DNA of 64,000 nucleotides, taken from positions 591,032 to 655,031 of the forward strand of contig MU004182.1 in assembly GCA_010093605.1 (NCBI GenBank), read 5' to 3'. Positions 1 to 64,000 of this stretch are shown piece by piece. The position numbers and the translations under genes were made by a program. Position 1 is the first letter of the stretch, and each line of letters starts with the position of its first letter. This stretch comes from Lophium mytilinum. Its lineage: Eukaryota > Ascomycota > Dothideomycetes > Mytilinidiales > Mytilinidiaceae. The notes beneath the pieces are model-generated. The model made no database searches. It had not been told where the DNA came from and worked only from the letters and a program-made list of their open reading frames with translations.

Positions 1-3000
1 CTCTCTTATATTTATCTTTTATTAATATTAATACTATTTAATCTAATAATTCTAACATTCTAACCTTAAGCCCTAATATAAGATAAATACCCTTCTAGCT
101 TCTAGAAGTAACGGAAGTAACCCTTAGAAAAAAATTTTCCGTAATAGAGTGCGCTCTTATAATAAGCTATAGTATATCTATACCTTCTTATATAGTAACT
201 ATTAGTAGAGTTATAGACCCCTAATAAAGACTATACTAATATAGTATTCTATTAGTAGTACTATAGGCCCCTAATAAAGTAATCTAACTATTATATATAA
301 TATTAGATAATAGATCTTATAACTATAGTAGACGCTCTAATAAGCCCCTATAATAGAGGGGTAGTAGTAGTACTCTAGAAAGTCCCTACTAATTTATTAA
401 TTACTTTAATAGCTCTATAACTTCTTTCTTTATCTATTTTACTATTACTGCATAGAGACTAACGCCCGGAAAGCTTAGTATTAATAATAGCGCGTGCGCG
501 CACCTAGTATTACTAACTAATTACTATTACTATATAGAGACTAACGCCTAGAAAGCTTAGTATAGATAATAGTAAGCCTATATATATACTTAGCGTTATA
601 GAATAAAGATCTATAGACTATCTATTTTCTATATACTTTTTATTATCTATATACTACCCATTTTATAAATAAACTAACTAACTTAATAATTTACTATAGC
701 TAACCTCCGCAATTAAGCGCAACTAGTATACTCCTCTAGAATAACTCTATAACTAGCTATAATAGGTACTAGTTTCTTAAGCCTTCTATACGCCGGCGCG
801 CGTAGTAAATAATCTAAATTTATTAATAGCTTGTATATAAATATAGCAGGCCGCCCCTATAAGCTTTCTCTCTTATATACTAATCTTTCTATATCTTATT
901 ATATAGCTAACTCTAACTACTATACTTTTAACTATACTAAAGCCCTATAGTTTAGTAACTCTATTTTAGGCGGACGCCCTTCTAGTAGACGTTCTCTTAG
1001 TAATATTAATTATATTCTAATTAATCCTCGCCGCATTATATTATACTAAGATAATAGTTCTTTTAACCTACGCTACCTTCTTACTAGAGATAATAATAAT
1101 AATATAATATAGATTAATTACGGCCTATAGCCTTCTCTTATTTAGCTAGTAAATCTACTATTATAAGGCGTAACTTAGTTATAGTTATAAACTTTAGCTA
1201 CTACTTTCTAACTAGCTCTATTTATTAGACTAGTCTCTTTTATAACGCCTACTAAGCTTTAATATTATTAAACTAAGTTTAGTACTATAGGCAAGCCTCT
1301 ACTAGTTACTCTAGCTCCTCTAGTATAAACTATTATAGAGAAAACTGCACTTTTACTTTTCTATATTAGTAGCTATATACTAGGCAACTTTAATTTACTA
1401 AATAGAATTAAGAATATAACTACCGGCCTTAATAATATAACTATCGCCTATAATAAGAACTTTTTCTCTAACTTTAACTCGGCCGATAAATATAACCGCT
1501 AAGAAGAGGAATATTAGTTTAGTAGTAATATAGATAATAAAGTTAATAAGCTCTAGATAGCCTACTAAGATATTAATATTAATATTAATACTTCTAATAT
1601 AATAGCCTACTATAATACTACCTCTAGGCCTAACTATTAGTCTTATAACCCTAACTATCTAAGAATAGTACCTTTTTATAGTATGCTCTCTTCTAATATA
1701 TCTCCCTTATAATACTAGTCTACCTGCATTAAGTCTATTACTAGATTTAATACCCCGGACCTAGCTTAGTAAGTAGCAGGTATAGAATAGAGTAATAAAA
1801 CTAAGACTACTATAATACGCATTAAAGACTATTAATAATTATATTTTATAATTACCTAGCGCGCTAATAGCTCTATCTTTAAGATATGCTATAGAGATAG
1901 AGCCTATAAGTAATATAAGCTATAGACTCTATAGAACCTTACTAATAACGTTTAACTTATACTATAATAGTAGTAGAACTATATTATATTAACTTATACT
2001 AAATATAAAGACTATAAGTATAAAATAGATATTACTATATAAGAGTAAAACGCCGCTAATACTATAGTTATTAGTCTTAATAAGAAATACTTACTTATAG
2101 ACAGTAAACTCTCTAAGCTTTATATGTAAGTTTATACCCTAGGTAATATACTAGAAGCTAAGAAGGTAAACTTAGTATGCATATATTATAGATATAATAA
2201 GAAATACACCTAATTCTAGGCTTAAATAGCTTAGCTTAACTAGCTAGGTATTATATACTAGTAAGCCTTAGATTAAATTACTTAGCTTAAAGCCTAACTT
2301 TATTATAATATACTAGTAGAAGGCAACCTATATATAGACCTAGATAGATATCTATCTAACTATAACTCTACTAATAACGGCTCCTCTTCTCTACTAAAGG
2401 GACTATATATTCTTAACCTAGAAAACTTCTAGCGTAACTATATTCTAGTATAATACTTTACTACTACTAGAGGTAGAGAAGAAGGTAATTCTAACCTAGA
2501 TAGCTTTATTTAACTATAAGTCTATAGCCCTATATATTCTTAATATAGATAATAAGGCCTCTAACCTAAATATATATACCTATAGAACTTTAAATTAGGG
2601 GTAAAGGTATATATAGTATAGAAGAACTATCTACTCTATTTAGTCTAGGTAGACTAATAGACCTATTCTAATACTATAATCTAAATCTAATTAGTAGTTA
2701 GCTATTATAAAGAACGCGCATATAAGGTTATAGAGGACTATAGTTTACTTATATCTAGTAATCTATACTATTTACTTAAAGAACTTATCTAAGACCTAGA
2801 CGCCGTATTCTAGAAAAAGAACTCTATCTAATATAACTGCCTTCTAGATTAACTTAATAGTAAAGGCATAAAATAGCGCTCTAATAAGTATATAGCTAAC
2901 TTTCTCTAATACCTTAATATAGTTCTTAATAGACTAAAGTATAATAAAACTAATAATAGACTTATAACCTAATACTATTATCTTAAGAAAACGCTACGCA

Positions 3001-6000
3001 TAGACCTTATTAATTAAATTAACTTTAGACTTAAAACCTAGTACTAAGTAAAGAATAATATTCTATATAAAGACTAATATTAACTTTAATATAAAAAGCG
3101 CGCTAAAAAGAAGCTTCTTATAGTATAAAGTATAGCACGCTAATTTAATAATATATATAGAAATAATAGCCGCCGTAATTTAAACCGCGCTTAATATAAA
3201 GTAGCTACTACTAAAACTAATAACCTTATTATAGTTAAGAAAACTACTATAGTTTTATTACTAAGCGTTCTACTATATATTTGCATGCGCCTTACTAAAG
3301 AAGGGCGTTACTTTAGCTATTTTAAGAAGAACTACTGCGTAGGTAATCTAGAGTATACTATAGCCGGTAAGACTATATTATAAACTTAGCGTAATAAGCG
3401 CTTAGCCGCCGCAGGTATTAATAATATAGAACTTAACGCCTTTAACTATAATAGTAATAATAAGTGCTAGTATAAATATAAATATAATAATAAATAAAGA
3501 TATAATAAGAATAACTATAAAGCTTACTCTAATAACTTAGAAAAAGCTTAATCTCTAATAAAAGTTATTATTAGAGATAGTTAGAAGATACGCTAGCTTA
3601 AGCTCTCGCATATATCTAGAAGCTTAAGCTACCTCCTCTAAAGCCTCTAGATATTAAACTCTCTACTTACGCTATAGGACTTGCGCTACTATCTAGTAAA
3701 TAAATAGACTTTAACTATAAGATTAAAACTTTAACTAGAATAGTTAAATCTATTATTCTTATAGACTCTAAATATAGAGGCTTTATATTTATATCTATAA
3801 GCTTTACTAAGTACTATAAGCTTAATATTTATAAGGCTACTCTATAGAATATTAAGCTACTAAATAGATCTATATCTATTATTAATAAAGCAGCTAAAGT
3901 TACTATATAAATTAAGGGTTACTATAATAAATTCTAGGCCCTAATTTATAACCTTAAAGGCTATAATATTATTCTTAGTATAGGCTAGCTTATTATATAC
4001 AACGCCTATATAAAATTTAGCACGCGCATAATATAACTAGATTCTAACTATTATTATTCTTAATACCTTATTAACTATAAACTAGTTTATATCTAGTCTA
4101 AAGACTCTATTACCTATACTAGTAAACGTCTATTTAAGTAGAAGCTTAATACCTAGCTTACTACTTTTAAGGCGCTTAATATTAGTATAGTATCTAGTAA
4201 TAAGTGCCTATACAACGCCTAGTAATTACTAGAGAAAGATACTATCTATATATAGCCTAAGCACTTTAAACTAGCGCTTATAGATAAGAAAGTAGAAGCC
4301 TAAGTATGCGCTTAAGAATAGTTATATAGCTATAATATTATTATAGGCCTAGCTAATTTTACTACTAATCTAGCTATAATTAGCCTCTATATAATATCTA
4401 AAGATAACTAGTAAAAGTTCTTTAAGAAAATAGAGCGTAAGCTAATAACGCGTAATAAACTTAAAGTACTAGTACCTATAGAATACTAGAGTCTCCTTAA
4501 TATATAGAATCTAAAAGAAGTAAATAAGCTTCTACTATATTATAAAGTAAAGAATAGTATAGATATTAACTACTATATTAATATTAAGCTAGAAACTAAG
4601 GCTCTAGCCTGTAAAGTCTATAGACTTTTATAAGATAAGACGCTTATTATTAAAATATTTATTAATAAGATATATAGTAAGGGCTATATTAGAAAAAGTA
4701 ATAGATAATATATAGCCCCTATTATTATTATCTATAAGCTAGGCGGAGGCCTACGCATCTATATTAATTATTAAGGCCTTAACGCGGTTATAATTAAGGC
4801 TTAAAATATTCCTCTAGCTATAAAGGATACTTTAGCCTTACTTAAAAACACTTAGTACTATACTAAGTTTAATGTTATTACTATCTTTAACACTATTTAT
4901 ATGTAAGAGGGCAATAAAAAGTATACTATATTTCTTACAAGATATAGCCTATTTAAATTTATAGTCCTCCCCTTTAGCTTATATAATACCCCGGCCACAT
5001 TCTAAGCCTTTATTAATAATATTCTATTAAAATACCTAGATAATTTCTATATAGCCTACCTTAATAATATTCTTATTTTTAGTAAAATACTTAAAGAATA
5101 TATCGGTTATATTAAGAAGATCCTCTAGCGGCTTTATAAAGCCGGCCTATTTCTTAATATTACTAAATGTAAATTCTATAAATAAGAGGTTAAATACTTA
5201 GGCGTTATTATTAGCGTTAACGGCCTTAAAATAGATCTAGCTAAAATTAAAATAGTTATTAACTAGCCCTAACTATAGAACCTGCAGAATATATAAGCGT
5301 TTCTAGGTTTCTATAATTTCTATAGATATTTTATTATAGCTTACTTAGATATTATAGGTTCTCTTACTAGGCTTACTAAGGCGGAAGTTTATAAGTAGTT
5401 TACTTTCCTATAGTAAAAAGGCAGCTTAAAAGACTTCTTCTTTAAGTAAATAAAGTAGGCGTTTATTAATACCCTATAGATAGCTTACTTTAATCTAGAT
5501 CTAGAGATATAGGTAGAATGCAACGCATTTAATACTATTATAGCAGCTATACTATCTTAAATATAGGCTAATAGCGTTTTATATTCTATTATATTTATAT
5601 TCTATTAAATAAGCGTAGCCTAACTTAACTATTAGATTTATAATAAAGAACTCCTAGTAATTATCCGCGCCTTTAAGAAATAGCGTATAGAACTCACTAG
5701 CTATAGATATAGTAATCTAATTAAAGTCCTTTTAAATTACTGCACCCTATAATACTTTATAGAAACTAAATAGCTTAACTAATAATAGGCTAGATAGGCC
5801 GAGTTTCTTTCTAAATTTAACTTTTAAATTACTTACTAACTAGATAAGGATAATAGTAAGGCTAATCTACTAACTAGACGCCTAGATAATATACTAGATT
5901 AAGATAATAAACGCTATAAAATCTAATAATAAATAATCTTAAAGAACTATAACCTAGAACTAGAAATATATTACGCTATTAACCTAGCCTATATTATAAT

Positions 6001-8027
6001 AGATAGCGTTACCTATAATATAGTTTTTCTTATAGTAATAATATATAACCTTAGTAAAGTAGAACTTAATTAAGAAAAGTCTTAGAGTAACCTTAATAAA
6101 GAACTATAGAAGCTACTAAGATAGAGGGAGTTATAGAGTAACTCTACTAAAGGTATAGTAGAGTAAGATATTATAGATTATATATAAGAAGTACTTATTA
6201 ATAATACTATTAGTAATGCTATTAAGAATGCTATTAGAGTAAGACTACGCCGTCTACTAATAGATATTATTAAAAACTATAGCGTTAAACTTAAGCTCTA
6301 TAACTATATAATTTATAATAGCCTAATTTTTATTTAAAAGAACTATCTATATATACCTACTAAGAAGAAACTCTAGATAGCTATTATTAAAAGCCTTTAT
6401 AAGCCCCCTCTAGTTAGCTATAGTAGAATAATATCTATATATAATTATATTTTAATATACTACTTCTAGCTATAGATAACTTATAACATTAATTAATATA
6501 TAAAGGCCTGCCACCCGTGCAACTATATTAAGTACGCTCGCGATATAAAGTAAGGCTTTCTTAAGCCGCTATCTATTCTAGATTAATACTAGACTAACCT
6601 TATAGTAGACTTTATAGAACCTCTACCTATATACTTTTAATTTAGAAGAGACTACTAATATATTATAGTAGTAGTTAATAGACTCTTTAAGATATATAAA
6701 TTTATTTCTATAATAATAACTAACGTAGAGGAAGTTACCTAAGCCTTTCTAGAATAGATCTAGTATATAGAAGGATACCTAGAATTAATTATATTTAATT
6801 AAGGCCCTTAATTTATTTTAACCTTTTAGTCTTACCTATATAAATATATTAGCACTAAGCTAAAACTATCTACTACTTTCTATTTTAATATAGATAGATA
6901 AACTAAAATTACTAATATAGGCCTAAAATAGTTTCTTAGAGCATATATTAACTACTAATAAGATAACTAGGTTAATTACCTTACTATTACTAAATTTAAG
7001 GCTAATTCTATAAAAAATACCTCTACTAGAGTAGCTCTCTTTATAGCTACTAAAGGCTATATTTTTAGTATAGGTACTATACTAGCTATATAACTACTAC
7101 CTAATATAAATATACTAATAATTTAGCTTATAGAATAAGTAGATAGACTTATAGATAGGCTTAATAAGCTATATACCTTCCTCTATTAAGAAATTAAATA
7201 GGCCTAAGCTAAGTAAAAGAAATATACTAATGCTAGATAATAACTAGCTTATATATACTATCTAGGTAATATAGTTATACTTAACACGCGCTATATTAAG
7301 ATAACTCGCCTAAATAAGAAGCTTAACTTTAAGAAGCTAGGTTCTTTTAAGATTCTATAAAGCTATAAAAATAGTAGTATATATAAGCTTAAGCTATCTA
7401 AGAGTATAGAAAACCTACACCCTATCTTTTATTCTTAGCTACTCTATCTAGCTAACGCCGTCCCTATAAAAGAATAGTATAATTCTAAGCCTCTACCTAT
7501 ATAGATAATACTAACTTATTAAAAAGGTAATACTAAAGAGATTATTAACTACTATCTTAATAGAAGATAACTTAATCTAGCTATAGATAAAAGAGGTATA
7601 CTCTAATATAAGATTAAATTTATTAGCTATAATAAGCTCTAATAGAATAATTATAAGTACGCTAATAGCTACCCCTGCCTTATTATAGACTTTTACTACC
7701 GCTATCTATATTCTAAGAAACTAAAACCTTATCTATTATTTAAACTACTATTAGACTAGAAACTAACCTTAGCTACTATTCTTACTATAATAGACCTCTA
7801 TATAACTAACGCTGCGGAAGCTATATAATTTAATTACTAGACTAGCAGTTAAATTAATTTATTAAGGAGGCCTAACTATAGATATATATAATAATTAATA
7901 TAATATAATAGTATAGATTATTATAAGTATCTAGTAGTAGACTAGCAGCTATAATAGCTATATAGCTTCTTACGGCCCCGTTATAGCCGGCCCTAGTTTA
8001 AATAGATAACTCTTATAAGGTAACGCA

Positions 8028-8092
8028 TAGTAATACTATATATAGTAATACTACGTATAGTAATACTATATATAGTAATACTACGCGTAAAA
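8028..8092. repeat. Short tandem repeat inside the fossil element
   Basis: About four head-to-tail copies of a 15-17 bp word built on tagtaatacta, alternating with tata and cg endings. It lies near the 3' end of the retrotransposon interior. It may be an original feature of the element's 3' untranslated region. Confidence 0.6.
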
Positions 8093-8329
8093 AATACTAC
8101 TAAGCTAATAATAGAAAGACTATACTAAGAGGTAAGGCTATAGAAGACTATATAAAATAGAAAGAATAAGTAATTCTTTATAAATTAATTTATTTTCTTT
8201 ATTTACTTATAATTAGAGTATAATCTAGCATTTATTTTATAGATATTTAAGTAATTATAGGTACTCTAGTATAGAAAGGACTCTCTCTTATAAAAAGCTT
8301 TAATAGGGGGCTTCTTTAGAAAAGGGAGA

Positions 8330-8529
8330 TATTATAGCTATATATTTATACTATAATATATAACTAGAGTTATATAATAGAGGCTCTATAGAACGGGTAA
8401 ATATTACTCCGCCCTTTAAAATATTATAATATCTATTCTAGAAACCTCTTTCTCTCTTATATTTATCTTTTATTAATATTAATACTATTTAATCTAATAA
8501 TTCTAACGTTCTAACCTTAAGCTCTAATA
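8330..8529 (+). repeat. Right LTR of the chromovirus fossil
   Basis: The last 78 bases (8452-8529) match window positions 1-78 almost perfectly. The start near 8330 is inferred from the purine-rich tract just before it and the following tattatagc, which would be TG-starting before RIP. The length of about 200 bp is short but within the range for this family. The partner LTR is truncated by the window edge. Confidence 0.75.
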
Positions 8530-9205
8530 CTTAGCTACTAATTTAGTAGTAGTAGAGCCTCTTTTATAACTAGTAGTAGAGCCTCTTTTATAGCTAGTAG
8601 AAGCTACTATAGTATCTAAAAGAGTACTACTACTTCTTATAGAGCCTTTTAAAGAGCCTTTTATAGCTTTAGACTTTTTATCTATAGCTTTATATATAGT
8701 AGTAGCTAATAGATATCTAGTAACTTAAGTCTCTACTTTATTCTATAATAGGTCTTTCTCTTTTATTAAGCGCGCCTTTTTTCTATATTAGGCGGCCTAC
8801 TCTACTATATATATCTATACTTTTATAGAAGTCTTTATAAGTATAGGTACCTTTATAAGTATAAATATCTTTATAAATACTATTATAGCCTTTAAAGCCT
8901 TTAGTATCTTTTTAAAAGTAGATATTAATATATCTAGAAAATTAGAAATAGCCTTATCTAAAGTACTAATAGTAGAGGTAGAGGCCTTCTAATTAAAGAA
9001 GATATAGTAGGCTTTACTATATATTAACTATATAGAAATATAGATATTAAAGGCTTTTAAAGATACTATAATACTAGAAAAAGTTAGTATATAGCCTCTA
9101 TAATAGTATTAATAGCCTTACTAATTATTAAGTTAGGTAGTATTAAGATGTAGTAAAAAAATTAAGTTCTCTAGGTAGAATCCTAACGTTCCTTATATAA
9201 ATTAA
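8530..9205. other. AT-rich RIP-affected spacer, no gene
   Basis: Base composition stays as AT-rich and CpA/TpG-poor as in the retrotransposon. It contains short repeats (agagcctcttttata twice near 8547-8595, and taagtata/taaata runs near 8836-8880). The composition changes sharply to normal genic DNA at about 9205. It is either the remains of another repeat into which the retrotransposon inserted, or flanking DNA caught by RIP. No coding sequence can be supported. Confidence 0.6.
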
Positions 9206-9700
9206 CGTGTGTGTGGTAGGGAGCTTTGCCAAGGATTCCGTGCTGTTTTGCACCCGACAAATTCTTATTCCCGATCAACCGACATCGGGCGCACCCGATC
9301 GGCTCTCGGCAGGGCAATAATCGACATTGACGCCTCATCTTACGTCTTTGCATCATGAATCGCTGTCGCTACAAACTTTTGCTCTTCAGTACTTCCTCAG
9401 GCAGATTTGACACACCTCATTAGCTCCATCATCCCAGACATGCAAGGGCAAGGACAAGTGCCGATCCTTTGCTTTCTCACACTGTAAATTTACATATCGC
9501 CTCCTATTGCAACCAAAACAAAGAGTTGATCGCTCTTTCTATTCGAATTTATCTGTGAGAGTCTATAGAAAACATATATATTGCCATCTTACTGCATTTG
9601 TCACTCGCGACACGTCAGTTGCGTTTTTACTTCAATCTTAATTACCTCTATGATCTCTATCCCAATCTTTCAAGACGGTTAAGGAGCGTTTGACTCGACG
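9206..9700 (+). promoter_or_regulatory. Upstream region of the SBF-like gene
   Basis: Normal-composition DNA between the RIP block and the ATG at 9701. No repeat or second gene is visible. The stretch just before the start is pyrimidine-rich in places, as is common in fungal promoters. No specific site can be assigned. Confidence 0.4.
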
Positions 9701-11017
9701 ATGAGTCATAACCTCGAGATCCAAGGCCAGGACGTCGAGAAAGGCCACACATCCGGACTATCATCAATAAAGTCCCCTCGATCAAGCATGGAGAGCAATA
9801 GTAAAGGAGATATAGAAAAAGCGGGAATGCAACAAACCACGGATCCAGAGCCAGAGCCCAAAACCTCGAAACTTGAGAATCAGATCAAAACCAAGGAGCC
9901 CGAACAGAATGGCCCCAAAAAATGGCTTACTTCCCTATTATGGCTCATCAAGGACCAATGGTTCCTTGTTGCTCTCGCCTGCCTCATAGCAATATCATCC
10001 CAAGCCCAAGTCCCCGAATCACATCAACACCTCAAGGAAACGGTCGTTACCTACCTCTGCGTCTCCATCATCTTCTTCATCACAGGCTGCACGCTCTCCA
10101 CCCGCGTGCTGATCGACAACTACTCCCGCTGGCGATTGCACATCTACGTGCAGGTCCAATGCTTCCTCATGACCTCCGCAACCACGTTCGCAGTCGTTAG
10201 CTTATGCGCGATGAACCCGAACTTCATGGATCCGTGGTTCCTTATCGGATTAATCTTCATGGGCTGTGTGCCAACAACCATATCCTCGAATGTGGTCATG
10301 ACGCGGCAAGCGCACGGCAACACCGCGCTGACAGTGGTGCAATCCACCCTGGGCAACTTCCTGGGACCGTTCTTGACGCCAGCGCTGGTCTCCATGTACA
10401 CGTCGACGGGAGCATGGTACACAGACGTCCTGCCAACCGGGGCGAACAACTACAGCGAGATCTACCGGCGCGTGTTCAAGCAACTAGGCCTCTCGCTTTT
10501 TCTTCCCATGGTCGTCGGACAGGTGGTGCAGAACGTTTTCCCGAAGCAGTGCAAGACCATTTTCACGACGTGGAAGCTGAGCAAAGTGAGCTCGGTGTCG
10601 CTGCTTATCATCATCTGGCAAACCTTCGACCAAGCCTTCGGTAGCGGCGCCTTTGAAAGCGCCAAAGCCTCGAACATGATCTTTATCGTCTTCATCTCGA
10701 TCGCATTCTTCATCCTTTGGCAGAGCATCACGCTTGCGACGTCGATATTTTGGCTGCCCAAGGTGGATGTCATAGCGTGCTGCTACTGCTGTCCGGCGAA
10801 GACGCCTGCGATGGGTGTCCCGTTGAGCACGGTCATGTATGTTGGACTGAGCAAGGTTCATGAGAGCAAGCTACAGATTCCTATGGTCATTTTTCAGGGG
10901 TTTCAGATAGCGTCGGGGAGCTTGTTGACCATTGCGTTCCGTCGGTGGGTGAGGGCGGAGGAGGAGAGAAAGGCAGCAGAGGCGGAGCGATTGAGGGCGG
11001 GGGAGGCCGCGTCTTAA
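9701..11017 (+). CDS. SBF-like membrane protein (RCH1 / SLC10A7 type)
   Basis: A 438-residue single-exon protein. The N-terminal ~75 residues are polar and probably cytosolic; then follow about ten hydrophobic segments from KDQWFLVALACLIA near residue 86 onward, ending in a charged tail. The segment CVPTTISSNVVMTRQAHGN (about residues 191-209) is characteristic of the SBF-like family (PF13593), which includes fungal Rch1 and animal SLC10A7. In Candida and Saccharomyces, Rch1 is a plasma-membrane negative regulator of calcium uptake; it is not shown to carry bile acids. A calcium-homeostasis role here is inferred from family. The ATG at 9701 follows stops in all near-upstream frames and gives full family length. 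It is the first gene right of the RIP block, about 500 bp from it, yet the sequence looks intact. Confidence 0.88.
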   Translation: MSHNLEIQGQDVEKGHTSGLSSIKSPRSSMESNSKGDIEKAGMQQTTDPEPEPKTSKLENQIKTKEPEQNGPKKWLTSLLWLIKDQWFLVALACLIAISSQAQVPESHQHLKETVVTYLCVSIIFFITGCTLSTRVLIDNYSRWRLHIYVQVQCFLMTSATTFAVVSLCAMNPNFMDPWFLIGLIFMGCVPTTISSNVVMTRQAHGNTALTVVQSTLGNFLGPFLTPALVSMYTSTGAWYTDVLPTGANNYSEIYRRVFKQLGLSLFLPMVVGQVVQNVFPKQCKTIFTTWKLSKVSSVSLLIIIWQTFDQAFGSGAFESAKASNMIFIVFISIAFFILWQSITLATSIFWLPKVDVIACCYCCPAKTPAMGVPLSTVMYVGLSKVHESKLQIPMVIFQGFQIASGSLLTIAFRRWVRAEEERKAAEAERLRAGEAAS

Positions 11018-12203
11018 ATTTTGATACTGCATGGCGGAAGCCTGATAGAGTCAAGGTTGCATATAGACATAGACATTAGACTGGGCAGGACTTTAATTAA
11101 TAATTTCTGTACGTCTGCTATCGTGGCGGCTTCCAATATTGAGCTACGATGATATGTGGATGATTATTGACACTAGCAGCAAGAAAGAATTGAACAACAG
11201 GAATTTATTTGCACACGACACCAAGAAAGCAAGAAAGCCTACTTTTCCCGAGTAGACATAGCAGACTAGGAATACTAGAATGCATCTGAAGCGTTGCACA
11301 ACGGTGTTGATTGCGTACACCATACCCATGCGGAGCTGAAAACGAGCGGACGGAGGACTAGGCTGACGAATAGCATGGCGGAGATGGGCTGTCAGCTTGC
11401 TCGAGCTGCATGCATATGCACTTGGACGGGCATAACATGCATAGCACATGTTCTAAGACTAGGGCTTGTTGATACTGGGAAGGGTAGTTCCCCTCGAAGA
11501 CAATGCTATTGTCGCCGTGGGTGTTCGAGTCGATGTGGCGTTGTGGAGCCATTCCGTCCCGATCTGAAGCCGAAGGGAACCATGCATCGCGAATGGATCA
11601 TGACTCTTAGACTGGTGAATTCGATCGATACTAAGCCCTTGAAGAACACTATTATGATGGTAAAGAACATGATGAAGAGGGTGAGATGACGAGGCCGTTG
11701 AGTGGTGTGGGGGCTATCGATTGGGTTGCCCCGCGAACGTACCTAAACAAGCAGCGATTTTAGCGCACACCACCCTGCCAACTCTCACCGTCTGCACACG
11801 CAGCTTTCGAACCGGCCCTTGCTTGCACCACCATCTTTCGAACCTCTACGCATCTGAACATCTCTCACCCCGATCACCACGCAGTCGCGCATCTCCAGAG
11901 GGACTGAACCACGCAATTCGAGCTGTCCGCCTCGCCGGGCATGCTCTGCATCCAGTGCTGACAGCCATTTTGTTGTGGATATCTCGCTCGCCCTACAAAC
12001 ACCGCCAGCACATCGCCAGCACCGGAGACAGGACCGTACATAATACTGAGACGACTTTACGATTATTCTTTCTTTGCGGACGCTTCTCGACTCCGATATT
12101 ATAATCTGCACATTCTTTTCCCGTCGTTCTCGAGCTCGGAGACTACTTCCGACTAGGCGCATTCATTTATCAGCTCTAGATAAAACCGACGCAACTCGCA
12201 ATC
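11018..12203. other. Intergenic region, no supported gene
   Basis: About 1.2 kb separating two plus-strand genes. Open frames in it are short, lack family resemblance and lie in low-complexity stretches. The right half is pyrimidine-rich with caccatc/tctc words and probably holds the promoter and 5' untranslated region of the cytochrome b561 gene. Confidence 0.5.
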
Positions 12204-14736
12204 ATGGCAAACGCAGAGCTATCAGCCCCCGGAAGTAGTGTTTACGCATCCGACACTATGTACGTGGGAGATGGAACCTGGGATTCGTCAAGAAACACTT
12301 TCTTGCTGCCCAATCTGCAAGGCTTAAACCTTGCGACAACACAATACAATGGTCAGTCCCGTCCTATATATACCTCGAGGTTGTCAAACTAACACTCAAA
12401 TTCAGGCATGGGAAATCGATTCAAGAACATGCCCGGCTACCACAGCATCATCAAAGGGCATGCCATCGTCGCCGCTATCACTTTCCTGGGCGTCATACCA
12501 GCAGCTATCTTCATTGCCCGATTTTACCACCGCAATCCTCGCTTAGCTCTACGACTACATATATGGCTCCAAATTCTTACCGTGGCTTTGTCGACAGTGG
12601 TATTCATACTGGGCTTTCAGGCGGTTGGCTTGAAACGAAGCTTGACAAACCCACACCATGGCATAGGTGTTGCAATCTACACCCTCATTCTCATCCAGGC
12701 ATTTGCAGGAGGTTGTATTCATAGGAGCGAGAAGGGAAGAAACCGCACTAAGATACCTCTCAAACTAATGGTAAGAGTCATATCCCGCATATACAAATTG
12801 CAAGCTAATCTTTCAGCTTCACCAATGGTTTGGTCGCGCAATCGCAATCCTCGGTGTCATACAAGTAGCGTTAGGACTAACGCTCTATGGCTCGCCTAAA
12901 ACCTTGTTTATTCTCTACGCCATATGGGGATTCGTCTTACTAGCAGTGTACTTCATTCTTACCTACCGAAATCAACCTGAAATCGGCTTTGACGACCGTG
13001 GAACCTACATCAGCGAACGAACAGAGCGGACGGGCCGGACTCGTGAAGGAAAGCACCGTGGCCTCAAGGCTCTCGCCGGAGCCGGTGTTCTCGGAGCTGG
13101 TTTGGCGGCTTTGAGGAGACGGTCTCGAAGCCGTAGTCGCAGTCGCAGTCGCAGTCGACATGGTCAGGGTAGACCGGACGTCATTGGCTCACATCGCAGT
13201 TCTCGCCACTCCGAATCTTTCGTGGACGAGGAAAAGTATACCGAAGACGGTCATCGTGGCGAAAAGCGGACGTGGAGGGATCGTTTATTGGGAGTTGCTG
13301 CAGCCGGTGGTGCAATTGCTGCCGTGCGAGGTCTGATGGGACGCAAGAAACGCGATGATGATCACCTGAGCGACGTGAGCTACGGCCGACCACTTGGCGG
13401 AAACCACACTGTCAGCCAAACCGATCTGAGTAGGATCGAAGAAGGACTACCTCCAGAATCACCTGCCAATGATAGGCGACGCAGATATGAGGAACATAGC
13501 AACATCCCGCCTGCTGTGTTGACTGGAAGCCCACTTCGACAGACTCACCGGCCGCGCAGAAGCGAAATCTCCGAGGACTCCTACGACAGCAGGACTAGTT
13601 ATAGTGGTGAAGATGCTCGGCATGACGGTGGCGCGGGTGGTAGTGGAGGTCATGGCGTGCGGAACGGGATCCTTGGTCTCGGTGTGCTTGGCTTTGCTAG
13701 ACACAAGTGGAACCAGCGGAAGAACAAGAGAGACGAGGAACGAGTTGAAGCTATGAGACAAGAGGAGATTGAAAAAGAACGCATAGCTCGAGCAAACAGT
13801 AATCGGAGACACTATACCGGAGACGGTGCCCCTGGTCGAAGAGGCAGCCGAAGAGGCAGTCGGCCTCCACCCCCCGAATCCTCGGTGGGCGATTACACGG
13901 ACATAACCGGGACTAATCCAGCACTCTCCCGACACAACCTACCACCACCGCCTATGAACTTTCCGGGAAGCAGGACCAATGTTACAAACCCACAAATGTC
14001 ATCAGGAGGCTTAGCCATGCCACCACCACCCCACGATCCCTACGGCGTTCTTCACGATTCAGGATCGGAAGCCTATACATCAGCAGGTGGCGGCCGTCAC
14101 CACCGTCATCATGCCGGCCGCGATGCCGCATTAGCTGCTGGAGCTGGCGGACTCGCAGGCGCGGCTGTGGCATCATCTTCTCGTCCAGGCCGCAATGAGA
14201 GCCGACGTCGAAGCAGCAACAGCGGGAGCGTAGCATCTCCACCAGTGTCGGTAAAGGTTAAGATGCACAACGACGGACGGCACGTGACCTTGCGACGATT
14301 AGGCGAAGAAGAAGCGGCGGCGGAACGAGAGCGAAAGCGGAGGAATAATAGGGGTGGCAGCGTGAGCTCGCTGAGCAATACTGGTGATGAGCGGTGGCGG
14401 CGCACGGAGGCAATGGAAGCAGCACAGGCTCGTCAAGAGCAACAACAACAGCAGCAGCAAGCACCTATCCGCATGCCCGAGCCAACGATACCAGGCCCTC
14501 CCCCGTTACCTCCTCCACCTCAAATGTCGCTTGCTTCTCAGGAGACGTTCATACCGCCTCCCCCTCCGCCCATACCGGCCGCTGCTGCGAGTGGGATGAG
14601 TAGTCCGCCAGGAACGCAAACGTATGGAACGGAAACAGACGTCAGCAATTACGATAGTAATCGTAGGAGGCGGCGGGCGGAGAGGGCACAGGCGAAGCTA
14701 GCAAGGGGAAGCGGCAGTCGTGTCGAGTTCTCTTGA
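12204..14736 (+). CDS. Cytochrome b561-domain protein with long RS-rich disordered tail
   Basis: Three exons, 12204-12351, 12406-12770 and 12817-14736, joined by GT-AG introns of 54 and 46 bp, give 810 residues. Residues about 60-230 hold five hydrophobic helices with the four histidine contexts of the b561 core: KGHAIV, LRLHIWL, NPHHGIG and LHQWFGR. These are expected to ligand two haems and move electrons across a membrane. There is no DOMON domain. After the last helix comes a roughly 570-residue tail: an RSRSRSRS tract, two glycine/alanine-rich GVLGAG-type segments that look like weak hydrophobic or amyloid-like patches, a coiled-coil-prone basic stretch (ERVEAMRQEEIEKERIAR), glutamine runs and polyproline (PPLPPPPQ). 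This architecture is common to uncharacterised Pezizomycotina proteins. The tail's role is unknown. Confidence 0.82.
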
Positions 14737-17640
14737 GCTTTGTTCCCGCTGTGACTGTCGATGTTTGCATGAAAAAAGGGCTATGGGTGTACGGTAATTG
14801 GGTTAGTCGTTTTCCGCAAGGTATTGCGGGGGTGTCCGGGATCACGATGGGTGTTTGGCATGGCATATGGGAGCAAGGTGTTTGGAGGTTCTTTGTGTAA
14901 GGCTGGAATTCCTCTAGGTGGCCAGCCTTGCGGTTGCCACTAGTCATGCTTTTCCCACGGATGAGGTTGAGAAAAGGTACGCAGCCGGGGTGGACATACA
15001 TGCCTCCGTAGATATGTACAAATCTGGACGAATCATTTGCACGCTCAACGTCTGATGTGGCGATACGCGAGCACATCAGCGGACCACATGCCGTCTCTTG
15101 GCGGCTCCTTGCCTCTTCCAAGGTTTTCTGGGGTGATGCGCGAGGTGGAACGCTTATTCCCGATGCCTCTTCACCGATCCTCGCCTACACAAAGTCATGA
15201 TACCTATGACTCTGCTCACATATAAACGACTGGTGCCCGGCGCTGAGTCTGAATTTCCTCTACTCCACATAGCTGTCGTTCGACGGTATAATAATTCGGC
15301 CCGGGAGACGACCGGGAACCAACATCGGACATTTGTCGTGCAGGCAGCGGGAGATCCACCCTCGCTCCCGAGCAGGACCCTTTGCATTCACGATGGCGCC
15401 ATATTCCCGGTCCTCTGCACGAGACGTCACGGCAAAACGCTCTCCCGGCCTGTCAGCGACAGCCTCGAGGCCCGCAATTGCTAGCTTCGCGATACCTTCG
15501 CTATCCCACACCCTCTACCACTCGGCGGCTTTTCCACCGAAACGCCGTCGGTGCATCTCGACGCCTCTCTCGTGGCCAGGGCAAATACAGCAGCTGGAAC
15601 CGACCAAACCCGCCAAGTTGCGGAGCTGTCGCCGGCCAGGTCGGTGCTATCATTCGAGGTTCGGAGCGGCGCTTCTCGCGGATGCGGAGCATATCACTAA
15701 TACTCGAAAGCCCCATTATTCGCGAGAATGTGGGTGACAGCGTCCGACAAAGGCCCTTCAGCGGAGGAGGGGGATGAGTATATATACTCTGCCTTATTCG
15801 GACGTCCCACGAGGTTCATCGTGGCCACAACCACTCGCACAGTCGACTCGACTCCCGAGACTCGCACCCGACCCCGTATTCTATGACGAAGGCGGCTGAA
15901 CTATTTCACTACGCCTCAGCGCGAGCACATAACTATCCCAACGTCGCCTTCCCCGAGTCTACACCGAGTTGCACACTCGCTCAACGACACGACAGACTGG
16001 GCAACTGCAGCGCCTGCCTACCCGTGCCATCTCGGCTCTGCCAGCTGAACAGTGGACGCGCGGGGGCAGCAAGGTTTGCGCTTGCGGAAGCTGATGCATC
16101 CATACGAGGCAGACTGAGCTGCTCACGGTCGGCCGAGCCAGAAAACGGGAGGAAGGCCGTCGACGACGGGGCTCCTGGGATGCCTCAGACGGAGACTTTG
16201 ACCCAAAGTCGGAAGAGTCCTGCTCTAGAGCGCTTGAGACAGAACGAACAGCCACCCGGACCACTGGAATGGAGTCGCAGAAGCCATGACGGCAGATGCC
16301 GGGGCCACAAAGCTAGATGGTTCACCTTCCCCTTATCTGCTAATAAACCGATCGCATTGACGCGACGCGGAAAAAACGTACCGGACTCGTAGCCGCCCAC
16401 CATCGTCAAAAGGCCTGGAAGCTCGGGAGAAAAATTATCTAATTAGCGTCCGCCAGGCCCGACTCTCCGCGACCGTCCGCCCGCCATGCACGCCATGTCC
16501 GCGATAGCAATACGGCTCGATATGGGCGGCGGCCCAGCGTCATTTGCAAGCCTCTCTCCAGGGTCTTTTTTCGGGCGAACCGCGGTCTGGCGCGTGGGCA
16601 TGCGGATCGCGACTAGCAACAACCTTACTTGATACACGTCGCATCATTCGGAAGCCATCTCTGCGGCTTCGATCGGCAAAGTGGACTGAGATTTCGGGAG
16701 ATGTCCGGTTCTTCTCAGGGTCTCAGGGCAACGGGCGGCGCCAGCAGCAGCAGCAATGACAGCACGAGATGACGACGCGGGGGTCCGACGGGCACTACGG
16801 GCACTGGCACTGGCAGGCGTTGCACGAGGCGTGGGCGAGACGTGGGCGACGGCGACGGCGATGGCGACGGCGAGGGTGAGGGTGTGAGGGTGTGGCGGTG
16901 GGAGTGCAGCCCATCGCACAGGAGGACCGCGCGGGCGGATGGAGCAGCATGGAGCAGCCTCAGAGGGATAGACGCGACGCGCATCGTGGCCTTTTTCGGG
17001 GTCCTGGGGTCGTCGCTCTGCCGGCAGCACTTGGAATATCGATGAGGGCTCCCGGGGCCATGTGGGCGGTGAGAAAGGAGGCGCAACGGGTAAACGCTGG
17101 GCGGTGCAAGGCCTGGCAAGTGGCATTTCACAGCCCTCCACAGCGTAACGGCGCTCTTGGTCTTCGAGACGGCCCCCCCAGGAACCGTCTCCGCAGCCCA
17201 CCATTGGTCCGCGATCCGCCGACCACGAAACGCGGTAGGGTGCTGGAGGTGCTGTAGGCTGCTGTAGGGCTTGCAGTCTGGCCCGCTTCGGTCTCACTCC
17301 CGCCATTGTCCGCGAGCGGGCAGGCGCTGCAGCGCTGTGGCCACGCCAGCGATGGCTCTGCATGTCTTGGACAACATGCTGGTCCAGGGCCACAGGGCAT
17401 ATTTGCACTAGCACCTTAGCACCAAGGGCGATGCTAGGCAGGGTTGTGTGGGTCCGCCAAATCGTTCATCGCGACCAGTATCATGCCTCGCGCGAATGCC
17501 CTGCACCCTTCTTGCCCCATTCACTGTCCTTTTGTCCAGCCCTATTATTTGACCCTCGCCCTCAGAGGCCATGCGTTCCGTCAGACGCTGCATGCTGTTG
17601 ACGGGACTTGGGCCCCATACTCCGAACTTCCTCTGCGACC
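14737..17640. other. Long intergenic region upstream of the Zn2Cys6 regulator
   Basis: About 2.9 kb with no gene I can support. The right part (from about 16.4 kb) is GC-rich and carries simple repeats (cagcag near 16742, ggcgacggcgac near 16847). Open frames on both strands here (for example minus 16644-17414) are low-complexity and lack recognisable domains. Long promoters and long 5' untranslated regions are usual for fungal zinc-cluster regulators of carbon use, so this is probably regulatory DNA of the downstream gene. Confidence 0.45.
16843..16898. repeat. GC-rich hexanucleotide simple repeat
   Basis: An imperfect run of ggcgac units that grades into ggtgag units. It lies about 750 bp upstream of the zinc-cluster gene and creates spurious open frames on both strands. 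Confidence 0.8.
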
Positions 17641-20020
17641 ATGTCTTCGACCTCGTCCATCACCACCCCTCCCGTCAAGCGAGCCTGCGACAGGTGCGTT
17701 GTCATTGCTGTTGTCCCCTCCCAGCACTCCCCGCTCACCATGTCACAGCTGTCACCGTCGGAAGGTGCGGTGCATTGGCGAAGGCACTAATCCGTGCAAA
17801 AACTGCATCTCAGCCGGCCTGACGTGTACCTACAATGCCATTCCGCAGAAGAAAGGCCCCAAGGGCAGCCGCGCAAAGGTCCTGTCCGAGCTGCGAGAGA
17901 CCCAGAGGCAGTCTCATCTCGCCAGCGGCTACTCTCCCGATTTGAGCTTCGATGGACGTCCGCTGCCGACGTCATTTGCACGTACCCCGGGCCTGCTTCC
18001 TCCTGGCCTGGTGGAGAGCTGCATCGACTTCTTCTTCTCCAACCTGTACCCTTCTCAGCCTATTCTGCAGCGCCAGCGCCTCCAGGACTCCGTCATGAGC
18101 ATGGACCAGAATGCTGGCTCCTACTGTATGATTGTGGCCCTCTGCGCCTATGTTATGATCCAGTCGAACATGAGCGTGCCTCCTACCGTCCACATGCATC
18201 CGGAGATGAGCCACATGCCGGTCATTAGTTTGGGCATCACTTTGCTCGAGGAAGCTGTGCGCGTTCGGAAGGGGCATGAATACGCTGAGAACCCCTCCAC
18301 CACCGCCATCGTCACCTCTTTCTTCTTCTACGGGAGTTACTTCTGCCTAGACAAGGACAACAGCGCGTGGTTCCACTTGCGAGAGGCGACTACCATGGCC
18401 CAGCTCATTGGCATGCATGACGAGGGGACCTACAAGACGGCAGACACTGTCGAATGTGCCAATAGACGGCGCATTTACTGGCTTCTAATCATTACTGAAA
18501 GGTTCGCGGCCCTTGCTATTTACTCACCACCCACCGCACGAAGATGCCAGAGCCGTCGAAACGCGTTTTCTAACTGAAAGCTAGGGCATATGCGCTCCAC
18601 AAGCACCGTCCTGTGACCCTTCACGCGACCATTCACCCGCCCTCTCTCGACGAAGACCCCTCGGATAGCATGGCTCTCTCCGGGTTCCTACAGCTGCTAG
18701 ACCTTTACAAGCCCTTCGACGATTCATTCATCGCCCTCTGGAACAAGACGACGCCGAGTGGCACTGGTGGTGCTAACCCTTCATGGCTCGCCTCTCTGCA
18801 AGTTCAGCTGCAAGAAATGCTTCCTGCATACCTCGATTGCACGGAAATCCAGGCTGCAGATCTTCGCGTTACGCAGCAATGGCTCAGGACGGTTGTTTGG
18901 CAGCTGTGCGTCAGTCAGGGCTTTGTGAGCAGCCTGGCGACCGACCCCGGCATGACCTTCAAATACCCAATTGAGATTTCGAATGATCTGCTTAGCATGA
19001 CGCAGCATATCTCACAGCAGGCGATGGAGGTGCATGGCGTGGGACTCGTATGTTGACTTGAGATTTCAATTTCACTCCCGCACAACCTCCCTAATCGCAT
19101 TCGATCTCCCAAAAAAGCAACCTGTCAGAAGCTCCCCAACAATCGCAACAGAATTCTATGAAGGTTTGGGCTAACACCAACAGATCGAAAAACTCTTCGA
19201 CATCTCCTGCTGCCTCACCGACGTCATCGCCGTCATCCCCTTCTCCCCGACAACCTTCTCCATGGGCCCGCGCGACTTCCTCTCCCGCTTCGTCGCCCTG
19301 ATCTCGACCCTCCGCAACGGCCAAACCCGCTACGCGCCGCTCCTCCACGCCAAAATCAACGACGTCCTCCCCAACCTCAACATTCCCGTGCCGCCCATCC
19401 ACCCCAACCCGGCACTCCAAATCGCACCCCACCCGCACTCCGTCTCGTCCAGCGTCTCCAGCGCCAGCATTCCCGAATACAAGTTGCCCGCGCAAGCCCT
19501 CAACATGCCCGGCACCTCCGGCGACCTGATGCGCCAGCTGCAATCGCAGATCTCCGCCCAAGGCGGGCCGCTCCGCCAGCAACAACAACAAGCCGCCTCC
19601 CTCCTGCCCCCCTCCTCCCGCATCGAGGACATGTCCCTCTACGACTCTTCCGCCCCGCACAGCACCCACTCCGCCTCGGCACCCGCCTCCCACGAAGCGA
19701 CCCCCATCCCGGGCGGCGCGGCGGCTGGGGGCGCCTATGATTCGAGTCCCGGTAGCTCGCTCGGCCACCACGGGCACCATCCCCAGGCGCATGGCGGCCA
19801 CGGGCACCATCTGCAGCCGCAGCCGCATATGGGCGCGGGGATGCCGTATGAGCTCAGCCCGAGCATGCGGTTCCAGACCTTTGGGGTGGGGGCCGCGATG
19901 GGGTTTCAGGGCGAGCAGGGCGCGGATGAGCAGGGCAGGCATGCGAGGGGGCATCAGCAGCAGCCCGGGCCGCCGGGGGCGGCGGGGCAGCATGGGGGCG
20001 GGTATCAGGGGGCGCAATGA
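17641..20020 (+). CDS. Zn2Cys6 transcription factor, AmyR/COL-26/BglR-like
   Basis: Four exons, 17641-17693, 17749-18501, 18585-19047 and 19184-20020, give 701 residues. The first intron falls inside the DNA-binding domain, so unspliced reading hides the true start. Spliced, Cys16, 19, 26, 34, 37 and 44 form the C6 zinc cluster (RACDSCHRRKVRC, then NPCKNC and LTCTY), followed by the linker AIPQKKGPKGSRAK. The fungal_trans middle homology region runs from about 100 to 400 (ITERAYALHKHRPVTL spans the second splice). The C-terminus is rich in Gln, His, Gly and Pro. The linker and the ERAYAL motif recall the AmyR/COL-26/BglR group that controls starch, maltose and glucose-sensing genes; that assignment is from memory of family sequences and is moderate. 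No starch or sugar gene lies beside it. Third intron: 136 bp, 19048-19183. Confidence 0.85.
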
Positions 20021-20090
20021 CAATGATTTTCTTGTGCGTGTGTGGGGGGGATGGAGATGCGTTGCGGAGCACATGCGTGTGTTTGTGTGT

Positions 20091-20111
20091 GAGAGAGAGA
20101 GAGAGAGAGAG
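20091..20111. repeat. (GA)n microsatellite in the 3' flank of the regulator gene
   Basis: A run of ten GA units preceded by a short GT-rich stretch, about 75 bp beyond the stop codon of the zinc-cluster gene. It probably lies in the 3' untranslated region and is likely length-variable between strains. Confidence 0.85.
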
Positions 20112-20950
20112 CTATTTTAGAGAATTCGGCTCAGCGCATTGAATCACTGGGCGAGACGAGAAAGGATCGTTGAAGAGCCCTGTGCGAGAGGAAGAGATGG
20201 CATTGTTTGATTGGGTCTACTACTATCAAAAGAAGCTGGGGTGTGCAAGCTTTCTGGCATTTAACGATGCTGGGGTTCTCGAAGAGAAAACGAGGCGGCT
20301 CCGGACGATTCCTACAACGAACACGATTACGTCACGATTAAAGCTGACCAGACACCCCCGTCAACGGATCCTAGTACCTGCCAAAAGAAGAGGAAAGCGA
20401 GGAAGCGAACGAGGGAGCAAAACAACCGTTTCAGCCACGGCAGTCGTTATAGGCGTAAGCGAGTGGCGCATCCGCAAAATGCCCAGGCCAGGCCCCCAGC
20501 AAGGGGTGGCGGGCGGGCAGGCCGTTGGTGTTGCGGCTGATGAGGCTGAGGCGCGAAGGATCCGCGAGGCTGAGTTGTCCGTGTGGAGAACAGACAGGCT
20601 TTCGCCACCCACCAAGAAGACAGGTTGGTTTCGCATAAACGTCGGTTACAGAGAAAACCAAAGATAGAAACACGGGTCTGTGGGTATTGGGTGGGTGCAT
20701 ACACGAAACATTTTCCTTTGTGTTCTTCTGTATTGGGTGGCTGTCTGAACTGTCAAAATTTTCATCACTCGCAAGGCGTTTTTACTCTTTTTAGATCGGC
20801 GTGCTGCATTTGCGGAGGTGGGCGGGAGGTTAGCTTGCTATTCGTTTTTTCACCGCCGGGGGCTCAAAACGGAATCACGATTGTAGGGGAAATCGATTTT
20901 CCTGTCCTGGTACTGGATATTGCATATGCCCGTGGTTCAACCTTTCGTCG

Positions 20951-21200
20951 TTTGGTGTAACTCGGTGGAACGTCGGGCGTGAGAGGCAATGGATATCTTG
21001 GTTGTTGGGTCCCCTTTCCCTTGCCGTATGGTGCAATCCGGTAGATAGTCGGGCGTAAGAGGCGATGAGGGGAAATGGATTATCTGACACGTTGGTGCAA
21101 TCCAGTAGAAGGCGGGTGTGAGAGGAGCTGCATTCCTTGTGGTTGTTGGTCCATTCCCGTGTCGGTTGATGCAACTCGGCAGATATTCGGACGTGAGAAG
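20951..21200. repeat. Degenerate minisatellite, four units of 64-77 bp
   Basis: Four diverged copies start near 20952, 21029, 21093 and 21167. Each begins with a version of tggtgcaatccgg, then a gtagat-like word, then cgggcgtgagagg. Units one and three also share ggttgttgg. Spacings of about 77, 64 and 74 bp show it is not coding (not multiples of three). No function known. Confidence 0.65.
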
Positions 21201-23842
21201 AAAATATTAGTTACTGCCCATGTCGTCAGTTCTCATGTGGGCGCAGCTATCGCAATCCGGGCGATCCGGGAAAATGGAGAAGATGTAGTCATGGAGAATG
21301 AGATCGGCTTCCGAGCACAAAAGCGGTCTCGAACTCCTTTTCTCCATCTCAGATCTCAGTGATTTGCATCATCGGGCATTTTTCCGACGTTGGAGTATTC
21401 TCGGCGCTGGCGGGCTGATTGGACGGGACCCCTTCGTGCCAAGCGCGGCACTCGATACGGCTGTGGCGGCCAGAGATCAACGGCTGTGGATACGACCGGG
21501 ATCTTGTCGAATCGTCAGCGGGGGTTGGCCGACGATCTTGCCGGCCAACACGTCCGTTTGCAGTATCAACCGAATACGAGATTTCGAAATTGTAAACTGC
21601 TGCCGCGATCGGCGGTGTGGCCTGAGATTTCAGCCTCGGCACATTTGCTTTGGCTGTGAATGTGAATGTGGAAGCCTGGAGCGATGCGATCTGAGGGGAA
21701 GTGGTTCCCCAGACTGGGCGATCCTCGGTAACGTGAATACGGGTAGCATCGGAAAATCGCATGTGCTTGAGTGCTGAAAAAGGGTCCTGCTGGTTGTTTT
21801 GATCCATTCGCGACCTCGGGAACGCTTTAGGCGAACTCTCTCAACGAGGTCAAACACGCGAGCCAAAAATAGTTACCCCTTGTGGGGGTTAACGTGACTA
21901 TTGAATTCCTACCATACGTACCTTGAGGATTGCCCTTGTTTGCGCGTCATGGACGTACCCAGGATCGACGCGTCCAGAGCGATGTTGAGTACGTAAGCTT
22001 AGAGAGCCCGTACGTCAGTGCCGCAGTCGAATCCATGGAAGCGATCAAGATCGGGAAAAGGAAATACCTGGGAAAATGTACTTGCCAAGACGTCCAAATC
22101 TGATATGTGGTCTTGGCCAGCCAGTAAAACTGTGGGGATAGGCGCGCGTCACATCCATAGCCTCGCGTCCAGGCGTGCCAGGGTGATCGGGAAGATCGCG
22201 AAGATGGATGCGCACAAGATCTGCGGCATGTATGGGAACCCCATACGACCGGATGCGCGGAGGGGCCTGTTACCGTTGGCGGTGAGCGTTTCGGCAGTTG
22301 GATTACGATCATGTCAAGCATTTCTGTCCGGACGGAAGACTTACGCCCTATCCCTGTCCGTTGACGTTGGTTGTGGCCGTGTTTGTTTTTCTGGATTGCT
22401 TGACCGTAAAAGTCATCTGCACGGCGGAATCTTGAGTTCGCCAATCACACGTGGTAAGAATGGGGAAGCTAGAGTTGAATCAGGATGGCAATCTAATCTT
22501 GCGTCTTTTTGCACATGGAAATGGTTGACAGTGCAGGAGTGGCTGAAACCGTCACGACGGTACAGTGCTGAAGCCGCCTCAGAGAACCCAATAGCGGCAT
22601 GCAGAAGGATTCCAGGCCATGCAAGCGTGCAATAATTAGGCCGGGAGACAGCCTGGCGCCAACTCTGAATGCACCGCATTGTTCGCATCATCTTCGAGTT
22701 GAGGGGGTTCTGCATCCTCCTCAGTGGATTGAGGGATTTTGAGGTTAAGAAATTGGCTCGCGGTGGGGGATTTTCCTTGGTTCTCAGCCTGAGCTCGTCT
22801 CTATCCCGCTTTTTGAGGCTTTATTGACACTTTGATTTCGTACGAAGGGAACCACGGTCGTAACGTGGGCAAGAGTGGCATCAGGAACACGCACCTTTCC
22901 GCATTGGCCCTGGCTTCATGCGATGTCTTTCCAAGGGCAGATCTGCAGCGTTAGTGATGCATAGCAAGTGGTTGCATGCGTCCCGAAAAGTTTGCATGGC
23001 AAGTGGTTGCGTGCCGTCTTGGATATTTTGCGCAGTCAGCCAATGTGGTGGCTGGGAGCGCGACTGCAACACCATGACCATGACATCGTGTATAGAGACG
23101 GCGGCGCAGGCGGAGGCGTCGCCGACTTACTCGTAGCTCCCGCAAGGCCGCGCCTGTCAAGTGTCCGCCACAAGCCCGCCAGGCTGCCCGGAGCAGCGGT
23201 TCGGCAGATGGGACCCGTAGGCCTCCCCTGGCGTGGCGTTAGGGCGTGCATTGCAGATTAGAGTTGGAGCCAGTAGAAGCTGTCAAGGCTGCAAGCGGTA
23301 AGCCGTGGCGCTGGCGGAGAGACGTGGCAGGGAGTCCCCGTATCGAGGCCGCGGCGAGAAGTTGTGCCTGAAGATGATCCGGTGACGGCGCTAGTCTAGA
23401 GAAGGAGACGAAGATGCTCATACAAGAACGCTGCTTTTGCCTGCAGCCACCGTATTGCTTCTTGAATGCACCTGCTACAGCACACGGCCTTATTGATAGA
23501 GGGCTCACACCCTATCAATGGCTGGTCAGAGTCTTGAAGTGCGTTGTGTGGTCGCATCGTGAACGGAAGTGAAGGAAAAAACAACGTACCAGTTCCTAAC
23601 GCGGTATGGCACGGCGGTAAGATTATATTGGTGAGGTGGCTGGACGGTATCTCCCGTACGCAGACCGGCAAACCTTCCCCCATCCTCCGCCTCGACCTCC
23701 GCCTCAACCTCGCCCACCCTGCGTTGGACATCAAAAGTGGTGAAGAAAGGCGAGGAGGCAGCACTGGAGAGGGCAGCTCGCCGGAGGTTGCCATATTCCA
23801 GCGCGCACGGGCCCGCGCCTGGTGCATCTGCTGCATCTCTTA

Positions 23843-24030
23843 CTATGGTATCAGGCGTATCTTTTGTATGTGGGGATTGTGGCGCTTTAATTTCGGAACG
23901 CGCACGGTTACGCGGTAAAGCAGATGCTGAAGAGTTGATTGGTGACAGGCCTTGTATTGGTCTGTGTTTTGATCCCCTGTTGCTGACGTGCCTCGGTCTC
24001 CACATACAAAAGATACGCCTGATACCATAG
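23843..24030. mobile_element. 188-bp MITE, Tc1/mariner-type (TA target duplication)
   Basis: Positions 23843-23873 and 24000-24030 are perfect 31-bp inverted repeats beginning CTATGGTATCAGGCGT. The element is flanked on both sides by TA (23841-23842 and 24031-24032), the target duplication of the Tc1/mariner superfamily (in fungi Fot1/Pogo types). The 126-bp interior has no coding capacity, so it is a non-autonomous element that needs a transposase from elsewhere. Perfect ends and the lack of RIP-type decay suggest recent movement. Confidence 0.85.
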
Positions 24031-25006
24031 TACACCTCATCGTCTGACTCGGCCGTCCCGACACCACGTGGCCAGATGGAGAAAGCTGCAAGAGTAGAGC
24101 GTGCAGCCGCCGTGTGAATGACTCTGCAGTGTGCCACCACACCGCCGTCTGCAGCCGTGGCATGATGGCTGAGGTCGACGCGGACGGAATCCCCCGTCTC
24201 GAGAAGCGGGAGAGAAGCTTCCAATTGTGGCATGGATCGGCCTCATCGTGGCACAACACCATCGACTTACGACGGCCTCATAAGAACAGGCCTCCGCGCC
24301 CGCATCTGTTGTCCAACCTTCGCTGCAGCCGTCCCGCAGACGCCGTGTCTCAACCACTGCCCTCGACGGGGCTCTCCTCCGTAATATAGTCGGCGTCCTG
24401 CAAGCCCAGCCAGAAAACACTCCGTCGACAAGCGGACCAACTTCAGTGACCCGTCTGCGTATGGGATGCCTCTGTCGTGCATTGGCGCCATCTCATCGGA
24501 GGTCCAGCCCGCTGGAGACGACAAGGCTGCCAAGCATCGCCGACGCCCAGGTATAAGGCTGGCAAGGACGTGTTCTAGAACGCTGTGGATCAGATGCCTC
24601 AGCGTCCATTCCTGTTATCTCAGCACACGTCCTGCCCCGACGTCATGATCAGCTGCATGTCCAGCGCAACCGCGAATGCTTTGCTCTCGTGCTCGACGCC
24701 ATCACAGTGCCAGCTGCCTCACCGTCAAGGCGTGGACGATCCAGCGCCCATGATACGACTCTAAGACCCCATCACGGGGGTGGTGCGGGTGGCTGCGTCG
24801 AGTGCTGAAGTCGTGACGCCATGGCGATGCGCCCGCCAACTGATAACAGCGACGTGCACCGCCTTCAAAACGCGCCCGTTCTCCTCGTGTGACTGCTGCT
24901 GCCATTTCCCCTGATATCCGACAGTTGACATCTGCGAACTCCTGTCAACCTCACATCTCGCGCATCTGGTACTATCAAATACAATCTCGTAAAGTTCAAT
25001 ATCAGA

Positions 25007-26231
25007 ATGAAATCTTCAACTCTCTTGGCTCTGCCTCCCGAGCTCCTCGTCCACATTCTCTCCTTCCTCCCAGTAAAATCGCTCCTAAAGTTCTCTGAAA
25101 CTTCACACGCCTCTCATGCTCTCGCAACATCAAGCTTACACACCCTTTCTCTGTCTATCCACACCACCCGGATCGGGGGTATTATGAGCCGTCTAGGAGC
25201 CACCACCCTCCCAATCCCAAAAGACACCGCCTCCGCATTTGCCTCTGCCCGGAACCCCCTATCCGCCTCTCTCGCCGAGAGTATCCCTCGCAGCAGCCGC
25301 AGCTCGCAATCCAGCTTCGCCCTCGCCGAAGACTCCATCCTGCACTGCGACCCACACGCCGTGCACGTCCTAATCCCAGACGCCCACACTTTCGACCCCT
25401 CAACGCTTCTAGCCTTCCACAACGCCCTCATTTCCAGCGTGATCACGCGCCATAAGACCACTCTGCGCCATTTAGACCTCTCCCTTTGGAGCCTGACCCC
25501 CCAAATCGCCCACGCTCTGAAGGCATTACCCGCCCTCCGCACGCTCTCCCTTCGCATCGAGGATCCACACGCTCGCTCAACCTCGCGCCGTATCCGTCTC
25601 GCGCACCGCCTGGAGGAGTGTGTGGCGTGGGATATCCTCGCCGAAGACGCGGGCTGGGCGGCTGCGCTGCGAGCTCTGCGGATCGATGGCGCGCAGATTG
25701 GTACTGCACAGCTAGGTAGGATACTGAGCTGTAATCGGCTTTGCCGCGAACTCTGGGTCTGCAAGTGCCATAATGTCGACAGGGGCGTGTGGAGATATCT
25801 AGGAGGCGAGTGGAAAGGCCGAAAGGGGTTGCAGGTGTTGGGGGTGTTGAAGAGCTTTGTTGATGTCGAGGAGGAGGATTTGAGGTTTATTGGCGGATTG
25901 GACGGCTTAAAGGTAGGCTTCAACTATTTTCTTTCGGCTTTGACGTTCAGCGACTCGATGTCTGACTTGATATCACGTCACGTGATCCCCTGTTGGAACC
26001 CCTTTCCCCGTCTCCAGGCAAGCAAATGCAAGACAAAGCATTGCTAATGTATCTCAGTTCTTAGCACTGCAAGGCTGCAATGGCCCAGACAACGATGTCT
26101 TCGACGAAAGGAATCGGGACGTCTGGCATATCCCAGAACTGATCCCGCCGCAGCCCTCGTCGCGGGGTAGCTCTGTTCCTGCGTTTATTGAGGTCGATCC
26201 GGCGTATCAAGCAGCTTTAAACATTGCCTAG
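25007..26231 (+). CDS. F-box protein
   Basis: Two exons, 25007-25912 and 26058-26231, give 359 residues; the 145-bp intron has GTAGGC at the donor and CTCAG at the acceptor with a ctaat branch site. The N-terminus carries an F-box at about residues 5-45 (LPPELLVHILSFLPVKSLL), the motif that binds Skp1 in SCF ubiquitin ligases. The rest has weak leucine-rich character (LRHLDLSLW, LRTLSLRI), which may form the substrate-binding part. Without the splice, the first frame would run on to 26047 with an unlikely tail. The substrate cannot be told from sequence. The second exon encodes a conserved-looking proline-rich end (PELIPPQPSS). Confidence 0.82.
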
Positions 26232-26881
26232 AAGCCGCTGAAACTAGAGGGTTTTATAGGCTTATAAATAATAGTAGCGGACGATGACTTAACCACATAT
26301 CCCCAAATATAACCGAGTATCATCAAGTCTTTCTTCTTCGTACTAGCTAACTCACATATCCGCCTACAACGTGAATACCAAAGTAATAATAATCAAAAGT
26401 CGGAATGAACGCGACTCGAACCAGCGACCTTGTGTGACAAAAAACTCAGGCCGCGGCCCTACAAAAACCCCGCAGGGTTTTTACTGTGTAAGCTGTTGAC
26501 TGTCGGTGACTTGAGCCACTGGGCTAAGGATCCTGACTGAGCTACTGTACTGCTACTCGAAAGTTGCAGCCCCCCGAAAGGGACTCGACCTAGAAAATAA
26601 TGGGGTATATGAGGCCTATGGTGTGGTTCGGTTAGTGCCGTTAATTAAATTGCTGTTTATAGAGCAGAAGGGCAATGACCTGGACAATGCATCATAGTAC
26701 TTGGTGGTATATAGTTTATGCACGAAGCTTGTAAGTAAGTGCAAGCTTCCTAGCCGATAAAGTAAAGCAGTATGTCTACTAAAGTGAAATGTGCTTCTAG
26801 TCATAAGGAGATCTATGCCGTACTATTTACACATCTATGCCTTATCTCTCTAGCCCATACCATTATATGTCATCTTCTAGC
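26232..26881. other. Intergenic region between convergent genes
   Basis: Between the 3' ends of the F-box gene (plus) and the dehydrogenase gene (minus). It holds the tRNA-like boxes described separately and a short perfect hairpin at about 26464-26481 (aaaaaccc and gggttttt around cgca), then AT-richer DNA. No protein gene is supported. Confidence 0.5.
26409..26592 (-). tRNA. tRNA-like region with pol III A and B boxes (degenerate tRNA or SINE)
   Basis: On the minus strand TAGCCCAGTGG (26526-26516) matches the tRNA A box and GGTTCGAGTCG (26422-26412) matches 10 of 11 B-box positions. A second A-like word, TAGCTCAGTCAGG (26544-26532), and a second B-like word, GGTCGAGTCCC (26590-26580), lie close by. 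The arms do not fold into a proper cloverleaf by eye, and the A-B distance of about 94 bp would need an intron. A decayed tRNA or a tRNA-derived SINE fragment is more likely than a working tRNA. I could not assign an anticodon. Confidence 0.3.
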
Positions 26882-28180
26882 TCATACCAACCTATGCAGT
26901 AGCTCCCTCCCATCTAACCACCTCTCCAAATTCTCCGCACTCTCCTCATACCACGTGTTCATCGTCCCCTCCTCCACATACCCCATATGAGGAGTTAATA
27001 AGACCCTGCTCTTCCCCGGCTCATCCCAGTCCTCCGTCCGCCACGGGCTATCCACCGGCAACGGCTCAATATCAAACACATCCAACGCCGCGCCCTTAAT
27101 TCTCCCCGCCCTGAGCGTCTCAAACAACGCCTTCTCCTCCACCAACGGCCCCCTCGACGTATTCACAAAAAAGGCCTCCGCCTTCATCGCCCCCAACTCC
27201 CTCTCCCCTACCATCCCCCTCGACCGCTCCGAAAGCACATAATGCACCGTAACCACATCCGCCTGCCGAAACAACTCCTCCTTCCCCACGAACCTAAACG
27301 TCCTCTCCCCCTCCTCCGCCAACCCACCCCCCTTAACCGGCAACCCCATCTCCCCCGCCATCTTATCCGCCTTCTCCTGCGTCAGATTCTCGCTCCAGCA
27401 CACCACCCGCATCCCAAACGCCAGCACGCCCACCCTCGCCACCGCCGCCCCCAGCCGGCCTAACCCCACCACCCCAAGCACCTTCCCCTGCAACCCCGTC
27501 GCCAGCGTCGTCTGCCAGGGTGGGCTGGGTGCTGGGGCGGGTGGGCCACCCTTCCTCTTCCCCTTCACCACCGCATCATCCCCCGCCACATTCCGCACCA
27601 ACCCCAGTATCAGCGCCCACGCATGCTGCGTCGTCGGATGCCCGCCCCCATCCCGCGCCGACCCCACCAAGCCCCGCCCAGCCCACTTCCCTGTGCCGTC
27701 GACGCGGCCGCGGGCGGGGGCGGCGACGAGCGCGATGTTGAGGTCGCGCATGGCGGGTTTGTCGAACGTCTCGAACTGCGAGCCGGTGGCGAGGACGAGG
27801 CGGAGGTTGGGGAGGGTCTCGAGGAGGGTGCGGGGGAGCGGGGTGCGCTCGCGCATGGTGGAGAGGATGGTGTAGGGGGCCAGGGTTTCAGTGTAGAGGG
27901 GGAGGGTGGAGGGGGTCAAGGGGGGGAGGGGCGCGAGGCGGGTTGTGGAGAGGGTGGTGGCGGGGATGTGGGAGAAGTGGGGAGCGGCGAGGGAGAGGTA
28001 GTCGTCGAGGATGGCCATTTTTGGGGGGGAGGGGGTGGTGGTGGACATTTTGCGGGTGTGTGTCCTAGGGAAGGGAGTGATTGTGGTTGTGAGAGTAGGT
28101 TTCGGGGGCTGGTTGAGGGTTCGCGTGAGGAGGGCGAGTCGGCGGGACGTTTGGTGGGAAGGGAGGGAGAGTCGTGACAT
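26882..28180 (-). CDS. D-isomer-specific 2-hydroxyacid dehydrogenase
   Basis: A single-exon 432-residue NAD(P)-dependent enzyme expected to interconvert 2-keto acids and D-2-hydroxy acids. The NAD-binding glycine motif is GVVGLGRLGAAVA (middle of the protein). The catalytic Arg lies in NTSRGPLVEE, the Glu in DVFDIEPLP and the His in LLTPHMGYVEEG. The first 54 residues are rich in Arg, Ser and Thr without acids, which looks like a mitochondrial presequence; a second in-frame Met (residue 45) could give a cytosolic form. Between residues about 175 and 215 is an insert with KGKRKGGPPAP not usual in the family. Substrate unknown. A long antisense glycine/glutamate-rich frame is a codon-bias shadow of this gene. 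Confidence 0.88.
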   Translation of the reverse strand: MSRLSLPSHQTSRRLALLTRTLNQPPKPTLTTTITPFPRTHTRKMSTTTPSPPKMAILDDYLSLAAPHFSHIPATTLSTTRLAPLPPLTPSTLPLYTETLAPYTILSTMRERTPLPRTLLETLPNLRLVLATGSQFETFDKPAMRDLNIALVAAPARGRVDGTGKWAGRGLVGSARDGGGHPTTQHAWALILGLVRNVAGDDAVVKGKRKGGPPAPAPSPPWQTTLATGLQGKVLGVVGLGRLGAAVARVGVLAFGMRVVCWSENLTQEKADKMAGEMGLPVKGGGLAEEGERTFRFVGKEELFRQADVVTVHYVLSERSRGMVGERELGAMKAEAFFVNTSRGPLVEEKALFETLRAGRIKGAALDVFDIEPLPVDSPWRTEDWDEPGKSRVLLTPHMGYVEEGTMNTWYEESAENLERWLDGRELLHRLV

Positions 28181-28879
28181 GGTGGGATTCGTGATTGAGG
28201 GGGCTGGTGGTTGTTTCTAGCTAGGTAAGTTTATATCCGTAAGCGCATTGCGGCGGACTTCCGCCCGAGGTGCGAGGGGCTCAAGATCTGCGTCTGGCTT
28301 CTGGCTGTTGATATTCAATGCGTCGGGATGATGAAACGGTATCTCCTCGTTCCGATTCAAAGCTTAGATGCCATTGTGGACGAAGTTGTCTAGATTTCGA
28401 GTCGAAGAGCAATCGCGAGGTCGGCTGTTGCTTTACCGGAGCGATGATAATGCGTCACGTGAATATATCCCTATTGGTTCACCGATTCAAAGGTTTTCAC
28501 AGATTCGACGAATGAGGGGCCTTAAAGCATCAAATATAAGTGCTTTTGTTCTTGAAAGCTGTAAACGAAAGTCGGCTCAGCTACGCCGTTTGGCCAAACC
28601 CGCGGGGCAACTCGGCTTACCTTCCCTAACCTCAGCCCTCTCCATCCCCATCCCATCATCGTGACTGCGGGGAGTCTACGTAACCCCACACTTGCTTGAG
28701 CCGCACCTTCTATTCGTCCGTGATTCGAGGTTCCTGTAATAGGAATGCATCACGCGTCAAAGGCAGTTGGACCCTTTGGGCACCTCATGAGTCTTATCTA
28801 CCTCGTGCTTCCTTCTTAAACCTGATGTCCTACTCTCTCAATTTCCTTCTCTGCCTCACACTCCACAGACCAAGCCAGA
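28181..28879. promoter_or_regulatory. Divergent promoter of the dehydrogenase and monooxygenase genes
   Basis: A 699-bp stretch between two divergently transcribed starts (28180 minus, 28880 plus). The pyrimidine-rich tract just before 28880 (ctctcaatttccttctctgcc) is typical of a fungal transcription start region. No known operator is recognised, and the cluster word CGGATAA is absent. Confidence 0.45.
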
Positions 28880-30842
28880 ATGTCTTTTGATACTGAAGTT
28901 CTTATTATTGGGGGCGGCATGTCGGGCTTAGGCCTGGCTGTCCAGCTCATCAAGAAGTATGGCGTTCGCGACTTCGAGATCATCGAGAAGTCGGATGACG
29001 TTGGAGGGACGTGGTTGGCGAACACGTACCCTGGGTGTGGATGTGATGTAGAGTCCCCTCTCCCTTTCTTCCTAACTTACTTTGCTGACGATGGACTTAG
29101 GTAGCATCTCACTTCTACTCCTACTCTTTTGCTCTCAACCCCGACTGGACCCGGAAATACTCTATGCGCCCGGAGATCCAGCAGTACTTCCGGTCCGTAG
29201 CTGAGCAATACAAGATTCTCGAGAATGTCCGCTTCCAGTCTTTCGTCGAGAAGGCGATCTGGGACGAGCTGAGCGAGACTTGGGTCGTCACTATTAAGGA
29301 CCAGAAGACCAAGGAGCGGATTACCCGTCGTGCTAAGATTGTTATCTCTGCGGTTGGTGCGTTGTCGGTGCCAAAAGAGTGTGATACGCCTGGAGCTGAG
29401 AGCTTTGAGGGACCCATTTTCCACTCTGCGAAGTGGGATCATAGCTTTGATTGGCAGAATAAGGATGTCGTGGTGATTGGTAAGATTCCCTACTATTCGT
29501 GTGATTGAGTATATGTTCAGGTTATATATGCTAAATGAAACCTTAGGAAACGGATGCTCAGCAACGCAATTCGTTCCCATCATGAGTGGTGGCCCAAAGG
29601 CAACCAAGCAACTCACCCAATTTGCCCGTCAATCCCATTGGCTATCAGAGCGAGAGAACCCGTACTACTCCTCAACTTTCAAGAAGCTCATGCGATACGT
29701 ACCGCTAGCTATGCGCTTGTACCGTGCGAAGTTGTATTGGGATATGGAGAAGGACTTCGCCGGTTTCAATATCCAGAGCGGACGAAACATACGAGCAGAT
29801 CTTGTCAAGACTAATCAGGAGTACGTGAAGAGAGTAGCCCCCAAGAAATACTGGGATGTGCTCATTCCGAAGACTGAGATCGGGTGCAAGAGGAAGGTAC
29901 TGGATACCGATTATCTAGCTTGCCTGCATCGCCCAAATGTGGAACTCGTCGCCACTGATCCGATAGACGAGATCACTCCTAGTGGTGTGCGGACGAAGTC
30001 TGGAAGAGAGGTCAAGGCCGACGCGATTGTTCTTGCAATCGGGTTTGCTACGAGCCAACTGCTGTTCCCTATGGATATTAGGGGCAAGAACGGTATCAGC
30101 CTGAACAAACACGTAAGACTCTCAAATCTTTTTAAACTACTCAGCTGACCAGAAACAAGTGGGACTCTGAGAGCCAAGGCGTCGCACAGGCGTACTTCGG
30201 CACATGTGTACCTGGCTTCCCTAACTTCTTCATCATGATGGGCCCGTAAGTCCTCCTTCCATGCTGTTTCGAAAACTCTTACTCAACAATCTCCCCAGTA
30301 ATACAACCACCGGCCATCTCTCCGTCATCTACACTGTCGAGTGCCAAATCAACTTCACCCTCAGCCTAATCGAGCCCATCATCAAGACCCTCCCATCCTA
30401 CCGCAGCCGCTCCATCCTCCCATCTCTCTTACTGTTCAACCCAGTCCCATCAGTCGTTGAGGTCAAGCCCGAGGCTGCCCGCCTCGACAGCGCCTGGACC
30501 CAACTCGAATGTAAGAAGCTCGTCTGGTCCTCCGGCTGCACCAACTGGGCCATGGACCCGAAAACCGGCATGAACATTATGATGTACCCTGACTGGCAGT
30601 TCCTGTACTGGTGGCGCAGTATCTTCTACAAGAAGCAGGACTTTGTGTACACGGAAGCGAAGAGTGGGAAGGAGGTCAAGCCGTGGAGTCCATCTCCACT
30701 GGGGCTGGTCGCGCGCGTGGCGGCGGTGGGATTACTGGTGAGTAGTGGGCTATTTGCGGCCGGAGTGCTGGATCGAGATGCTGTGGAGGATGGTGCGAAG
30801 CATCTGATCGCGAGTGCGAAGGAACTAGTAAAATGGCGTTGA
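28880..30842 (+). CDS. Baeyer-Villiger/FMO-type flavin monooxygenase with C-terminal membrane anchor
   Basis: Five exons, 28880-29047, 29101-29479, 29547-30112, 30160-30245 and 30299-30842, give 580 residues. The FAD motif GGGMSGLG lies near residue 11 and [18 protein letters not shown] follows. The group signature [12 protein letters not shown] (F-x-G-x3-H-x3-W) is present, the second nucleotide motif VIGNGCSA is reassembled only across intron 2, and IGFAT and GPNTTTGH complete the usual C-terminal core. Such enzymes use NADPH and O2 to insert oxygen next to ketones or to oxidise heteroatoms. About 40 residues from the end a hydrophobic helix ([20 protein letters not shown]) suggests anchoring to a membrane. 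It stands alone, 6 kb from the enzyme cluster that begins at 36.7 kb, so membership is doubtful. Confidence 0.88.
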
Positions 30843-31629
30843 GGTACATTTTCAATTTTTTAAATTCTTCCTGAAGGGCACGTGGCGTTGTTGATATATA
30901 CTAAGAGTTGATGCAGCAATTGAGAATCTAGACCAGTTCTGTGTGTTTACTCTTTTATAATCCACAGAAATTGCGAAGCTGAGTATAGACGGCTTTGTTT
31001 GTTGTTACCCAAGAAATATTTGATGCCCCAGTCTGAAGTGCCCCAAAACTCCTCCCTGCCACGCTGCCAAGACCTCACGATAGCAGAAGGTTCTTCAACA
31101 TGGGTCTCTTCAAAGTGTGAATATACTGGTAGTGGGACGCAGCTGTGTAACGGTATTAAAAATCTTTCATATGTGAGGTCGCAACTGCAGAGATCGATGC
31201 TGTTGGGTGCGGTCTCTTGTGAGATTTTACTTCCTCACTTCACCCGCTCCATTACATCATTCACAGACGCACAATAGGAAGGCTGCCGCGGTATTGAAGC
31301 AGAACCCTCTCGCAGCCATCCTCGCACTTTCTCCTCACCTCACCTCTTTCTGTTCCGTCGTCCATCCTCACATCTCTGCTTGTGAGAGTTCTTTCTTTCC
31401 TGTTCGCTCCTAAGCGCAGTTCAGCAGTTCTCTCTCAAAGTGGCATTCGACGCCAATTGCTTATTTCCAGCGACATCAACCGACCCGTTCTCCCAAGCCG
31501 CAACACTGCGCAGACATACGTCCATCGACAACAGCGAAAGTTCATCGTTTCGGCCATCAGCGCTACGTGGTGCTTCTCTCTCGAAAGTTCCTTTCTTCGT
31601 CCTTGGTCATCCAATTCGTTCTACCCATC
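30843..31629. other. Intergenic region, likely promoter of the following gene
   Basis: No gene is supported. The right half is rich in C and T (cctctttctg, ctcacctcacctctttc), fitting a promoter and long 5' untranslated region for the gene starting at 31630. The open frame reaches back to 31567 but only through a GTG codon. Confidence 0.45.
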
Positions 31630-33045
31630 ATGTCCTCGTCCTACAGCAGAACCTCCACCATGAACTCCGAGAGCGCGACCTCCTCAAAGTCCATGGGATC
31701 TGGCAGCGGCGTCTTCTCCATAGCGGAGCCGGGACCGACCTCTCTCCCCCCGATTGCCTCTCCAGCACAGTTCCGGAGGCATCCAGCTCTTCATGAGTCC
31801 CTGGCCAAGCAACGCATCATCAAGACTGCAAACTATCTGGTCCTCCACGAGACCAACAGCGCCGCGCTCATCAAGCAAGAGAAAGAAGGAGACGCCATCA
31901 CTCTCAAATACCTCCTCGAGCGTCTCCACGCCGGCAAGCTCTGCCCCGGCCCAGTCACCCCCATGCACCGCAACGACATCAACCACCCAAGCCAGCGCGC
32001 CCTCCGCTACATCACCGCCACCACGGCCGAGCGTCCCCTCAGCGACTTCGAAGACGTCTGGTACCTCGCCATCGCCAAGATCCAAGACCTGCACACCCAC
32101 TTCCAAAAATTCATGGAGCACCCCATCCTCCAGCTCCGCATCCTACACTACCTCGGCCCCAAGCTCGAAGACAACATGATCCCCTTCACAGTCCGCATGC
32201 TCTACGACTACCTCTCCAGCGCATGGACCAAACTCACCGACCCAAGCCTGATGCACGCTCTGGACAAAGCCGTCGTCTACAACCGCATCAAGCACGCCCA
32301 AGCCATCGCCCTCTCCCCAACCTTCGACCCCTTCGACAACTCCCCCCAGCGCACCGCCCTCACCCGCGCCCGCTTCCGCGTCCGCGGCCGCCTCTCCGAC
32401 GACGCCTTCGCGGGCATCTGGGACTGCGCTAACCGCTCCGTCGCGATGATCCGCGCGGACGTTAATTGGAAGTACCGCGCGCTTGTCGGCGAGGAGAAGC
32501 GCGTCAGCGGCCAGGCGATCCGCTCTCCGGACTGCGAGTGCCATGCGCTTTGTCTCTGTCAGGCGGGCTGCTACATGGAGCCTGATGAGCGCTGTGCGTG
32601 CAAGCGCAGCGCGCAGTTCCGCGCTGAGGCGCTGGCGCAGGATGCAAGGCGTGAGGAGGGGCTGGATGTGTCGACGCCGGGGGTGGTGGTGCCGCTGCGG
32701 TCTAGTGGGATGTCGACGGTCGGGGTGGTGCCACCGCCGCCGCTGTTTAGTGGGATGGAGAGGGCGCGCATGCCGAGTGACCATGCGGCGGAGGAGGTGA
32801 TGAAGACGTTGGAGAGGATGTGTGCGCCGAAGACGGCGGAGGCGGGGGCGAGACGGGAGGAGGGGTGGGAGGCGGAGTCGCCGTCGAGGAAGGCGAAGAC
32901 GGTGGTGAAGAGTGTGGTGTTTGCGGAGTGGGAGGCGGAGCGGGAGCAGAAGGAGTGGATGAATGCGGGGATTGTGGTGGAGAGGGAGGGGAGGTTTAAG
33001 AGGGCTGTTGGGAAGTTGATGCGGTCGTTGAGCCATAATAAGTAG
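31630..33045 (+). CDS. Hypothetical protein with central Cys/His-rich patch
   Basis: A single-exon 471-residue protein that I do not recognise. The ATG at 31630 is the first Met in the frame. Residues 1-50 are Ser-rich. Residues about 60-280 look folded and mostly helical (KFMEHPILQLRILHYLG, TVRMLYDYLSSAWTKL). At about 300-340 is a Cys/His-rich patch, CECHALCLCQAGC then CACKR, which could bind metal. The remainder is charged and low-complexity, ending in a basic segment (GRFKRAVGKLMRSL). Strong third-position GC bias supports that it is coding. No neighbour suggests a function. Confidence 0.7.
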   Translation: MSSSYSRTSTMNSESATSSKSMGSGSGVFSIAEPGPTSLPPIASPAQFRRHPALHESLAKQRIIKTANYLVLHETNSAALIKQEKEGDAITLKYLLERLHAGKLCPGPVTPMHRNDINHPSQRALRYITATTAERPLSDFEDVWYLAIAKIQDLHTHFQKFMEHPILQLRILHYLGPKLEDNMIPFTVRMLYDYLSSAWTKLTDPSLMHALDKAVVYNRIKHAQAIALSPTFDPFDNSPQRTALTRARFRVRGRLSDDAFAGIWDCANRSVAMIRADVNWKYRALVGEEKRVSGQAIRSPDCECHALCLCQAGCYMEPDERCACKRSAQFRAEALAQDARREEGLDVSTPGVVVPLRSSGMSTVGVVPPPPLFSGMERARMPSDHAAEEVMKTLERMCAPKTAEAGARREEGWEAESPSRKAKTVVKSVVFAEWEAEREQKEWMNAGIVVEREGRFKRAVGKLMRSLSHNK

Positions 33046-33389
33046 GTGCAGTCTGGGTGGGCTTCTGGAGGTTGGCTTTTCGGGCCTTGGATGACTTGTT
33101 GTTCTGGTTGATACGTCTGAGGACGGGGTGAGAGTTGAGTTGGCTGTAGTAGCTGAGGTTTGGTAGTTATACCCTGAAATGGAAATGAGACTATGATTGA
33201 TGCTGAGTTCAAATACACCACCGTGCTATGAATGTACCTCCAGTCTTGTGCCACCGCGCGTCGTGTTCTTATATGTATTAAGAAAGCTAGAGCAATGCAT
33301 TACGCTTCAAAATGACATACATCACTGATTTGAGTTCAGGGCCTCTAACATAACACTGCTTGAACTTCATTCTTGCTCGCTTGACGCTA
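33046..33389. other. Short intergenic region, 3' flank
   Basis: The 3' flank of the hypothetical gene ending at 33045. No gene, and no repeat copy beyond the leading edge of the introner-like array that starts at about 33390. Confidence 0.4.
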
Positions 33390-34033
33390 CTGTACGGAGA
33401 AGCCCAGCTAGCAGATAAGTAGCCAGTCAAAAGGCAGCCCACTTTCCAATGCGTTCACCTTTACATCGTATTTGGAGTTTGAAAAGCCCATCGGCGTGCC
33501 TCAAGCAGTGGTAAGAAAGTGCCGAAACGGAAGTCACAGCACTGTGATCTACGGCATCCTGTTAGCCTCTACGCCTGGTCGCTGATATTGCAGTAACTGG
33601 ACTTGGGGATTACGTGCTTGTAAGCACTTTAAGGAGCCCAGCCATCTGGTCATTAGTCAGTCAAGAGGTAGCCCGATTTTGACTGTATCATCATTGGCAT
33701 TGTGCCTAAAATTTTGAAAATGCATGGGGGTGCCCCAGGCGGTGGCAAAAGCGTGAAATAAGTCACAGCACTGTAATCTACGGCAGTCTATGACCTTTTA
33801 CACCTTGTCACTGATATTGCAAGCACTAACCATAGGTTCTACCTGTTTGTAGCACTTCGAGGAGGAGCCCCACGAACAGGTTGCCAGTCAGTCAAGAGGT
33901 AGCCCAATTCCAATCGTATCATCATTGACATCGTGCTAGAGGTCTTGAAAATACACAGGGGTACCCCAAGCGGTGGCAAACGAGTGACCAATCTCATCCT
34001 CCAGGAATGTGATACTCAGCATCCTGTACTCAC
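33390..34033 (-). repeat. Tandem array of three introner-like elements
   Basis: Read on the minus strand, three related units run 34033-33843, 33830-33602 and 33597-33390. Each has a 5' edge like a splice donor (GTGAGT, GTTAGT, GTTACT), the shared words GCCACCGC.TGGGG.ACCCC and GGGCTACCTCTTGACT, and a 3' edge ending in AG. The first two units are separated by exactly 12 bases. They are relatives of the 240-bp intron at 34935-34696 in the adjacent gene, on the same strand. The first unit begins 8 bases after that gene's stop codon. Whether any of these copies is spliced is unknown. Confidence 0.7.
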
Positions 34034-34040
34034 TATACTT

Positions 34041-35117
34041 TTACTCTGCAACACTCAGCTCCTCCATCGCTTCCTCCAATTTTGGCCCCATAATGACGTC
34101 CCACTGCCTCCACTTGCAGAACCCCATGCCCATCCAGCGCAAATACTCACCGGCCACTTCAGCAGCCAAACGGCACTCATCTAGCCTCGCCCACGTGTTT
34201 GGATCAACGTGAATTGCGAGGACGTTCTTGGTGTCTAATGCTGGCTGGTCGACTATGATGAGAACACTGGGCCACGTCTGGTTGAGGACATCTGCATCTT
34301 CGTCAGAGCCGAGCGTGTCTTTGTCAATGTACCTGGCAATTTGTGGATCATGGTCTTCAGATCGCCTCTTGTTGATGCCAGCATTGATCGTCTTCATGAT
34401 ATCTTTGAAGGCCTCCTCGTCCCCGTCCTCTGCCCCATCGCCGTTTGCGAGGTTGAAGACACCGGCGGGTAACTCCGGAAAGTGTTTGTAGCCTTGTCTC
34501 ACAAAGCGCTCGTTCTTGTCCCAATTGAACCAATCGTTCCACTTCATGTTTGCTATGTCCAGATTGGTGCAGGCAGAGCTAGCTTCGCCAATTGGCAAAC
34601 GAAGGACGTCTGGGGCGCCTTCTTCATCGAGGGTGACCACAAAGACGTCGGATTTTGGCTCCCATTTTGGGTCGTCGATGATGATGAAGTATTGCCTTGA
34701 GTAAAGTCAGTATTTCTTGTCGGTATCTCGAATCTGTCACTGCCGGGCTCCAATTTTGCTCGCTGGACACCACTGTCGGGGGTAGCTTGGCCGCTGAGCA
34801 GCCATCTAGTCAAGAGGCAGTCCGATCTGCACTACTTGAAAGTCGACATCGCCCTTGATTTTTCAGAATCCGGCGGGGGCACCCAAACAGTGGCGAAACA
34901 GTGTTCCCAGACTTATGGCTTGTCACTGTACTTACCCCCCTGAGTTCGGATCGTTACGGTGATAGTCTACGATCTTGACGACGGATTTGCCAATGTGAGA
35001 GTCGAAGTTGGCAGCTAGACGGAAGTGGTCCCACTCAATCTTGAGGTAGGGCGGTCCTGTTTTCAAAGCGCCTAAGACGGCGTCCACGTCGACTGGCATG
35101 GTAGAGTAGACTCTCAT
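34041..35117 (-). CDS. Hypothetical protein interrupted by an introner-like intron
   Basis: Two exons on the minus strand, 35117-34936 and 34695-34041, give 278 residues. The junction restores a smooth reading frame (NSGG then QYFIIIDDP). I recognise no family. The protein is acidic, with aromatic-rich segments (MKWNDWFNWDKNERF, YLRWMGMGFCKWRQW). The intron, 34935-34696, is 240 bp, larger than any other in the window, has GTAAGT at the donor, a ctgac branch region and CAAG at the acceptor, and is a member of the repeated family that forms the array immediately downstream. The Met at residue 7 is an alternative start. Confidence 0.7.
34696..34935 (-). repeat. Introner-like element acting as a spliceosomal intron
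   Basis: This 240-bp intron shares the words GCCACTGTTTGGG.GCCCCC and GGACTGCCTCTTGACT, in the same order and spacing, with three units at 33390-34033. Its ends are good splice sites, and removing it joins two coding exons in frame. Multiplying introns of this kind are known from Dothideomycetes as introner-like elements. Confidence 0.7.
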
Positions 35118-35336
35118 CGCCGTCTTGAGAAAGTCTGTGATGTGGAGGTGTGGAGTAATGTAGGTTGCAGTAGGAAACGCAGGTGTGTAGACAGGTGGAG
35201 TGGAAATCGGGCAGGCCAGGAAAAGGACGGTTGTGCTTTATCTGTTATCCGCCTTTTTGTCAAGATGGTGAATGTCTATATCTCGAGAGGTAGACATTTC
35301 AAAGTCGTACTGGTGATGATACTAAACGTCCGTTTA

Positions 35337-35830
35337 CGCGGTAAGATCCGAGACTCTTTCCAATAAAAATGACTACGCTGGGTGTACCCCTTTGCGTGCA
35401 CGCCAGGTCTGGTAAAGAGTCCTCGTGCGCGGTTGAATCCGAGACTTCTTCCAGTTGAAGGAACTGCAGTGGGTACACGTAGCGTACCCCTTCACGTGCC
35501 CTCTGTGCTTAGTAAAGTCATTTAACGCGGTCAGATCCGTGACTTGCTCCCAAAAAAGGAACTATGTTAGCTGTACACCGCGTAAACCCTTGCGTGGCCT
35601 CAACGTATATCCAAGGTTTTCTCCCGCGGTCACATCAGAGAAATCTTTCACTAAAAGCTACGACGTTGGGTACACGTAGCGTGCCGCTTTGCGTGCCCTC
35701 TACGTCTGTAAAATGTTGTCTTGAGCGAGCAAATCTGTGGTTTGTTCTAACAAGAGAACCCATGTTAGGTATATTTAGTGTGCCCTTTTACGTGTCCTCT
35801 AAGCCGGAGAGTATGTTTAAGGAGGCACTG
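35337..35830. repeat. Minisatellite, five units of about 90-99 bp
   Basis: Unit starts fall near 35339, 35429, 35527, 35626 and 35725, so the period is about 98 bp (first interval 90). Each unit opens with a version of gcggtcagatccgagactt and ends with gggtacacgtagcgtacccc and a gcgtgccctct word. The gtacacgtagcgtac core is an imperfect palindrome that could form a hairpin. Copies are diverged, so the array is old. It separates the introner-like region from the enzyme cluster. Confidence 0.75.
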
Positions 35831-36691
35831 ACACAAACGCGGTTAGTGTGAACCTAGTAGCAGCGAGCGGTCTGCTCTATAGTCCACCACGATTTGATGG
35901 GGGACATGAAATCCGGGACGAGAAATTTAGCTCGAAGAGGAGGGAGGAAATGATACCACTGACGGTGTAGTAGTGTTAGAAGGCATGGGGGGTCCTCCAG
36001 CGCGACGTGTCCAGGCGGTCATACTGGCAGTGTGCTAAGCTAGAAATAGGCGTGAAATGAGGAGCAAGTCTGGCTTCAAGTGTCTTAAACTCAGAGTTAT
36101 GAGGCTCCTAAGTCATTCCAGCACAGAAGGCGCGGCTCGAGCAAATGCGGGCCATAGAGGCTGAATTGCCTGGTCTAATAGGTGAGCTCTATTCAGACAG
36201 ATACTAGATGAATACTTCCTCGCAGGTACTGATAGTTGACGCCGAGGCGAGACTTGCCACTCAGAGTCGTCATCTCAATGATAAAGTTTATTACTATGTG
36301 GTATCAGTACCAGCTCCTTCACGGGGCCATGGAGTTAGCGCTCTAATTAGACGGTCAGTTCTTTATAGCAGCCAAGGCAAAGCACGATTCATCATATCGG
36401 CGAGTGTGCCCTACGCCTTTGAACTTTGAGTGATTTGACTGGCGATTAAGACTGACCAGAAGAGATCATTCTGATGTTTCCTGAATGCAGTTATGGCGAC
36501 GGTTTGACCTATGCCATTCGGAGATTTCCTGAGGATTTGGTCCCAAGAACAGCTACAGCTACTGGTACTCAATAAGCCAAGTGGCCTGCATGAGAGTATG
36601 AACGAATCATCAAGCATCATATCGGTGCTGAGCGTGACTAAGAAAATTGCAGTACCGAGCGATTCTCGAACCCAAATCACACCACGATACA
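35831..36691. other. Intergenic region at the left border of the enzyme cluster
   Basis: About 860 bp without a supported gene, between the minisatellite and the 3' end of the P450 gene. The frames are short and unlike any family I know. A single TTATCCG word lies further left, at 35245-35251. Confidence 0.45.
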
Positions 36692-38696
36692 CTACCACGT
36701 GACCTTGGAAAGAATTTCTGCATCGCCGGCGTAAGCATCCTGCTGCCCCTCAGTTCGGATTATCTCTTCGTATTTGGGATCGCGCAGGTTGAAGTTAACG
36801 TCAAATGGCTTAAGATGGGCGACAATGCCCGGTATGTATTCCGTTTTAGGCGTGATTTCTTTCCCGTCCGGTCCCACCGGCGAGGTCATGGTGTAAGCAG
36901 CGAGAGTTTGTGCGATGGTCACAAACATTGCACTGTCAGCCAGAAGGCGTCCTGGGCAAATGCGTCGTCCCCAACCGAAAATGTTCTCGGTAGGGTCTGC
37001 CTCCCGTCGGTGGCCGGGGCTGTCGAGGAATCTCTCAGGCCGGAATGTTCGTGGCTCAGGGTATGTAGCCGGGTCGTTGTTATACAGCCTGCAAGACAAA
37101 CCTCAGCCACAAGAAAACAGGATAAGGGCAGCAAACCTGCAAGATACTAATAGTTGGGCAAGGAAGAGGTTTTGAACGGTATAGGAGAAGACAAAACACC
37201 TACCAGGCATTAGGCATCAAAGTGGCACCTTTGGGTATAAGATTGCCCCTGTAGATGATGTCTTCATCTGCCCTGTGAGGTAAGGCTATTGGGCCTGCCG
37301 TGTGCCAACGCATAGTTTCTAGAACCATCGCGTTTAGGTAGGGAAGTTCGTCACGATCAGAAAGAAGCGGAAGACGATCACGACCGATGACACGGTCGAT
37401 TTCCTCTTGACCTTTTCGTTGCACCTCAGGGAAGAGTAACATGGCAAGCAGAAACCCTTTCAGCGAAGCAACGGTCTGTTTAAGTACAATTAGTGGCGAG
37501 ATTTGCGTGAGGAGTGGGTGAGTTGCGTGTGCATACCGTGTCAGCACCAGCAAGATACATCCCCATTGCAGTCCACGCCACATCGCTGTGTAGCTCATTG
37601 TCGTCAAGAAGGTCTGACGCATAGGAAGGCACGTGATTGTTTTGTTTCCTCTGGTGTATCGTGAAGGCTAGTGGTTTCTCAATGACTTCGTCCACATGTG
37701 CGTGCACCTCCCGTGCGGCTTTCTTGAACCCGCCTCCGGGAAACCACTCCGGTATGTGGCGCACTATCGGACGGGTGGTTTAGTATTCGCAAAGCCGTCT
37801 TTACACAGGCCAAGATACTTACTAAATGGAAAGAAATCGACCAGCCACTTTCCGGGCAAGGTACTGTACACAAACCAATCGAGAGCAGATTCGGACAGAG
37901 AGACCAGTGGGTCAATTTCTTCGGGCAAGATGGAATAACCGTAGGTGACTTTTAGAATGAAGGCCCCGGCTTCTCTGATACAAGATCCATCGTTAGTCGT
38001 CATCACTTTAAAGAGGATTTGAGACAAGTTTGTGCCGGCACCTACCTTCGAAGATGTTCAGGATAGTGTTTAGGGTCCTTTAGTAGCCGCAATAAGAACC
38101 GTTGGGACTCTAGTTCTTGCAATGGGTGGAATTTTGCGACCGCAATCTTCGAGCCTAGCACCTTCGCCATAGCTTTACGGTACTGCCGGAAAAGCCTTCT
38201 GTCCCTTGTCAAAGCAAGTGACTTCTTCCAACCAGCACTGCGGGAGAAGATTCGTGTCAGCATGAAGTGATCCTTTACCGCTAATATCGCAATGAAGTGG
38301 GGGAAATACAATTCGTATGCAAACACTGATTCCGGCCGAGATGAAGTCTTGGCAGACTCTTTATCCAGGATATCAGTTGCATATTGCTTGTCATTGATGA
38401 GGACAATTGTAGTGCCGAGTATCGTCAAAGAGCTGATTGGGCCTATTCACCCCCTGGTCAGATTCTACTCAGCTTCTGATTGATGAAACGCTCAACGAAC
38501 CGTAAAGCTCCCTGTGCTTTATCCAGGTCAAAAAATCCACAGATCCTTCCGGTGGAAGATCATAGAGGTTTCCCACTATTGGGAGTCCTTTTGGACCTGG
38601 TGGTAGAGGGAGAGACCTGGGCTTGGTTTGTGATCTCCATAAAAGATAAAGGCCGATAATCGCGACAGCAAGGCTGGCCGTTGACGCAAAACCCAT
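36692..38696 (-). CDS. Cytochrome P450 monooxygenase, membrane-anchored
   Basis: Six exons on the minus strand, 38696-38501, 38442-38046, 37974-37823, 37763-37537, 37475-37204 and 37088-36692, give 546 residues, normal for fungal microsomal P450s. An N-terminal helix (TASLAVAIIGLYLLW) anchors it in the ER, followed by the proline hinge LPLPPGPKGLPIVGN. The oxygen-binding I-helix motif AGADT is at 320-324, the ExxR motif (ETMR) at 377-380, PERF near 432-435, and the haem loop FGWGRRICPGR with Cys459. It needs a cytochrome P450 reductase, not encoded here. It is divergent from the neighbouring flavoprotein gene (746-bp shared promoter). A hydroxylation step on the cluster substrate is inferred. 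The first intron has an unusual GTTCGT donor; the last is 115 bp. Confidence 0.9.
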
Positions 38697-39442
38697 GATT
38701 GCTGAGTGTGAGAGTGAGAAGGAGTGCTCTCGCAGCCCGACAGCACTTATGGAAATGTGGTGTGATATGAACTGCTAACCCGGGGATAATCTGGGGTAGC
38801 GGGGCCTTCGATTTTGTCGCTTATCGCTGTGGCTTTAACACCAAATGCTCGCCATCCACCTATATCCTCCCTTCATACTATTGAACTCCTGGGCTTTCTA
38901 TGTTCCGAGGTGTCAGGTTGAGGTGGGAGTCTTCGGCAAATCCTAAAGCTATGACGCGGGGTGAATTGATATCACACATATGCGAAGTACCATCGTCTTT
39001 GGGTCGGGAGTCTATGAACCGGGAAATTATTTCCAATCAGAGTTCAAGTTTGTCACTAGATTTGACTTATTATTCAAGCACAGAGCTTTGTAGCTTTCGC
39101 CGGCTCGGCAGTCTCTTCTACCCGGACCCCCTGGTACGGATAATTGATGTTCAGTCATGAACGATCGCATTATGTTCAGATGCTGTGATATTTAGGGTTA
39201 CTAGAGGATGTGCAGATGCGGGGAAGAGTCGATCATTTTCCAACCAATTACCAAGTCACTAATCAATATCTATTCGGCACCACCAGCTCGGGAAGTCTTG
39301 CCTCCAGTCTTGCTAGCTTGACGCTACTACCTGTCCTTGCAGTAAGCTGCTATATTGCTGCTTCCTACGCTGGGCTGGACAATCACGACGTACAGCTTCA
39401 ATACACATATATAGGAGAGCTGCCAGATTTCAGAGTGGCACC
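38697..39442. promoter_or_regulatory. Bidirectional promoter of the P450 and flavoprotein 1 genes
   Basis: 746 bp between divergent starts at 38696 (minus) and 39443 (plus). It contains CGGATAA at 39137-39143, the word shared by other promoters of the cluster, and a related GGGATAA at 38783-38789. A TATA-like atacacatatata lies about 30-45 bp before 39443. A 20-base word near 39309 (cttgctagcttgacgctact) differs by one base from one at the edge of the introner-like array near 33373. Confidence 0.6.
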
Positions 39443-40897
39443 ATGAGTTCGACACCACCCCGACGAGTATTGGTGATTGGCAGTGGCGGCGCTGGTGTGG
39501 CAGCAGCACTAGAAGCCAGCCGTCACGGTGCGGAAGTCATCCTGCTTGAATCAAAAGATCAACTTGGCGGCGCGACTTCCATGTCAGGCGGAATTATATA
39601 TGCAGGGGGAACTAAGACGCAGAAGGAGGCCGGAGTCCAGGACACCAAGGAGGAGCTCCTTGCATATCTTTCAGCTATTTGCCAATGGACGGTCAGCCCG
39701 AAGCTTCTGGAGACGACGGTAGAAGGTTGCGTTGATCTTATTCCGTGGCTGGAGGACTTGGGTGTGGTATTCAAACCCGGAGATCTATACGTCGCCGGCA
39801 TGGAGAAGAGTCCTAGAGGTCACAAGCCCAGTGGGGACACTGGTGGGAGAGGTCCAGCTGGAGGTGCCGTTCTCATCAACGCCATTGTGAATGCCTTTGA
39901 CGAACAAAAAGTGCAAGTTCACACAAACACCAGGATCACTGGCATTACGAGGAGTACTGGTGGTGGGATCAAAGTCACCTCAGAGAATGGGGGAAAATTT
40001 CACGGGGACTCAGTTGTCTTTGCATCGGGGGGCTTTGGCGCGAGCGTGAAGAAGCTGGCTCAGTATTATCCAGACGCCGTCAAGCATGAGGGCTGGACTC
40101 GGTACATCGGACCAGACTCGAACCAAGGCGATGCTATTGACCTGGCTCTTTCGGTAGGAGGAACGGTAGTGAACGAGAACACCGGAGGTCTTGACGCCAC
40201 ACCCAACTTTATCCAGGATATCGACCTGTACATGCCTCCGTGGCTGCTATATCTCAACCTTCATGGGCGGCGATTCATCAACGAGATGGCTCCTTATTCT
40301 TTCGGTGGGCCCACCCTTGTGGCACAGCCAGAATCCAGGTGTTGGGCAGTCTTTGACACTCGAGCTCTCACCTATGCCACCGACCACCCTCTCGACCCTG
40401 ATCCGTACGGTCTAGGATTCAAAATGCGCTCGAACTGGGAAGCGGACACGCTTCACAAAGAGATCGCGAGCGGACGCATCATCAAGGCCGATTCGCTTTC
40501 TGAATTGGCCCGCCTAACCGGAATGCCTGTCGAGAGTGTGGAATATACGATTTCGAAGTGGAACCAGGATGCTGTCCATGGAAAGGATCCTGAGTTTGGG
40601 AAGAAGTCCTCCGAAATGATGCCACTCGACCAAGCGCCCTATTACGCTGCTGATGTGCGCTCGCACGTGGTGGGAATCACTTACGCAGGGCTGAAGGTTG
40701 ACGAGGAGGCACGCCTGCTTGATCAGTTCGGTCGGCCCATTCCTCATTTCTATGCTGCTGGTGAAGCTGTTGGTGGTCTCGAAAAGTCAATCTACCCTGG
40801 AGGGGGCTATTCAATCGGTGTAGCACTCTTGTTTGGAAGAATTGCTGGCAAGAACGCAGCATCTGAGGGCAAGCAGCACCTTAACGGACGTCTATGA
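39443..40897 (+). CDS. FAD-dependent fumarate-reductase/KstD-like flavoprotein 1
   Basis: A single-exon 484-residue protein of the FAD_binding_2 superfamily (fumarate reductase, 3-ketosteroid dehydrogenase, flavocytochrome c). The dinucleotide-binding motif VLVIGSGGAGVAAALEAS is at residues 9-26, LGGATSMSGG follows near 42-51, VVFASGGFG near 190, and the C-terminal FAD cap YPGGGYSIGVALLFGRIAG near 453-471. Such enzymes reduce or desaturate C=C bonds next to carbonyls. With three relatives in this cluster, a desaturation or ene-reduction on a cyclic ketone is inferred; the direction is not known. At 484 residues it is shorter than the others. Its last three residues (GRL) resemble but do not match a peroxisomal PTS1. 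Confidence 0.88.
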   Translation: MSSTPPRRVLVIGSGGAGVAAALEASRHGAEVILLESKDQLGGATSMSGGIIYAGGTKTQKEAGVQDTKEELLAYLSAICQWTVSPKLLETTVEGCVDLIPWLEDLGVVFKPGDLYVAGMEKSPRGHKPSGDTGGRGPAGGAVLINAIVNAFDEQKVQVHTNTRITGITRSTGGGIKVTSENGGKFHGDSVVFASGGFGASVKKLAQYYPDAVKHEGWTRYIGPDSNQGDAIDLALSVGGTVVNENTGGLDATPNFIQDIDLYMPPWLLYLNLHGRRFINEMAPYSFGGPTLVAQPESRCWAVFDTRALTYATDHPLDPDPYGLGFKMRSNWEADTLHKEIASGRIIKADSLSELARLTGMPVESVEYTISKWNQDAVHGKDPEFGKKSSEMMPLDQAPYYAADVRSHVVGITYAGLKVDEEARLLDQFGRPIPHFYAAGEAVGGLEKSIYPGGGYSIGVALLFGRIAGKNAASEGKQHLNGRL

Positions 40898-41253
40898 AGA
40901 GAGGCGTTTCTACGTCTAGGTACTGCAGCAAATTTTGACCTGACTCTCAAGATTATCAGCACTGAGAGGATAATCTGTATTCAGTTCACACTAAGTCATA
41001 AAGATCCTTCATGCTAGTAGTGGGACCTGTTTTTGATACTAATCTGTTGGATAAAGTAACTCGGTTTGTCACATAGTAATAAAAGAAGAGGATGATATGT
41101 TCTTGTTATGACTGTTTCCCACGTACGATTAGGACAATATATTTTGGTCACAATACGCAAATGGCTAGTTTGTGTCTATAGCTACCGAGTTTTGACCTGG
41201 GGATGGAGTCAAGTTTCTGCCTGAACTTCAAAACTAAAGCCTTTGCTAGAGCT
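40898..41253. other. Short region between convergent 3' ends
   Basis: 356 bp between the stop codons of flavoprotein 1 (plus) and the SDR gene (minus). AT-rich, with several aataaa-like words (for example agtaataaaag near 41075), as expected for polyadenylation regions. No gene. Confidence 0.5.
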
Positions 41254-42481
41254 TTAATACGTAGTTGTATTGACCGTAAAGCCACTAGTGAATACGAGTC
41301 AGTATGTTAGTGTCAAAGATGGACCGTGGGAAACTCACCCATCGACGACAAGATTTTGACCATTGACAAGGCTCATTTGGTTCGAGGACAACAACGCAAC
41401 TGCGTCACCGATCTCCTGTGGTTGCCCCGTTCGACCTTGGCGGGCCTCGAACATCTTCCATGCCTCGAAAACCTGGGGATCTGATTTGACTATTGGCTCG
41501 GCGATTTTTGTCAAGATGAAACCTGGCGATAGCGAATTGACTCTTATTCCATACTGTCGAGCTTCTAATGCTGCCTTCAAAGGTGGGGGTTGGAACGTTA
41601 GCACCTTTTCCCCCATAGCTGTAACAAGGCAAGTGTACAAGAGAATCAGGGATATGCACTTACAGCCTTAGTAAGACCAGCAACAGCATGCTTTGACGCT
41701 GTATATACGCCAGTCCCAGCCATAGCTTGAATCGAATTCACCGAAGCGCAGTTCACGATGGAACCCCTAACGGCCACGCGTCCAGCTTCCCTGGATCAGA
41801 ACCAGATGTATTAGCACAATGAAGAAAAGGATCGTCGATGAGGTTGTAGATGTTTTGCTCTTACCATTCGATAGGGTCTTGTTTCATCATCTGCAACAGC
41901 TGATGTTTTGTGCTAATGAACACCCCTGTCGTGTTGACGGCCATTACTTTTTCCCACTCTTCCACACTGATCTCTGAAATAGGTTTATGTGGGCCGCCCA
42001 CTCCTGCGAAGTTGCTGGGTGTCAGTCAGTCACGTGTCGCATTAAACTAGGTCAGTCCCGTACGCTGTGTAGTCAATACGTCCAAACTCTGCGACCGTTT
42101 TAGCAATGGCGCTCTCGAAATCCTTCTCGTCTGTGACATTGGCTTTGATGGGCAAACATTTGACCTGTCACAGCGTCCAGTTTCTCGTAAGCAAGCTATG
42201 CAAGAAACACAGAACATTCATCAAATTCTGCTAAAACTTGCCTGGTTTCCCTGAGATTCGACTTCCGTCTTCGCGCTTTCCATGGTTTCATCATCCTGGA
42301 TGTCAACGATCACAACACCTCTTGCCCCTGATTTCGCAAAGGACACAGCAATTGCGAGCCCCAGGCCACGTCCACCACCTGTTACGAAGGCAACTCCCGG
42401 CAAAAGCGAGGATGATTGGTGTGTTGACGCCTTTGAAAAAAGTCAGAACTTGAGATACTGCAAAAGGGAGCTACTTACCAT
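41254..42481 (-). CDS. Classical short-chain dehydrogenase/reductase (SDR 1)
   Basis: Seven exons on the minus strand, 42481-42479, 42430-42242, 42164-42064, 42014-41865, 41790-41664, 41574-41339 and 41284-41254, give 278 residues. Exon 1 is only the ATG; it is followed by a 48-bp GTAAGT intron, and the next exon opens in frame with residues ASTHQSSS. Intron 2 has a GC-AG donor (CAG then GCAAGT). The Rossmann motif is VTGGGRGLG, the catalytic Ser lies in NCASVNS and the YxxxK motif in VYTASKHAV; the end VDGGFTVN is typical of the family and is reached only by splicing the last intron. It should oxidise a secondary alcohol or reduce a ketone with NAD(P). Divergent from flavoprotein 2 across a 559-bp promoter. 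Confidence 0.85.
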
Positions 42482-43040
42482 TTTTGTGTGAGCTCTATTG
42501 ATGAGAAGCGGACTTCAGAAAAGTTATTCAACGTTAAGAGCGCTCTCCACGTGTATTTTCAAATCCACCGTTTACCTGTGCTTGGAAAAATTACTTTGGG
42601 GACAGACCGGGTGGTAGGATACTCCGAGTTCCGAAAGGCGGATTATCTACACGGGAGCGATGGAGAGACGACCTTCTTCCCAAAGGGTGCAATGCGCCAA
42701 GACGGTAGACCAGTTTCGAGCGTACGTCTATCGGGTATTTAGTCGTGCATTTGAAAATTTGGCAGTGATCCGGAAAGCTGATAGTAAAGGCAGCCTTTGT
42801 CTACCCCCGGAGGACAGGGGTATCCTAACCCTAAGGCCCATTCCGACTGGCTCGGGTATATTACTAGTTACCATTAGACGCATCGCCCGAATTTTCGGGA
42901 GCACAACCGTGAGACATGCTGGCTAGCTAAATGCTCCTCTATTGGCTCCCAAGTAATTTCTTCAACTTCTTCCCTCTTTGGTCTCTGCGGCTACTTCCCT
43001 CGTCCACTACCGTCCGCCAGGCAGCAAACTTTTCCACAGA
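42482..43040. promoter_or_regulatory. Bidirectional promoter of SDR 1 and flavoprotein 2
   Basis: 559 bp between starts at 42481 (minus) and 43041 (plus). It has CGG-rich words (gcggattatc at 42638-42647, gtgatccgg near 42763) but no exact CGGATAA. A pyrimidine tract (ttcttcaacttcttccctctttgg) precedes the plus-strand start. An upstream TTG codon at 42978 is in frame with the gene, but ATG at 43041 is the sensible start. Confidence 0.5.
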
Positions 43041-44693
43041 ATGAGTTGGGATAGCGAATATGATATCATCTGTGTTGGGTCCGGGGTTGGGGGTCTATCG
43101 GCAGCCTTGACAGGCGCACAGCAGGGTGCTAGTGTCCTTGTACTGGATAAATTTCACCTTATTGGCGGAGTGTCGGCGTTGTCTTCGGGTCAACTTTGGC
43201 CAGGTCCAACCCATCTTTCCAAGGCAGAAGGAATTGAAGACAATGACAGCGACGCACAAGCTTACATCAACCATCTCTCACAAGGCTTTTCTGATCCAGA
43301 CTTACGGGAGTCCTATCTCGCCCAATGTCGGGGGGCGATCAAGTACTTCACCGACACCATTGGCTTGGAGCTGCAAGTGATCAAAGATCTGCCCGATTAC
43401 TACTACCCAGCGGTGAAGGGCTCTGCTCCTCAGGGGCGTTTTCTCGAAATCAAACCTTTTCCAGCAACAAAACTTCCTGGGGAATGGGCCTCCAAGATCT
43501 TAACATCTCCATATGGCGACGGTTTCAGCTACGTAACCGGGAATGAATTTGTATCAATGCAGTTGAAAGGCGGAGAGCATGTCGGCACAGTCCTCCAGCG
43601 CCATGTCAAAGCAGACGAACGGACTTCCGGGGCAGGCCTAGCAGCCGCACAGGTATATGCCGCTTTACAGCGCGGAGTCAAGATTCAACCATCGACCGAG
43701 GTGGTTGACCTTGTTGTCGAAGGGGGGAGGATTACAGGAGTGATAGCACGCGATGCCTCCTCCTCCTCCACAAAACGCATTCGGGCTCGACTCGGTGTTC
43801 TTCTTGCGACTGGAGGTTATGATCTCCAGCCCAACATGGTACGCGGCTTTGACAACCTGATCAACGCCGGCAATATGACGATACCCACTATCACAGGAGA
43901 TCATCTTACTTTGGCAGCCAAAGTAGGCGCTGTTCCATATCCAGCTCATCCCTCAGCCTTGACTGCGATCTTTGTCGGATACCAAATTCCTGGTGAGATT
44001 ATTTACGGTAAACCAACCTGGCGGTTACTTCTCCCTGGAGCGCCACACTCATTCATTGTCAACTCGCGAGGTAATCGCTTCGCCAATGATTCCTTTTACC
44101 CCGATGTCTCGGCCAAAGCCGGACGCTACGATGGACAAGAACAGGGTTTGGTGAACTGGCCGGCATGGCTTGTCTTCGACCATAACTTTGTTGAAAAATA
44201 CAATCTGCTACCAGCCTACCCAGGCCAGCCATTACCTCAGGGAATCGCTGTGAGCTCAGACACGCTCCGCGGTCTGGCCGAAGTGGCAGAGATCGATGCC
44301 GACGGGCTTTTGAGCACAGCAGAACGATTCAACGGCTTCTGCAAAACCGGGGTAGATGAAGACTTCGGACGTGGATCTCTGCCATGGGGCACGATCATGA
44401 CTGGCGATTACAGCCTCCCCCATCCTAGCTTCGCCGAGCTAGCGAAGGCGCCATTCTATGCAGTCAAGCTTCATCGTGTTACCGTGGGTGTCCCAACCGC
44501 GGGTTTGCCCACCAACGGCGACGGGAGTGTCATCAGTGCGGCTGGCCATGTTGTCCCCGGCCTTTACGCCACCGGTAATTCTGCAGCGTACCGCGACTGG
44601 GGAGCTGGATATAATAGCGGGGTTGCGAATATGCGTGGAATGCTTTACGGTTATAAAGCATCCTTACATATGGTTAAAGAAGCAGGTCTGTAG
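43041..44693 (+). CDS. FAD-dependent KstD-like flavoprotein 2
   Basis: A single-exon 550-residue FAD_binding_2 protein. The FAD motif DIICVGSGVGGLSAAL is at residues 8-23, then GGVSALSSGQLWPGP, a central TGGYDLQPNMV, and the C-terminal GLYATGNSAAYRDWGAGYNS. It is about half identical by eye to the gene at the right edge (62546), sharing LSSG.LWPGP, LELQVI, DYYYP/DYYHP, TSPYG..FSYVTG, TITGDH, NWPAWLVFD and YPGQPLP. The two are clearly paralogs from duplication within the cluster. Residues 50-64 suggest the 3-ketosteroid-dehydrogenase branch rather than succinate dehydrogenase. The upstream ATG at 43041 gives an N-terminus matching the paralog. Confidence 0.87.
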   Translation: MSWDSEYDIICVGSGVGGLSAALTGAQQGASVLVLDKFHLIGGVSALSSGQLWPGPTHLSKAEGIEDNDSDAQAYINHLSQGFSDPDLRESYLAQCRGAIKYFTDTIGLELQVIKDLPDYYYPAVKGSAPQGRFLEIKPFPATKLPGEWASKILTSPYGDGFSYVTGNEFVSMQLKGGEHVGTVLQRHVKADERTSGAGLAAAQVYAALQRGVKIQPSTEVVDLVVEGGRITGVIARDASSSSTKRIRARLGVLLATGGYDLQPNMVRGFDNLINAGNMTIPTITGDHLTLAAKVGAVPYPAHPSALTAIFVGYQIPGEIIYGKPTWRLLLPGAPHSFIVNSRGNRFANDSFYPDVSAKAGRYDGQEQGLVNWPAWLVFDHNFVEKYNLLPAYPGQPLPQGIAVSSDTLRGLAEVAEIDADGLLSTAERFNGFCKTGVDEDFGRGSLPWGTIMTGDYSLPHPSFAELAKAPFYAVKLHRVTVGVPTAGLPTNGDGSVISAAGHVVPGLYATGNSAAYRDWGAGYNSGVANMRGMLYGYKASLHMVKEAGL

Positions 44694-44804
44694 CTAGAAC
44701 TTGCGAGCGGTGGTAACGGCGGACATTTTTTTCTAGTTTTATGTTGAGTAAGCCTCTTAGCTAAGTTATCTTTAATGTGGAGGGGCGAGCACATAGCCCT
44801 CAAA

Positions 44805-44837
44805 CCCCCCCCCCCCCCCCCCCCCNNNNNNNNNNCC
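44805..44837. other. Poly-C run at an assembly gap (10 N)
   Basis: A run of 21 C at 44805-44825 leads into 10 N (44826-44835) and two further C. The gap size is probably a placeholder. It lies between flavoprotein 2 and the epoxide hydrolase gene, outside any coding region I call. Confidence 0.95.
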
Positions 44838-45188
44838 AGAGAAACAATATGTAAAATTTATGTCTATGCCAGGCTCTACGTGCGTGAGTCGTTATGACTG
44901 GTTGAATTTATCCGCGCTAGGCGGGAGAAGAAAAATGGCAACGATAACTTCTCCCTGGGAATTGCAAGTTGAGCCTACAGACAATTTCATGCAAGCTTGG
45001 AACTCGATAACGATATCCGGGTAGTTCGATGCATTGATAAACGGAAGGAAGCTGTTCTGCCGAGGCCTGGGAGACCAGAGTAGTATAAAGCCGCCCATGG
45101 CGCCCTCGAGAGGGGTACGAATACCCTTCTACTCAGGTTCAGTACGCACGTGCAGTGTAAACAGAAAGATTTTCCTCATTAACTAATC
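44838..45188 (+). promoter_or_regulatory. Upstream region of the epoxide hydrolase gene
   Basis: Contains the cluster word as TTATCCG at 44908-44914, about 275 bp before the start codon, and a TATA-like agtataaag near 45081. Completeness is uncertain because the assembly gap borders it. Confidence 0.5.
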
Positions 45189-46524
45189 ATGCCAACTCCT
45201 GTACCATTCAAAATTGCAGTACCTGAAGAGAAGCTTCGTATCTTGCATCAGAAACTTTCCCTGACTGAATTGCCGGATGAAGTACCACTCAAGAAGCCTC
45301 GAAGTCGCGGCGCGCCTCTCCGAGATGTCAAAAATCTTGTTGATTATTGGCTGCATTCCTTCGACTGGCGAGCGCAAGAGAGCAAACTCAACCAGTTTCC
45401 TCAATTCACCACCGACATAGACGTGGACAGATTCGGCACATATAACGTTCATTTCATCCATCAAAGAAGCGCCGTCCCGAATGCGATCCCATTGATCTTC
45501 CTTCATGGCTGGCCTGGCAGTTTTATCGAAGTCACCAAAATTCTCCCCGAGTTGATCCAAGGGGGCCCAAATTTCCCAGCCTTCCACGTCGTGGCCCCGA
45601 GCCTCATTGACTATGGCTTCTCCCAGGGAAATACAAAAGTGAGTAGTATTGACGTCTAGCATGTTGTTGGACTGCAACCTAAAATCACTCAAGGAAGGAT
45701 TCAACCTCGATCAACACGCAGAAGCATACCACAAGCTGATGCTAAGTCTTGGATATTCTGAATATGGTAAGTGACACTCTAGCCTATTATTCATACTTGC
45801 GTTATGCTAATAAGAGTACGCAACAGTGGCTCAGGGTGGCGACATTGGTAATTTCCTGACCAGGTTTCTAGCTCTCAAGTATCCCGAATCCTGCAAAGCC
45901 CATCATACGAACATGCCGACGCCGAATCCACCGGATCCATCCAAGCACGCAGACCTCATCGCTAAAATTGAGGCTGAAGGCGGCCTGAGCGAGGAAGACC
46001 GAAATCGGTTGGCATCCACCCAAGAACACCAGGCCGACGGAATGGGGTACTCGACGGAGCACATGACGCGGCCACAAACCATCGGATACAGTCTGACTGA
46101 CAGCCCGGTGGGCTTGCTTTCATGGATTTACGAGAAGTTAGTGGACTGGGCAGCAGATTATCCATGGACCGCTGATGAAGTCTTGACCTGGGTCTCGATT
46201 TATCGTTTCTCACGCGCAGGTTCTGCTGCTCCTCAACGCATCTACTATGACATGATGCATCGGGAACCCATGTCACTCGTTGACGTGACGGCACAGTATA
46301 TCGATGTGCCTTTGGGTACTTCGCACTTCAAAAAGGACCTTTTCCGCCTTCCATCACGCTGGGATGCTACTCTTGGTCCGATCGCTTTTCAGGCGGAGCA
46401 TGACAAGGGTGGCCATTTTGCTGCATGGGAGTGCCCAAAAGAGTTAGTCAAGGACCTACGTGACATGTTTGGCAAAGAGAGTCCAATTCATGGCTGCGTG
46501 ACTGGGCAGAGTGGCTTTACATAA
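45189..46524 (+). CDS. Microsomal-type epoxide hydrolase (alpha/beta hydrolase with EHN domain)
   Basis: Three exons, 45189-45638, 45694-45766 and 45827-46524, give 406 residues. Residues 1-95 form the epoxide-hydrolase N-terminal (EHN) domain, the rest an alpha/beta hydrolase. The oxyanion loop is HGWPG at 106-110, the nucleophile Asp180 sits in QGGDIG (formed across intron 2), and the catalytic His is in KGGHFAAWE near 371. A lid tyrosine is likely in the YSTEHMTRPQT region. The enzyme adds water to epoxides to give trans-diols. Most relatives read GGDWG at the nucleophile; here Trp is Ile. In this cluster it could open an epoxide made by the P450, or hydrolyse a related cyclic intermediate; both are inference. 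Confidence 0.9.
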
Positions 46525-47298
46525 GTCTGCTGGGGACGGGAAGTTCTGCGTTCGAGTCTCATCGAGATAAAGGGTCAAAATCGACAGCGTTTGACGGGAT
46601 TGGTTCCGTCAATAGACTGGAACTGCTGAAAAACTTCTACCGCTGTGCTGGTTCCATTATTATGCCGTAATGCTACTTGAGCATAAAACAACGGCAACTG
46701 CTTCAGACACTCTGCTTTACTGTATTTACTCTATGTGCATTAGATGAAACCAGAATTAGGACGATATCTCACCGGCAACGGATAAATATAGATCCTGACA
46801 CACTAATGCTCGGAGGAGGAGTACGAGGAGGGAGGAGGAAGCGATACGTATTAGCTGTGAAGCATCGACTAGGATAGTGTCAAATACCCGAAACCTAGTT
46901 TGGACACTACTGACTATCAAAGACGGACCCTTCTGATTTGACGGGAGGCTTGATTTATCCGATACCCACAGCAGACTACGAGGTTCACGTCTAGTGCTCT
47001 TCCGCCGGTAGAATCCGGGTCAGATATCATGTTCTGCACAAAGACAGAACATCATAAATGTTGATAGGATTTAATTCATAGCATGTTACGGTAAACTCGG
47101 ATGTTTCAAGCGTAAAACTTTGACGAGGTGCGTTCCTAATTCTTCCCTACCCAGTGATCGGAGAGCAATGTGAGTGTACAAAGAGCCTGTCGCCGCCGCC
47201 CCACAAGAGTTATACGCAATTCTCAAAGACTCGTATTTTCCCATATACTTGATAACGGCCTCGCTGACCGGACAGTAGAGTCAAGAGACAGTCCTACC
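46525..47298 (+). promoter_or_regulatory. Upstream region of BVMO 2, two CGGATAA words
   Basis: 774 bp between the epoxide hydrolase stop and the BVMO ATG. CGGATAA occurs at 46779-46785 and, inverted, at 46955-46961. A possible 5' untranslated intron runs 47170-47275 (GTGAGT donor after caat, gctgac branch, GACAG acceptor); if it is not removed, an ATG-TGA mini-frame at 47168 precedes the gene. Confidence 0.5.
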
Positions 47299-49284
47299 AT
47301 GACCACCGACACAGCACCGTTAGCGGCAGGGAAACCGGACGTGAATGTCCTTGCGCGCAAGTACGCCGAAGAGCGCGATAAACGATATGCAGCACGAGCA
47401 GAACACCAATATCTTTCTTTGCGAGAGATCAAGGACGCCAAATTTGCGAAAGACCCCTTCGTAGACTATGAGCACGCCCGAGCCAATGAGACCGAGATCC
47501 ACGACGGAGAATTTCGGCAGTTTGTCATCATAGGCGCCGGCCACAACGGACTACTCTTTGCAGTTCGCCTGATTGAAGCTGGAATCAGCGCGGACAAGAT
47601 TCTCCTAATCGACAATGCCAGTGGGTATGGAGGAGTGTGGTACTGGAATCGCTATCCCGGCCTGATGTGCGATGTGGAAAGCTACATCTATCTACCGCTC
47701 CTCGAGGAGACTGGCTTTGTTCCCAAACACAGATACTCGTATGGAGAAGAGATTCGGACCAATGCTGAGTCGATTGCCAAGAAGTTTAACCTTCAGACTC
47801 TTTTCACCACGACTGCCACGCGAATGGACTGGGACGATGATTGTGTGGAATGGACGACCCAGGTGACTCGCGATTTTGGCCCGAATGAGGATAAGGTCGA
47901 CCTGAAGATCAAGTCTCAGTTCCTGTTTATTGCAGCTGGGCCCTTGACCGTACCAAAAATGCCCGACGTGCCGGGCTTGGACGAATACCTGGAGGCTGGC
48001 GGGCATATTTTTCACAGCGCTCGCTGGGATTATGAGCTGACGGGGGGTACGCAACAAAATCCGGAAATGACTAAATTAAGAGACAAGAAGGTGGCTGTAG
48101 TTGGCACTGCCGCAACCGCTGTTCAAGTAATTCCTGAAGTGGCCAAGTATGCCGAGAAGCTGTACGTGTGCCAACGGACGCCCTCGTACGTCGGGATTAG
48201 AGGCCAAAAGGAGACTACCCCAGACGAGTGGAAGCGTGTGGCCCGGGGTAAAGGATGGCAAGCAGCTCGAGCTGACAACTTCAATCTGCAGATTTCGAAT
48301 GACCCGGAACCCGAGAACCTTGTCGCCGATGGTTGGACAGAGACTGGAGCAAATGCTGCCTTTCAGGGCGGCAAGGGGAAATATCCCATCGTCACACCAG
48401 AGGTGGTAGAGGACCATGTCGCCTACTTTCAGCAGATGGATGTCGAACAAGCGAACAACAAACGAGCCCTGGTGGACCAAATAGTTGCGGATAAGGCCGT
48501 GGCCGAAAAACTGAAACCTTGGTATGCTGGGTGGTGTAAGCGGCCCGTCTTCAACGATAACTACCTTCCAACGTTCACGAAGCCCAACGTGCAGCTCGTA
48601 GACCTTGACGGCAAAAGTATCGAAAAATTCACAAGCAAGGGGATCGTCGCAAATGGAATCGACTACGACGTTGACATTATTGTTCTTGCTACCGGCTTCG
48701 AGCTTCTGCCCGAAGCGAGCGCATCTACACGGGCAAACGCCCCGATTCGGGGTCGGAATGGTAGACTGCTGGATGACAAGTGGAATTCGTTCGAGTTCGG
48801 CACTCTGCACGGCTACATGACCCATGACTTCCCCAATTTGTTTTTCCAGGGCGTCTTTGGGCAAGCATCATCGTCAAACTTGACTAGGCTATACGATTTC
48901 CAGGCAGAGCATTGTGCCTTTGTAGTGGAGAAGGCGCTCTCATCCGCACCGAAGGGCGAAAAGGCGATTGTCGAAACGTCCAAAGCCGCGGAAGATGAGT
49001 TCGGCCAGGAGCTCTCTAAGCGGGCAATGTTTTTCAGCGCATTGCCGCTCTGTACCCCGGGGTACTTTACGGGAGACGCACAGCTCAAGCCTCCGGCGAC
49101 TTTGGAGGAAGCCGCGCTGATGGCAAAGCGGATCCAATGGCCCGGTGGTGTTACCGATTATGGTAGACTCCTCGGTCGATGGAGGGACGCTGGAGAGTGG
49201 AAAAAGGTGATTTCCGCGAGGTCGGTCGCGCCCACGAACGGTATCGATAAGCTCACAGTTGCTGTTCTTGCTGAAAATATGTGA
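47299..49284 (+). CDS. Type I Baeyer-Villiger monooxygenase (BVMO 2)
   Basis: A single-exon 661-residue protein. The ATG at 47299 is the first Met in frame; the frame runs back to a GTG at 47170 that I do not use. The N-terminal ~70 residues are an extension typical of longer BVMOs (KYAEERDKRYAARAEHQY). FAD motif IIGAGHNGL near 77-85; GGVWYWNRYPGLMCDVES next; the fingerprint GGHIFHSARWDY; NADPH motif VGTAATAVQVIP; and ATGFE near 510. It should convert a ketone into an ester or lactone using NADPH and O2. The length and the N-terminal extension resemble cyclopentadecanone/steroid-type BVMOs more than cyclohexanone monooxygenase. In the cluster it is the leading candidate for ring expansion of a cyclic ketone. 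Confidence 0.9.
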   Translation: MTTDTAPLAAGKPDVNVLARKYAEERDKRYAARAEHQYLSLREIKDAKFAKDPFVDYEHARANETEIHDGEFRQFVIIGAGHNGLLFAVRLIEAGISADKILLIDNASGYGGVWYWNRYPGLMCDVESYIYLPLLEETGFVPKHRYSYGEEIRTNAESIAKKFNLQTLFTTTATRMDWDDDCVEWTTQVTRDFGPNEDKVDLKIKSQFLFIAAGPLTVPKMPDVPGLDEYLEAGGHIFHSARWDYELTGGTQQNPEMTKLRDKKVAVVGTAATAVQVIPEVAKYAEKLYVCQRTPSYVGIRGQKETTPDEWKRVARGKGWQAARADNFNLQISNDPEPENLVADGWTETGANAAFQGGKGKYPIVTPEVVEDHVAYFQQMDVEQANNKRALVDQIVADKAVAEKLKPWYAGWCKRPVFNDNYLPTFTKPNVQLVDLDGKSIEKFTSKGIVANGIDYDVDIIVLATGFELLPEASASTRANAPIRGRNGRLLDDKWNSFEFGTLHGYMTHDFPNLFFQGVFGQASSSNLTRLYDFQAEHCAFVVEKALSSAPKGEKAIVETSKAAEDEFGQELSKRAMFFSALPLCTPGYFTGDAQLKPPATLEEAALMAKRIQWPGGVTDYGRLLGRWRDAGEWKKVISARSVAPTNGIDKLTVAVLAENM

Positions 49285-49954
49285 TGTAAGGAGCTAAGTC
49301 AGGTGGCCCGCAAAGTAGAAACACAGATAATTTGATAGCATGGCTTATCTAGAGGCGTGTTGGTATCCTTTCTGCCAAGCTGGTGGACTCTCATCCCACT
49401 CAATTCTACGCGGCAGATGAGTTATGATTACTACTTTCAAGCTTCGGGCCGCCGCATCTTCTGTGATATCAAGGAGCTCATGTTAACAGCTACCTTAGCG
49501 AGCCCAGATATACTTACGTATGGCTAGGCCCGATGTTGATTTAGTCGATTCCTCGTTGGGGCCTAGTCCATCCTTAGCGCGCTTGGTAGCGAACCATTCA
49601 GATTCACGTCTAAGGTCGCTAAGGTAATATCGACATGGGTTTGAGGTTAGTTATCCGGCTCTCTTTTTATCCGTACGCTGCTGGCACTGGGCAAGCCATC
49701 GGTAGCGGGTCTTACAAGTACCCACCTACGTTCCCCTGCTCGGGTCATACACTTCTATGCGCGACTGTGGGTTTACAGTGCAATTCACACGTAGATTTAT
49801 GTAATAAATGTACTTAGTTTTCTTTGAACGTGTTCCGAAAAACCGAATCACCTCAATCAATAGTATGGGGTTATTCGAGGTTTTCCTTTCCATCTCTTAG
49901 GATTTCACCACCCTTACTCCGTACGGTCCTGGGCCTGCGGCGACTTTATGGACT
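49285..49954 (+). promoter_or_regulatory. Upstream region of the KstD-like flavoprotein 3 gene
   Basis: 670 bp with no other gene. The cluster word occurs inverted as TTATCCG at 49651-49657, about 300 bp before the start. Confidence 0.45.
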
Positions 49955-51809
49955 ATGTCCTTGACTAGGCTGCGGCAGCCCCGACCAATACTCTCTTTCA
50001 AGCGTGTACGGGTACCTGTTGCATTATTTAGGCAAAAACGGAGCGCATCCGGGCAGCCCGTAGGCAATCCCTTTCCATCTCTGCACTGCTCATTGCGGAT
50101 CAGGTCTGACATGGCCATCTTAGTCCTCTCAGGATCTCAAAAGCTATGATGTCGTAGTGGTGGGTTCCGGCTGTGCTGGACTCAGTGCCGCGGTTGTAGC
50201 AGCGAAGTACGGCTTGAAAGTTCTTGTTGCGGAAAAAAGTAACTACTTTGGAGGCACTACCGCATACTCACTTGGTGGAGCATGGATCCCCGTAAACAAA
50301 TACCAGAAGGTACTCGGAATCGAAGACAATGTCCAAAAGGCCGATGGGTACATTCGGCTGGTTCTGGAAGACCTGTACAACGAGAAGAAGGTCAAGGCAT
50401 TTTTGTCCAGCGCTCCAGAAATGGTAGAATGGATGGAGGCCAATTCTGCCATGCAGTTTGCGCCCATGCCTATCCCTGATTATCATGTGGCGAAAGAAGG
50501 AGCTTCTGTTGGCCGAACAGTCTCGGTCGAGGCCTTTGACGGACGACTTCTGGGTCGGCAAACCCTGAGGGATGTGAGATATACTCTCCAGGGCTTTCAT
50601 GCCTTTGGCTCCATGCAAGCTAGACCATGGGATATTCCGATGTTGACCAACCCTTTTGGCAGCTGGAGCAACTTTCACTTTGCGACCAGCAAATTCGTCA
50701 GATACGTGTTTGACGTGCTGCGGTATGGGAAAGGATCCGAGCTGTGCAATGGCAACGCAATCATCGGTCGTTTACTGCACGCTTGCAAAGAAGCCGGTGT
50801 CGACCTGCGCAAGAACTCCCCGGTCCTAAGAACAGTGCTAGACGAGAAGAGAAGGGTTAGCGGTGTTATGATTGGACTGGGTGATAGCGATGCTACGGAG
50901 CAGATACACGTCAATCGGGGCGTGGTACTCGCCAGTGGAGGATTCGGCCGGTCCAAAGACGCCAGGAAATATCTACCTCACGACTGGTCAGCTTGCCCCA
51001 AGCATAACGTGGGCGACGGGAACCGCATCGGCATTGAAAGCGGCGCGGTGATGCCTCCACCAAATCCAGACAACGGAATCTACGCGCCACTTTCTCTGCT
51101 AAGCAAGAAGACAAAAAAGGGCCATCAGGTCTGGCGATATCCGCACTTTTCGCAGGACAGAGCCAAACCAGGGGCGATCATTATCGGACAAGATGGACGC
51201 CGTTTTGCCAACGAATCCAAGCCGTATCAAGAGTTCGTCAGGGACATGCACGCAAAAGGCATCGAAAAGGCATATTTGATCGCCGATCGGCCGTTTCTGC
51301 GCAAGTACGGCATGGGCATGGGCTTGCCCGCACCATATCCCGTTCGACACTTCATTCGAAACGGATATATCATAGAGGCTCCTGATCTTCAGACGCTTGC
51401 CGCCAAGATTGGGGTACCTGTCAACACCTTGTCTCAAACGGTCTCTAACTGCAACAAATATGCCACGGAAGGGAAAGACCCCGAATTTCACCGCGGAGAG
51501 AACGCTTATGATCTGATGCTTGGAGATCCCAACACAGGACTGCCAAATCCAACTCTTGGTCTTTGTGTTAAAGCGCCTTTCTATGCACTGCCACTTTACC
51601 CGGGCAATGTTAGCACTGTATATGGCCTTTCCACGGATGAAAATGCTCAGTGTCTGGATAAAGAGGGCAAGCCGGTCTCAGGTCTCTATGCCGTGGGCCT
51701 CGATCAGAATTCAGTCATGTGTGGGACCTATCCTGGGGGAGGGTCCAGTATTGGGCCAGCAATGACTTTTGGGTATCGCGCGGGAATGCATATAGCTGGG
51801 GAAATATAA
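49955..51809 (+). CDS. 3-Ketosteroid-dehydrogenase-like flavoprotein 3, with mitochondrial-type leader
   Basis: Two exons, 49955-50059 and 50133-51809, give 593 residues. The second exon alone has an open frame without an ATG before the FAD motif, so an upstream exon is required; the 73-bp intron has a GTAGGC donor, a tctgac branch and a CTCAG acceptor, and joins in phase. Exon 1 (35 residues, with SFKRVRVPVALFRQKRSAS) is Arg-rich and acid-free, like a mitochondrial presequence. FAD motif YDVVVVGSGCAGLSAAV follows directly; then FGGTTAYSLGGAWIP, ASGGFGRS, ANESKPYQEF and the cap CGTYPGGGSSIGPAMTFGYRAG region. It is closest in layout to bacterial KstD, which desaturates the A ring of 3-ketosteroids. 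The exact substrate is unknown. Confidence 0.85.
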
Positions 51810-52510
51810 TTTTATAATTTAGGATGCCCCAATGTCCCAGTGGGAACACATAGCGTTCCAAGTCCTACTGATACTGATACATCATGAGAAAGATATGAGA
51901 AGTACCAAATTGAAACTAGCAATATAGTACAAGTGTATATCATCACGTGATGTACCGCTCAAACCGCAGTTTCGAAAGGGCATTTCGAAACCACGTTTCT
52001 GCAAGTAGAGATCCTTCGTTGATATGGCTAGATTGTGTAGAACCGGGGTGAAGCTCGCGATTATCTTCGTAAGGCTGAAAAGTCGCCCAAACAGGCCACT
52101 TTCTTGGAAACGGTGCCTGGCGCTCCAATTCGCTGGCCCGCCACGAGTCCGAAGGTCCGAGCTGGATATGGATGTTAATTCTCTGGGTATTTTGTCGGTT
52201 TCGATGGCAAAATCGGAGGGTCGAAATTCTCCGGGTAATTATCTGGTTTCTTGTTCCGAACAGCCATGGAGGTCGCGATCTTGACTTTGCGAAGCATAGT
52301 ACACCGCCCACGGCAAACAAGTGCGGACAGATGATCGATTTGATACCGAGATTTGAGTGTGGCATTCCAAGTCCCACAAGTCCCGCTCCCAGTTGAACAG
52401 CGTCCTTTGCACGTTCACATCCTACGTGAAAAACATCAGCTTGGCCTGCTCCCAGGTTTGACCAATTCCCGTCACCCATAATCTCACAAGCCTTTCTACC
52501 ATTAAAAGAA
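51810..52510. other. Intergenic region before SDR 2
   Basis: About 700 bp, no gene supported; minus 51943-52479 is open but unlike any family. A ccgggtaattatc word near 52228 is only a loose match to the cluster motif. Confidence 0.45.
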
Positions 52511-53434
52511 ATGTCTACTCATCGTTACGCGGCAAAAGGTGCCTTCAAGGGCCGTACAGTCCTCATCACCGGCGGTGGTGGTGCTATTGGTAGAGCCGCT
52601 TCGTTAGCTTTTGCCGACGCAGGTGCAAATGTGGTGGTGAATGATCTTCCAGGCAAGACAGGTGAAGGGCCAGCGGAGCGTACGGTCAAGGAGGTCAAGT
52701 CACGCGGAGGATCAGCTATCGCGGTACCTGGAAGCTCGGCGGAAGGCGAAAAGCTCGTGGACGCTGCGATCAAGGAGTTCGGTCGCATCGATGTCATCGT
52801 GGCCCTTGCAGGTACGCATGCAGCCACGCTGTTCGAAAATCATACCATGGACGACTTCAATCGGGTGCTCGGGGTCAACACTCTTGGGATGATTTCTCCC
52901 GTTCTAGCAGCGTGGCCACACTTCCAGAAGCAAAAATATGGACGTATCGTTATCACCACGTCCGACACCATCTTTGGCACCACAAGACTCACTTCGTATC
53001 TCTTCTCGAGAGGCGCCAACTTCGTCGGGGCTCGCGGGCTTGCGATAGAGGGCGCGGAACACGGCATACTGGTCAACTCGATCGCGCCCGTAGCTGCCTC
53101 CGCCTTGTCTTTCGATTATATCAAGGATATGGAACCTGAAGTAAGGACACAATACGAGGATCAGTTGCGCAGCAAGTTCCCACCGGAAGGGAATGTACCC
53201 ATGATCCTCGCTTTAGCTCATGAGTCAAGCGCAATAACGGGGGAGTCTTTCAGTCTTGGGGCCTATTGTGCGTCAAGGATCGTGCTCGGCTTCCAGGACG
53301 GTGTGACCAATGTGCGTACCATGGAGGAGATTTTTGAACGGAAAGACGAAATACTGGGATCTCCAGACAAGCAGGTCAAAATTCCAACGAGCAGTGACGA
53401 GGAGATGCAGATGCTTCAGCGAGCCCAGTTGTAA
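52511..53434 (+). CDS. SDR 2, Fox2/17beta-HSD4-like dehydrogenase with YxxxR
   Basis: A single-exon 307-residue SDR. Rossmann motif VLITGGGGAIGRAASLAFA, then VVVNDLPG, which is typical of the hydroxyacyl-CoA dehydrogenase part of peroxisomal multifunctional enzyme (Fox2, 17beta-HSD4). ALAGTH replaces the usual NNAG. The catalytic region reads TTSDTIFG for Ser and SYLFSRGANFVG where YxxxK is expected, so the active-site Lys is an Arg. NSIAPVAAS follows, as in the Fox2 family. There is no hydratase or SCP2 domain and no clear PTS1. It may oxidise a 3-hydroxyacyl-CoA or a hydroxy intermediate. The K-to-R change could weaken classic activity or reflect a different mechanism. Confidence 0.85.
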   Translation: MSTHRYAAKGAFKGRTVLITGGGGAIGRAASLAFADAGANVVVNDLPGKTGEGPAERTVKEVKSRGGSAIAVPGSSAEGEKLVDAAIKEFGRIDVIVALAGTHAATLFENHTMDDFNRVLGVNTLGMISPVLAAWPHFQKQKYGRIVITTSDTIFGTTRLTSYLFSRGANFVGARGLAIEGAEHGILVNSIAPVAASALSFDYIKDMEPEVRTQYEDQLRSKFPPEGNVPMILALAHESSAITGESFSLGAYCASRIVLGFQDGVTNVRTMEEIFERKDEILGSPDKQVKIPTSSDEEMQMLQRAQL

Positions 53435-54332
53435 CAGTGTGCACATAGAGCAGTATCGTTGAATCAACTATTCTTTCCGCCACACTTTTCTATTGTATTG
53501 TCAAGCTTGGAGCTATGAGGTCGTCTAGTAGCCAATGGTTTATCTTTCCAAGGTAGCCCAGTTCGAAGTGGGGAGTGAAAAAAGTTACATCGAGAGAGTC
53601 TTAGCTCAGGATGCCAGATTATCATCCTGGCGAGGCAAAGTGAAATTGATCGACATCCCTAGTCATAATAGTGAAGAAGTAGGCGCGAGCAGTTCTTGAC
53701 GTGCAATAGGTATAAGTGTCGCCCACGTGGGAAAGCGCGATTACGCAGGCTACATCTACAATAGAATAGTGCGGGTCTCTTGGCATGGCGTTGATCGCTC
53801 GAACCTGTGCTCTCGTGCAGTAGAGACGCCGTGGATATTGATTCCCATTACTCTCTTCCATAGCTCAATTGTCGCTTCGAGAACATGAGGAGCATTTCTC
53901 GAACTTGTTGCTCGTGTAAGTCTTGCTACGTTCGCGGAAACGTGTACTGGACCGTCTTTGGACCTGGATGATCTTGGTCGAGGGGCGTTGCCGCTAGGAA
54001 ATTGCATGTGATTTGCTACATCTCGTCAGTTCTGTTAAATTAAGCTACACCGTTCTCTTTACTTGGACGCGAGCCAAAAAATTCGGATAAGCCCGGAATA
54101 CCGAGGATTTATCCGGCAGCCTCGTGGCTCCTCGCCAACCTCTCACAGTGACGGATAAAGTTCTATGTAACAAGGAGGTCCCGGGCGAACAAAAACCACT
54201 GCGATATTCTATAGAGTACAAAACCTGTCAGTCGCACAAACCGAAGAAACCATAGCTCCAAGTCCATACCTCCAGAACGCAACACTATCGTGGAACAAAA
54301 ATCTTTCAATTTCACAACCCAATCAGCCCACA
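53435..54332 (+). promoter_or_regulatory. Upstream region of the beta-diketone hydrolase-like gene, three CGGATAA words
   Basis: 898 bp. CGGATAA at 54084-54090 and TTATCCG at 54109-54115 form an inverted pair with an 18-bp gap; a third copy lies at 54152-54158. All are 175-250 bp before the ATG at 54333. The pair is in the CGG-outward inverted arrangement that zinc-cluster dimers can use. The leftmost part has short minus-strand frames that I do not believe. Confidence 0.6.
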
Positions 54333-55163
54333 ATGCTGCATAGCTTGAAATTCGAGGAATACAAGGATGCCTTTCGCTATCTCACTCTCCGACGAGAAAA
54401 TGGTATCCTCGAGGTTAGAATGCATTACAATGACGGTCCAGCCAAATGGTCGGGATATGATGTGTCTCTGCACTCAGAACTTCCGGAGCTGTTTCAATGC
54501 GTCACCAAGGACCCTGAAAACAAAATTATGATCTTTACCGGCACCGGACACGAGTTCCTCGCGGAATGGGATCGAACCGATGAGACTGAGGTCCTTGTCT
54601 CACCACAACAATGGCATCGACTTTACAAGGATGGGAAAGAGCTCATTCACTGGTTCTTGGACATTGAAATCCCCATCATTGCCGCGGTGAATGGAAAGTG
54701 TTTCATTCATCCTGAGCTACCAACTCTCTGTGACGTTGTGATTGCCTCAGAGACTTCGGTTTTTGCGGACAAAGCACACTTGACGGACACCCGGGCCGTT
54801 CCTGGAGATGGATCACACGTTTGGTGGCCGATGCTGCTTGGACCCAATCGCGGCCGCTCATTTCTCATTCTCGGAGAAGAGATCCCAGCAGCAGAAGCAA
54901 AGACACTCGGGTTTGTGGCTGAAGTTGTCCCCCAGGATGCTGTGTTGGATCGTGCTTGGGAAATTGCTCGCACACTCATCACCCACGACCCTCTGGTGCT
55001 GAAGTACACCCGGATCTCCCTGACCCAGCATATGAAACGGCGGTTCCTCGACGACCTAGGCTACGGCTTGGCACTTGAAGGATTGGGCATTTTGTCTCTG
55101 GCACAGAACGCATCGAAGAGCAAAGGATGGAGCTTTAGCTTACCAAGTGGAACATCGGGATAA
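54333..55163 (+). CDS. Crotonase-family beta-diketone hydrolase, 6-oxocamphor hydrolase-like
   Basis: A single-exon 276-residue crotonase-superfamily protein. It resembles Rhodococcus 6-oxocamphor hydrolase (as I recall its sequence) along most of its length: IMIFTGTGHEF, the WHRLYKDGKEL region, IEIPIIAAVNG, DVVIASETSVF, AVPGDGSHVWWP, LLGPNRGR and the LILGEE end of that block. The catalytic His/Asp pair of that enzyme (His145, Asp154) corresponds to His149 in FADKAHL and Asp159 in PGDG. 6-Oxocamphor hydrolase cleaves the C-C bond of a bicyclic beta-diketone by a retro-Claisen reaction, without CoA. Ordinary enoyl-CoA hydratase glutamates are not evident. If right, the cluster builds and cleaves a cyclic 1,3-diketone. 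No targeting signal is seen. Confidence 0.85.
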   Translation: MLHSLKFEEYKDAFRYLTLRRENGILEVRMHYNDGPAKWSGYDVSLHSELPELFQCVTKDPENKIMIFTGTGHEFLAEWDRTDETEVLVSPQQWHRLYKDGKELIHWFLDIEIPIIAAVNGKCFIHPELPTLCDVVIASETSVFADKAHLTDTRAVPGDGSHVWWPMLLGPNRGRSFLILGEEIPAAEAKTLGFVAEVVPQDAVLDRAWEIARTLITHDPLVLKYTRISLTQHMKRRFLDDLGYGLALEGLGILSLAQNASKSKGWSFSLPSGTSG

Positions 55164-55649
55164 TGAATACCACTTTGACAAAGCCATTTACATAAGACGG
55201 AAAGATCTGCTGGTTCTCTTGATATCTGTTCCTTTGCTGTTTCATCTTGGTCGAATGACTGTTCCTGGGCACTTGTGTGGGTATTCAGGGTTGTGGGACA
55301 CTATCGACTGACTTTTTTCTTCGCAGCTGCCACCAGCAGCAAATAAAACTGTACATTATGATGGAACATCCTATTTCTCTATAAGCTATGCATATTTCCG
55401 ACACCGTAAACCTACTTGACGAAGGCCCCATGTCCTTTCCAGACTATCCTCGTATCTCATCATTCATCAAGCAAGCGGAGGTAGATCCCCCAGCCTGGTA
55501 ATATAGAGAATTCTCATATTTCATAGGTTTCACGGACGGGAAATTGGCGTTGTCCAATGTTTTCAGTAAACTGCGTTGCCAGTAGGGTATCAGTGAACTG
55601 ATTGCCTTGTTCTTGTCTTCTTCGCTGTACATACTACTCGGCGGCACAT
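55164..55649. other. Region between convergent 3' ends
   Basis: 486 bp between the hydrolase stop and the NmrA-like stop on the other strand. It contains a caataaaac-like word near 55340 consistent with 3' end formation. No gene supported. Confidence 0.45.
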
Positions 55650-56793
55650 CTAAGAGCTTGCGTATAGTTTTTGAAGCACGTCCTTCACCGTCAACGGCTT
55701 AATCTCCGGAAACTCTGCGTTCAGATCCAGACTTCCTTGTTCTGGGTGCAAATTGAACGCTCCTCCATCAAACCATAGACCGAACACCGCGAAAACGAAC
55801 TGGAGTTGCTCCTTGGGGAAATATGGGTAGACTGGGACATGTGCAGGAAGCTCCGTAATCTGTCCCTTCTGAAGTGACTCAATTGAGTCGTACTGGACGT
55901 TGAACTTGACCCCTAGATTATGGCAACAGCTATTAATAAAGGCATCACCCAGGATCTGGAATGGATTCTTCAAGGGCTCTTTCTGGCTTACCTTTGGTCT
56001 TCTCCGCCAGAGCAACGAAATCATTCCAAGTGATTTTGTCACCAATCGTGTAGCTATCAGGCTTCCACTTGGCAATGTCGAGGAGCTTGGAGACATAGCG
56101 AGCGACATCTGTCGTGTGGGTGAATGCGACGGGAGTATTTCCCTCACCCGGGATACCAGCGGTGTTGTTGTTGAGATCGAGCACTATAGTAGTGGGCTGA
56201 AGAAACGACTCTATCTTCGGTATTCCGAAGTAGTCCAAGAAGAAGCCACAGTTGACTCGGGTGTGTTCAAGGGTGGACTTCTTGAGCTTGGACAGCACCT
56301 CAAGTTTCAAGCCGGCTGGTGGAAACAGCTGTCCCTGTCTAACAGCAAAGGCTTCATGAGCACAGGCGGCGTCACTTCACCATAGAGGAAAAAGGTGGCA
56401 AAAGGGCACTCACTCTTCCGTATACGCTATTCCCCAGGAGCTTGGTATGAATCTCTTTGTGTACGAAGAGGCCTCAGCGGCCGAGACCAAGTTGATCTCA
56501 GCTTCGTTGGAGGTGAGCACAGCAAGAGTCGAGATAACAGTCTCGATGCCGTGGGATTTGAGTACATCTTCCAAAGATGCTGTATCCGTATAGTCGACTT
56601 GTACTACAGGAGCGCCTTGTACACTTTCCGCCGACGACTGTGCATTTTATCAGTGCGCCGAACCATGTCTTATCAGGATAGCATTCTATACCTTTCTGCT
56701 CAAGATCACAACCTTTTTCCCATCTGCAACGAGAGCCTGGACAATGGCTCGTCCGATTCCACCAGTGCCACCAGCCACCGCAATGGTCGCCAT
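55650..56793 (-). CDS. NmrA-like NAD(P)-binding protein (atypical SDR)
   Basis: Four exons on the minus strand, 56793-56692, 56637-56414, 56338-55992 and 55912-55650, give 311 residues. The N-terminus IAVAGGTGGIGRAIVQAL is the nucleotide-binding motif of NmrA/isoflavone-reductase-like atypical SDRs, followed by VVQVDYTD and TVISTLAV. RFIPSSWG is the family's second signature, and VAFTHTTDVARYV its third. No classical YxxxK is expected. Relatives are phenylcoumaran benzylic ether reductase-like reductases or redox sensors; here a reductase of a cluster intermediate is plausible but unproven. The intron 2 acceptor must be the first AG (GCTGTTAG) to keep frame. Unusually, it faces a 1.8-kb region before BVMO 3. 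Confidence 0.82.
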
Positions 56794-58597
56794 TTCCGCT
56801 TTGTTTTCTAACTGATCGAGGATGAAATATCTGTATCTCTTTCTCTCACGCTTTCGTTAGTGACTTTGAGTAGGTACTTTCCGAGAGAGGGCGTTTAAAG
56901 CTGCAGTAAATATGGACTTGTTGGCAAGTGAGCAAAATGGCTAGCCTATGGTGTGATTTGCAATACACTCTGTGCCGTTCGAATCTTTTCCTACGCTCGC
57001 CGGCGAATGCTGGGTGCGTCAAGCACCCGCGCGGCCATTTCAGGGTTTCGGGTCGGAAGACACTGTAAAAACCCGTTTGGTGGACCGTATGGCCAGCAAT
57101 GGCGGATGATCATCGTATCACGTGAGTACCACTCCAGTCGCTGCAAGCGCACATGCTAGAGTTGCTGACCCAGATTCTTTTCCCATATGCAGTACCACAG
57201 AAGTGTCACACATAGAAGCTAGTTGAAATCGCGTAACTGGCCAGCCTGATCAGAGTTCTTGGTGTTATAATCTCTTCATCACTCCGACGCATCAACATGC
57301 GTAATATCTTCTTCTTGACGAAAGTCAGTTCCATCGTCCGTGCCGTACTTGGCGTTGAAACGGAGACTTTCAAGCGTTTCAAGTTTTCGTGGATGTATTC
57401 GTCCAATGTACTGACCTCTTCGCCAGAGTGGTAAGTGAGTGTGAGCGATGCTCGTAACCACGACGAAGGACCTGAAAGAGGCTCTCGATGCCGCACTTGA
57501 TGCGTTCAAAACCTAAAGTCAGATTCCACTCGGAAGGAAGGCGTAAATGCACTGGAACAGTTCTCATGCTTGGGTATTTTGTATTTGTGGTTTGCCTACG
57601 ACTCAGCCGGGACTGGCCTGGAAACCTCATTTAACTCCTTTCATAAAGTTCCCGGAAACAAGATATACCTCAAGATTCGCTGATAGTGAAATCAATCGTG
57701 AGTTTGAAGCTACCTAAAAGCAAGTCGAAATGCACCAACGAGAGATCTCTACACTAACGCCAATACGATCGGTGCCGCTTTCACAGATCTCCCTATAAGC
57801 TCTCCTGGGGATCATAGTCACGCCGTCACCTTTCACTCACGCTCTATGCTGTCCATACAACCGTGGATAGATATGATTGAAGCCATGAAGCGTGTTAATG
57901 CCTCCTTGATGGCCCTTGGTGCGAGCGTCTGGTGCAAGGACATAAAACGAGCGAATGGGAAGGCCAGTCAATTGAATGCAGGATACTTTTTCATTAATCG
58001 CGCGGAAACGCTGAAGATTCGTGCTCCCTTTGGCGAGTTCAAAACAATCAAAGCTCATGGCAGCGAATAACCCAATTTTTGGGGAAACAGAGCCTAGACG
58101 AGATTGCGAAGATCGATAACGAGCTTAGGTTTTTCCAAGCTGGACGAGAGAAAGTCAAGAGTGACCTTGCGCGTACTCCTAGCTGGCGCTGTGAGTTCTT
58201 GATTGGGAACTGAGTAGCTGTACCAATTTTTTCCGAACAATCCGTTCATGTTCGTCCATCCGGCTCGATAGGCGCAATGCCGTGCCGAGAAATCTGACCC
58301 TTGTCCACCACTGGCATCGTCTTCGCAACAGCTCATCCGGCTTCGGCACATGTTCCGGCAACTTGCGTTACATCTTGCTGACCAGTGGATGACAAGGTGG
58401 CACCCCGATCTGGTCTCTCCTAGCGTCCCATATGCACTCCGGTCTTACAGTGAAAGGTACTCCGGAGGAAGTTGCATGCAACACTGATAAAACCTCTCAG
58501 GGTGACATTACTACCAGCCTAGAGTTCTGCCACCTGCCTGCTTTCTGGTCTTGTAAGATTGATTCTAGTCGGTATCCATCTTCCTTCTATCAAGAAA
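56794..58597. promoter_or_regulatory. Long divergent intergenic region between NmrA-like and BVMO 3 genes
   Basis: 1.8 kb without a supported gene, the longest gap inside the enzyme cluster. Several minus-strand frames with ATG starts (57630-57379, 57496-57206, 58058-57837) are short and overlap in different frames, which may be remains of a decayed gene, but I recognise no family. No CGGATAA word is seen. The ends must hold the two promoters. Confidence 0.45.
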
Positions 58598-60850
58598 ATG
58601 GGCTCCATTCCTCCCAGTGAGCTGCGAGTGCCGTCTAATCCGGGGGAGCGGGCCATCAATGACTATCGCCCGATCAAGGCCATATGCATTGGTGCTGGTA
58701 TGAGTGGTATAACTGCAGGCTGCATGCTTCCACAGAAAATCCCTAATTTAGAGCTCGTCATATACGAGAAGAACGACGATGTCGGCGGGGGGTGGTACGA
58801 GAACCAGTGAGTCGAAAGCCAAAAATGGTCATGGCTATTCTTGACTGACCAGACACTCAGTTATCCTGGAGTACAGCCTGGTAAGAGCGACATCGTCCCA
58901 CACGCGTTCAGTTCGCGTATCGAGCATTGACTGATGCGAGCAAGATTTGACGCCGCATACGTACCAATACACATTTGCCAGCAATCCTCGCTGGAGCCGG
59001 TTCTACCCTCCTGGACGCGAATTCGAGCATTATCTGAAGGTGGTAGCGAAGAGATTTGGGGTTTATGATCGGACCAAGTTCCGCCACAAGTTTTTGACCG
59101 CGAGATGGATCGAGGATGATGGGCAATGGGAGGTGGAGGTTCTTCGTCTCGACGACAACGTCGTGAGTCAAATCAATCTCCAGTCTCAACGCTTGTCCAA
59201 AGCAGCAGACTGATGTTTCTTTCTCCATCTAGGTGGTCAGAGACCGGGCAGAGGTTCTCATCAGGTGTATGGGTCTGGTGAATGACTGGAGATTTCCCGA
59301 CATCCCAGGGCGACAAGATTACCAGGGCAAAATGATACACACGGCTAGATGGGATGACTCGTATGATGTCACTGGAAAGCGGGTGGCAGTCATCGGCTAT
59401 GGTGCCACTGGGGTTCAGATCATGCCGGCAATCCAGCCCTTAGTCAAGTCTGTCGACCACTACGTACGCGGTCCATTCTGGATAGCGCCGGCCGGCGGAA
59501 CGGCGATGGAGGAAATTCTCGAACGTGGAGAGCGGTTGAACTGTAAGTGTTTCCGCCCCCCTTATGGTCGTCGCGCAGCCTTCGATTGACCAAATGTGAA
59601 AAGTCGATCATCCGGCCGAGGAAATCGAGAAATTCTCCGAAAAGCCACTCACGTACTTGACCTATCGCAAAAAGATCGAACATCTGTGTAACGGGTATCA
59701 AGCCGGGTTGATGAGGGACACTGAGGCTCATGCGCAGCTCCACGCCATAATTGAGGCCAACATGAAAGCGACGTTGGCGCCAAAAGAGGGCTATTTTGAA
59801 CTCCTAAAACCTGAATACGAGGTCGGTTGTCGCCGGTTGGTCATGGGTCAGCGTTGGATGGAAGCGCTCGTTCAACCCAACGCCACTCTCTTCAAATGCG
59901 ATATTGCTCGCTTCACCAAGGAGGGAATCGAGCACCCGGATGGAACCATTCGAGAATATGATGCCATCATATGTGCGACCGGCTTTGACACGTAAGCAAA
60001 ACCACCAAAGACTAGCAAGCACGCTTTTCATTACGTTCATGAGCACGGCTGACAAGGATTTGCAAAGTAAACTCGACAACGCGAATACTCCGATTCTTGG
60101 ACAAGGTGGCATCACACTCGCCGAACAATGGGATCCCGAACCCGTCGCGTATCTCTCTGTTGCGGTGCCAAAGTTCCCCAACATGTTCCAGCTATTCGGC
60201 CCCAATTCGGCCCCAGTGGCTGGCTCAATCTGCCATACAATGGAGGGCGCTTGTGGCTTTGTTATTAAATCAATTTTGAAGCTCCAGCAAGAATATCTCA
60301 AGTCCATTGTCGTCAGGTTAGTTGGCCGTAGTTGTTTTCTGCATTCCTTTCTCTTTCCGCCGCCTTCTCTACTACTACCTTGTGGAACTGTTTCTAACGA
60401 GAGTGCGATTGTAGCCCAAGAGCGGCGCAAGACTGGATGAACCAGGTCGACTACTGGACCAGTAAAACTGTCATTTCAGGGACGGTGAGTAACGCAATGC
60501 GAAGCGTATTTCATTATCTGTCTAGTATGTGGAATGATGCCTGCTTCTAACACAAAGGATTTTGCCAGTGTCGTACATGGTTCAAGCGGAACATCGAGAA
60601 AGGTCGATCCATTATCAACTGGCCAGGCTCGGCCATGCATGCCTACCGTGCATGGAGCAACCCTCGATGGGAAGATTTTGAATACGAGTCGTGGCTGCCA
60701 GAAGGCCAATCACTGCGTTGGATGGGGAACGGCATGACCTACTCTGAACAGCATGGAACTGATACCACCGATTACATGTCATTCACCGATGAAGCGACTG
60801 TTCTTACGGAAGAAGACTTCAAGGCTGTTGAGGACAAACTCACCAAGTGA
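58598..60850 (+). CDS. Type I Baeyer-Villiger monooxygenase (BVMO 3)
   Basis: Eight exons, 58598-58806, 58861-58880, 58945-59162, 59233-59542, 59604-59991, 60068-60316, 60415-60484 and 60569-60850, give 581 residues. Exon 2 is a 20-base micro-exon coding the centre of NHYPGVQPD. FAD motif CIGAGMSGITAG near 29-40; GGGWYENHYPG; fingerprint YQGKMIHTARWD with Tyr for the usual Phe; NADPH motif VIGYGATGVQIMP; ATGFDT at the exon 5/6 junction. It should form esters or lactones from ketones. Compared with BVMO 2 it lacks the N-terminal extension and is a different subfamily, so the two may act on different ketones of one pathway. The start at 58598 has the usual short polar leader; an upstream in-frame ATT/ATG-free stretch to 58559 is not used. 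Confidence 0.85.
58861..58880 (+). other. 20-base micro-exon of BVMO 3
   Basis: Flanked by CTCAG acceptor (58859-58860) and GTAAGAG donor (58881). It supplies the conserved YPGV of the BVMO FAD domain; skipping it would shift the frame. Micro-exons this small are uncommon in filamentous fungi. Confidence 0.75.
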
Positions 60851-61350
60851 GTGAGTGCAGAGAGAAGGACTGGTTTTCGGAACTAACTGGCATTCTGCTA
60901 CGAGTGATCGGTCGCGATAACTCACGGTATCGATGGAGGAGATCACATCTGAGAACATAGATAGAGGGGTTTATCGGATGATTCATACTGCTAGAATTTC
61001 TTCTTTGGGGGTTGCCCCTTGTTGGGTACTATGTGTCATTTTAACAGTTCACTCTTCTATTAGTTTGATTTCAAATGAGCATGACTGGTCAAGTCGGCAC
61101 GACATAGCGTTGTGCCAAGATTCTCTCTCATAGCAAATAAGAGTGACACTGTGATATGAAAGAAGTCGTCTATATCGGCGGTTTCCTTACATATGACCCT
61201 AGACTTATTCTTCGAGAATTAAGACCGGCGTCCATACATATACGCTATGTCTCTGAATTCGAACCTCGGTCTTCAATTGGGAAAGACACAGGGATTCTTC
61301 CATAGCTTTGAAGTAGAGGAGTGTCATTCATGTTGCGCAATATGTCATTC
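60851..61350. other. Region between convergent 3' ends
   Basis: 500 bp between the BVMO 3 stop and the SnoaL-like stop on the minus strand. AT-richer than its surroundings. No gene supported. Confidence 0.45.
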
Positions 61351-61995
61351 TTACTCTTCCTGCAGCAACTTCATGAGTGGGCCAGAGTCCTAGACATTGT
61401 TGAGATTGCTTAGCTACCCGGCCAATTTTGCAAAGGAGAAGATAAGGAAGAATGGAGTGCTGAACATACCCCCCAGACTTGGAAATGTTTCATCTTGAGG
61501 TTGGACGATTTGATATCCTCAAATATGATTCGACTGAGAAAATTCCCTTCCAGGTGTTTGCCGTTGACAAGGCCCATTTTGGCGAGGCCAATGTTCAAAA
61601 GATCAGAAGCATCCTCAGTACAGGTATACACCTTGAGAATCTTATGCTGTCTCTCTGAAACAACTTTCCAGGCCGCGATGCGCGAGACCTTGATTTCTGT
61701 GAGCCATACAAATTTAGCACTGCTGCATAAACATCAACGTTCTTTGGAAGAAGAGACTGAGACCCAAAAGGTAATGTGAAAAATAAATCTGCACACCTTC
61801 CGATCCCACATATGTTCCTCCTGATAGTATAAAGGTTGCCGTGGGTGTGAAGAAGTCAGCTGCCAGCTTGGCCCCAGCATCGGGGGTATTGTTATCCATG
61901 ACCACGAAGAAATCATCGAGGAACTTCTTGACAGTCGAGGGCACGGTGGTCGACGAGGGCCACTCCGTGTCTGAGGTGGCGAAATCGGTCGTCAT
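61351..61995 (-). CDS. SnoaL-like / NTF2-fold protein
   Basis: Three exons on the minus strand, 61995-61797, 61696-61470 and 61389-61351, give 154 residues, normal for the family. The N-terminal helix VKKFLDDFFVVMDN and FFTPTATFILSGGTYVG are typical of the SnoaL/NTF2-like cone, with IAAWKVVSERQHKILKVYT and MKHFQVWGDSGPLMKLL after splicing. The fold includes polyketide cyclases, limonene-1,2-epoxide hydrolase and ketosteroid isomerase, but many fungal members are non-catalytic. A role in isomerising or hydrolysing a cyclic intermediate is possible; I do not see a decisive active site. Divergent from flavoprotein 4. The ATG at 61995 is preferred to an in-frame GTG at 62046. Confidence 0.78.
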
Positions 61996-62545
61996 ACTGA
62001 CAGCAGTCACTATATAAGCAGACCAGTAGGTGCGAGACGTAGACACAAGTATACGAGAGAAAGTAACGCTATTGCAGCGAATATGAATATATCTTTGTAG
62101 CGTACCGCACGTCTAGGGTTCTACGCGGTCTATTTATCGCTAAAATGACATCAGTAGCTCCCTGGCGACGAGCTCCCAAAAAATCAGTGGTCCTCATTGA
62201 TGTTTCAGCTTCCCGCCCACCTTCCTTGGGGGGTACCGGAACGGGACTCTAATATGTCATATGAGAAAGAGGGAAGAGCAGACTGCGACAATCCGGATAA
62301 ACTTGCGTCCCGTAGATCCCAACGAGGCTGGAAAGCCTGAAGTTGCTGATCTCGGCATTCCTTCTCTGAGTTCGCGCTGTCACAGGATGGATGCCCCGGA
62401 TACGTCTCTTCGTTTGTTCATTGGGCTAGGCTCCTTCCAATCCCCTCAATCTAGATTATAATATGAAATGATCGCCCCAGGCCCAGCCCCGTCCCAACCG
62501 AAATTTTGATCCGTCTCTTTTCGCACTCCAAACAGTAACTGGACC
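61996..62545. promoter_or_regulatory. Bidirectional promoter of the SnoaL-like and flavoprotein 4 genes
   Basis: 550 bp between starts at 61995 (minus) and 62546 (plus). CGGATAA at 62294-62300; a TATA-like tatataag lies about 20-25 bp inside the minus-strand side (near 62011). Also a short palindrome-like ccttggggggtacc near 62221. Confidence 0.55.
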
Positions 62546-64000
62546 ATGGCGACCCAATACAGCGATGAGTATGATGTCGTCGTTGCCGGATCTGGAATTG
62601 GTGGTCTTTCAGCCGCCATCACCGCCGCCGAGCGAGGTGCGCGTGTTCTCGTAGTAGAAAAGCTCGATAAGCTGGGAGGGGTCACCGCATTGTCGTCTGG
62701 AGTATTATGGCCAGGACCCAATTCGCTTTCAGAGAGCTTGGGCTTTGAAGACTCAGTTGAAGAAGCCCAAGCATATATGAACACGATTACGCGCGGCTTG
62801 GCCAAGGAGGACCTGAAGCTGGGATATCTCGCTAGGAGTCGTGAAGCCATTCAATACTTTACCGACAAGATTGGGGTTGAATTACAGGTCATTCGAGGCG
62901 TGCCAGACTATTATCACCCGTCTGTCCAAGGTTCCAAGGTCGAGGGGCGCTTTCTGGAAAGCAAGCCTTTTTCTGGCAAGCGCTTGGGGATGTGGACTGA
63001 CAAGGTGCTCACCTCACCATATGGACCCGCCTTCAGCTATGTCACAGGCACAGAATGGGCTGCGTCGCAGACCGGTAAGGCGAACATCGTCGAGAGCCTT
63101 CAACAGCACGTCCAGGAAGATGAACGCTGTGGGGGCGCTGGATTGTCGGCCGCCCTCGTCTACGCCGCGCTCCAGCACAACGTGGAGTTTCGGACTTCGA
63201 CCGCGCTCGCGGATTTGATTGTGGAAGATGGAAGAGTTGTAGGAGTGCTTATTGAACCAGTGGCGTCCTCGTCAGGGGGGGATGGGGTTACGAATGACAC
63301 TACGAAAGGAACTGGGAATCATGAAAAAGCACTTCGGCTGCAAGTACGGCAAGGAGTAGTTATGGCAATAGGGGGTTACGATTGGCGAAAGGATCTAGTA
63401 CAGGCATTTGACGGACTGAAGGAGTGTTCCACCATGGTGCCACCTACAATCACCGGAGACCACATCGTCATGGCATCAAAGGTCGGTGCTATTCCGATCC
63501 CGGCACGACTTCCAGGCCAAAGTCCTATATTCGTCGGGTATCGCGTTCCAGGAGAGGTCATCTTTGGGTATCCGTCATCACGTTTATTACTGGCAGGCGC
63601 TCCCCACAGCATTATCGTGAATCGAAAGGGGCTCAGATTTGCGAACGACGGCTTTTATCCCCACGTTGTCGAGCAGGTTACCCGATATGGCAGCCAGATG
63701 ACACACATGCCCAATTGGCCCGCCTGGCTGGTGTTCGACCAGAGCATGCTCGACAAGTATGGTTTGGCACCGACCTATCCTGGACAGCCACTTCCCGAAG
63801 GCCTTGCCATACAGGCCGATAGCATCAAAGAGCTTGCTGAGCGCGCTGGCATTGACTCAACCGGTCTGAGCGAAACTGTGGACCGATACAACGGCTACTG
63901 TGAAACAGCCACGGACCCTGAATTTGGCCGCGGCACGTATCCCTGGTCTGCAATTATGGTGGGCGACTATCGATTGAGGAACCCCAACATGGCAGAGCTT
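62546..64000 (+). CDS. FAD-dependent KstD-like flavoprotein 4 (partial, runs off the window)
   Basis: An uninterrupted frame from the ATG at 62546 to the window end (485 codons, no stop reached), so the gene is cut by the edge; by its paralog at 43041 it should need about 60-80 more codons. FAD motif YDVVVAGSGIGGLSAAI near 9-25, then GGVTALSSGVLWPGP, DKIGVELQVI, TSPYGPAFSYVTG, TITGDHIVMA, GAPHSIIVN and NWPAWLVFD. About half of residues match flavoprotein 2 by eye. A low-complexity insert (SSSGGDGVTNDTTKG near residue 242-256) is absent from the paralog. Function as for the other cluster flavoproteins: desaturation or ene-reduction on a cyclic carbonyl compound is inferred. Confidence 0.86.
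   Translation, partial: MATQYSDEYDVVVAGSGIGGLSAAITAAERGARVLVVEKLDKLGGVTALSSGVLWPGPNSLSESLGFEDSVEEAQAYMNTITRGLAKEDLKLGYLARSREAIQYFTDKIGVELQVIRGVPDYYHPSVQGSKVEGRFLESKPFSGKRLGMWTDKVLTSPYGPAFSYVTGTEWAASQTGKANIVESLQQHVQEDERCGGAGLSAALVYAALQHNVEFRTSTALADLIVEDGRVVGVLIEPVASSSGGDGVTNDTTKGTGNHEKALRLQVRQGVVMAIGGYDWRKDLVQAFDGLKECSTMVPPTITGDHIVMASKVGAIPIPARLPGQSPIFVGYRVPGEVIFGYPSSRLLLAGAPHSIIVNRKGLRFANDGFYPHVVEQVTRYGSQMTHMPNWPAWLVFDQSMLDKYGLAPTYPGQPLPEGLAIQADSIKELAERAGIDSTGLSETVDRYNGYCETATDPEFGRGTYPWSAIMVGDYRLRNPNMAEL

Follow-up and report, generated by a model that had tools for sequence, protein, structure and literature searches.

On balance, this locus is probably a catabolic gene cluster under common regulation, with which the fungus would degrade a bulky polycyclic alicyclic compound. 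The best candidates for that compound are terpenoids and steroid-like molecules, whose rings would be opened by three routes (lactone, beta-diketone and extradiol), perhaps with aromatisation. What the sequence itself shows is gene content, intact motifs, the clustering of a promoter motif, partial synteny and the bacterial affinity of two flavoproteins (KstD_B/D). Genes for the degradation of multi-ring compounds are well known in bacteria and poorly known in fungi. With a compact gene set linked to a regulator, the way in which a fungus might open more than one ring of such a molecule can be tested directly. The set further includes candidate fungal BVMOs for bulky ketones, candidate ring desaturases and a candidate beta-diketone hydrolase, and it is a likely example of a fungal cluster that has acquired desaturase genes from bacteria.

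Extent and gene content of the cluster

Thirteen intact gene models without internal stops were obtained in 36692-64258, as numbered from the start of the window (the whole 64,000-nucleotide stretch of Lophium mytilinum DNA analysed), in agreement with the thirteen consecutive genes of a first-pass annotation. SDR1 and KstD_D are re-modelled genes, and the SDR1 junction was also re-examined. The models are as follows.

36692..38696, minus strand: P450_1, six predicted exons, 546 aa, PF00067 E 9e-61
39443..40897, plus strand: KstD_A, FAD_binding_2 flavoprotein, 484 aa, PY and YPGGG motifs kept
41335..42481, minus strand: SDR1, PF13561 (adh_short_C2) E 5e-51, intron 41663-41575, first exon unsure
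43041..44693, plus strand: KstD_B, KstD-like flavoprotein, 550 aa, active-site motifs altered
45189..46524, plus strand: EH1, epoxide hydrolase, EHN domain E 3e-38, three predicted exons, 406 aa
47299..49284, plus strand: BVMO1, 661 aa, closest solved structure 5mq6
49955..51809, plus strand: KstD_C, 593 aa, catalytic motifs kept, nearest true KstD of those tested
52511..53434, plus strand: SDR2, 307 aa, adh_short match
54333..55163, plus strand: crotonase, 6-oxocamphor hydrolase type, 276 aa, ECH_1 domain
55650..57038, minus strand: NmrA-type NAD(P)-binding protein, PF05368 E 2e-17, five predicted exons, first unsure
58598..60737, plus strand: BVMO2, cyclohexanone-monooxygenase-like, signature YQGKMIHTARW, final exons of model unsure
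61410..61995, minus strand: small protein, NTF2/SnoaL fold unconfirmed, gene model with no Pfam match at 1e-3 and NTF2 at E 0.11
62546..64258 (crossing the window edge at 64000), plus strand: KstD_D, FAD_binding_2 protein and KstD_B paralogue (53% identical)

Family matches were found for the P450, the four KstD-like flavoproteins, two SDRs, NmrA protein, epoxide hydrolase, two BVMOs and crotonase named earlier, while the SnoaL-like label of the small protein was not borne out. The apparent right end near 64000 is only the edge of the window. Six more cluster genes follow in the next 14 kb, outside the 64-kb window. They encode two P450s, EH2 (a second epoxide hydrolase), a LigB dioxygenase, an FAH-family enzyme and a Zn2Cys6 regulator. 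The whole cluster thus spans ~36.7-78.8 kb (window numbering) and has 19 genes, 17 of which encode enzymes, the other two being the small unconfirmed gene and the regulator gene. The regulator, none of which had been in view in the first-pass annotation, lies ~12-14 kb right of the window edge.

That annotation had also pointed beyond 64000 for a synthase or a transporter. No match to PF00109, PF19086 or PF00668, the families covered by our profile search for backbone synthases, occurs on the contig between C2:487671 and C2:2155630, so for these three families no backbone synthase lies close to the cluster. Reading of the cluster's ORFs revealed neither a CoA ligase nor a dedicated esterase, and no transporter; in the search for MFS transporters only 9 of 544 candidates were scored, too few to bear on this point. 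Rfam (gathering level) and tRNA scans of the window found nothing.

Four FAD_binding_2 genes fall within 24.9 kb (P(>=4) = 1.4e-7, or ~2e-4 for any such stretch genome-wide), a conservative figure in which all 75 genome candidates are counted as genes; 14 of the 75 were scored, giving 14 match rows and ~12 genes after merging (11 used in the calculation). A chance neighbourhood of unrelated oxidoreductases, families that are abundant in this genome (e.g. 40 FMO-like match rows, exons counted), is scarcely credible in view of this density, the shared CGGATAAA motif and the gene pairs that have stayed close together in further fungi.

Candidate desaturases and ring-opening enzymes

All four KstD-like proteins possess an FAD_binding_2 domain (profile search). 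The catalytic residues of KstD are Tyr119, Tyr318, Tyr487 and Gly491. KstD_C keeps the equivalents of all four, KstD_A has lost the first Tyr equivalent but retains the motifs at 318 and 487/491, and KstD_B and KstD_D keep the first Tyr and lack the Tyr318 and YPGxG equivalents. Owing to these losses KstD_A, KstD_B and KstD_D are not classed as KstD, and the activity of KstD_B and KstD_D, lacking Tyr318 and YPG equivalents, is unsure. KstD_A may be a reductase, since fumarate and urocanate reductases are its closest solved relatives. The best KstD equivalog score among KstD_A, KstD_B and KstD_C is 367 bits (KstD_C), below the NCBIfam cut-off of 789. The fungal clade of KstD_B/D is placed amid bacterial homologues, which suggests an origin by gene transfer from bacteria.

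Further down the NCBIfam rankings, the second-best model of KstD_B is 4-oxocyclohexanecarboxylate 2-dehydrogenase and the fourth-best of KstD_C is 4-oxocyclohex-2-ene-1-carboxylate 5-dehydrogenase, with scores far below the curated cut-offs (262 vs 1000 and 395 vs 900). Both model names denote ring-desaturating steps, which fits the favoured polycyclic reading. These matches would also suit a cluster acting on a less complex alicyclic acid, for instance a cyclohexanecarboxylate, in which a P450, an SDR and the paired desaturases aromatise the ring and LigB and FAH-family enzymes cleave it. Given such low scores, and with nothing to do for either BVMO, the crotonase or the pair of epoxide hydrolases, we regard this as very unlikely.

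The crotonase best matches the ALR4455 beta-diketone hydrolase (E 4e-62) and 6-oxocamphor hydrolase (OCH, E 4e-53), the first enoyl-CoA hydratase following at 1e-16, and by sequence search is thus closer to OCH/ALR4455 than to CoA-thioester crotonases. Its residues H126, H149, D159 and E249 align with H122, H145, D154 and E244, which have known roles in OCH, and these four are conserved in 120, 120, 120 and 118 of the best 120 homologues listed. By type and residues it is a candidate beta-diketone hydrolase, sharing family and residues with OCH and ALR4455 and differing from them in being fungal. There is one match in the genome at E 1e-8. Among the best 120 matches listed, many of them without a name, no crotonase is named Mytilinidion or Capronia.

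Two further candidates lie between the window edge and the regulator. The clustered dioxygenase belongs to the LigB family rather than to HsaC/TesB and is nearest to 4,5-DOPA dioxygenases. The best solved relative of the FAH-family enzyme is 2-hydroxyhepta-2,4-diene-1,7-dioate isomerase; among NCBIfam models it scores highest with a sugar-acid hydrolase (93 bits vs a cut-off of 500) and next with HpaG. Both the isomerase and HpaG act after extradiol cleavage. Ring opening had previously been proposed by lactone and beta-diketone cleavage; intact enzyme candidates are present for both, and LigB with the FAH-family enzyme adds a putative third route.

BVMO1 matches solved BVMOs over most of its length, above all 5mq6 (E 2e-154, 519 bits, residues 15-635), presumably the fungal polycyclic ketone monooxygenase of Thermothelomyces, and BVMO2, likewise over most of its length, matches a solved cyclohexanone MO at E 1e-51. 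The type I BVMO signature is FxGxxxHxxxW, and its first residue is altered in both (AGGHIFHSARW in BVMO1, YQGKMIHTARW in BVMO2); BVMO1 differs from 5mq6 in having A-x-G instead of F-x-G. Among NCBIfam models BVMO1 scores highest (460 bits vs a cut-off of 1100) with that of a biosynthetic BVMO, pentalenolactone D synthase, and some relatives bear this name or ausC.

Such names would accord with a biosynthetic cluster whose enzymes modify a terpenoid, for example a sterol or triterpene, that is synthesised from another part of the genome. Furanosteroid (demethoxyviridin) formation is such a case: a lanosterol-derived skeleton is described there as being reworked by P450s and dehydrogenases together with a BVMO and an esterase (PMC5943271, available part). 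The vid cluster, like ours, has 19 genes with P450s, a BVMO and dehydrogenases; no cyclase is listed among vidA to vidQ of its gene table, and lanosterol-derived pathways are not bound to a clustered cyclase according to the same portion of that paper, therefore the missing terpene synthase is not enough on its own to exclude biosynthesis (PMC5943271). The vid cluster differs, however, in being biosynthetic and in having six P450s and two transporters, whereas no transporter was seen here by ORF reading, and vidA to vidQ as tabulated in the available text include no LigB, FAH or OCH-type gene (PMC5943271). LigB, FAH-family and beta-diketone hydrolase functions are mostly ring-destroying, and we judge a biosynthetic role unlikely.

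A shared promoter motif and conservation in other genomes

The following copies of an 8-bp motif were located in the window.

39137..39144, plus strand: CGGATAAT site, P450_1/KstD_A intergenic
44907..44914, minus strand: CGGATAAA site upstream of EH1
46779..46961 (46779 plus, 46954 minus): two CGGATAAA sites upstream of BVMO1
49666..49673, minus strand: CGGATAAA site upstream of KstD_C
52232..52239, plus strand: CGGGTAAT variant site upstream of SDR2
54108..54159 (54108 minus, 54152 plus): two CGGATAAA sites upstream of the crotonase
62294..62301, plus strand: CGGATAAA site, SnoaL/KstD_D intergenic

Nine of the genome's 563 copies of CGGATAAA occur in 33.8 kb, against 0.44 expected (P 1.2e-9). 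The motif CGGNTAAW was picked after viewing the list from a dyad scan; this P was corrected for all 8-mers (4e-5 after multiplication). All ten CGGATAAW sites in 36.7-78.8 kb are outside gene models. CGGNTAAW occurs twice outside promoters in the rest of the cluster (51595, 76946) and is absent from four of the 14 promoter regions (SDR1/KstD_B, NmrA/BVMO2, FAH and EH2/P450_3). The genome-wide count is stronger evidence than the 8-mer scan, which placed poly-C/G tracts above CGGNTAAW and gave the latter a p of 7e-7 vs 5e-7 for the best of 80 shuffled sets (5% level 1e-5). In the promoter dyad scan the best dyads were no better than 10 shuffled sets (z 4.4 vs null maxima of 4.0-4.8), and a paired-site pattern had 13 matches in the genome with none in the cluster. 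The clustering of the motif ties the parts of the cluster together and points to shared regulation, and a Zn2Cys6 regulator, its predicted partner, is encoded within the same cluster. The earlier catabolic reading is thereby supported in outline, as a single cluster that is probably under common control and looks suited to degrading a ring compound.

Two cluster proteins are 89% identical to Mytilinidion resinicola. Relatives of BVMO1 are present in Mytilinidion and Capronia. Conserved clustering in relatives was found for two gene pairs only, as judged from locus tags and contig listing data: A1O3_00982 and A1O3_00984 are close by in Capronia, whose KstD_D relative is listed on a separate contig, and the BVMO1 and KstD_D relatives of Mytilinidion are apparently on one contig.

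KstD relatives also occur in Mytilinidion resinicola and Claussenomyces, and a 49% relative of BVMO1 in Seiridium cardinale, three fungi with a presumed link to conifers or resin. This distribution could reflect a detoxification cluster that oxidises and opens a toxic plant ring compound (a resin diterpenoid or monoterpene) without feeding growth carbon. Detoxification genes of fungi are often clustered, and a part in the detoxification of monoterpenes is ascribed to two BVMOs of Grosmannia in the accessible part of a review (PMC8120277). However, 17 enzymes and three ring-opening chemistries are more than detoxification needs, and we consider it quite improbable.

A bacterial counterpart cluster was rejected as a candidate. 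When each of the 19 cluster proteins was searched against 38 prokaryotic loci with KstD_B relatives (3.6-21.6 kb each; E 1e-10, query coverage of 40% or more), no multi-gene cluster was shared, neither a BVMO nor an OCH-like crotonase was found in any of the 38 at these thresholds, and only SDR1-like matches recurred. Single matches included an EH1 relative in L023 (39% over 392 aa), an SDR2 match in L033, weak crotonase-fold matches (26–32%) in L041 and L052, and weak KstD_C matches in L049 and L054. Read by eye, the ORFs of L019 include P450, GMC-type, aldehyde dehydrogenase and GST-like genes, and those of L023 GMC-type and aldehyde dehydrogenase genes. Plasmid searches returned prokaryotic homologues only, at <60% identity.

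Proposed pathway and comparison with known systems

The reactions of the favoured catabolic pathway are inferred, as are the sequence in which they occur, the match between regulator and sites, and the substrate. The P450s would hydroxylate ring carbons, possibly forming epoxides for EH1 and EH2 to hydrolyse, and the SDRs and NmrA protein would set ketones. Rings beside a ketone could then be desaturated by KstD_C, by the variant pair KstD_B/D and perhaps by KstD_A, far enough to aromatise one ring, which as a catechol would be opened by the LigB dioxygenase and passed to the FAH-family enzyme. Other rings would be opened via a lactone by BVMO1 and BVMO2 (Baeyer-Villiger), and a 1,3-diketone ring by retro-Claisen cleavage by the crotonase. 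The regulator probably acts at the CGGATAAA sites and on its own gene. In its strongest form, which we hold only tentatively and think somewhat unlikely, this would be a complete fungal pathway that takes apart a polycyclic terpenoid or steroid nucleus in the bacterial manner (desaturate, aromatise, meta-cleave), with P450s replacing Rieske oxygenases, at least one desaturase family from sphingomonad-like bacteria, and a single regulator controlling three ways of opening a ring.

Some bacterial steroid-degrading strains use BVMOs and have ring hydrolases of the crotonase fold. The 9,10-seco steroid pathway resembles our proposal in KstD-type desaturation and extradiol opening of an aromatised ring, but here there is no PF19298 (KshA_C) match in the genome, the dioxygenase is LigB-type, and P450s take over from Rieske oxygenases. 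Using bacterial markers, a genome survey of 2016 reported no steroid-degrading fungi, as far as its available text goes (PMC4810484).

The dit resin-acid cluster of Pseudomonas abietaniphila shares a ring-cleavage dioxygenase (DitC), a putative isomerase (DitH) and a putative dehydrogenase (DitI), all three required for growth on abietanes in the portion available (PMC13063091), and the P450 DitQ (likewise from partial texts, PMC6891630, PMC10710418). It differs in its ring-hydroxylating dioxygenase DitA, and those portions name neither a set of KstDs nor a pair of BVMOs nor a crotonase of OCH type.

Our literature searches found no described fungal cluster with this gene set, as the first-pass annotation had stated. 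Limonene utilisation by Grosmannia clavigera is likewise fungal terpenoid breakdown with BVMOs, but concerns a monoterpene, and the accessible part of the 2021 review describes neither a set of KstDs nor a beta-diketone hydrolase nor an extradiol step, while calling the Grosmannia enzymes the only characterised fungal terpenoid-detoxification enzymes (PMC8120277). According to the available text of another source, mycelial fungi are some of the organisms that most commonly degrade resin acids completely (PMC6891630).

Extent and gene content of the cluster

The 43.18 Mb genome comprises 24 contigs, with the window at C2:591032-655031, to which we added 50 kb of flanking DNA rightward and 10 kb leftward. 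Gene models came from a simple splice-aware finder whose training set was the long ORFs of the region, and all gene ends are predicted. The introns in these models, together with Zn2Cys6 and Fungal_trans domains, identify the DNA as fungal. A run of ten N lies at 44826-44835 (window numbering, as for all positions without a contig prefix), upstream of the epoxide hydrolase gene EH1. The first 9500 nt are strongly AT-rich (GC 26–28% up to 8 kb, 33% at 8–10 kb), perhaps as in RIP-affected fungal repeats, and adjoin a region of 50–60% GC.

The first-pass annotation had described thirteen consecutive genes as a catabolic cluster for an alicyclic compound. All thirteen were recovered, intact as predicted models, and Pfam or solved structures backed the enzyme families of twelve; the proposed SnoaL-like gene had only an NTF2 match at E 0.11. 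The interpretation is supported in part, the gene observation being confirmed and extended beyond the window, as genes of like kind continue past the flavoprotein gene KstD_D, which ends at 64258. The search to the right also located a regulator.

Predicted genes to the right of KstD_D (contig C2; window numbering in brackets)
655755-657550 (64724-66519), minus strand, cytochrome P450 (P450_2)
658589-659583 (67558-68552), minus strand, FAH-family enzyme
660253-661107 (69222-70076), minus strand, LigB dioxygenase
661748-663266 (70717-72235), minus strand, epoxide hydrolase (EH2), one junction unsure
663372-665273 (72341-74242), plus strand, cytochrome P450 (P450_3)
666939-669019 (75908-77988), minus strand, regulator with Zn2Cys6 finger and Fungal_trans domain, start outside the model

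The HGWPG motif of EH2 is absent from the gene-finder model and legible in the DNA at 71700-71900, hence the model junction, and not the gene itself, is probably wrong. Right of the regulator no gene was predicted until about 80.3 kb, past which ORFs were read by eye, one of them reductase-like. At 81967-82971, some 4 kb beyond the regulator, a single-exon model of 334 aa appears to encode an NAD(P)-dependent reductase and has no CGGATAAW site nearby. At the left edge, beyond two intervening genes of no assigned family, lies another BVMO-like gene with five predicted exons (28880-30842), which contains one CGGGTAAW match; no CGGATAAW site occurs between 5.7 and 39.1 kb.

A promoter motif shared across the cluster

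The motif CGGNTAAW occurs 13 times in the cluster promoter regions (10.2 kb), against two occurrences in the remaining 31.9 kb or so of the cluster and five in the flanks (62 kb), while 200 shufflings of the promoters gave a mean of 2.2 and a maximum of 7. Its density in cluster promoters is 1.27 per kb, compared with 0.095 per kb genome-wide (4096 sites). The exact form CGGATAAA has 563 genomic occurrences, nine of which fall within C2:635938-669731 (0.44 expected, P = 1.2e-9, or 3.8e-5 after multiplying by all 8-mers). On C1 and C2, where the positions of all 89 sites were listed, the next densest separate window of equal size holds four.

Sites of the motif and its variants in cluster promoters
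CGGATAAA: upstream of EH1, the Baeyer-Villiger monooxygenase gene BVMO1, KstD_C, crotonase, SnoaL/KstD_D, P450_2 (66704) and the regulator (78700)
CGGTTAAW: 78829, also upstream of the regulator
Variant sites: P450_1/KstD_A, SDR2 and LigB
CGGTTAAA: 70207 and 70280, upstream of LigB

CGGNTAAW is absent from four of the 14 promoter regions, and scanning these promoters for dyads gave no significant result. CGG triplets are common binding targets of Zn2Cys6 proteins, and the regulator within the cluster is therefore the natural candidate for these sites; we infer that it binds them and that the genes probably form a single regulon. The sites upstream of its own gene would fit self-regulation.

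Proposed chemistry and comparison with known systems

The crotonase is the most telling gene of the set. Among solved structures it is most closely related to a beta-diketone hydrolase and to 6-oxocamphor hydrolase; in the alignment to a solved relative the residues matching H122, H145, D154 and E244 are conserved (in 120, 120, 120 and 118 of the 120 homologues listed, respectively). It is the sole genome match at E 1e-8. Among the KstD-like flavoproteins, KstD_C has every KstD motif checked, KstD_A has two of three, with reductases as its nearest solved relatives, and KstD_B and KstD_D have the first only. KstD_B and KstD_C come close, with all NCBIfam scores under the cut-off, to enzymes named for two desaturation steps of a 4-oxocyclohexane ring. 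For the FAH enzyme, the closest PDB entry is an isomerase acting after extradiol cleavage, while in NCBIfam a sugar-acid hydrolase model (93 bits) ranks just ahead of HpaG (90 bits). LigB is closest to 4,5-DOPA dioxygenase, its match to HpaD being weak.

With P450s and SDRs acting ahead of them, these KstD, LigB and FAH affinities suggest a route of hydroxylation, oxidation, desaturation, aromatisation and meta-cleavage; BVMO1, BVMO2 and the crotonase would provide two additional ring-opening routes. We infer all these reactions from family membership; as a guess, the substrate may be a conifer resin diterpenoid or a sterol.

The cluster resembles bacterial steroid and resin-acid degradation in its working, yet is not a member of these systems, because a profile search found no KshA_C match in the genome and the clustered LigB is of another family than their ring-cleavage dioxygenase. 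No fungal cluster of like kind was found among open PMC papers, a scope outside which most subscription papers lie.

The main rival is that the cluster is biosynthetic rather than catabolic. The backbone synthase reported as missing was indeed absent nearby for the three families searched (PF00109, PF19086 and PF00668), the closest match being a PKS at C2:486925, about 140 kb leftward. The closest PDB structure to BVMO1 is 5mq6, a polycyclic ketone monooxygenase, and its best NCBIfam model is that of a biosynthetic enzyme, pentalenolactone D synthase. Biosynthesis remains the main rival since, according to the paper on the vid furanosteroid cluster, a clustered cyclase is dispensable for sterol-derived biosynthesis (PMC5943271).

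Other BVMO1-like loci are present at C16:1337968-1339809 (41%) and C2:2016443-2018194 (38%), the latter with three stops within the match, which introns or decay may explain.

Conservation in fungi and origin of KstD_B and KstD_D

Capronia epimyces carries relatives of BVMO1 (A1O3_00982, 65%) and KstD_B (A1O3_00984, 79%), apparently on the same contig and, by locus tag, two genes apart as in the window. Its KstD_D relative is apparently on a different contig, which counts against conserved clustering. In Mytilinidion resinicola, relatives of BVMO1 and KstD_D (89% each) apparently share one contig (listed length 1,991,248). Also against conserved clustering, no crotonase was found under Mytilinidion or Capronia names among the 120 best matches, many of which are nameless.

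A tree of KstD_B and KstD_D was built from 45 rows, namely the two window proteins, 11 fungal-named matches (every one among the 120 listed), four named bacterial proteins and 28 of 38 bacterial loci, ten of these loci and the unnamed metagenome matches being excluded. Under midpoint rooting, with long branches flagged, the 13 fungal rows form a single clade (support 97/96) amid bacterial rows, nearest to sphingomonads. Bacterial transfer followed by duplication in fungi would be the simplest reading of these sequences.

At two sphingomonad loci, L019 and L023, KstD_B relatives adjoin SDR, GMC-like and aldehyde-dehydrogenase-like genes, together with a P450 in L019 and an epoxide hydrolase in L023. 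The L023 protein is near-identical to a protein of the anthraquinone degrader Sphingobium sp. AntQ-1, and the AntQ-1 protein shares 59% identity with KstD_B.
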